A stretch of DNA of 26,829 nt from a bacterium (GTDB lineage: Bacteria; AUK180), in NCBI GenBank assembly GCA_030622125.1, contig JAUXGM010000009.1, forward strand, positions 1 through 26,829, written 5' to 3'. Position numbers and translations under genes: made by a program. The notes under the pieces are model-generated. The model did no database searches and was not told the origin of the DNA. It saw only the letters and a program-made list of their open reading frames with translations. Positions 1 to 26,829 of the stretch are shown here, piece by piece (within the stretch, counting starts at the first letter, position 1; each line of letters begins with the position of its first letter).

Positions 1-415
1 ATTCAGAAAACAGGCGGGACGTACTTTTAATAGTTGTGAGTTGCGAGTTTACCCCGCTCCATATATTGGTGCGGTGGTTATGAGTTTTGAGTTGAAATGC
101 AAGAGCATGCATAATATTTTTTCTTGATTTTTACCCTTGAACCTTTTCACCCCGCACCAAATTGGTGCTGGGTGAACTTTTGAACCTTTGAACCTTTTTG
201 ATGTGTCCCGGACTCTTCCTTAGATAACGATAACTCACCCGAAAACAATATTACCGGTTAATAAGAAAATAAATTAATAAGGCAAAAAAGTCAAAAAATG
301 GATTATCGGGTCAAGCCCGATAATGACAGTACTTTTTTAGTCATTCTTGCCCCGCATCAAGTTGAGTGCATGCTTAATACGGGACAGGAATGACATTCTC
401 ACGAGAATGTTAATT
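1..415. repeat. Gene-free spacer made of palindromic and dispersed repeats
   Basis: I see no credible coding region here. The stretch is a patchwork of short repeats that recur at 18407-18875 and 26401-26829. It holds two copies of a CCCCGCACC/GGTGCGGGG-type palindrome (52-77 degenerate, 150-172 clearer), runs of the GAACCTTT motif before position 200, one copy of the GTGTCCCGGA element (about 200-262), a perfect 9-bp hairpin with TCAAG loop (302-324), and an 8-bp hairpin (393-410) just beyond the stop of the minus-strand ATPase gene. Neither hairpin is followed by a T-run on either strand, so I do not call them terminators. Confidence 0.75.
302..324. repeat. Perfect hairpin with TCAAG loop
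   Basis: ATTATCGGG (302-310) and CCCGATAAT (316-324) are exact reverse complements separated by the loop TCAAG. The same loop occurs in the hairpin at 18743-18761, which points to a dispersed palindromic element instead of a gene-specific terminator. No U-rich tail follows. Confidence 0.7.
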
Positions 416-1561
416 TCATATAATAAAATCTAAATAATTATCCTGAGATATTACGGTATATTGTGCATTATTATAGGTAGATAACCAATCTTTTGGGGGA
501 GAAATTTTATGTTTTTGCCACTTTATTTCATAACCGTATAAATTTCCCTCTCTTTCTTCAATGAGATCAATTTCCTTCTTATCATAGGTTCTCCAAAAAT
601 AGTTATTTGCATTAATATTCAGATATTCCTGCTTTTTTAATCTTTCAATAATAATATAATTTTCCCAGAGCATGCCAATATCATTTCGTATATTTAATGG
701 ATTAAAATTATTGATAAGTGCATTTCTTACCCCTATATCATAAAAATAATATTTTGGTAATTTAGAAATTTCTTTTCTTAGATTTCTGCTAAAACCTGCA
801 AGTTTAAATATAACAAAGACCTTTTCTAATAAATCAAGGTATCTTTCCACTGTTTTTTTATTAATTCCAACTTTTGATGCAATCTCTGAACAAGATACTT
901 CTTGCCCTATTTGAAATGATAGTAGTTGCAAAATATTAATTAATTTACCAGAATGCCTTAGTCCATCCATTTCAAGGATGTCCTTACAAAGATAAGAATT
1001 TAATAATTCTTTAAGATAGATAATCTTTTCACCTTTATCCTGTGCTAATATTATCTCGGGATAAGAACCAAAGATTAACCTCGTTTCTAAATTAGCTCTT
1101 GTTTGATGGTGTTCCTCAAATTGAGAAAGTTCCATTTGAGATAATGGAAATAAATGAAGTGTAATTTTTCTACCTGTAAGTGGCTCACCTATTTTTTGAA
1201 ACAAGTCCAGTGAAGCGGACCCGGTTGCTATTACTCTAATATTTTTAATATTGTCAACAATAAGTTTTAAATTTAATCCGATATTGGGAATTTTGTGAGC
1301 TTCATCAATAGCAAGAAGGGTATTATTTCCGATGAATTTTTTTAATTTTGTAATAGATTGGCTGCTTAAATCTCTTTGAACGAATATATCTTCTCCATTT
1401 ACAAGCAGATATTTTTCATTTAGCCCTTTTAGAAATTTTTGAAGTAGAGTTGTTTTACCACATCTTCTTGGTCCATAAATAATTATAACTCTATTTGGCT
1501 TTACATATTTTTTAATATTTTGCAGTTGCTTTTGAGGTATATATTTAAACCGCTCGTTCAT
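416..1561 (-). CDS. AAA_14/DUF4143 family ATPase
   Basis: This is a P-loop ATPase of the widespread AAA_14 plus DUF4143 type, a poorly characterised accessory family. Numbering from the upstream TTG at 1579, the Walker A motif GPRRCGKT is at residues 36-43, the Walker B stretch LLAIDEA at 88-94 and a sensor-like TGSAS at 119-123. A helix-turn-helix-like segment (about 230-255) leads into the DUF4143 half. The C-terminus has ExD (336-338) and ExK (351-353) spacing resembling a PD-(D/E)xK nuclease fold; activity is inferred only. Two starts are possible: TTG at 1579 with a weak AGG 7 bases upstream, or ATG at 1561. I chose the ATG because family members usually have about 30 residues before the P-loop. 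The gene stands alone, faces away from the rest of the window and borders a repeat spacer, so it may be an acquired accessory gene. Confidence 0.88.
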   Translation of the reverse strand: MNERFKYIPQKQLQNIKKYVKPNRVIIIYGPRRCGKTTLLQKFLKGLNEKYLLVNGEDIFVQRDLSSQSITKLKKFIGNNTLLAIDEAHKIPNIGLNLKLIVDNIKNIRVIATGSASLDLFQKIGEPLTGRKITLHLFPLSQMELSQFEEHHQTRANLETRLIFGSYPEIILAQDKGEKIIYLKELLNSYLCKDILEMDGLRHSGKLINILQLLSFQIGQEVSCSEIASKVGINKKTVERYLDLLEKVFVIFKLAGFSRNLRKEISKLPKYYFYDIGVRNALINNFNPLNIRNDIGMLWENYIIIERLKKQEYLNINANNYFWRTYDKKEIDLIEEREGNLYGYEIKWQKHKISPPKDWLSTYNNAQYTVISQDNYLDFII

Positions 1562-1629
1562 TTTAATAAATACGGGCAATAAACTACCTAAATTTCTATA
1601 AATTCAGATACTAAAACGCCTTTAATTTC

Positions 1630-1658
1630 ATTATAACAAAAATAATATAAAAAATCAA
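1630..1658 (-). promoter_or_regulatory. Sigma70-type promoter for the minus-strand ATPase
   Basis: On the minus strand, TTGATT (1653-1658) and TATAAT (1630-1635) are separated by exactly 17 bases. The first start codon, TTG at 1579, lies 50 bases beyond the -10 box and ATG at 1561 lies 68 beyond. This transcript should therefore have a real 5' leader, unlike the plus-strand promoters in the window. Confidence 0.6.
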
Positions 1659-1685
1659 ATAAAAAAAATCTATTTCGCAAAAAAC

Positions 1686-1714
1686 TTGAAATAAAATTGA
1701 AAATATAATACAAT
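1686..1714 (+). promoter_or_regulatory. Promoter of the giant TPR operon, leaderless geometry
   Basis: TTGAAA (1686-1691), a 17-base spacer, and TACAAT (1709-1714) lie directly before the TPR gene. Five bases separate the -10 box from ATG at 1720, so initiation at the usual distance would fall on or next to the start codon. There is no room for a Shine-Dalgarno sequence. An overlapping TATAAT at 1704-1709 is an alternative -10 but has no matching -35. Confidence 0.6.
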
Positions 1715-1719
1715 ATAAA

Positions 1720-4700
1720 ATGGGAAAGAAGGAAGAAATCCAGATCTACCTGAATCGAATACAAAGCAAGGTTGCCTCAGTTGAGGATTTTATTGAAGGG
1801 ATAAATTTTTTTAAAGAATACAACAACTATTCCAAAATATTGGGGTTAGCCGATCAGGGGATTGAAAGATTTCCTGATACCGGTATATTTTATTATTGGT
1901 CCGCCTTTGCTTTTTTTCATTTGGAAAAAGACAATGAGGCATTTAACAATATAAATGTCGCTATTTCTAAAAATGCAGATCATAAGGAAAGTATATTATT
2001 AGGTGTAGAAATTGCAAATAAGCTTGGTGATTATGAAAATGCACTTATGTTTATTAAGCTCGGACTCAAAAGATTCGCAGATACACCCGAACTGCTTGAT
2101 ATTATATACCACTTCTTTGATGAGCACAAAGAATTTATATCTGAAAATACCGGTATTTTGACAATTGCATATAAAAATGGGGAAGATAGAGTAGGTGAAT
2201 TCCTATTTGAAACTTTTTATACGGGCAAACTCTCAACGGATGATGCTCTTGATGTTTATATTAAAAAATTTGATCTAAGAAAAGAAGATGAGAATTTTGT
2301 AAAATTTATATCCGCTCTTATAATTCAAAAGAAAAGAACAGATGATAAAGCAATAAATGTGCTTTTTTCTATTTACAATAATGGACGAAAGACAAAAGAG
2401 ATCGTAACATTTTTAGCCGATCATTTTAGTAAAAAATCTCTTTGGGATGATGAATATCAGATGTTGTATGAACATGCGGTAGAATTTGAAACGGCAACAT
2501 ATTCCGTATTTAAATTATTAGGACAAAAATACATACTTTTACAGCAGGAAAGTGAGGTTGCTTTTTCCGTAATATTTCAATATTTTCTCTTTGAACCGGA
2601 CAACAAAGATACAATTTTATATTTGATACCCTTCATGCTAAAGAAAAAGAAATACGGTGTCGATGAAAAAAACTTTTTGAAAATTGCATACAAGCTCTTT
2701 CCCGATAATTTCGATATATTTAAAAAAATTGTTGAAAATATGCTCTTTGATATTAAAGAGACAATAGAATATATCCCATTGTTACAAAGGTATCTTGAAG
2801 AAAACCCAAAATCGGAAAGTGCCATTAAACTTCTTGGAAAGGCATATTTGGAATTAGAAAGAAAGGATTCGGAAGCACTTTTTATATATGAAAAATTTGT
2901 TCGTTTTGAAACAAATAATAAAGAACTTATATCAATTCTTACGGAATATTATTTAAGTGAAAATAGAAAGAACCGACTTGCAATAATAATATATGAAAAA
3001 GCATATCAATTAAATATCGAATCTTATGACTTATATAAGATACTTGGTAGTTATTATCTTGAACGGGGTATCATAAAAGATGATTATATCCCGATCTTTA
3101 AGATCATCTACAATGATCTGAAAACCGATGAGGTTCAATATAAAAGGTTTATTGCTCAAATGGATCAGGCAATACTTGAAAAAAAAGTTACACTGAATAT
3201 TGATGAGTTCTTTTTTGATGTTTTGAAAAATAGTATTGAGAGCGGTAATGAAAATGAGACACTTGAGAAATATTTTATTAAGATTGGAATAGAACTCAAA
3301 AAAATAGATAATAGCTCTTTTGAATTATATAAAAAACTATATCTTAAATATAAATCGGAAAAGCATTTTTTAAATCTACTGTATTCGGCATATAATTCGA
3401 GAAATTTTATTGACGATATAGGAAAAGAAGTATTTGAAACATTATATCCGACTCTAAAAGGTGATAATAAAGATAAGGCAACGATCCTTTTATCGCAATA
3501 CTATATTGATAACAAGATCAGAGATGATTTCAGTTCCGATGTTATTGCAAGGGCAAATGAATTAAGATCAAAAGGGATAAAAATAGAGGGTAACCTTGAA
3601 AAAGGAGTTCAGTTTGCCGTAAAAGCAAATAAGAAAAATCTAAGTTCGCTTGATATTTTTTATAAATACTTACAAATAAATGAAGATAATCCTGCTGTTT
3701 ATAGAAATGCCTGTGAAATTATCATTGAGAATAATGTCTACGATAAAAAATATCTTTCAATCTTAAAGAACGGAATTAATTTATATCCCGAATGGAAAGA
3801 ACCTTTTAATCATTATGCAATAGCACTTGCAAAGAATAAGATAAGAGAAAATGATTCATATCCTATCTGGGAAAAATATATCCTTGCCGGAAACAAAGAT
3901 AATACAATTATTATTGAACTTCTTTCATACTATATAAATAATCAAACACTTGATGCTAAAGCGGAAAAGGTCTTTAAGTATGCACTTGATATCGGGTACA
4001 AGAATGCTCAAACTCTTTTGCAATACGCCAAAATATTATCGATCAACGGAAATTATGAAGAACTTTTGACTATCTTAAAAGAGGTCATTAAATATGACAT
4101 TACAGAAACGGAAGATATTAAATTCATTTGTGATACCCTTCTTTTTTATGCTGCTTTTGATCTCTTAATAAAATTTTTAACTAAGTATTCAGAGAAATCA
4201 ACTATGATAATATGGTATAAGATAAAAGCATTATTCTATTCTGAAAAACTCTCAAAAAATGAAGAACTTATAGAAAATTTCATAAAAAACACCAAATTTA
4301 CAGAAAAGAATGGTGATATCTTTGAAATATACGGTGATTATTATTTCTATAAAAAAAGTGATTTTAATAAGGCATTCAAGGGATACGAATATTACTTAAA
4401 GGTTTTTCCGAATGATCCGCTTGTCCTTTATAAGGCAACTCTTTGTTCATTGAAATTGAATGATCTCTATACGGCATTAAAATATGTTAAAAAATTGCTT
4501 TTATTCAGAGAAAATGATATTGAAGCACAAAAGATTGCAGGGGATATTCACTTTCAATTGGCGGAATGGAATGAAGCAAGTCAATTTTATAAAAGGATAA
4601 TAGGAAATGGCTATAAGGACCGTGAAATACTAAAAAACTATGCACAATCTCTCTTTATGTCACAACAGTATTATGCTGCAATTGACCTTTTTAAAGAAAT

Positions 4701-7700
4701 ATTAGATATAGAACCTACCAATGAAAAAATATTATTATCCCTCACTTATGCTTATACAAGCATTGATTTCAAAGAAGAGACAATAGCTACCTTAGAAAAG
4801 ATCATAGCTCTTAATCCAAACAATAAGGAGGCACTATTTGCACTTTTTACAATTTGTTTAGAGGATAAAAAAAATGATAAAAAAGCGGAATACCTCTATG
4901 AACTGGTTTTAAATGTTGATCCTGAAAATATGGATGCCCTTAAAATGCTTGGAGCAATATACAGTAAATTAGGAAGAAAGGATGACAAGGCAATAAATGT
5001 TTATACCAAAACTTATGATTATGGTGAATTGGATGCCAATATTGTTAAGATCCTTGCCAATAAAGTTGTCGAAGAAGCCGAAGGAACGTTGCATAAAAAA
5101 TTCAGCATTAAAATACTAAAAGATGCAGTGGATATTTTTCCTTCATCTGATAAATATTGGATATTACTTATTGATTTCATAGTTAATGAAGCAAATTTTA
5201 GTGATTATAAAAAATATTTTGAAAAAGCATTTAAAAGAGGGCTCAGAGTTTTTGAATGTTCAGAAAAACTTGCGGAAATATACTATAGAAAAGAAGATTT
5301 CGAACAGGCGCTTTTTTATGCTAAAACTGCATTGTTACAAAATCCATATAAAAGCAAAATTTACAATCTAATGGGTGAGATCTATATTTTAAAAGAAGAT
5401 TATGCCAGGGCAAAAGCACTACTTGACAATGCTATAATATATGATTCCGATAATTTCTATGCCTATCTCAATTATGCAAAGGTGATGGCGTTTTTTAAGA
5501 ATTACCCTCTTGCAATAAGAAATCTTGAAAAGGCACTTACAATAAATAAATACTATTTACCGGCAATTCTTTTATATGCGAAAATAACGGTAGAAAGAGA
5601 TAGCAGCTTAAAAAAGAGCAAGGAACTTCTTAATTTTGTAAAAGATATCTATCCCGGAAATTGGGAGATCACATATTGGTTAACAACAATAAATAAAAAA
5701 CTTGGAGATATTGATCTTGCAATTATTCAAATTAGAGAGGCACTCTCAATTGAAAAAAATCAAGAAACGATTTTACTTTACAGTGATCTATTATGGGAAA
5801 ACGGAGAAAAAGGGAATGCAATTAATTTCCTGTCGCAAAATTGTGAAGAAATGGAATCTCCCGATATCTATAATAAACTCGGTCAATTCTTCTACGCAAT
5901 GAATAACATCGACAGAGCGAAAGAATCATTCTCCGAAGCTGTCAGGATAGATCCTAACTTTATAGATACAAAGATCGAACTTGCAAAATTACATTACAAT
6001 ATTGATAAAGATCTCGAAACAGCAAAGGTTGAATTTCAAAATATTCTTGAATTTAATCCGGAGAATATAATTGCAAAAAGATATTTGGGAAAAATTAATT
6101 ATAGAATGAAAAAGTATGATGTTGCGCTTAAAATATACAAAGAGGTTTTTGAGTTTTTAGATTACGATGATACAAAATTTTTGGTTTCCATTAACTTTAT
6201 GAAAAAGAACTACGATGAGGTTTTAGAGCTTTCATCCTATATGATTAGACAAAATGCTCAGGATGTAGATATTCTTTCAATTCTCTTTGAAACTTACAAA
6301 AACCTTCAATTGTACGATAAAGCGATTGAAATATTTGAAAAATTAAAATTTGTGAATTCTAAAAGAGCAGATGAATATTTTGGTGAATATTTCGGTATCT
6401 TATTGTCCTCGGCAAATTTTGAGAATTTGAGAACGGAACTAACAAGATTAAAGGATGATGATCGATATCGCTCGCAATCTGCAGAATATTATTTTTTTCT
6501 TGAATATTTATTGTACGGCACAAAATTTAAAAAATTGCAGCAATTTTTACCGTATATGATAAAAGAACAGACCGAAGAAATAGATTATAAAAAAAATAGA
6601 GATTTGATGTTATTCCATATCTTACTCCAAGAAGGTGCATTTAGTTCAATTGATTCCCTTATCCATCTTTTTAATAAAAATGATAAACCGATCAAATTTC
6701 TAACAGGCATATATTATCTTAAAACCAACAAACTGACAAGTGCACTGAATATCTTGGCATCATTCAATGATTATTGGTCTTATCCTTACTTCCAAACATA
6801 TCTAACTTATGTAAAAGATCTGCTTCCAAACTTAAAGGAAAAGTATAGATTTAGAAAGATATGGGAGCTTTTATCTTCTCGTCATAACAGGAATGACATT
6901 GCTTATTGGCACAAATTGTTTTTTAAATTTGCAGAAGATAAGTTCAAAGAAAAATTTTACCAAAAGAAAAATATTAAAAAGAGTTTTAAGTTACTACTTG
7001 ACAGAATTGAAAGATATGAAACGGTTCAAGGCAGCAAAGATAGTGATATTGATAGTGATCTTGTTGTAAAAATGTTTCAATACTATAATTTTTTGGCTGG
7101 AAATTATAAGGATTGTCTAAAATTCTCAAAAAAATATAAGTTTGAGGGTATCCTATTTTTAAGTGATCTTTACAATGAACTTCTAAGAAAAAAGCGATCT
7201 AAGAAAAAATTATTACAAATAATTAACAAAAATATGACAGATGAGGAAATTCCCTATTTTTATGATTTTATTTGTAAAGAAGACCTTGCGGAAATTGCAA
7301 TGGTAAGAGTACTTAAAATGAAAGAGAATAAACTAAATGATAATTTCTATGAGATCATTTATGATCTGTATTCAAAAAATATAATTGAGGAAAATGGTAA
7401 ACTTGATAAACTCTTGCAAAATTCAAATTCATTTAATTTGCGATATTTGATAAGAAAAGGTGATTATGAAAATGCTTATGAAACAATAATGAAAATGAAT
7501 TACTTAGAATTCATCTCTAATGAGAACGCTGCTTATATAATGGAAGTTATGCGTCAGGTAGAGGATTATGATCAATTGTTAACATATAAGTACCGTTTTA
7601 TCGATAGTTCTTTTATAAATGATGATACAAATCTTTATTATGCCATCGCTCTTTCAAAATTTTCGTTTGAAGATAAGGGAACTTCTCTTTTAGCAACAGT

Positions 7701-10700
7701 TAATTTTGAAAATATTACCTTTATCAATGCTCTTTCCGCTATTGGAAATGAAAATCAATATCCACACGATAATTTGATCGAAAAGTTCCTTGAAAACTAT
7801 CATAATTATAATGAAGTATTAGAGCTTTTCAGCTTTTTAAAAGATTTTGATAAGGAAATAGTTGCCAAATATGAAGACAAGCTCAAAGAGATCCTTCCAA
7901 AGAAAGAATTTAATATCCTGAAAGGACGAATAGCTTTTATTCAAGGGAAACAGGATGAAGCAAAAGAATTGTTAAAAGAGAGTGATCATTATGAAGATCT
8001 TCGTCTTTTAGTTCCACTTTCAACCGATATCGAGGCAAAAAAGATTCTTGGCAGAGTAGTCAAAAAGATAAATGAAAAAAAATCCTACTTTGAAAATTAT
8101 AAAACATTTCTACCGTTTTCTTACAAAAATATTTATCTGCATAAAGCAAGAAATGATCTATTTACCTTTAATTTTCAGCTCTTTGAAATACTTTCAAATT
8201 TACATGATCTTACCGGTAAATTGGAAATCGGCAATGTGATAACAAAATTTGACCCGACACAATTGCATATTTATAAAGAGCTTTATTATATTTATATGGA
8301 TTTTCAACAGGATTTTCCGGGTGCATTAAGAATATTAAATAAAATGTTGAGTTTAAATCCAAAAGATTCAGAACTTGTTCTTGAAAAGGGAAAGCTTTTA
8401 ATTAATGAAGACAGATATGATTACGCTTTAAGTTTTCTCTTTGAAAATAAGGGTTTAAGTAATGATATTCTCAATTATATTGCTGATATATACGAAAAAC
8501 AAGGGCTCGCTTTGGATGCGATTGATATCAATAAAGAACTGCTTGAAAAGACAAATGATATAAAATATTTTGTTAGGATCATTGAATTAAAATACAATCT
8601 TGAATTGTATGATGAAGTGATAGAGATGGCGGAAAATAATGATAGCAATTTCCATTCGGAAATGATCACCTATTTTCTCGGAATGAGTTACTATAACCTT
8701 AAAGATTTTGAAAAGGCAAAGGAACTTCTTACATCTATCATTTTTTCTGATTTTAAGTATAAAGATAATCTTAATATTATAATCGGACTGATACACTTTA
8801 ATTTAAAGGAATATGCTAATTCTCAGATATTCATGAAAAAAGCGATCAAAAATAAAAAAAGCGAAGAGATAGCCTGGTCAAAACTTGCGGATATTCTTTT
8901 GAACGGAAAAAGTAAAAATGTCCCAAAAGCAGTTGCAACACTTGAAAAAGCGGCAGAAAAGGGTGCTGATGATACGGCATTCCATTTGCTTTCCGCTGAA
9001 ATATATTATACATCAAAAAATAGACAAAAACTTGTAAAAGATTTGAGATTTTTAAGTAAAAATCCGCCTCCCGATACTATTGATAATCATTTGCGATATG
9101 GAAAAATTCTTTATAAAACAGGAAAAGTTCAAAAAGCAGAGGTAGAATTTTTAAGAGTAGTTGATCTCCAACCTGAAAATTATGAAGCATTAAAATATTT
9201 AATTGACATTTATTTAGATGAAAAATCATATCTTAAATGCCTGCCTCTTGTTACCAGAGCTTTTGAAAAAAAACCTGTAAATGTTGCGTTTACCTATGCC
9301 ACAGTCCTTTTTGCCATAGGTAGATACGAAGAAGCAAGAAATATAGCAAAGAATATTAAAGAGACATCTACCGAAATAGAATTTTTTAAAGGGAAATTAT
9401 ATTACGAATTAAAATCTTATGAGGAAGCAATCGCACGTTTTCAATTCATTCTTAATGCGAATCCCAAAAGTTTTGAAGCGAATTTATTTCTTGGAAAGAT
9501 CTACTATGCACTTTTTAATTTACAAAAAGCGATAGAACTTTTAAAAATTGCCGAGAGTATAAATGAAAATGATTTTGAGGTTTTAAAATATCTTGGATTG
9601 AGTTATAATAAGTTAGGAGATACGATAAATACAATAATCTTTCTAAAGAAGGCACTAAGTGTAAATGCAAAGGATCATGAGATCATTTTGGAACTTGCCC
9701 AGCTCTATTTTAATAAAAAAAGATATAAAGAAGCGATCAAGGAGTTTAAAAGGGTAATTTCAATTAAATATAATCTTCCCGCGGTTCATTTTCGGTTGGC
9801 AAAGGCATATCGCTACCTCGAAGATTATTCAAATGCCTTGATATACATAAACAATGCACTTGATTTTAATCCAATGGAAGAGATATTTATAGAAGAAAAG
9901 ATCAATATACTTACTGCCTCCGATAATACCCAACAGATCATTTCAACCTTGATAAAATATGAAGAAAAAAATAAACTAAGTCCCATTTTAAAGTATACAA
10001 AGATAAAAAATATGCGATTAAATAACCATTTTTCCGCTGCATTAAAAGAATTGGAAGAATATGAGATACCCAATTCTCTCGAACATGATTTTAAAAAAGA
10101 GAAAGCACTCATTCTTTATCAACTAAAGAGATATGATGAAGCATTAGATCTTCTAAGTGCTCTTTACAAAGATTCCAAAGATGATGAGATCTTTATTACC
10201 CTTTGTTTCACACTTATAGAATTGGATAAAGTTTCGAGAATAAAATCTTTGATCACTAATTATAAAGGTGATCTGTTAAAAACCGAATACATTCCGTATA
10301 TACTTGGCTATATAGCACTAAAAGACGGGCAAAAAGAGATTGCTTTAAATTATTTCTATCAATCAATAACTGTAAATAAAGGTTTTGTTCCTGCTTACAG
10401 ACGGCTTATTGAGACATATATCAAAGGGAAAAATTATATAATGGCTATTGATATAATACAGAACTGTCTCCAGTATGAAAAAATTAAAAGAATGGATCTA
10501 TATTACTATCTTGGAATTTCTTACTACTACTTAAACGATCATTTTAAAGCAATGAGATATATCAAGGAGGCACTTTCATGGGATTACCTCGATTCTGCAA
10601 GTTTGCTTTCCGAGATCTATAAGGAAACCGCTCTTTATGGTTATGGAATTATTATTACAAAAAGATTGTGGATCGAAAATAGAATTGATTCAAAATTTGC

Positions 10701-11139
10701 ATGGGAACAGATCATTTATTTTCTTTTTAGGATTGGCAGACGGAAAGATGCCGTAATAGAGTCCTTCTACAATTTATCTTCGATCAGTGATCAAAAGATT
10801 ATAGAAGAGTTTACGGAGACCTTATTAGAGTTCTACAAAAAACCGTATGCCGCTTATATTATCCTGAAACATGTGATCAAAATAGACCAAAAGCACACAA
10901 AATTATTATCATTATACCTTTATGCAATATCGGGGATCAATGTGCCTGATACAGTTGGCAATGTAAATATGATAAAGAACCTTGCCGATAGCACGGAGAA
11001 TCCCGATCTCATAGAAGCACTTGGCGTATATTATTATAAAAAAGGTGAGATGCTTTTAAGCTCGTCATATTTACAGAAGGCAATAAGATTAAATCCTGAT
11101 TCCGATAAGGCATTATATTATCTTTCATTATTGAAATGA
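1720..11139 (+). CDS. Giant tetratricopeptide-repeat protein (3139 aa)
   Basis: This is a very large helical-repeat protein with no signal peptide, no convincing membrane segment and no recognisable catalytic domain. It begins MGKKEEIQIY and appears cytoplasmic. TPR-like helix pairs run through most of it. Clear examples lie around residues 1245-1290 and 2580-2720, with the typical alternation LG..Y...G.Y..A...F..A...NP, and the last repeat runs to the final residue (about 3094-3139). Several units near residues 365-460 and 1080-1140 are longer than 34 residues because of an extra turn before the second helix (RKDxxAIxIY). The middle (about 1590-2080) is helical but matches the TPR consensus poorly. 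TPR arrays are protein-interaction scaffolds, so an assembly role beside the co-transcribed signalling and envelope genes is inferred. The frame is open for 9.4 kb, and its stop overlaps the next start as ATGA. Confidence 0.93.
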   Translation: MGKKEEIQIYLNRIQSKVASVEDFIEGINFFKEYNNYSKILGLADQGIERFPDTGIFYYWSAFAFFHLEKDNEAFNNINVAISKNADHKESILLGVEIANKLGDYENALMFIKLGLKRFADTPELLDIIYHFFDEHKEFISENTGILTIAYKNGEDRVGEFLFETFYTGKLSTDDALDVYIKKFDLRKEDENFVKFISALIIQKKRTDDKAINVLFSIYNNGRKTKEIVTFLADHFSKKSLWDDEYQMLYEHAVEFETATYSVFKLLGQKYILLQQESEVAFSVIFQYFLFEPDNKDTILYLIPFMLKKKKYGVDEKNFLKIAYKLFPDNFDIFKKIVENMLFDIKETIEYIPLLQRYLEENPKSESAIKLLGKAYLELERKDSEALFIYEKFVRFETNNKELISILTEYYLSENRKNRLAIIIYEKAYQLNIESYDLYKILGSYYLERGIIKDDYIPIFKIIYNDLKTDEVQYKRFIAQMDQAILEKKVTLNIDEFFFDVLKNSIESGNENETLEKYFIKIGIELKKIDNSSFELYKKLYLKYKSEKHFLNLLYSAYNSRNFIDDIGKEVFETLYPTLKGDNKDKATILLSQYYIDNKIRDDFSSDVIARANELRSKGIKIEGNLEKGVQFAVKANKKNLSSLDIFYKYLQINEDNPAVYRNACEIIIENNVYDKKYLSILKNGINLYPEWKEPFNHYAIALAKNKIRENDSYPIWEKYILAGNKDNTIIIELLSYYINNQTLDAKAEKVFKYALDIGYKNAQTLLQYAKILSINGNYEELLTILKEVIKYDITETEDIKFICDTLLFYAAFDLLIKFLTKYSEKSTMIIWYKIKALFYSEKLSKNEELIENFIKNTKFTEKNGDIFEIYGDYYFYKKSDFNKAFKGYEYYLKVFPNDPLVLYKATLCSLKLNDLYTALKYVKKLLLFRENDIEAQKIAGDIHFQLAEWNEASQFYKRIIGNGYKDREILKNYAQSLFMSQQYYAAIDLFKEILDIEPTNEKILLSLTYAYTSIDFKEETIATLEKIIALNPNNKEALFALFTICLEDKKNDKKAEYLYELVLNVDPENMDALKMLGAIYSKLGRKDDKAINVYTKTYDYGELDANIVKILANKVVEEAEGTLHKKFSIKILKDAVDIFPSSDKYWILLIDFIVNEANFSDYKKYFEKAFKRGLRVFECSEKLAEIYYRKEDFEQALFYAKTALLQNPYKSKIYNLMGEIYILKEDYARAKALLDNAIIYDSDNFYAYLNYAKVMAFFKNYPLAIRNLEKALTINKYYLPAILLYAKITVERDSSLKKSKELLNFVKDIYPGNWEITYWLTTINKKLGDIDLAIIQIREALSIEKNQETILLYSDLLWENGEKGNAINFLSQNCEEMESPDIYNKLGQFFYAMNNIDRAKESFSEAVRIDPNFIDTKIELAKLHYNIDKDLETAKVEFQNILEFNPENIIAKRYLGKINYRMKKYDVALKIYKEVFEFLDYDDTKFLVSINFMKKNYDEVLELSSYMIRQNAQDVDILSILFETYKNLQLYDKAIEIFEKLKFVNSKRADEYFGEYFGILLSSANFENLRTELTRLKDDDRYRSQSAEYYFFLEYLLYGTKFKKLQQFLPYMIKEQTEEIDYKKNRDLMLFHILLQEGAFSSIDSLIHLFNKNDKPIKFLTGIYYLKTNKLTSALNILASFNDYWSYPYFQTYLTYVKDLLPNLKEKYRFRKIWELLSSRHNRNDIAYWHKLFFKFAEDKFKEKFYQKKNIKKSFKLLLDRIERYETVQGSKDSDIDSDLVVKMFQYYNFLAGNYKDCLKFSKKYKFEGILFLSDLYNELLRKKRSKKKLLQIINKNMTDEEIPYFYDFICKEDLAEIAMVRVLKMKENKLNDNFYEIIYDLYSKNIIEENGKLDKLLQNSNSFNLRYLIRKGDYENAYETIMKMNYLEFISNENAAYIMEVMRQVEDYDQLLTYKYRFIDSSFINDDTNLYYAIALSKFSFEDKGTSLLATVNFENITFINALSAIGNENQYPHDNLIEKFLENYHNYNEVLELFSFLKDFDKEIVAKYEDKLKEILPKKEFNILKGRIAFIQGKQDEAKELLKESDHYEDLRLLVPLSTDIEAKKILGRVVKKINEKKSYFENYKTFLPFSYKNIYLHKARNDLFTFNFQLFEILSNLHDLTGKLEIGNVITKFDPTQLHIYKELYYIYMDFQQDFPGALRILNKMLSLNPKDSELVLEKGKLLINEDRYDYALSFLFENKGLSNDILNYIADIYEKQGLALDAIDINKELLEKTNDIKYFVRIIELKYNLELYDEVIEMAENNDSNFHSEMITYFLGMSYYNLKDFEKAKELLTSIIFSDFKYKDNLNIIIGLIHFNLKEYANSQIFMKKAIKNKKSEEIAWSKLADILLNGKSKNVPKAVATLEKAAEKGADDTAFHLLSAEIYYTSKNRQKLVKDLRFLSKNPPPDTIDNHLRYGKILYKTGKVQKAEVEFLRVVDLQPENYEALKYLIDIYLDEKSYLKCLPLVTRAFEKKPVNVAFTYATVLFAIGRYEEARNIAKNIKETSTEIEFFKGKLYYELKSYEEAIARFQFILNANPKSFEANLFLGKIYYALFNLQKAIELLKIAESINENDFEVLKYLGLSYNKLGDTINTIIFLKKALSVNAKDHEIILELAQLYFNKKRYKEAIKEFKRVISIKYNLPAVHFRLAKAYRYLEDYSNALIYINNALDFNPMEEIFIEEKINILTASDNTQQIISTLIKYEEKNKLSPILKYTKIKNMRLNNHFSAALKELEEYEIPNSLEHDFKKEKALILYQLKRYDEALDLLSALYKDSKDDEIFITLCFTLIELDKVSRIKSLITNYKGDLLKTEYIPYILGYIALKDGQKEIALNYFYQSITVNKGFVPAYRRLIETYIKGKNYIMAIDIIQNCLQYEKIKRMDLYYYLGISYYYLNDHFKAMRYIKEALSWDYLDSASLLSEIYKETALYGYGIIITKRLWIENRIDSKFAWEQIIYFLFRIGRRKDAVIESFYNLSSISDQKIIEEFTETLLEFYKKPYAAYIILKHVIKIDQKHTKLLSLYLYAISGINVPDTVGNVNMIKNLADSTENPDLIEALGVYYYKKGEMLLSSSYLQKAIRLNPDSDKALYYLSLLK

Positions 11140-11564
11140 AGTCATTTAAGTTTTTAAGCATATTTTTCTTTTTTGTTGTATTTATAATCAACGGACTTCC
11201 CGGAAATACGGTGATGAACCCAAAAATTAGTAAAACCGTTCAAATTATTGGAAAAACCTTTCTATTTTTATGTAATAATGGTCCCAAAGAGGTCTTTACA
11301 CTATCCCTATACAATAGTAAAAATCAATTTAAGGAGCTTGATAAATTTGTTCATTTTACAATATATTTTATTCTTGCCGTCTTGTTTTTTAAGGGTTTTC
11401 CCCCAAATTATAGGCATTTAACAATAATTTTTTTCTATGGTTTTGTGGATGAATTGCATCAAATACCAATTTCAAACAGAACATTTTCCCTTTTTGATCT
11501 TTTGTTTGATTTTTTAGGCATAATTTTTGTATACTATCTATTATATGAAAAGCATAAAGATTAG
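11136..11564 (+). CDS. VanZ-like family membrane protein
   Basis: This small integral membrane protein has the VanZ pattern. An N-terminal hydrophobic segment (about 5-20) is followed by DKFVHFTIY (69-77) opening a second membrane helix. A third helix holds the acidic/polar motif ELHQ (106-109), and then comes R115 with SxxDLLFDFLG (118-128) and a last helix. VanZ from the vancomycin-resistance transposon raises teicoplanin resistance, but most homologues have no known function and I infer no resistance here. ATG overlaps the TPR stop (ATGA), which suggests translational coupling, and the 3' end overlaps the kinase gene. Its position between a scaffold and a sensor kinase suggests an accessory membrane role in the same system. 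Confidence 0.8.
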   Translation: MKSFKFLSIFFFFVVFIINGLPGNTVMNPKISKTVQIIGKTFLFLCNNGPKEVFTLSLYNSKNQFKELDKFVHFTIYFILAVLFFKGFPPNYRHLTIIFFYGFVDELHQIPISNRTFSLFDLLFDFLGIIFVYYLLYEKHKD

Positions 11565-12981
11565 GATCCTTATTATTTTCTTAATTTTATTAGGTTCTCT
11601 AATATGTATTCAATGGTATTTCATCAATTATTTTATAAAAGATACATTGGAAAAGCAGCTTATAAATTATATTACAGATATTGGTAAGGCATCGGTAAAG
11701 ACAATAAAGCCAAATATGCTGCAGATATTCCCCGGATTTACAGAAACAAAAACATTCCACAAATTAAAAAAAGATTTAAGAAAATACCAGACAGATTTTA
11801 ATATTGATAATATTATTCTAATGACACCGGAAAAAAGAGTTGTCGTTGATCTTTCCGGAATGTTTAAAAATGGCGATGAATACCTTTTTATTGATATAAA
11901 TAAAAGGCAACTGGTATCTTTGCAAGGGGGACATATAAAATCATCATCTCTCTATAAAAATATGAACAATATATATTGTGAAAACATTTATTTTCCGATC
12001 TTTGATAAAAATAAGGACTTTAAGGGTGTTATGATCCTTTTTGCATCAGCAAAATATTTTCACAGTTTAATGAATTTTCAGAAAAAATTATCATATTTAT
12101 TTGTCGTTATCATAATCCTGTCCGGGCTACTGCTTTATCTATTGGCTCATTCTATCTCCAAACCCGTTGTACAATTATCCAAGCTTGTCGATAAGATCGG
12201 CGAGGGTGAGTTGAATGCAGCGGTTCCTTACAAAAGTAGAAAAGATGAGATAGGTCGTCTTGCAAAGAATATAAAGGATATGATGGATAAGATCAAGAGT
12301 AAAAATATTTTTATGCGTCGGGTATCTGCCGGCATTGCTCACGAGATCAGGAATCCATTAACTGCAATAAAAGGCAACCTGATGCTTATTAAAAGAGCAA
12401 TAAATACCGATCCGCGCTTGCTGGAGATGGTAAATGATAATTTGAGAGAGGTAAATAGTTTAGAGAATCTTGTTAGTGACTTTATGAACTATGCAAAATC
12501 AATAAATATAGAATTGAAAAGTGTTAAAGCAAACGATGTTATCGAAAGGAGTTTACAGGAAATGCAGCCTCTGTTGAAACAAAAAGCAATAAAATTAACC
12601 GACGATATACCGAAATGCCGATTGCTTGCAGATTTTGATTATCTAAAAAGAGCATTCGTAAATATTATAAAAAATAGTATTGAAGCGGTTAAATATAGTG
12701 GCGAAATAAATATAATAGGAGAAATTAGGAAAGGGAAATTATATCTGATATTTTTAGACAATGGAAAGGGAATAGATGAAGAGAACTTTACAACTATATT
12801 TGAACCGTTCTATACATCAAAATCTGCCGGAACAGGGCTTGGACTTTCAATTGTAAAAGAGATAATAGAGAAACATTATGGAAAAATAGAATTAAGTTCG
12901 GAAATGAACAAATTTACAAAAATAACTTTAATTTTACCAATTGAGGAGAAATTATATGGAAAAGATACTGTTAGTAGATGA
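11545..12981 (+). CDS. Membrane sensor histidine kinase (NtrB-like, Cache-type sensor)
   Basis: The kinase should autophosphorylate on His and pass phosphate to the response regulator encoded next. From ATG at 11545 (478 aa) it has TM1 (about 7-28), an extracytoplasmic region of about 150 residues with a Cache/PDC-like look (FPIFDKNKDFKGVM, 149-163), TM2 (about 183-202), and HAMP (about 203-250). The HisKA H-box AHEIRNPL follows, with phospho-acceptor His266. The ATPase domain has the N-box around N373-N377, DNGKGI (405-410), EPF (420-422) and GTGLGL (429-434), so all catalytic motifs are intact. An upstream TTG at 11527 is possible, but ATG is preferred. It overlaps the VanZ gene by 20 bases and the regulator gene by 26. 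The sensed ligand is unknown. Confidence 0.92.
   Translation: MKSIKIRILIIFLILLGSLICIQWYFINYFIKDTLEKQLINYITDIGKASVKTIKPNMLQIFPGFTETKTFHKLKKDLRKYQTDFNIDNIILMTPEKRVVVDLSGMFKNGDEYLFIDINKRQLVSLQGGHIKSSSLYKNMNNIYCENIYFPIFDKNKDFKGVMILFASAKYFHSLMNFQKKLSYLFVVIIILSGLLLYLLAHSISKPVVQLSKLVDKIGEGELNAAVPYKSRKDEIGRLAKNIKDMMDKIKSKNIFMRRVSAGIAHEIRNPLTAIKGNLMLIKRAINTDPRLLEMVNDNLREVNSLENLVSDFMNYAKSINIELKSVKANDVIERSLQEMQPLLKQKAIKLTDDIPKCRLLADFDYLKRAFVNIIKNSIEAVKYSGEINIIGEIRKGKLYLIFLDNGKGIDEENFTTIFEPFYTSKSAGTGLGLSIVKEIIEKHYGKIELSSEMNKFTKITLILPIEEKLYGKDTVSR
12943..12948 (+). promoter_or_regulatory. Shine-Dalgarno GAGGAG fixing the regulator start
   Basis: GAGGAG lies 7 bases upstream of ATG at 12956, inside the end of the kinase gene. 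It supports that ATG over an in-frame TTG at 12941, which overlaps the site itself. Confidence 0.7.
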
Positions 12982-14335
12982 TAACGAGCCCATAAGAAAA
13001 ATGATCAGAAGGGTTTTTGAAAAAAGTAGATATGAGATCACAGAGGCTGATACCTTAAAACTTGCCCATGATATTCTTGATTCAAAGCAGTTCGATCTCA
13101 TTATTACCGATCTTAAGCTCCCCGATGGTGAAGGAACCGAGCTTTTAAAGAGACGAAATTTAAATAAATGGCTTACCGAGATCATAATAATTACTGCGTA
13201 TGGCGATGTTGCAACTGCTGTAAATGCGATGAAAAGCGGGGCTTTCGATTTTGTAATAAAACCTTTAAATATTGATGAATTTGAGGTCAAGGTAGCCAAA
13301 GCAATAGAGGAATCAAGTTTAAAAAAGAGCAATGAGAAGTTACAAGAAACGATTAATTGTATGGTGGATAGTGAAGGGAGCGAATACAATTTTGTGGAGA
13401 TTATTGGCGATTCCGTCGGCATAAATGATGTAAAAGAATTGATCAAGAAGGTAAGCAAAACCGATGCTTCTATTCTTATTACCGGTGAATCGGGAGTTGG
13501 CAAGGAACTGGCGGCGCGTGCAATTCATTTTAATTCCAAAAGAAAAAATAAGCCTTTTATTAAAGTGAATTGTGCCGTATTTTCAGAAGGAATTTTGGAA
13601 TCAGAACTTTTCGGGCATGAGAAGGGGGCGTTTACAGGAGCATTTAATAAGCGTTTAGGCAGATTCGAGGTTGCCGACGAAGGAACAATATTTTTAGATG
13701 AGATCGGAGACTTACCAATGAATACTCAGGTTAAACTATTACAGGTTTTACAAGAATTTACATTTGAAAGAGTAGGCGGTAACGAACCGATCAAGGTTGA
13801 TGTGAGAGTTATTGCCGCTACAAATCAAGATCTCAAAAAGAAGATCAAAAACGGAACTTTTAGAGAAGATCTTTTTTATAGGGTCAATGTTGTTCCTGTA
13901 TGTATTCCGCCTTTAAGAAAAAGAAGGGGTGATATTGAGATCCTTATCAAGCATTATATTGAAAAATTTTCCGAAGAATCAAAAAATAAAATAAGCGGCA
14001 TCTCAAAAGAGACATTAAAATTATTCAAAAACTATTCATGGCCGGGTAATGTAAGAGAATTGGAACACATCATTGAAAGAATGGTGATCCTTACATCATC
14101 CGATGAATTGCAAGAGGATGATATCCCGGAAGAGATAATTATAGATAATGTTATAAAGAATGAAGAAATTCTTAAAATAAAAGGCAATTTAAAGGACTTT
14201 TTGGATAACTATGAAAAGAAAATAGTAATATACTATCTTGATAAATACAATTACGATAGAAAAGAAGTTGCAAAACAATTAGGTATCAAATTAAGTACCC
14301 TGTATAGTAAGATCGAAAAATATAATTTGAAATGA
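12956..14335 (+). CDS. NtrC-family sigma-54-dependent response regulator
   Basis: This is a three-domain bacterial enhancer-binding protein (459 aa). The receiver domain (1-120) has the acidic pair D8/D9, phospho-acceptor D52, T80 and K102. The AAA+ domain (about 145-385) has Walker A GESGVGKE (177-184), an intact sigma-54 contact loop GAFTGA (224-229), Walker B IFLDE (245-249) and the conserved WPGNVREL (362-369). A Fis-type helix-turn-helix closes the protein (about 425-459). Once phosphorylated it should remodel sigma-54 RNA polymerase at target promoters. It is almost certainly the partner of the overlapping kinase. I found no convincing -24/-12 promoter where I looked in this window, so its targets may lie elsewhere. 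The stop overlaps the next ATG (ATGA). Confidence 0.95.
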
Positions 14336-15081
14336 GAAAAATACCGCTGTTGATCTCCTTATTATTTCTCTTAATAAGTATAGATATACAAGCGGATAAT
14401 ATTTCTCTTATTATCGATCAAATAAAATCGCAGGAAAAAGAATTAAAAAAAATAAACTCAAAAGAAAAAAAATTACAATCATCAATAACAAAAATCGAAG
14501 ACAAAAATGATATCATATCAAAAGGTAAAAAGGTTCGGTACCTAAATAAATTGAACAAGATCCAGAATAAAAAAGTTGAAATTATTAAGAATAAGAAAGA
14601 AAAAATTGCTCGATTAAAGATTATTTTAACAGATAAGATAGCGCTATATGAAAAGCGTATCATTGAAACTTCAAATGACAAAATAGAAGAGATCCTCTCT
14701 ATGCAGGAAGAATTTCTAAGGTTGAAAAAGCTCTATAATTTTTATTTTATTGAAAAAATTGATATAATAATAAATAAAGATGAACCACAGGATGTCATAG
14801 AAAAAAAGATGGATGTAATAAGGGAAAAAATTACTTATTTTTCAAACGAGGTAAAAAAGACAGAGATGATGATAACTACTATGCAAGAGCAGACAGCATT
14901 TATTAAAAATTCAAATTATCATTTAACGGATGAAGAAAATTTCAATAATGACTATATTGAGTTTATTGAAAGAGTAATATCATATTTGAAAATAGATATT
15001 GAAAAGAAAAAAAATATTATAAATTTGTATAAAAATCAGCTAAAATATTTTAGGGGAGGTAAAGGGAATGAAAAAAATTAG
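14332..15081 (+). CDS. Secreted coiled-coil protein of unknown function
   Basis: I do not recognise a family. The first 21 residues form a signal peptide (MRK, then a Leu/Ile-rich core, IQA before the likely cut). The remaining roughly 228 residues are nearly all charged helix, rich in Lys, Glu and Ile, with heptad-like spacing around 30-110 and again after 165, so a periplasmic coiled coil is likely. No LytM or other enzymatic domain follows, unlike EnvC-type murein-hydrolase activators with a similar helical N-terminus. Its start overlaps the regulator stop as ATGA, and its end overlaps the next gene by 14 bases, so it belongs to the kinase/regulator unit. A structural or adaptor role in the periplasm is inferred. 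Confidence 0.75.
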   Translation: MRKIPLLISLLFLLISIDIQADNISLIIDQIKSQEKELKKINSKEKKLQSSITKIEDKNDIISKGKKVRYLNKLNKIQNKKVEIIKNKKEKIARLKIILTDKIALYEKRIIETSNDKIEEILSMQEEFLRLKKLYNFYFIEKIDIIINKDEPQDVIEKKMDVIREKITYFSNEVKKTEMMITTMQEQTAFIKNSNYHLTDEENFNNDYIEFIERVISYLKIDIEKKKNIINLYKNQLKYFRGGKGNEKN

Positions 15082-15730
15082 CATAATATTACTCATTTTG
15101 TTTGTGAGCATATTCTCTTTTTCAACGGATACGGATATCAAAAAGATGATAGCGAATGATGAAAAGATTGATGATCAGGTTAGTGATTTTATTGAAAATG
15201 AATATACAAATTCATTTATTCTTTCCGATAGAACACTTGGAGTTATCGCTACCGTAAATGGAAATTCCTACTATGTTAGAAGAGTAGAAGATGCCAATAA
15301 TTTTCAACTGAAACTTATCAATATAGAAACGGGGGAACTTATCTCTACTCTGCCTTACTTCAAAATGGATCAATTTACACTTGATCCGACAGGGGACTAC
15401 TATATCGTAACACTTGGAAATGGCGAAGAGATCTATGTTCCCGTATGGATGGATGCGAGTAGTATATCGCAACTCCTTGAAAGCTATTCAGGTATTCCGA
15501 TCTACTTGAATGATGAATTGATCGGTGTTACTCTCTTCTTAACGGAAAATATTCAATTAAGTCTTTACAGTCCGTTTTATGGCTTTTATAATGTGCAATT
15601 CAACAATCTAACGGAGAAAGTTTTTGAGGATATGAAGTTAGATCTCTATATTGATAAGACGGTAACGGATTTCTTTAAGGAAAATAAAAAAAAGAAAAAA
15701 GAAAAAGAAAAAGATAAAGAAAAGAAATAA
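15068..15730 (+). CDS. Secreted protein of unknown function with Lys-rich tail
   Basis: No family is recognised. A signal peptide spans about residues 1-19 (MKKISIILLILFVSIFSFS). A short acidic helix follows, then a region rich in beta strands with alternating hydrophobic residues and Gly/Asn turns (about 50-190), suggesting a compact beta-sandwich or repeat fold. The last 18 or so residues are almost only Lys and Glu. A strong Shine-Dalgarno GGGGAGG (15053-15059) lies 8 bases before the ATG, inside the preceding gene. The stop and next start overlap as TAATG. It is probably periplasmic and may act with the flanking coiled-coil and barrel proteins. The basic tail could bind an acidic partner or membrane surface, but that is inference. 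Confidence 0.75.
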   Translation: MKKISIILLILFVSIFSFSTDTDIKKMIANDEKIDDQVSDFIENEYTNSFILSDRTLGVIATVNGNSYYVRRVEDANNFQLKLINIETGELISTLPYFKMDQFTLDPTGDYYIVTLGNGEEIYVPVWMDASSISQLLESYSGIPIYLNDELIGVTLFLTENIQLSLYSPFYGFYNVQFNNLTEKVFEDMKLDLYIDKTVTDFFKENKKKKKEKEKDKEKK

Positions 15731-16803
15731 TGTTTAAAAGAATAGTTGCAATCATCTGTCTCCTCATTGCTTTGGAAATATCTTCCAATAGTTCATTCAT
15801 TCTTATAAACGGATATGAAAAAGCATTGGATATCTATCAATCTGGCTGGAAAATGGAAACAAAGGACAGCATAAAAGGATATAATTTTGTAATATCTATG
15901 CTCAATATTAATCAGTTTACCAAAGGCAAGAAATTATTTATCTATCAAACCATATTAAATACAGCAAAAGATATTGATCTGAATGAGAATAATTTTTTTA
16001 AATTTGAATTACGGTTGAAAAATGAAAATAATTTTGATCCGCTTCTTACAAATAGCAAAATAACGGTAAGGGAGAATTTTTATCACCTTTTCAATATTAG
16101 AAATTATTTAAAATTTCAAATATTCCAACAATACGGAGATTTTTTAAATAGTAATGTCATTGATTATTATAGAATCGGCATCTTTTCAAAAATGATACGA
16201 AGACAATGTATAACAGATTCTTTTTATCTTGGATTTCAAACAATTTTTACATTTCTTCCCCATTGGAAAATTGAAGAAACGAAGAAACGCCATGATATCT
16301 TATCCTCACTTATGATGTCTTTTTCGAGATATATAGGTAAAACTATGAATTTCAATATTAAATATCAGGTCCTTTATAATTATTCATCGGCAAAGGTTTC
16401 ACAGGTGGATATAAAATATTTTTATGTTGAAACTCCGGATCAGACCTCCGTCCGAGAACTTGCCGCAGATTTTTATAATTATTATCTGCACCTTTTTTCA
16501 GGAGAATTTTTAAAAAGTTTTTCAAAAAAAATATATACTAAATTTTCATTTTCCCTTGAAGATAAAGAATATACGGAAAGAAAAGCTTATGATAAATTAG
16601 GTAACCAAAAAAGTGAACTTGAAAAGGATTTTAATATCTCAATCTCATTATTTTTTATTGGGAAGAATATTCCATTCAACAGATTAAATCTTATTTTAGA
16701 ACTCAAATATGAAAATAAATCATCAAACAATAAATATGAAGGTTACTTCTATTATAACATAGAGAAATATAGTGCGAATCTTAATTTAATCTATAATTTT
16801 TAG
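15730..16803 (+). CDS. Putative outer-membrane beta-barrel protein
   Basis: After an N-terminal signal-like segment (about 1-20) the 357-residue protein shows many short amphipathic strands with alternating hydrophobic and polar residues, many aromatics, and Asn/Lys/Ser-rich turns (for example 200-215 and 315-357). It ends ...LIYNF, and a terminal Phe is the classic recognition signal for Bam-dependent insertion into the outer membrane. No catalytic motif or known porin signature is visible. Its start overlaps the previous stop (TAATG), making it the last gene of the overlapping chain that begins with the giant TPR gene. A terminal outer-membrane component of that module is a reasonable inference; function and strand number are unknown. 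Confidence 0.65.
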   Translation: MFKRIVAIICLLIALEISSNSSFILINGYEKALDIYQSGWKMETKDSIKGYNFVISMLNINQFTKGKKLFIYQTILNTAKDIDLNENNFFKFELRLKNENNFDPLLTNSKITVRENFYHLFNIRNYLKFQIFQQYGDFLNSNVIDYYRIGIFSKMIRRQCITDSFYLGFQTIFTFLPHWKIEETKKRHDILSSLMMSFSRYIGKTMNFNIKYQVLYNYSSAKVSQVDIKYFYVETPDQTSVRELAADFYNYYLHLFSGEFLKSFSKKIYTKFSFSLEDKEYTERKAYDKLGNQKSELEKDFNISISLFFIGKNIPFNRLNLILELKYENKSSNNKYEGYFYYNIEKYSANLNLIYNF

Positions 16804-16852
16804 GTAAAAAATGAAGATAACCGGTTCTACATTGATCTTGGAATAATTTAAT

Positions 16853-17917
16853 ATGCATAAAGATTGTGTTAAAGCGAGTAAAAAAATATATCATATTTTA
16901 TCTGATGAAAACTTAATGAGGTCGGAAATAAAAAAAATATTGATAATTAGACCCGGACGAATAGGTGATGTTCTCTTAACTACACCCGTCATAAGAAGTT
17001 TAAGAAAGAAATTTCCGGATGCACGGATAGATTTTTTAGTTACAAAAGCATCATTTCAAATACTTGAAAATAATAACTACATAGATAATGTTTTAATATT
17101 TGATAAAACAAAGACACTCTATTGGACTAAAAAAATACGACGCGAAAAATATGATTTAATTCTTGATTATTTTGGAAATTCAAGAAGTATTTCTATTATC
17201 CTGTTTAGTGGTGCAAAAATAAAGGTCGGGTATAAAGGTCATGGAAGGGAATTCGTTTATAATGTAAGTATAAAAAGAAGATCTGATAAAGAAAGTTATA
17301 CGGTAAATGATCTTTACAAATATCTTAATGTTTTGAATGCCAAAACGGATGGTTATAAATTGGATTTTTTCATAGATGATAGATCAAAACAATATATTGA
17401 AAATTATATAGCGAATAATTTAAGTAATAAGGATTTTATTGTTATTTCTCCAACCTCAAGACGGCAGGCAAGGGTTTGGAAGGAAGAATATTTTGCAGAG
17501 GTTATTACACATATAAAGGATAATTATAAATTTGAGATTATATTGGTTTGGGGCGGTGAAAATGAATTGAAGGTTGTAAATAGGATAAATAAAATTGCAA
17601 GAGGAGGTGCACATATTGCACCGAAAACAGATTTAAAGCAGTTGGGTGCACTTATTGCGAGAAGTAAATTAATGATCACGAATAACAATGGTCCTATGCA
17701 TATTGCGGTTTCACAAGGTATCCCGACAATTACAATTTGTGGTCCAACAAATCCTATTAACTGGAAAGCGCCTGAAAAAATACACAGAACGGTTTATGCC
17801 GATATTGACTGCATCGGTTGCGGCAAGAAAGAATGCTCTGTGCACAGATGTATGATAGAACTAAAACCGGAAAGAATTATAGAAGAATTTAAAAATTTAT
17901 TAAAAATGAGGAGGTAG
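16853..17917 (+). CDS. Glycosyltransferase family 9 (heptosyltransferase-like)
   Basis: This GT9 enzyme is related to ADP-heptose:LPS heptosyltransferases, which add heptose to the lipopolysaccharide core at the inner face of the inner membrane. The N-terminal Rossmann half begins ILIIRPGRIGDVLLTTP, the family hallmark. The second half contains WGGENE (donor-site loop, usually GGxxE), NNNGPMHIAVSQG and GPTNPINW. A four-Cys stretch near the C-terminus (CIGCGKKECSVHRC) is common in GT9 members. ATG at 16853 gives 21 residues before a second ATG at 16916; the true start is uncertain because neither has a strong ribosome site. It sits 49 bases after the barrel gene. Donor and acceptor sugars cannot be told from sequence. 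Confidence 0.88.
   Translation: MHKDCVKASKKIYHILSDENLMRSEIKKILIIRPGRIGDVLLTTPVIRSLRKKFPDARIDFLVTKASFQILENNNYIDNVLIFDKTKTLYWTKKIRREKYDLILDYFGNSRSISIILFSGAKIKVGYKGHGREFVYNVSIKRRSDKESYTVNDLYKYLNVLNAKTDGYKLDFFIDDRSKQYIENYIANNLSNKDFIVISPTSRRQARVWKEEYFAEVITHIKDNYKFEIILVWGGENELKVVNRINKIARGGAHIAPKTDLKQLGALIARSKLMITNNNGPMHIAVSQGIPTITICGPTNPINWKAPEKIHRTVYADIDCIGCGKKECSVHRCMIELKPERIIEEFKNLLKMRR
17908..17914 (+). promoter_or_regulatory. Strong Shine-Dalgarno GAGGAGG
   Basis: GAGGAGG sits 5 bases upstream of ATG at 17920 and immediately before the GT9 stop codon. It shows that this genome uses canonical Shine-Dalgarno initiation inside operons and supports the reality of the 66-residue gene that follows. 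Confidence 0.75.
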
Positions 17918-17919
17918 AG

Positions 17920-18120
17920 ATGGGAATTGGTAAATTAATAAGTGACCTTGCCATGATAAATATAAAGTTATGGCATACTGAGGATAAGGCTCGCAGTGAG
18001 AAAGATCATATCATTGCGGAAGCTAAAAGGGAAATTGACAAATTGAATCAACAGCGGAATAATTTAATTGAAAATATTGATGCAACAGTGATCGAAAAAT
18101 TACAAAAAGAAAAAGAGTAG
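17920..18120 (+). CDS. Small helical DUF4254-like protein, copy 1
   Basis: The 66-residue helical protein carries the pattern WHTEDKAR...AKREIDKLNQQRNNLIENID, which closely follows the core of DUF4254 proteins as I remember it (WHxED..R, KRxID..NQ.R..L.E.ID). DUF4254 members are usually about 200 residues, so this is a reduced or partial version. It is cytoplasmic by sequence and rich in charge. It lies 2 bases after the GT9 stop with a strong ribosome site, so it is surely translated with the glycosyltransferase. The function of DUF4254 is not known to me; association with surface-glycan genes is the only clue. The next gene is a diverged copy. Confidence 0.75.
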   Translation: MGIGKLISDLAMINIKLWHTEDKARSEKDHIIAEAKREIDKLNQQRNNLIENIDATVIEKLQKEKE

Positions 18121-18130
18121 AGAAGTCGCT

Positions 18131-18406
18131 ATGGCGGAAACAATCGGATCCTTAGTAGATAAGATAAGTATTGTTCAATTAAAAATTTATCATTTCAAGG
18201 AAGAGATCAGAAGGGAAGATATCGATGATCGTCACGGATATCTATGTAAAAAAAACATTGATATTCTAAATGAACAGTTGGATGATTTAATTGAAGAATT
18301 GGATGTTTTAGTTAGTGATATAATAAAAGGTAAAAGGAAACTGAAAATATTCAGACAATTTAAAATGTACAATGACCCAAAATTTAAACGTGATATAGTG
18401 GATTAG
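18131..18406 (+). CDS. Small helical protein, diverged copy of the preceding gene
   Basis: These 91 residues align by eye with the preceding protein: GSLVDKISIVQLKIYHFKEEIR matches GKLISDLAMINIKLWHTEDKAR, and KKNIDILNEQLDDLIEELD matches KREIDKLNQQRNNLIENID. The C-terminal extension IFRQFKMYNDPKF is unique to this copy. A tandem duplication within the operon is the simplest reading, and the two products may pair as helical bundles. The ATG follows the previous stop by 10 bases without a good ribosome site, so translation may depend on the upstream gene. No enzymatic motif is seen. It is the last gene before the repeat-rich spacer. Confidence 0.7.
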   Translation: MAETIGSLVDKISIVQLKIYHFKEEIRREDIDDRHGYLCKKNIDILNEQLDDLIEELDVLVSDIIKGKRKLKIFRQFKMYNDPKFKRDIVD

Positions 18407-18444
18407 GACATCACCGAAAAGGTTAAGAAGAGGTTAGAGGCATG

Positions 18445-18470
18445 CCCCGCACCGTAAAACTGGTGCGGGG
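18445..18470. repeat. GC-rich palindrome CCCCGCACC/GGTGCGGGG
   Basis: The 9-base arms are exact reverse complements around an 8-base loop. Related, degenerate copies lie at 52-77 and 150-172. No T-run follows, so it is classed as a dispersed palindrome, though it could still end transcription of the GT9 operon weakly. Confidence 0.7.
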
Positions 18471-18559
18471 TGAAAGGTTAGAGGTTAGTGAAAAACAATA
18501 TTAATCTCCGTCCCCCATTAAAAGAGGGACATTACCTCAACTTTCTGATTTTTAAAGTT

Positions 18560-18703
18560 GAGGTGTGTCCCGGATTCTTCATTAGATAACGATATATCTC
18601 CTGAGAACAGTATTGCCAAAGGAAATAGAATGAGGTGTGTCCCGGACTCTTCCTTAGATAACGATAGACCACCCGAGAACAATATTGCCAAAGAAAATAG
18701 GTT
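18560..18703. repeat. Two tandem 72-base repeat units (GTGTCCCGGA element)
   Basis: Units start with GAGGTGTGTCCCGGA at 18560 and 18632 and share TTAGATAACGATA and GAGAACA.TATTGCCAAA in register, differing at a minority of positions. A third dispersed copy lies at about 200-262, and a fragment of the 5' part at 26753-26766. Because 72 is a multiple of three, the minus strand stays open through it, producing a false repetitive ORF. Confidence 0.8.
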
Positions 18704-18841
18704 CAAAAACTAGATTCTTCACCCCAAAGGGGTTCAGAATGACCCCGTATCAAGTACGGGGTAAACTCCGAGGGAAGGGGTTCTGAATGACAGAAAAATT
18801 CCAAACCCCAAATTTCAAATCTTAAATGTTCTTTCCTAAGT

Positions 18842-18870
18842 TTGAATTTTTGATGTGTATAATGTATAAT
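18842..18870 (+). promoter_or_regulatory. Promoter of the GT2/rSAM/recO/ispF operon, leaderless geometry
   Basis: TTGAAT (18842-18847), a 17-base spacer and TATAAT (18865-18870) are followed after 5 bases by ATG at 18876. The geometry is identical to the promoters of the TPR and methyltransferase genes. A second TATAAT at 18858-18863 has only a 10-base spacing to the same -35. Confidence 0.65.
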
Positions 18871-18875
18871 CAATA

Positions 18876-19127
18876 ATGGTAGGTTTAATTGCTGTCTCTA
18901 TTAATACATTTAATTTTCCTTTTTGGGAAATCTACTTAAATCAAAAAAAACTTGAAAAAAATCGTGATTTTTTATTAAATATAGATATTAAAAAAGGTAA
19001 GAATAAATGTATTTTGAAATTTCAGTTACCATTAATCTTAATTGTGATTTTTGCATTACAGATCATTTTAATAGTAGGAGTTTATTGTGGGATTAAAAAT
19101 ATCAGTCATCGTTCCAATACCGCCTGA
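18876..19127 (+). CDS. Small putative membrane protein (83 aa), doubtful
   Basis: This ORF starts 5 bases after a good -10 box, exactly where two other promoter-proximal genes start, which is the main reason to believe it. The first 48 residues are unremarkable (MVGLIAVSINTFNFPFWEIY, then charged). Residues about 49-72 form one hydrophobic helix (LPLILIVIFALQIILIVGVYCG). It overlaps the GT2 start by 41 bases. I recognise no family. Alternatives are a decayed or frameshifted reading frame, a leader ORF, or a non-translated leader for the GT2 operon; a different frame at 19007-19096 encodes a 29-residue peptide with CDFC. Confidence 0.4.
   Translation: MVGLIAVSINTFNFPFWEIYLNQKKLEKNRDFLLNIDIKKGKNKCILKFQLPLILIVIFALQIILIVGVYCGIKNISHRSNTA
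19076..19080 (+). promoter_or_regulatory. Shine-Dalgarno AGGAG for the GTG-started GT2 gene
   Basis: AGGAG ends 6 bases before GTG at 19087 and decides that start, giving MGLKISVIVP as expected for a GT2 N-terminus. Confidence 0.7.
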
Positions 19128-20007
19128 GTTAAAAGAGCCGACAAACATCTCTATCCTAAATAAAATAAAAAATAAAGGGATAGAGGTCATAATTGTAACA
19201 GGAAGAAATCCGTCAAAACAAAGAAATATTGCAGTAACAAAGGCAAGCGGGGATATACTTTACTTCATAGATGAGGATTCTATACCCAGGATGGAGAATC
19301 TTGATCTTATAAGGGATGAATTTGAAAAAAATAATGTGGACATATTAGGAGGACCGTCGGTGCTTCCCGAAAAGGGACCAACCATAGAGGAGGTTTATTA
19401 CCACATACTTTCAATGCCTCTTATTGTGGGTGGAATATCATCACGATATACCGAAATAGGAAAGAGACGAAGATCGGGTGAAGGCGAACTTATACTTTGT
19501 AATATGGCAGTACGAAAACAGTTTTTTCAAGATCTTAACGGTTTTCCCGAAGACCTTTATCCAAATGAGGAAAATGCTTTTCTCGTAATGGCAAAAAGAA
19601 AAAAGGCAAATATTATTTATAATCCGGTATTCACAGTTGAAAAAGCAATGAAATTGAAGATAAATGAATTTATAAAATTAATATTTAAATATGGAAAGGG
19701 GAGAGGAAATCAAACGAGAAGATATCCTTCGACGGTAAATATTATAAAACTACTCACTGTTTTTTTTCTTCCGCTTATTATCTTTTCAATAATTTATGAT
19801 CCGGCGGAATATATATTCGATGCCTATCTTATCTATGACATTATCCTTGCCTTTCTACTTTCCAATTGGACTTTTTATACATTTTTTCATTATCTTCTAC
19901 TTATACCGCTCACCCATTCTACTTATGGAATCGGAATCGTTGTCGGGCTCTTTTCCGGATCAAAATCCCAAAAAGCAGGGAATATGGAAGTTACTATTCT
20001 AAAATGA
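19087..20007 (+). CDS. Glycosyltransferase family 2 with C-terminal membrane helices
   Basis: The N-terminal GT-A domain begins ISVIVPIPPE. It has SKQRNIAVTKASGDILYFIDEDS (about residues 39-61), matching the GT2 pattern R N x G ... G D ... F x D x D with the metal-binding DED, and a later NEENAF segment where the catalytic acidic residue is expected. The C-terminal third (about 215-290) has two or three hydrophobic segments, as in membrane-anchored GT2 enzymes that build surface polysaccharides or glycolipids. Translation starts at GTG. The stop overlaps the ATG of the radical SAM gene (ATGA), so the two products probably act together, but the substrate is unknown. Confidence 0.85.
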   Translation: MGLKISVIVPIPPELKEPTNISILNKIKNKGIEVIIVTGRNPSKQRNIAVTKASGDILYFIDEDSIPRMENLDLIRDEFEKNNVDILGGPSVLPEKGPTIEEVYYHILSMPLIVGGISSRYTEIGKRRRSGEGELILCNMAVRKQFFQDLNGFPEDLYPNEENAFLVMAKRKKANIIYNPVFTVEKAMKLKINEFIKLIFKYGKGRGNQTRRYPSTVNIIKLLTVFFLPLIIFSIIYDPAEYIFDAYLIYDIILAFLLSNWTFYTFFHYLLLIPLTHSTYGIGIVVGLFSGSKSQKAGNMEVTILK

Positions 20008-21077
20008 ATTTATCACATATTATTTCAATCTTTCGTTTTCTTTTTGGTGGAACAAAGCCAAGCTCAGGTCCATTGAAGGTGCATTGGGATATTGAGTATA
20101 AATGTAATTCAAGATGCAAAACCTGCCAGAGATGGAATGGTCCATATCCTAATGATCAATTAACAACAGTGGAGGGGCTTGATTTGATAGATGAACTTGC
20201 AGATCTCGGTGTAATGACGCTTTCGTTTTCCGGGAACGAACCCCTACTTCGAGATGATATTTACCAGCTTATCGCTTATGCACATATAAGGAAAATAAGA
20301 ACATCCCTGAATACCAACGGACTTCTTCTAAATGAAAAAAATATTGATAAATTGATAAGATCACATCTTGATATGATCTATTTTTCTATAGACGGACATA
20401 CACCTGAACTGCATGATCGGATAAGGGGAGTTCCAGGCGGCTTTCAGAAAATATTAGATGCAAAAGAACTATTCGGGAAGAAAAAAGGAGCACCCATCCT
20501 GATGGTTAATACTGTTGCAAATCACTTGAATATACCCTATCTTGATAAGATCGTTAAATTTATAAAAAATGAAAATTTTGACGGGATATTGATACAACCG
20601 GCACATAACATCAAAACATTTTTTGAGCAGATAGATGAGACAACGGTAACTCCCGATGATGTTCCAATACTCACTGAAAAATTAAAATTTATATTAAAAA
20701 GTTATGGCAATTTCATACCACTCCAAAAAAAATATTTTAAGGAGTTTGAAACATTTTATACAAATCCGGGTAAATTATACAGATATAGATGTAGCGCGGG
20801 ATATATCACACTTGACATTAGACAGAATGGTGAGATCACCCCTTGTCCCCTCGGATTTGCCTCAGGTGGCTACTATAAAAAAGGTAATCTGAGGAAACTT
20901 TGGTATTCTAATAAAATGAATAGTATCCGTATGAAAATAAAAAATAACGACCACCCTATTTGCTGGTTCGCCTGTATAGTTCCAATAAATCTGATCTTCA
21001 GCAGCATCAGAAGATTTGAGATATTCGAGTTTTTTAATTACGGATTTATGCGTCATATTTTCAGGAAGTTAAAATGA
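20004..21077 (+). CDS. Radical SAM protein with SPASM-like C-terminal Cys cluster
   Basis: From ATG at 20004 (357 aa) the protein has WDIEYKCNSRCKTC with the CxxxCxxC iron-sulfur motif (C34, C38, C41) and SFSGNEPLLRDD, the variant of GGEP that contacts SAM. The TIM-barrel core runs to about residue 230. A second cluster follows (C263, C281, C320, C324), together with GEITPCPLG and GNLRKLW, which resembles SPASM/twitch domains holding an auxiliary [4Fe-4S]. The N-terminal 20 residues include a short amphipathic or hydrophobic stretch. An in-frame start far upstream, inside the GT2 gene, is unlikely. It is coupled by ATGA overlaps to GT2 upstream and recO downstream. Modification of a glycan, lipid or peptide made with the GT2 enzyme is inferred. 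Confidence 0.88.
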   Translation: MNLSHIISIFRFLFGGTKPSSGPLKVHWDIEYKCNSRCKTCQRWNGPYPNDQLTTVEGLDLIDELADLGVMTLSFSGNEPLLRDDIYQLIAYAHIRKIRTSLNTNGLLLNEKNIDKLIRSHLDMIYFSIDGHTPELHDRIRGVPGGFQKILDAKELFGKKKGAPILMVNTVANHLNIPYLDKIVKFIKNENFDGILIQPAHNIKTFFEQIDETTVTPDDVPILTEKLKFILKSYGNFIPLQKKYFKEFETFYTNPGKLYRYRCSAGYITLDIRQNGEITPCPLGFASGGYYKKGNLRKLWYSNKMNSIRMKIKNNDHPICWFACIVPINLIFSSIRRFEIFEFFNYGFMRHIFRKLK

Positions 21078-21775
21078 TATTAGACAGTGGATATATAATT
21101 GAAAAGCGTCCCGTTAACGATATTGACGCTTTTATTAAAATTGCCTCTCGAAAGGGTGTATTTTCATATTTTATTCCAAGGGGCAATCATTTTTCATCGC
21201 GCCTTCTTGGTCTATTTCAGCCATTTTATAGAGTTAAATTCTTATATGATGTAAAAGGCTCCGGTGGGCTGCGGGTTATTTATGATTATAAAAGTTACGA
21301 AAAACTGTCGGATACTGTCATTTTTGACGAGAAAAAGAGAGAATTCTTATTTTATCTTATTAAAATTTATAACCGTTTAACAAATATTACCACTGGAAAA
21401 ATAATAATGGATCTTTTTGATAAAAGTATAAAAATGCTTTATAATGACAATATAAATGTAAAAGGGCTTTCCTTTAGTTTTTTAGTTACTTTTCTTTTTT
21501 ACGAAGGATTTTATCCTTCTATTTTGACTTGCAGTAATTGTAACCGAGAAATTCATTCTTATGATTTCAGCATTGAATCGGGAGGTTTTATCTGTGATAA
21601 ATGTAAAAAGACGAAAAAATATACAAAAACGAACGAATTTTTTTATAGAGCACTTTTATATGGAAAAACAAATCCGAAAAAAATTATGCAAAAATTTAAT
21701 TGGAATGAGAAAATTTTAGAATTTTATGATATAATAAGAAAGTATTTTAATTACCATTTTTTTGGAGCAGAGTAA
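21074..21775 (+). CDS. DNA repair protein RecO
   Basis: RecO loads RecA onto SSB-coated DNA with RecR (and RecF) during recombinational gap repair. The 233-residue length is typical. The N-terminal OB-fold part is recognisable from SGYIIEKRPVNDIDAFIKI..SRKGVFSYFIPRG, and the C-terminal helical part contains the zinc-finger pair CSNC...CDKC, with FLVTFLFYEGFYPSI just upstream as in RecO. Overall identity to well-known RecO proteins is low, as is usual for this family, so the call rests on architecture, zinc site and length. ATGA overlap with the radical SAM gene and TAATG overlap with ispF place it in one operon. Confidence 0.75.
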   Translation: MILDSGYIIEKRPVNDIDAFIKIASRKGVFSYFIPRGNHFSSRLLGLFQPFYRVKFLYDVKGSGGLRVIYDYKSYEKLSDTVIFDEKKREFLFYLIKIYNRLTNITTGKIIMDLFDKSIKMLYNDNINVKGLSFSFLVTFLFYEGFYPSILTCSNCNREIHSYDFSIESGGFICDKCKKTKKYTKTNEFFYRALLYGKTNPKKIMQKFNWNEKILEFYDIIRKYFNYHFFGAE

Positions 21776-22269
21776 TGTTAGATGATCTAAGGATCGGTTT
21801 CGGTTATGATATTCATAAATTCATAAAGGGAAACGGATTTAATTTGGGCGGTGTTTTTATTATTGCTGATTTTGGTGTTGAAGCTAATTCTGATGGGGAT
21901 GTTGTAATCCATTCCTTGATGGATGCTATACTCGGAGCACTTGCAAAAGGGGATATTGGTCTGCATTTTCCACAAAACGAACCCAGGTGGAAGAATAGTA
22001 GTAGCAAAGATCTCCTCAGTATTGTGTTGAGTAAATATTCAAATTTTATTGAAAAGATCATAAATGTTGACATTACTATCAAATTAGAAAAGCCAAAGAT
22101 AGCAAAATATAGAGAAGAAATAAGAACAACCATTGCCGAATTTTTAAATATTAATGATGATAGGGTTAATATAAAGATAAAATCCGGCGAAGGAATAGGA
22201 AATATCGGTAGATGTGAGGCAATAGAAGCGTACACTGCCGTTTTAATAGGAATTAAAAATGGACGGTAA
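21775..22269 (+). CDS. 2-C-methyl-D-erythritol 2,4-cyclodiphosphate synthase
   Basis: IspF converts CDP-methylerythritol 2-phosphate to the cyclic diphosphate and CMP in the non-mevalonate isoprenoid pathway, as a cytosolic trimer. The zinc ligands are visible: GYDIH (D12, H14) and H46 in SDGDVVIHSLMDAI. GDIGLHFP (59-66) and the C-terminal EGIGNIGRCEAIEAYTAVLI, equivalent to the usual TEGLGFxGRxEGIAAxA, complete the family signature. The length of 164 aa is normal. The loop usually rich in Thr before EGxG reads KSG here, a modest divergence. A GGAG ribosome site lies 7 bases upstream. No ispD is adjacent, so the pathway genes are scattered. Confidence 0.95.
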   Translation: MLDDLRIGFGYDIHKFIKGNGFNLGGVFIIADFGVEANSDGDVVIHSLMDAILGALAKGDIGLHFPQNEPRWKNSSSKDLLSIVLSKYSNFIEKIINVDITIKLEKPKIAKYREEIRTTIAEFLNINDDRVNIKIKSGEGIGNIGRCEAIEAYTAVLIGIKNGR

Positions 22270-22963
22270 GATCTGGAATAAGATTATATGGATATTAAAA
22301 AGAGAGGAATTTCTTGGAAATGACAAGATTAATTTTTCAAAGGTTAGGGAGAACTTAAAAAGGTGCAGCAGGATAGATATTACCAATTCAAAAAAGAAAG
22401 ATAGAGAGGATTTCAAAACTATGGAAGATATTAGAAAAGCAATAATCAATTGTAAGAAATGTCCGTTATACCTGTCAAGAACAAATCCGGTTGTGGGGGA
22501 AGGTCCATTGACTCCTAATATACTTTTTATAGGTGAAGCACCCGGAGCGGATGAAGATATATCAGGTAGACCATTTGTCGGACGGTCGGGAAGAAAATTA
22601 AGGGAAATACTAAATTCGATTGGTATTACAGATGATATGTTCTATATTACAAATATATTGAAATGCAGACCTCCGAACAATAGGGATCCCAATTCAAAAG
22701 AGATAGATGCCTGTGTTCCATATCTTGATTTCCAAATTAAAAAATTGAATCCCGATGTAATATGTACACTTGGTACATTTGCATCTCAATTCATACTAAA
22801 AACAAATGAGAGGATCGGAATTTTAAGAGGCAAGGTTCACCATAAAAATAATAGAACGATTATTGCTACCTATCACCCAAGTTTTATTTTAAGAAATCAA
22901 TCAATGGGATCGGTATTAAAAAATGATCTTCTTCTCTGTTTAAATGAGGTAAAAAAGTTATGA
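22259..22963 (+). CDS. Type-4 (family 4) uracil-DNA glycosylase, iron-sulfur
   Basis: This enzyme removes uracil from DNA as the first step of base-excision repair. The four [4Fe-4S] ligands are present: C65 and C68 in NCKKCPL, C136 in ILKCRPPNNRDP, and C152 in DACVPYLDFQI. The catalytic-site motif is GEAPGADED (92-100), with FVGRSGRKL following, and the second active-site motif is YHPSF (205-209). The core starts near residue 55, so the first 50 or so residues are an extra charged helical stretch with a Trp-rich start and no clear homology; a later internal start cannot be ruled out. ATG lies 11 bases inside ispF, and the stop overlaps the next gene (ATGA). Confidence 0.93.
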   Translation: MDGKIWNKIIWILKREEFLGNDKINFSKVRENLKRCSRIDITNSKKKDREDFKTMEDIRKAIINCKKCPLYLSRTNPVVGEGPLTPNILFIGEAPGADEDISGRPFVGRSGRKLREILNSIGITDDMFYITNILKCRPPNNRDPNSKEIDACVPYLDFQIKKLNPDVICTLGTFASQFILKTNERIGILRGKVHHKNNRTIIATYHPSFILRNQSMGSVLKNDLLLCLNEVKKL

Positions 22964-23853
22964 AACGTTACTGTGATCTTCATGTCCATTCCAAATATTC
23001 TACTGATGGACAACATACAATTATTGAATTAGCAAGATTAGCTAAAAAGAGGAAACTTGCTGCAATGATCGTAACCGATCATAATGAAATTGCCGGCACA
23101 TTTGAATTTGGCAAGATTGCAAGTGAATTTGATATAGAAACAATAACCGGTGTAGAGCTTTCCACCAGAGGAAATGATCAGCGAAATATTCATATATTGC
23201 TCTATAAAATAAAAAGAGATAAGCAACTTTTGAATGTAATTGATTCTATAAAAAATCAATATGAGGTATTAACGAAATTAAGGATAGAAAAACTGAATGA
23301 ACTCGGATTTCATATTGAATGGAAGAATGTTTTAAATGAAAATACAAAAGTACCGAGTTTAGGTCCGACACTTGGTGCTGCCGTTTTGCATAATAATAAA
23401 AACAAAAAAGATCCAAGATTAATGGCTTATAGAAATGGTGATGGTGATAAAGACGGATATAATTTTTATTGTGATTATTTAAGAACTGAGGACACACCCG
23501 CCTATATAGAATTTAAGGAATATTCTTCGGTAGATGCGCTGAGGTTGGCGGAAGAAATAAAAAACACATCGGTTTTTGCTCATCCCGGTTATTCTCTGCG
23601 TCGTTATGATAGGAGAAAACAGGAAGAATTTATAAAAAATTTTGTAGAAAACGGATTAAAAGGAATAGAGGTATTTTCTTCTCATCACAGTAAGGATGAT
23701 GTAATTTTTTTCACGGCAATTTCAAAAAAATGGGATCTTTTGGTTACGGGTGGTTCGGATTTTCATGGTGAAAAAAACAAACCGGGAATAAAATTAGGTT
23801 GTGAAAATATCCCGTATAAATATTTTTCTTTGTTAAAGAGAAAAACTTTTTGA
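22960..23853 (+). CDS. PHP-domain metal-dependent phosphoesterase (RNase AM/YciV-like)
   Basis: The fold and motifs are those of the stand-alone PHP family, which includes E. coli YciV (RNase AM) and 3',5'-nucleotide bisphosphate phosphatases. Metal-binding motifs in order are DLHVHSKYSTDG (6-17), TDHNE (39-43), GVELS (64-68), VFAHPGY, IEVFSSHHS and GGSDFHG, so the trinuclear site looks complete. The 297-residue length fits. A lineage-typical insertion (about residues 130-170) lies between motifs. ATG overlaps the glycosylase stop, with GAGG 10 bases upstream. The likely role is nucleotide or RNA-end trimming in housekeeping; the exact substrate cannot be fixed from sequence. It is the last gene of this operon. 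Confidence 0.88.
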   Translation: MKRYCDLHVHSKYSTDGQHTIIELARLAKKRKLAAMIVTDHNEIAGTFEFGKIASEFDIETITGVELSTRGNDQRNIHILLYKIKRDKQLLNVIDSIKNQYEVLTKLRIEKLNELGFHIEWKNVLNENTKVPSLGPTLGAAVLHNNKNKKDPRLMAYRNGDGDKDGYNFYCDYLRTEDTPAYIEFKEYSSVDALRLAEEIKNTSVFAHPGYSLRRYDRRKQEEFIKNFVENGLKGIEVFSSHHSKDDVIFFTAISKKWDLLVTGGSDFHGEKNKPGIKLGCENIPYKYFSLLKRKTF

Positions 23854-23878
23854 CTTTTTTTTATTTTTTTGGTATAAT
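23850..23878 (+). promoter_or_regulatory. Near-consensus sigma70 promoter of the OmpA-like gene
   Basis: TTGACT (23850-23855), a T-rich 17-base spacer and TATAAT (23873-23878) form the best promoter in the window. The -35 box overlaps the last codons of the PHP gene. Only 8 bases separate the -10 box from ATG at 23887, which predicts a 5' leader of about 0-3 bases and no Shine-Dalgarno. Confidence 0.8.
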
Positions 23879-23886
23879 GATATACT

Positions 23887-24762
23887 ATGAAAATTAGAAA
23901 AGGAATTTTCTTGGCATTATTTTTCATATTTACAACATTGTCTTTTGCAGATGAGATATCAGATGCAATAGAATTTTTTGATAGATCAACCGAGAATTTC
24001 AACGAAGCAACCGAACTTTTCAATAAAGCAAATAAATTATCGGCAAAAGGTGAGGACAATCTTACAATAGATGAGTTGAATGAATTAGCAGATCTATATA
24101 CAGAGGCAACAGAAAAATTTGTAGCAGCAGGTAATTTTCAAAGAAAGGCAAATAAAATATTAGCAGATGCAGGCATATCACTTGATGAAGAAGAAGCTCC
24201 AATACCAAAACCGAAACCGAAACCAAAACCAAAACCAGTATTATCCGAACAAGAAAAAGCAAAGAAAAAAGCAAAATCCAAAGCTGTTGCAATGAGAGCA
24301 AGGGCAAAGGCACAACTTGTAATGAAAAGAATTGAGGCGGAAAAAGAAAGAAAAGCGGCGATAAAAAAAATGGGGAAAGAAAATCATTTAAAATTTGTAG
24401 AGGATGGAAGGGGACCGATGTTCAGAATTACATTAGGGATTGAAAATAGATCATCCAAACTTACAGATGAGTTTTTGAATGAATTAAACGAAGTAATAAA
24501 TGTAATGAAACTTTACCCGATCTATTATGTAAAAATAGAATCTTATGGATTTGATTTCAGTAATACAAATAGAAATATGAAACTTTCAAAGACAAGAGCA
24601 AAAAAAGTTGCGCATTATTTAATTGATAAGGATATCACCAAATATGAAATAGTACTTTCTCCACAGGGTAATGGTGAATCAATAACAACAGATGGCTACA
24701 AAAAAAATAATTCAAGGATTGAACTCGTTTTTTTCAGAGAAGAAGGATATTTTAGAAAATAA
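23887..24762 (+). CDS. OmpA-like peptidoglycan-binding protein with coiled-coil N-terminus
   Basis: Residues 1-21 are a signal peptide ending SFA. An Ala/Asn/Glu-rich helical region (about 22-100) contains near-repeats of ATEKF/ATELF and NKANK. A Pro-Lys dipeptide linker (about 107-117), encoded by a CCNAAA hexanucleotide array, is followed by a basic helix (120-165). The C-terminal part (about 170-291) is an OmpA-like domain: an Asp before NxxxxLSxxRAKKVAHYL, then GNGES and NSRIELVF, matching the family's N..LS..RA..V and N.R(V/I)E(I/L) signatures. Such domains bind the diaminopimelate peptide of peptidoglycan. There is no lipoprotein Cys or N-terminal barrel, so it is probably periplasmic. 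It is the first gene of its transcript. Confidence 0.85.
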   Translation: MKIRKGIFLALFFIFTTLSFADEISDAIEFFDRSTENFNEATELFNKANKLSAKGEDNLTIDELNELADLYTEATEKFVAAGNFQRKANKILADAGISLDEEEAPIPKPKPKPKPKPVLSEQEKAKKKAKSKAVAMRARAKAQLVMKRIEAEKERKAAIKKMGKENHLKFVEDGRGPMFRITLGIENRSSKLTDEFLNELNEVINVMKLYPIYYVKIESYGFDFSNTNRNMKLSKTRAKKVAHYLIDKDITKYEIVLSPQGNGESITTDGYKKNNSRIELVFFREEGYFRK

Positions 24763-24763
24763 A

Positions 24764-25441
24764 ATGAGCGAACGAGCGAAGCGAGTGAGCGAATATGATA
24801 TGAATTCAAATATTATGAACAATGCTGAGATACCAACAAATGTAATGGAAGCAATTAGCGGTGAAGCTACTGATTTTGTTGTAAAAGCAAAAAGAAAAAC
24901 AGCAACAGGCAGTTCTATTTTAGGTATTGTCTTTGCTTTGTTTTGGCTGGGCATTTCCGGCTTCATAATGGCAATGATGCTTGGACCGCTTTTAAAAGGA
25001 AAAAGTGTTCCGATTACGATAAATGGGGTTCGCAAAGTCGGCTTACTTCAAAATATTGGTCCGCTTACCTTTCCATTAATATTTATAAGCATTTTTGTTT
25101 TAATTGGTTTAATAATATTAATATTTTCGATCGTATCCATATTTAAAAAAGGGGGATGGTTCGCAGGAACAAAAAACCGACTCATTATAGTTGGGAATAA
25201 AGGTAGTCAGTCAATAGATTGGGAGCAATTTTCCGGAAATATAAAAGTATCCGGAACGAATGAAAATGGTAGTTTGATATTGGAAATGAGAACAGGACGA
25301 ATGGTGCATTCACGGAATAGAGGTTCACATTATGTTCCAAATAAAATAGCAATGATCGGAATACAAAATGTTTATGAAATAGAAAAAATTTGCAGAAAAT
25401 ACATCAAAGCAAATGACCCGAGCCCTGCAAGAAACATATAA
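24764..25441 (+). CDS. Two-helix membrane protein, possible PH-like domain
   Basis: No firm family call. Two hydrophobic segments (about residues 45-70 and 85-118 from this start) are separated by a short loop. The soluble C-terminal half begins GWFAGTKNRLIIVGNKG and continues as beta strands ending in a helix (YEIEKICRKYIK), which resembles bacterial PH-like domains of small membrane proteins. The start is uncertain. ATG at 24764 follows the OmpA-like stop by 1 base, but its first 11 codons are a repetitive GAGCGAA tract; ATG at 24800 gives MNSNIMNN without it; a third in-frame ATG at 24692 would overlap the previous gene by 71 bases. Co-transcription with the OmpA-like gene is likely. Confidence 0.65.
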   Translation: MSERAKRVSEYDMNSNIMNNAEIPTNVMEAISGEATDFVVKAKRKTATGSSILGIVFALFWLGISGFIMAMMLGPLLKGKSVPITINGVRKVGLLQNIGPLTFPLIFISIFVLIGLIILIFSIVSIFKKGGWFAGTKNRLIIVGNKGSQSIDWEQFSGNIKVSGTNENGSLILEMRTGRMVHSRNRGSHYVPNKIAMIGIQNVYEIEKICRKYIKANDPSPARNI

Positions 25442-25508
25442 AAAAAGTTCAAAGGTTCAAAGTTTAAATACAATTCAGAACCGTCATTCAAAGCAACTCC
25501 TCCCATCC

Positions 25509-25534
25509 GTCATTCTGAGCAAAGCGAAGAATCT
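25509..25534. repeat. Dispersed 26-base element GTCATTCTGAGC...AAGAATCT
   Basis: This copy differs at two positions from the one at 26657-26682, and an inverted, interrupted copy lies at 18712-18743. The ends are near-complementary (GTCATTCT/AAGAATCT share ATTCTT-type arms), as in other dispersed palindromic elements. It lies in the 230-base spacer before the methyltransferase. Confidence 0.7.
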
Positions 25535-25637
25535 CATGTAGATACTTTCCGCCAAATTGGAATTTGAATAATCGGTTAACCCCGTTAGAAGTTTTTTGCT
25601 TCACAAATAAAATATCTTATTTTGTAAAAAACTAAGG

Positions 25638-25666
25638 TTGCAATTTTTTTAAGTTTTAGATATAAT
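25638..25666 (+). promoter_or_regulatory. Promoter of the methyltransferase gene, leaderless geometry
   Basis: TTGCAA (25638-25643), a 17-base spacer and TATAAT (25661-25666) are followed after 5 bases by the GTG start at 25672. The same 17/5 spacing is seen at 1686 and 18842. Confidence 0.7.
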
Positions 25667-25671
25667 AAACC

Positions 25672-26400
25672 GTGGGTAAATATGCACGGATTGCTCCTTA
25701 CTATGACAGATTTAAAAATGAAAGTTTTTATAAAATCGTTTTAAATTATCTTGTTAATAAAATCATTCCGCTTGAGAACACAAAATTGCTTGATATTGGA
25801 ACAGGTACCGGATTCTTTCCACTTTATTATGCAAGGAAAGGAATTGAATGTATTGGAATAGATCACAGCAGGCAGATGATAAATATAGCAAGAAATTCTG
25901 CCGAAAAACAAGGGTTAAATAATATTAAATTCATTGAGAAGGATTTTCTAAAATATAACACTAATGAAAAATTTGATTATGTGATAATGTTTTTTGATGT
26001 TATAAATCATATTACAGAACCGAAAAATATTACATTACTTTTTAATAAAGTCTATTCCTCAATGAACAAAGGTGGCTATTTCTTTTTTGATATACTTACA
26101 ATGTGGGGAATGAGTAAGGCATGGGGAAATGACAAATTTTATGAGTATTATGATAATTTCAAGATATTGTGGAGATCTAACTGGAATAACAAGAAAAGAT
26201 TATTAACCGTTAATATGAAGATCATATCGGATAAGGAAGAGATAAAAGAAACCGTTGTTGAAAGAGGCTATGAAAAACAATATTTAGAAGAAAAACTGAT
26301 TGAAATCGGTTTTAAGATCAAGGGAAGTTACCCATTCTTTTTTCATAAAAACCACCCTGGCAGATACATTATTTGGGTTGAGAAAGCTGGTGACGAATGA
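25672..26400 (+). CDS. Class I SAM-dependent methyltransferase
   Basis: The 242-residue protein has a Rossmann-type methyltransferase core: motif I LLDIGTGTGFFPLYY (39-53), the ribose-binding acid D64 in IGIDHSRQMI, motif with D91 (FIEKDFLKY), and FDYVIMFFDVINHI (101-114). The N-terminal YARIAPYYDRF is typical of free-standing small-molecule or cofactor methyltransferases. The C-terminal third, with GYEKQYLEEKLIEIGFKIKG, resembles the usual substrate lid region. The substrate cannot be assigned. Translation starts at GTG, with no ribosome site possible because the -10 box ends 5 bases upstream. It is monocistronic, between two repeat spacers. Confidence 0.88.
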   Translation: MGKYARIAPYYDRFKNESFYKIVLNYLVNKIIPLENTKLLDIGTGTGFFPLYYARKGIECIGIDHSRQMINIARNSAEKQGLNNIKFIEKDFLKYNTNEKFDYVIMFFDVINHITEPKNITLLFNKVYSSMNKGGYFFFDILTMWGMSKAWGNDKFYEYYDNFKILWRSNWNNKKRLLTVNMKIISDKEEIKETVVERGYEKQYLEEKLIEIGFKIKGSYPFFFHKNHPGRYIIWVEKAGDE

Positions 26401-26829
26401 AGTAAAGACAATAAGGTAATAAGTTGATAAGAAAATAAGTAAAACAATATTAAACTCCGTCCCCCAACAAAAGAGGGACATACCTCAACAACAAGAGTTT
26501 AGAGGTTCGAGGTTAGAGGTTAGTAAAAAAATATTAAATTCAGAAAACAAAAAAAACAACAAAATCGGCGGCAGGTGGGGCACCCCTTTTCGCAAAGCGA
26601 AAAAGAGTGTCCCCTGTTATCAAGGAGATCCAGTTGTAAACTCGTTCCCCACGTTTGTCATTCTGAGCGAAGCAAAGAATCTATCTGTTCTTTTCATCTT
26701 TCATTCTCTTACCTTGAACCTTTTAACTTTTGAACCTTTTAACCTTTTTTTTGATGTGTCCCGGATTCGTTTAGAGATTATTACGGATTTTTTCAAAATC
26801 CTCATAATGACCCCGCAACTCAATTTACG
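26401..26829. repeat. Gene-free spacer with dispersed repeats
   Basis: I see no gene. It contains the 26440-26489 block that matches 18491-18541, GAGGTTAGAGGTTAGT runs, a long imperfect hairpin (about 26571-26617) with perfect inner stem TTTTCGC-AAA-GCGAAAA, the 26-base GTCATTCTGAGC element (26657-26682), GAACCTTTT runs, and the first bases of the GTGTCCCGGA element (26753-26766). Its motifs are the same as those at the left end of the window. Confidence 0.75.
26571..26617. repeat. Long imperfect hairpin
   Basis: The inner stem TTTTCGC (26587-26593) pairs exactly with GCGAAAA (26597-26603) around AAA. The outer GGTGGGGCAC pairs imperfectly with GTGTCCCC. No T-run follows on the plus strand. 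It could be a palindromic element or a weak bidirectional stop. Confidence 0.55.

Follow-up and report, generated by a model that had tools for sequence, protein, structure and literature searches.

Promoters set directly against start codons suggest leaderless mRNAs for a minority of transcription units in one bacterial family

Can a bacterial promoter lie so close to its gene that the message begins on the start codon itself? The question is raised by the window, as we call the whole 26,829-nucleotide stretch of DNA analyzed here (contig C103 of a 2.08-Mb genome in 192 contigs). An earlier note had described four -35/-10 pairs in it with 17-base spacers, whose -10 boxes end 5, 5, 8 and 5 bases before a start codon; read directly, all four are where that note placed them (Table 1). 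We hereafter call the distance between -10 box and start codon the gap. Comparison of promoter and start-codon sequences across this genome and its family makes it highly likely that, in a minority of transcription units, a housekeeping-type promoter is set so that transcription begins on the start codon and yields a leaderless mRNA.

Table 1. Promoters, genes and Shine-Dalgarno (SD) sites of the window
Feature	Position	Strand	Description
Promoter 1	-35 1686-1691; -10 1709-1714	+	TTGAAA, TACAAT; 17-base spacer; 5 bases to ATG 1720; read directly
Giant TPR-repeat protein, 3139 aa	1720-11139	+	ORF with TPR matches; predicted leaderless first gene
SD	12943-12948	+	GAGGAG, 7 bases before ATG 12956 of an operon-internal gene; read directly
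SD	15053-15059	+	GGGGAGG, 8 bases before ATG 15068 of an operon-internal gene; read directly
SD	17908-17914	+	GAGGAGG, before ATG 17920 of an operon-internal gene; read directly
Promoter 2	-35 18842-18847; -10 18865-18870	+	TTGAAT, TATAAT; 17-base spacer; 5 bases to ATG 18876; read directly
83-aa ORF	18876-19127	+	Doubtful gene; coding score about 6; no Pfam family
SD	19076-19080	+	AGGAG, before GTG 19087 of a glycosyltransferase family 2 gene (Pfam Glycos_transf_2); read directly
Promoter 3	-35 23850-23855; -10 23873-23878	+	TTGACT, TATAAT; 17-base spacer; 8 bases to ATG 23887; read directly
OmpA-family protein	23887-24762	+	Pfam OmpA 1.6e-10; signal-peptide-like N-terminus; predicted near-leaderless
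Promoter 4	-35 25638-25643; -10 25661-25666	+	TTGCAA, TATAAT; 17-base spacer; 5 bases (AAACC) to GTG 25672; read directly
Class I SAM-dependent methyltransferase	25672-26400	+	Pfam Methyltransf_31 2.7e-18; coding score 73; predicted leaderless, GTG start

Convincing genes stand behind three of the four promoters: the TPR gene at 1720, the OmpA-family gene at 23887 and the methyltransferase gene at GTG 25672. The TPR protein is encoded by a single ORF upstream of a cluster of VanZ-like, sensor-kinase and sigma-54 regulator genes. Its promoter holds a second, perfect TATAAT at 1704-1709, 10 bases before the ATG, from which the leader would be about 3-5 bases long, and the base immediately 5' of this ATG is an A, which counts against a start on the codon. 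For the OmpA-family gene, the gap of 8 predicts a leader of 0-3 bases. Two starts are conceivable for the ORF that follows it, GTG 24785 and ATG 24692, the latter giving a 71-base overlap with the OmpA gene; no clear SD precedes either, and a Pfam search of the protein gave no match. At promoter 4, a C at -1 precedes the G of the start codon, in agreement with a pyrimidine-purine initiator.

The gene behind promoter 2 is less convincing. The start at 18876 is doubtful because the coding score of its ORF is near zero (6, versus 25-125 for most comparison genes) and a Pfam search of the 83 residues matched no family; the ORF may not be a gene. An additional TATAAT lies at 18858-18863, and promoter 2 may instead belong to the glycosyltransferase operon that starts downstream at GTG 19087, in which case the leader would measure about 210 bases.

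Taken by itself, the window does not establish the leaderless claim, because its three gap-5 combinations of promoter and start (any frame, any strand) are not above the 1.6 expected under a first-order Markov model (mean of 60 simulations, maximum 5). Only with the rest of the genome and its relatives does the pattern become significant. Our sample of the phylum comprised seven genomes: the window's own and G001-G004, which form one family, and G005 and G006, from another family of the same class. Over whole genomes we counted the pattern TTG-N19-21-TATAAT-N5-ATG, with the identical pattern reversed as control. Pattern and control counts were 45 versus 6 in the window's genome, 58 versus 2 in G001, 58 versus 3 in G002, 43 versus 0 in G003 and 52 versus 1 in G004. 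The other family was weakly enriched (14 versus 2 and 10 versus 2), and none of its 39 sampled first genes was a gap-5 case; the trait is for these reasons not extended to the whole phylum. Among 24 genomes outside the phylum the count never exceeded 10 and was mostly at control level.

The gap has a preferred value and some play around it. With the gap left free between 2 and 12 bases, gaps of 5, 6 and 7 accounted for 26, 18 and 16 of the matches listed for the window's genome, with 1-6 at the flanking gaps, and for 28, 19 and 14 of those listed for G003. The modal gap is 5 in both and in G004. The fixed geometry proposed in the earlier note is therefore too strict: gaps 6 and 7 are enriched too, which rejects a strictly fixed 5-base spacing. 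The -35 to -10 spacers of the promoter matches are mostly 17 bases. Because these counts demand an exact TATAAT, they underestimate the size of the class. A -10-like hexamer that peaks 5-8 bases before the start and rises above control is what marks bacterial leaderless (TA-led) genes, and such a peak is found here.

Position within the operon sharpens the pattern. Gene samples covered 603 kb of the window's genome (about 30%) and 100-400 kb from each of three relatives, with starts assigned by a simple automatic coding-score caller blind to upstream signals. A -10 hexamer (TATAAT with at most one mismatch) stood exactly 5 bases before the start in 12 of 121 first-in-operon genes versus 3 of 276 internal genes in the window's genome (Fisher p 8e-5), and in 8 of 34 versus 1 of 71 in G003 (Fisher p 4e-4). 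The difference in G004, 7 of 98 versus 4 of 175, is marginal alone (p 0.06), and the small G001 sample, with gap 5 in 1 of 33 first genes, counts against the pattern. When a -35 box was required and gaps 5-7 were admitted, 42 of 286 first genes qualified versus 6 of 536 internal genes across the four family genomes. The alignment of first-gene upstream regions on which the earlier note had staked its proposal thus gives a sharp -10 peak at 5 bases, and the class shows the operon-proximal restriction of TA-led genes.

The broader proposal, leaderless initiation for first genes and SD sites inside operons, survives in part: a leaderless class exists, is first-in-operon only and lacks SD sites. 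A clean division does not hold, since about 10-25% of first genes bear the leaderless signature and about 40% have an SD, the others having neither. The low share with the signature, together with the lack of both signals in about half of the remaining first genes, counts against the leaderless reading. The good SD sites described before operon-internal genes are all four present (Table 1), and the 16S rRNA tail (GGUCACCUCCUU / GGTCACCTCCTT) retains an intact CCUCC anti-SD. With an SD peak 6-7 bases before internal starts, the remaining genes have the features of SD-dependent initiation. The leaderless class and the SD exclude each other: across the four family genomes an SD precedes 1 of 42 leaderless candidates, whereas 118 of the remaining 244 first genes have one (p about 8e-10).

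We propose that in a minority of transcription units a sigma-70/sigma-A-type promoter (TTGAnn, 17 bases, TATAAT) adjoins the start codon, and that RNA polymerase would start on the first base of that codon, a purine that lies at the sixth base past the -10 box and follows a pyrimidine. The resulting mRNA would begin with AUG or GUG, or at most about 3 bases before it. Because the promoter lies tight against the ORF, an SD would not fit on such an mRNA, which would presumably be engaged by 70S ribosomes or 30S-fMet-tRNA complexes at its 5'-terminal AUG. Downstream operon genes and many other first genes would use SD initiation through the intact anti-SD, and single genes would switch between the two modes during evolution. 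The sequences themselves show the boxes, their spacing, the positional peak, the exclusion of the SD, the initiator bias and the conservation, and from these we infer where the 5' ends lie and that translation is leaderless; for the family, leaderless initiation is very probable.

Transcription in bacteria tends to start on a purine (+1) that follows a pyrimidine (-1). Of 147 gap-5 starts in G001-G003, 125 have a pyrimidine at -1, a higher share than the 61% of SD-led first genes (p about 2e-10). In G003 this bias fades as the gap grows, from strong at gap 5 (26 of 28) through weaker at gap 6 (13 of 19) to absent at gap 7 (5 of 14). A second sign comes from start-free promoters, by which we mean those lacking a start codon at gaps 4-8. 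In G003 and G004 together, pyrimidine-purine steps in this set are commonest at offset 6 from the -10 box, with 36 of 98 (p 2e-4, or 0.003 once corrected for 14 offsets), and in the window's genome they occur at that offset in 18 of 51 (p 0.01). Offset 6 is the position of the A of ATG at gap 5. Two independent signs in the sequence thus say that transcription in the gap-5 class would start at the start codon.

The alternative that survives best is that transcription mostly begins 1-5 bases short of the start codon, leaving very short leaders. It would account for the enrichment of gaps 6-8 and for the loss of the -1 bias at gap 7, and it fits the preference of E. coli RNA polymerase for position 7 (PMC5730371). 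At gap 5, the commonest class, an upstream start would however have to lie no more than 5 bases past the -10 box, and it is on the A that the initiator bias sits. As a general account we judge it unlikely, though not negligible; in any case it applies to part of the class, such as the gene at 23887 with its gap of 8.

A start on the codon itself would place initiation closer to the -10 box than is usual in E. coli. There, too, the start is set by distance from the -10 box together with a pyrimidine-purine initiator, but it lies 7 bases after the box (PMC5730371), whereas the sequence bias here points to 6 as the preference of RNA polymerase. We tentatively suggest, at somewhat less than even chances, that the primary RNA polymerase of the family prefers 6 rather than 7 and that a large leaderless set is built on a shortened discriminator, with the start tuned to the A of AUG. 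If confirmed, the 6-base preference would mean that RNA polymerase behaves differently in this lineage.

Several genes keep this architecture across three or four genera. The nrdR gene has TTGACW-17-TATAAT-N5-ATGAAATGYCC in the window's genome, G001, G004 and G003, although its discriminator and flanking DNA have diverged between genera and the upstream regions of the window's genome and G003 have little else in common; nrdR of the outgroup family has an AAAGGA-type leader instead. In era, TATAAT lies 5-7 bases before the start in all five family genomes. The giant TPR gene has TTGAAA-17-TACAAT-N5-ATG in the window and TTGAAA-17-TAAAAT-N6-ATG in G004, G001 and G003, where its orthologues are full length (open frames of 3136-3141 aa); in G002 it appears to be SD-led. 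Other genes have changed. Homologues of the OmpA-family gene in G001 and G004 have the same type of promoter and are SD-led, with about 20 bases of leader that include AGAGGAGA. Among reciprocal best pairs generally, leaderless and SD or other states are often exchanged.

Conservation also bears on whether the promoters are real and the start codons wrong, a later in-frame ATG or GTG with an SD giving ordinary leadered mRNAs. In its favour, the starts were assigned by a program, and neither signal precedes about half of first genes. We nevertheless consider it very unlikely. The start of nrdR is set by its protein family, with position 1 of Pfam Zn_ribbon_NrdR aligning to residue 1, and a later start would lose the MKCPYC motif; in a carbon-nitrogen hydrolase the profile match runs from residue 2. 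The bias toward a pyrimidine at -1 and A at +1 falls exactly on the ATG, and the SD is nearly lacking in the class.

It is more improbable still, to the point of being scarcely credible, that the -10-like boxes are chance matches or AT-rich signals such as an S1-type ribosome site, given that in this genome of 30-33% G+C, with a window not above Markov expectation and with AT-rich non-canonical ribosome sites known from the FCB group, the reversed control is nonetheless 7- to 50-fold lower, G003 included (46% G+C in the sample; 43 versus 0), and the nrdR boxes are conserved while flanking DNA is not. The reversed-pattern control rejects a chance AT-rich effect, and a -35 box at 17 bases with a single-base positional peak rejects an FCB-type site, which has no promoter structure.

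Promoters that begin transcription on the start codon are familiar from other bacteria. The earlier note held leaderless genes to be known chiefly from Actinobacteria and Deinococcus-Thermus, so that a mixed genome would be notable. They are far more widely reported, in 207 of 953 bacterial genomes (PMC3160421) and by prediction in 21.6% of bacterial species (PMC9581028), and for this reason a mixture of leaderless and SD-led genes is not notable by itself. The TA-led genes of Zheng et al. 2011 (PMC3160421) resemble those described here: both have TANNNT or TATAAT about 10-12 bases upstream and no SD, both are operon-proximal only and occur alongside SD-led genes, and in both the signals interchange between orthologues, as was described for Actinobacteria. 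Unlike in that survey, which as far as we could tell did not include the present lineage, a -35 box with a 17-base spacer is usual here and the modal gap is 5. The Streptomyces leaderless genes tabulated in the same paper (Table 1, PMC3160421) likewise have a -10 box just before ATG or GTG and a transcription start on the codon, with gaps of mostly 6-7 bases versus 5 here.

Deinococcus-Thermus offers the nearest parallel so far described: there a -10 box adjoins the ORF, the mRNA is leaderless and a second class of genes has an SD (PMC12340547). The box, TANNNT, lies 6-7 bases upstream in nearly one third of genes; in the present family TATAAT lies at 5 bases in about 10-25% of first genes. 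Run with annotated starts on D. deserti plasmid 2 as a positive control, our script gave a peak at 6-7 bases (7 and 6 of 115), and on a 50-kb E. coli sample it gave no -10 peak. The gap distributions of the family and D. deserti differ (p 6e-5, from small numbers), and the mode of 5 in the window's genome, G003 and G004 departs from the 6-7 bases of Deinococcus-Thermus. What we describe is a known way of initiation in a new lineage, with a spacing about 1 base shorter than in the best-studied cases; this shortened spacing is its most unusual part.

Leaderless initiation would thereby be extended to a small phylum known here from seven genomes. The nrdR, era, 3139-aa TPR and OmpA-family genes form a test set in which the mode of starting has been kept or switched between genera. 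For annotation of these genomes, a TATAAT ending 5-7 bases before an ATG would indicate the true start.

Other features of the window and its genome may be of use. The intergenic DNA at 18559-18700 holds two 70-base tandem copies, 89% identical (TGAGGTGTGTCCCGGA...), followed by a short repeated module, AAGGGGTTCNGAATGAC. A further intergenic block at 25481-25540 contains CCGTCATTCTGAGCAAAGCGAAGAATCTC, and the repeat type looks dispersed. Elsewhere (L060:260-2758), a predicted leaderless gene encodes a clostripain-family peptidase whose C-terminal type IX sorting domain (Por_Secre_tail) is a hint that the lineage may use type IX secretion.
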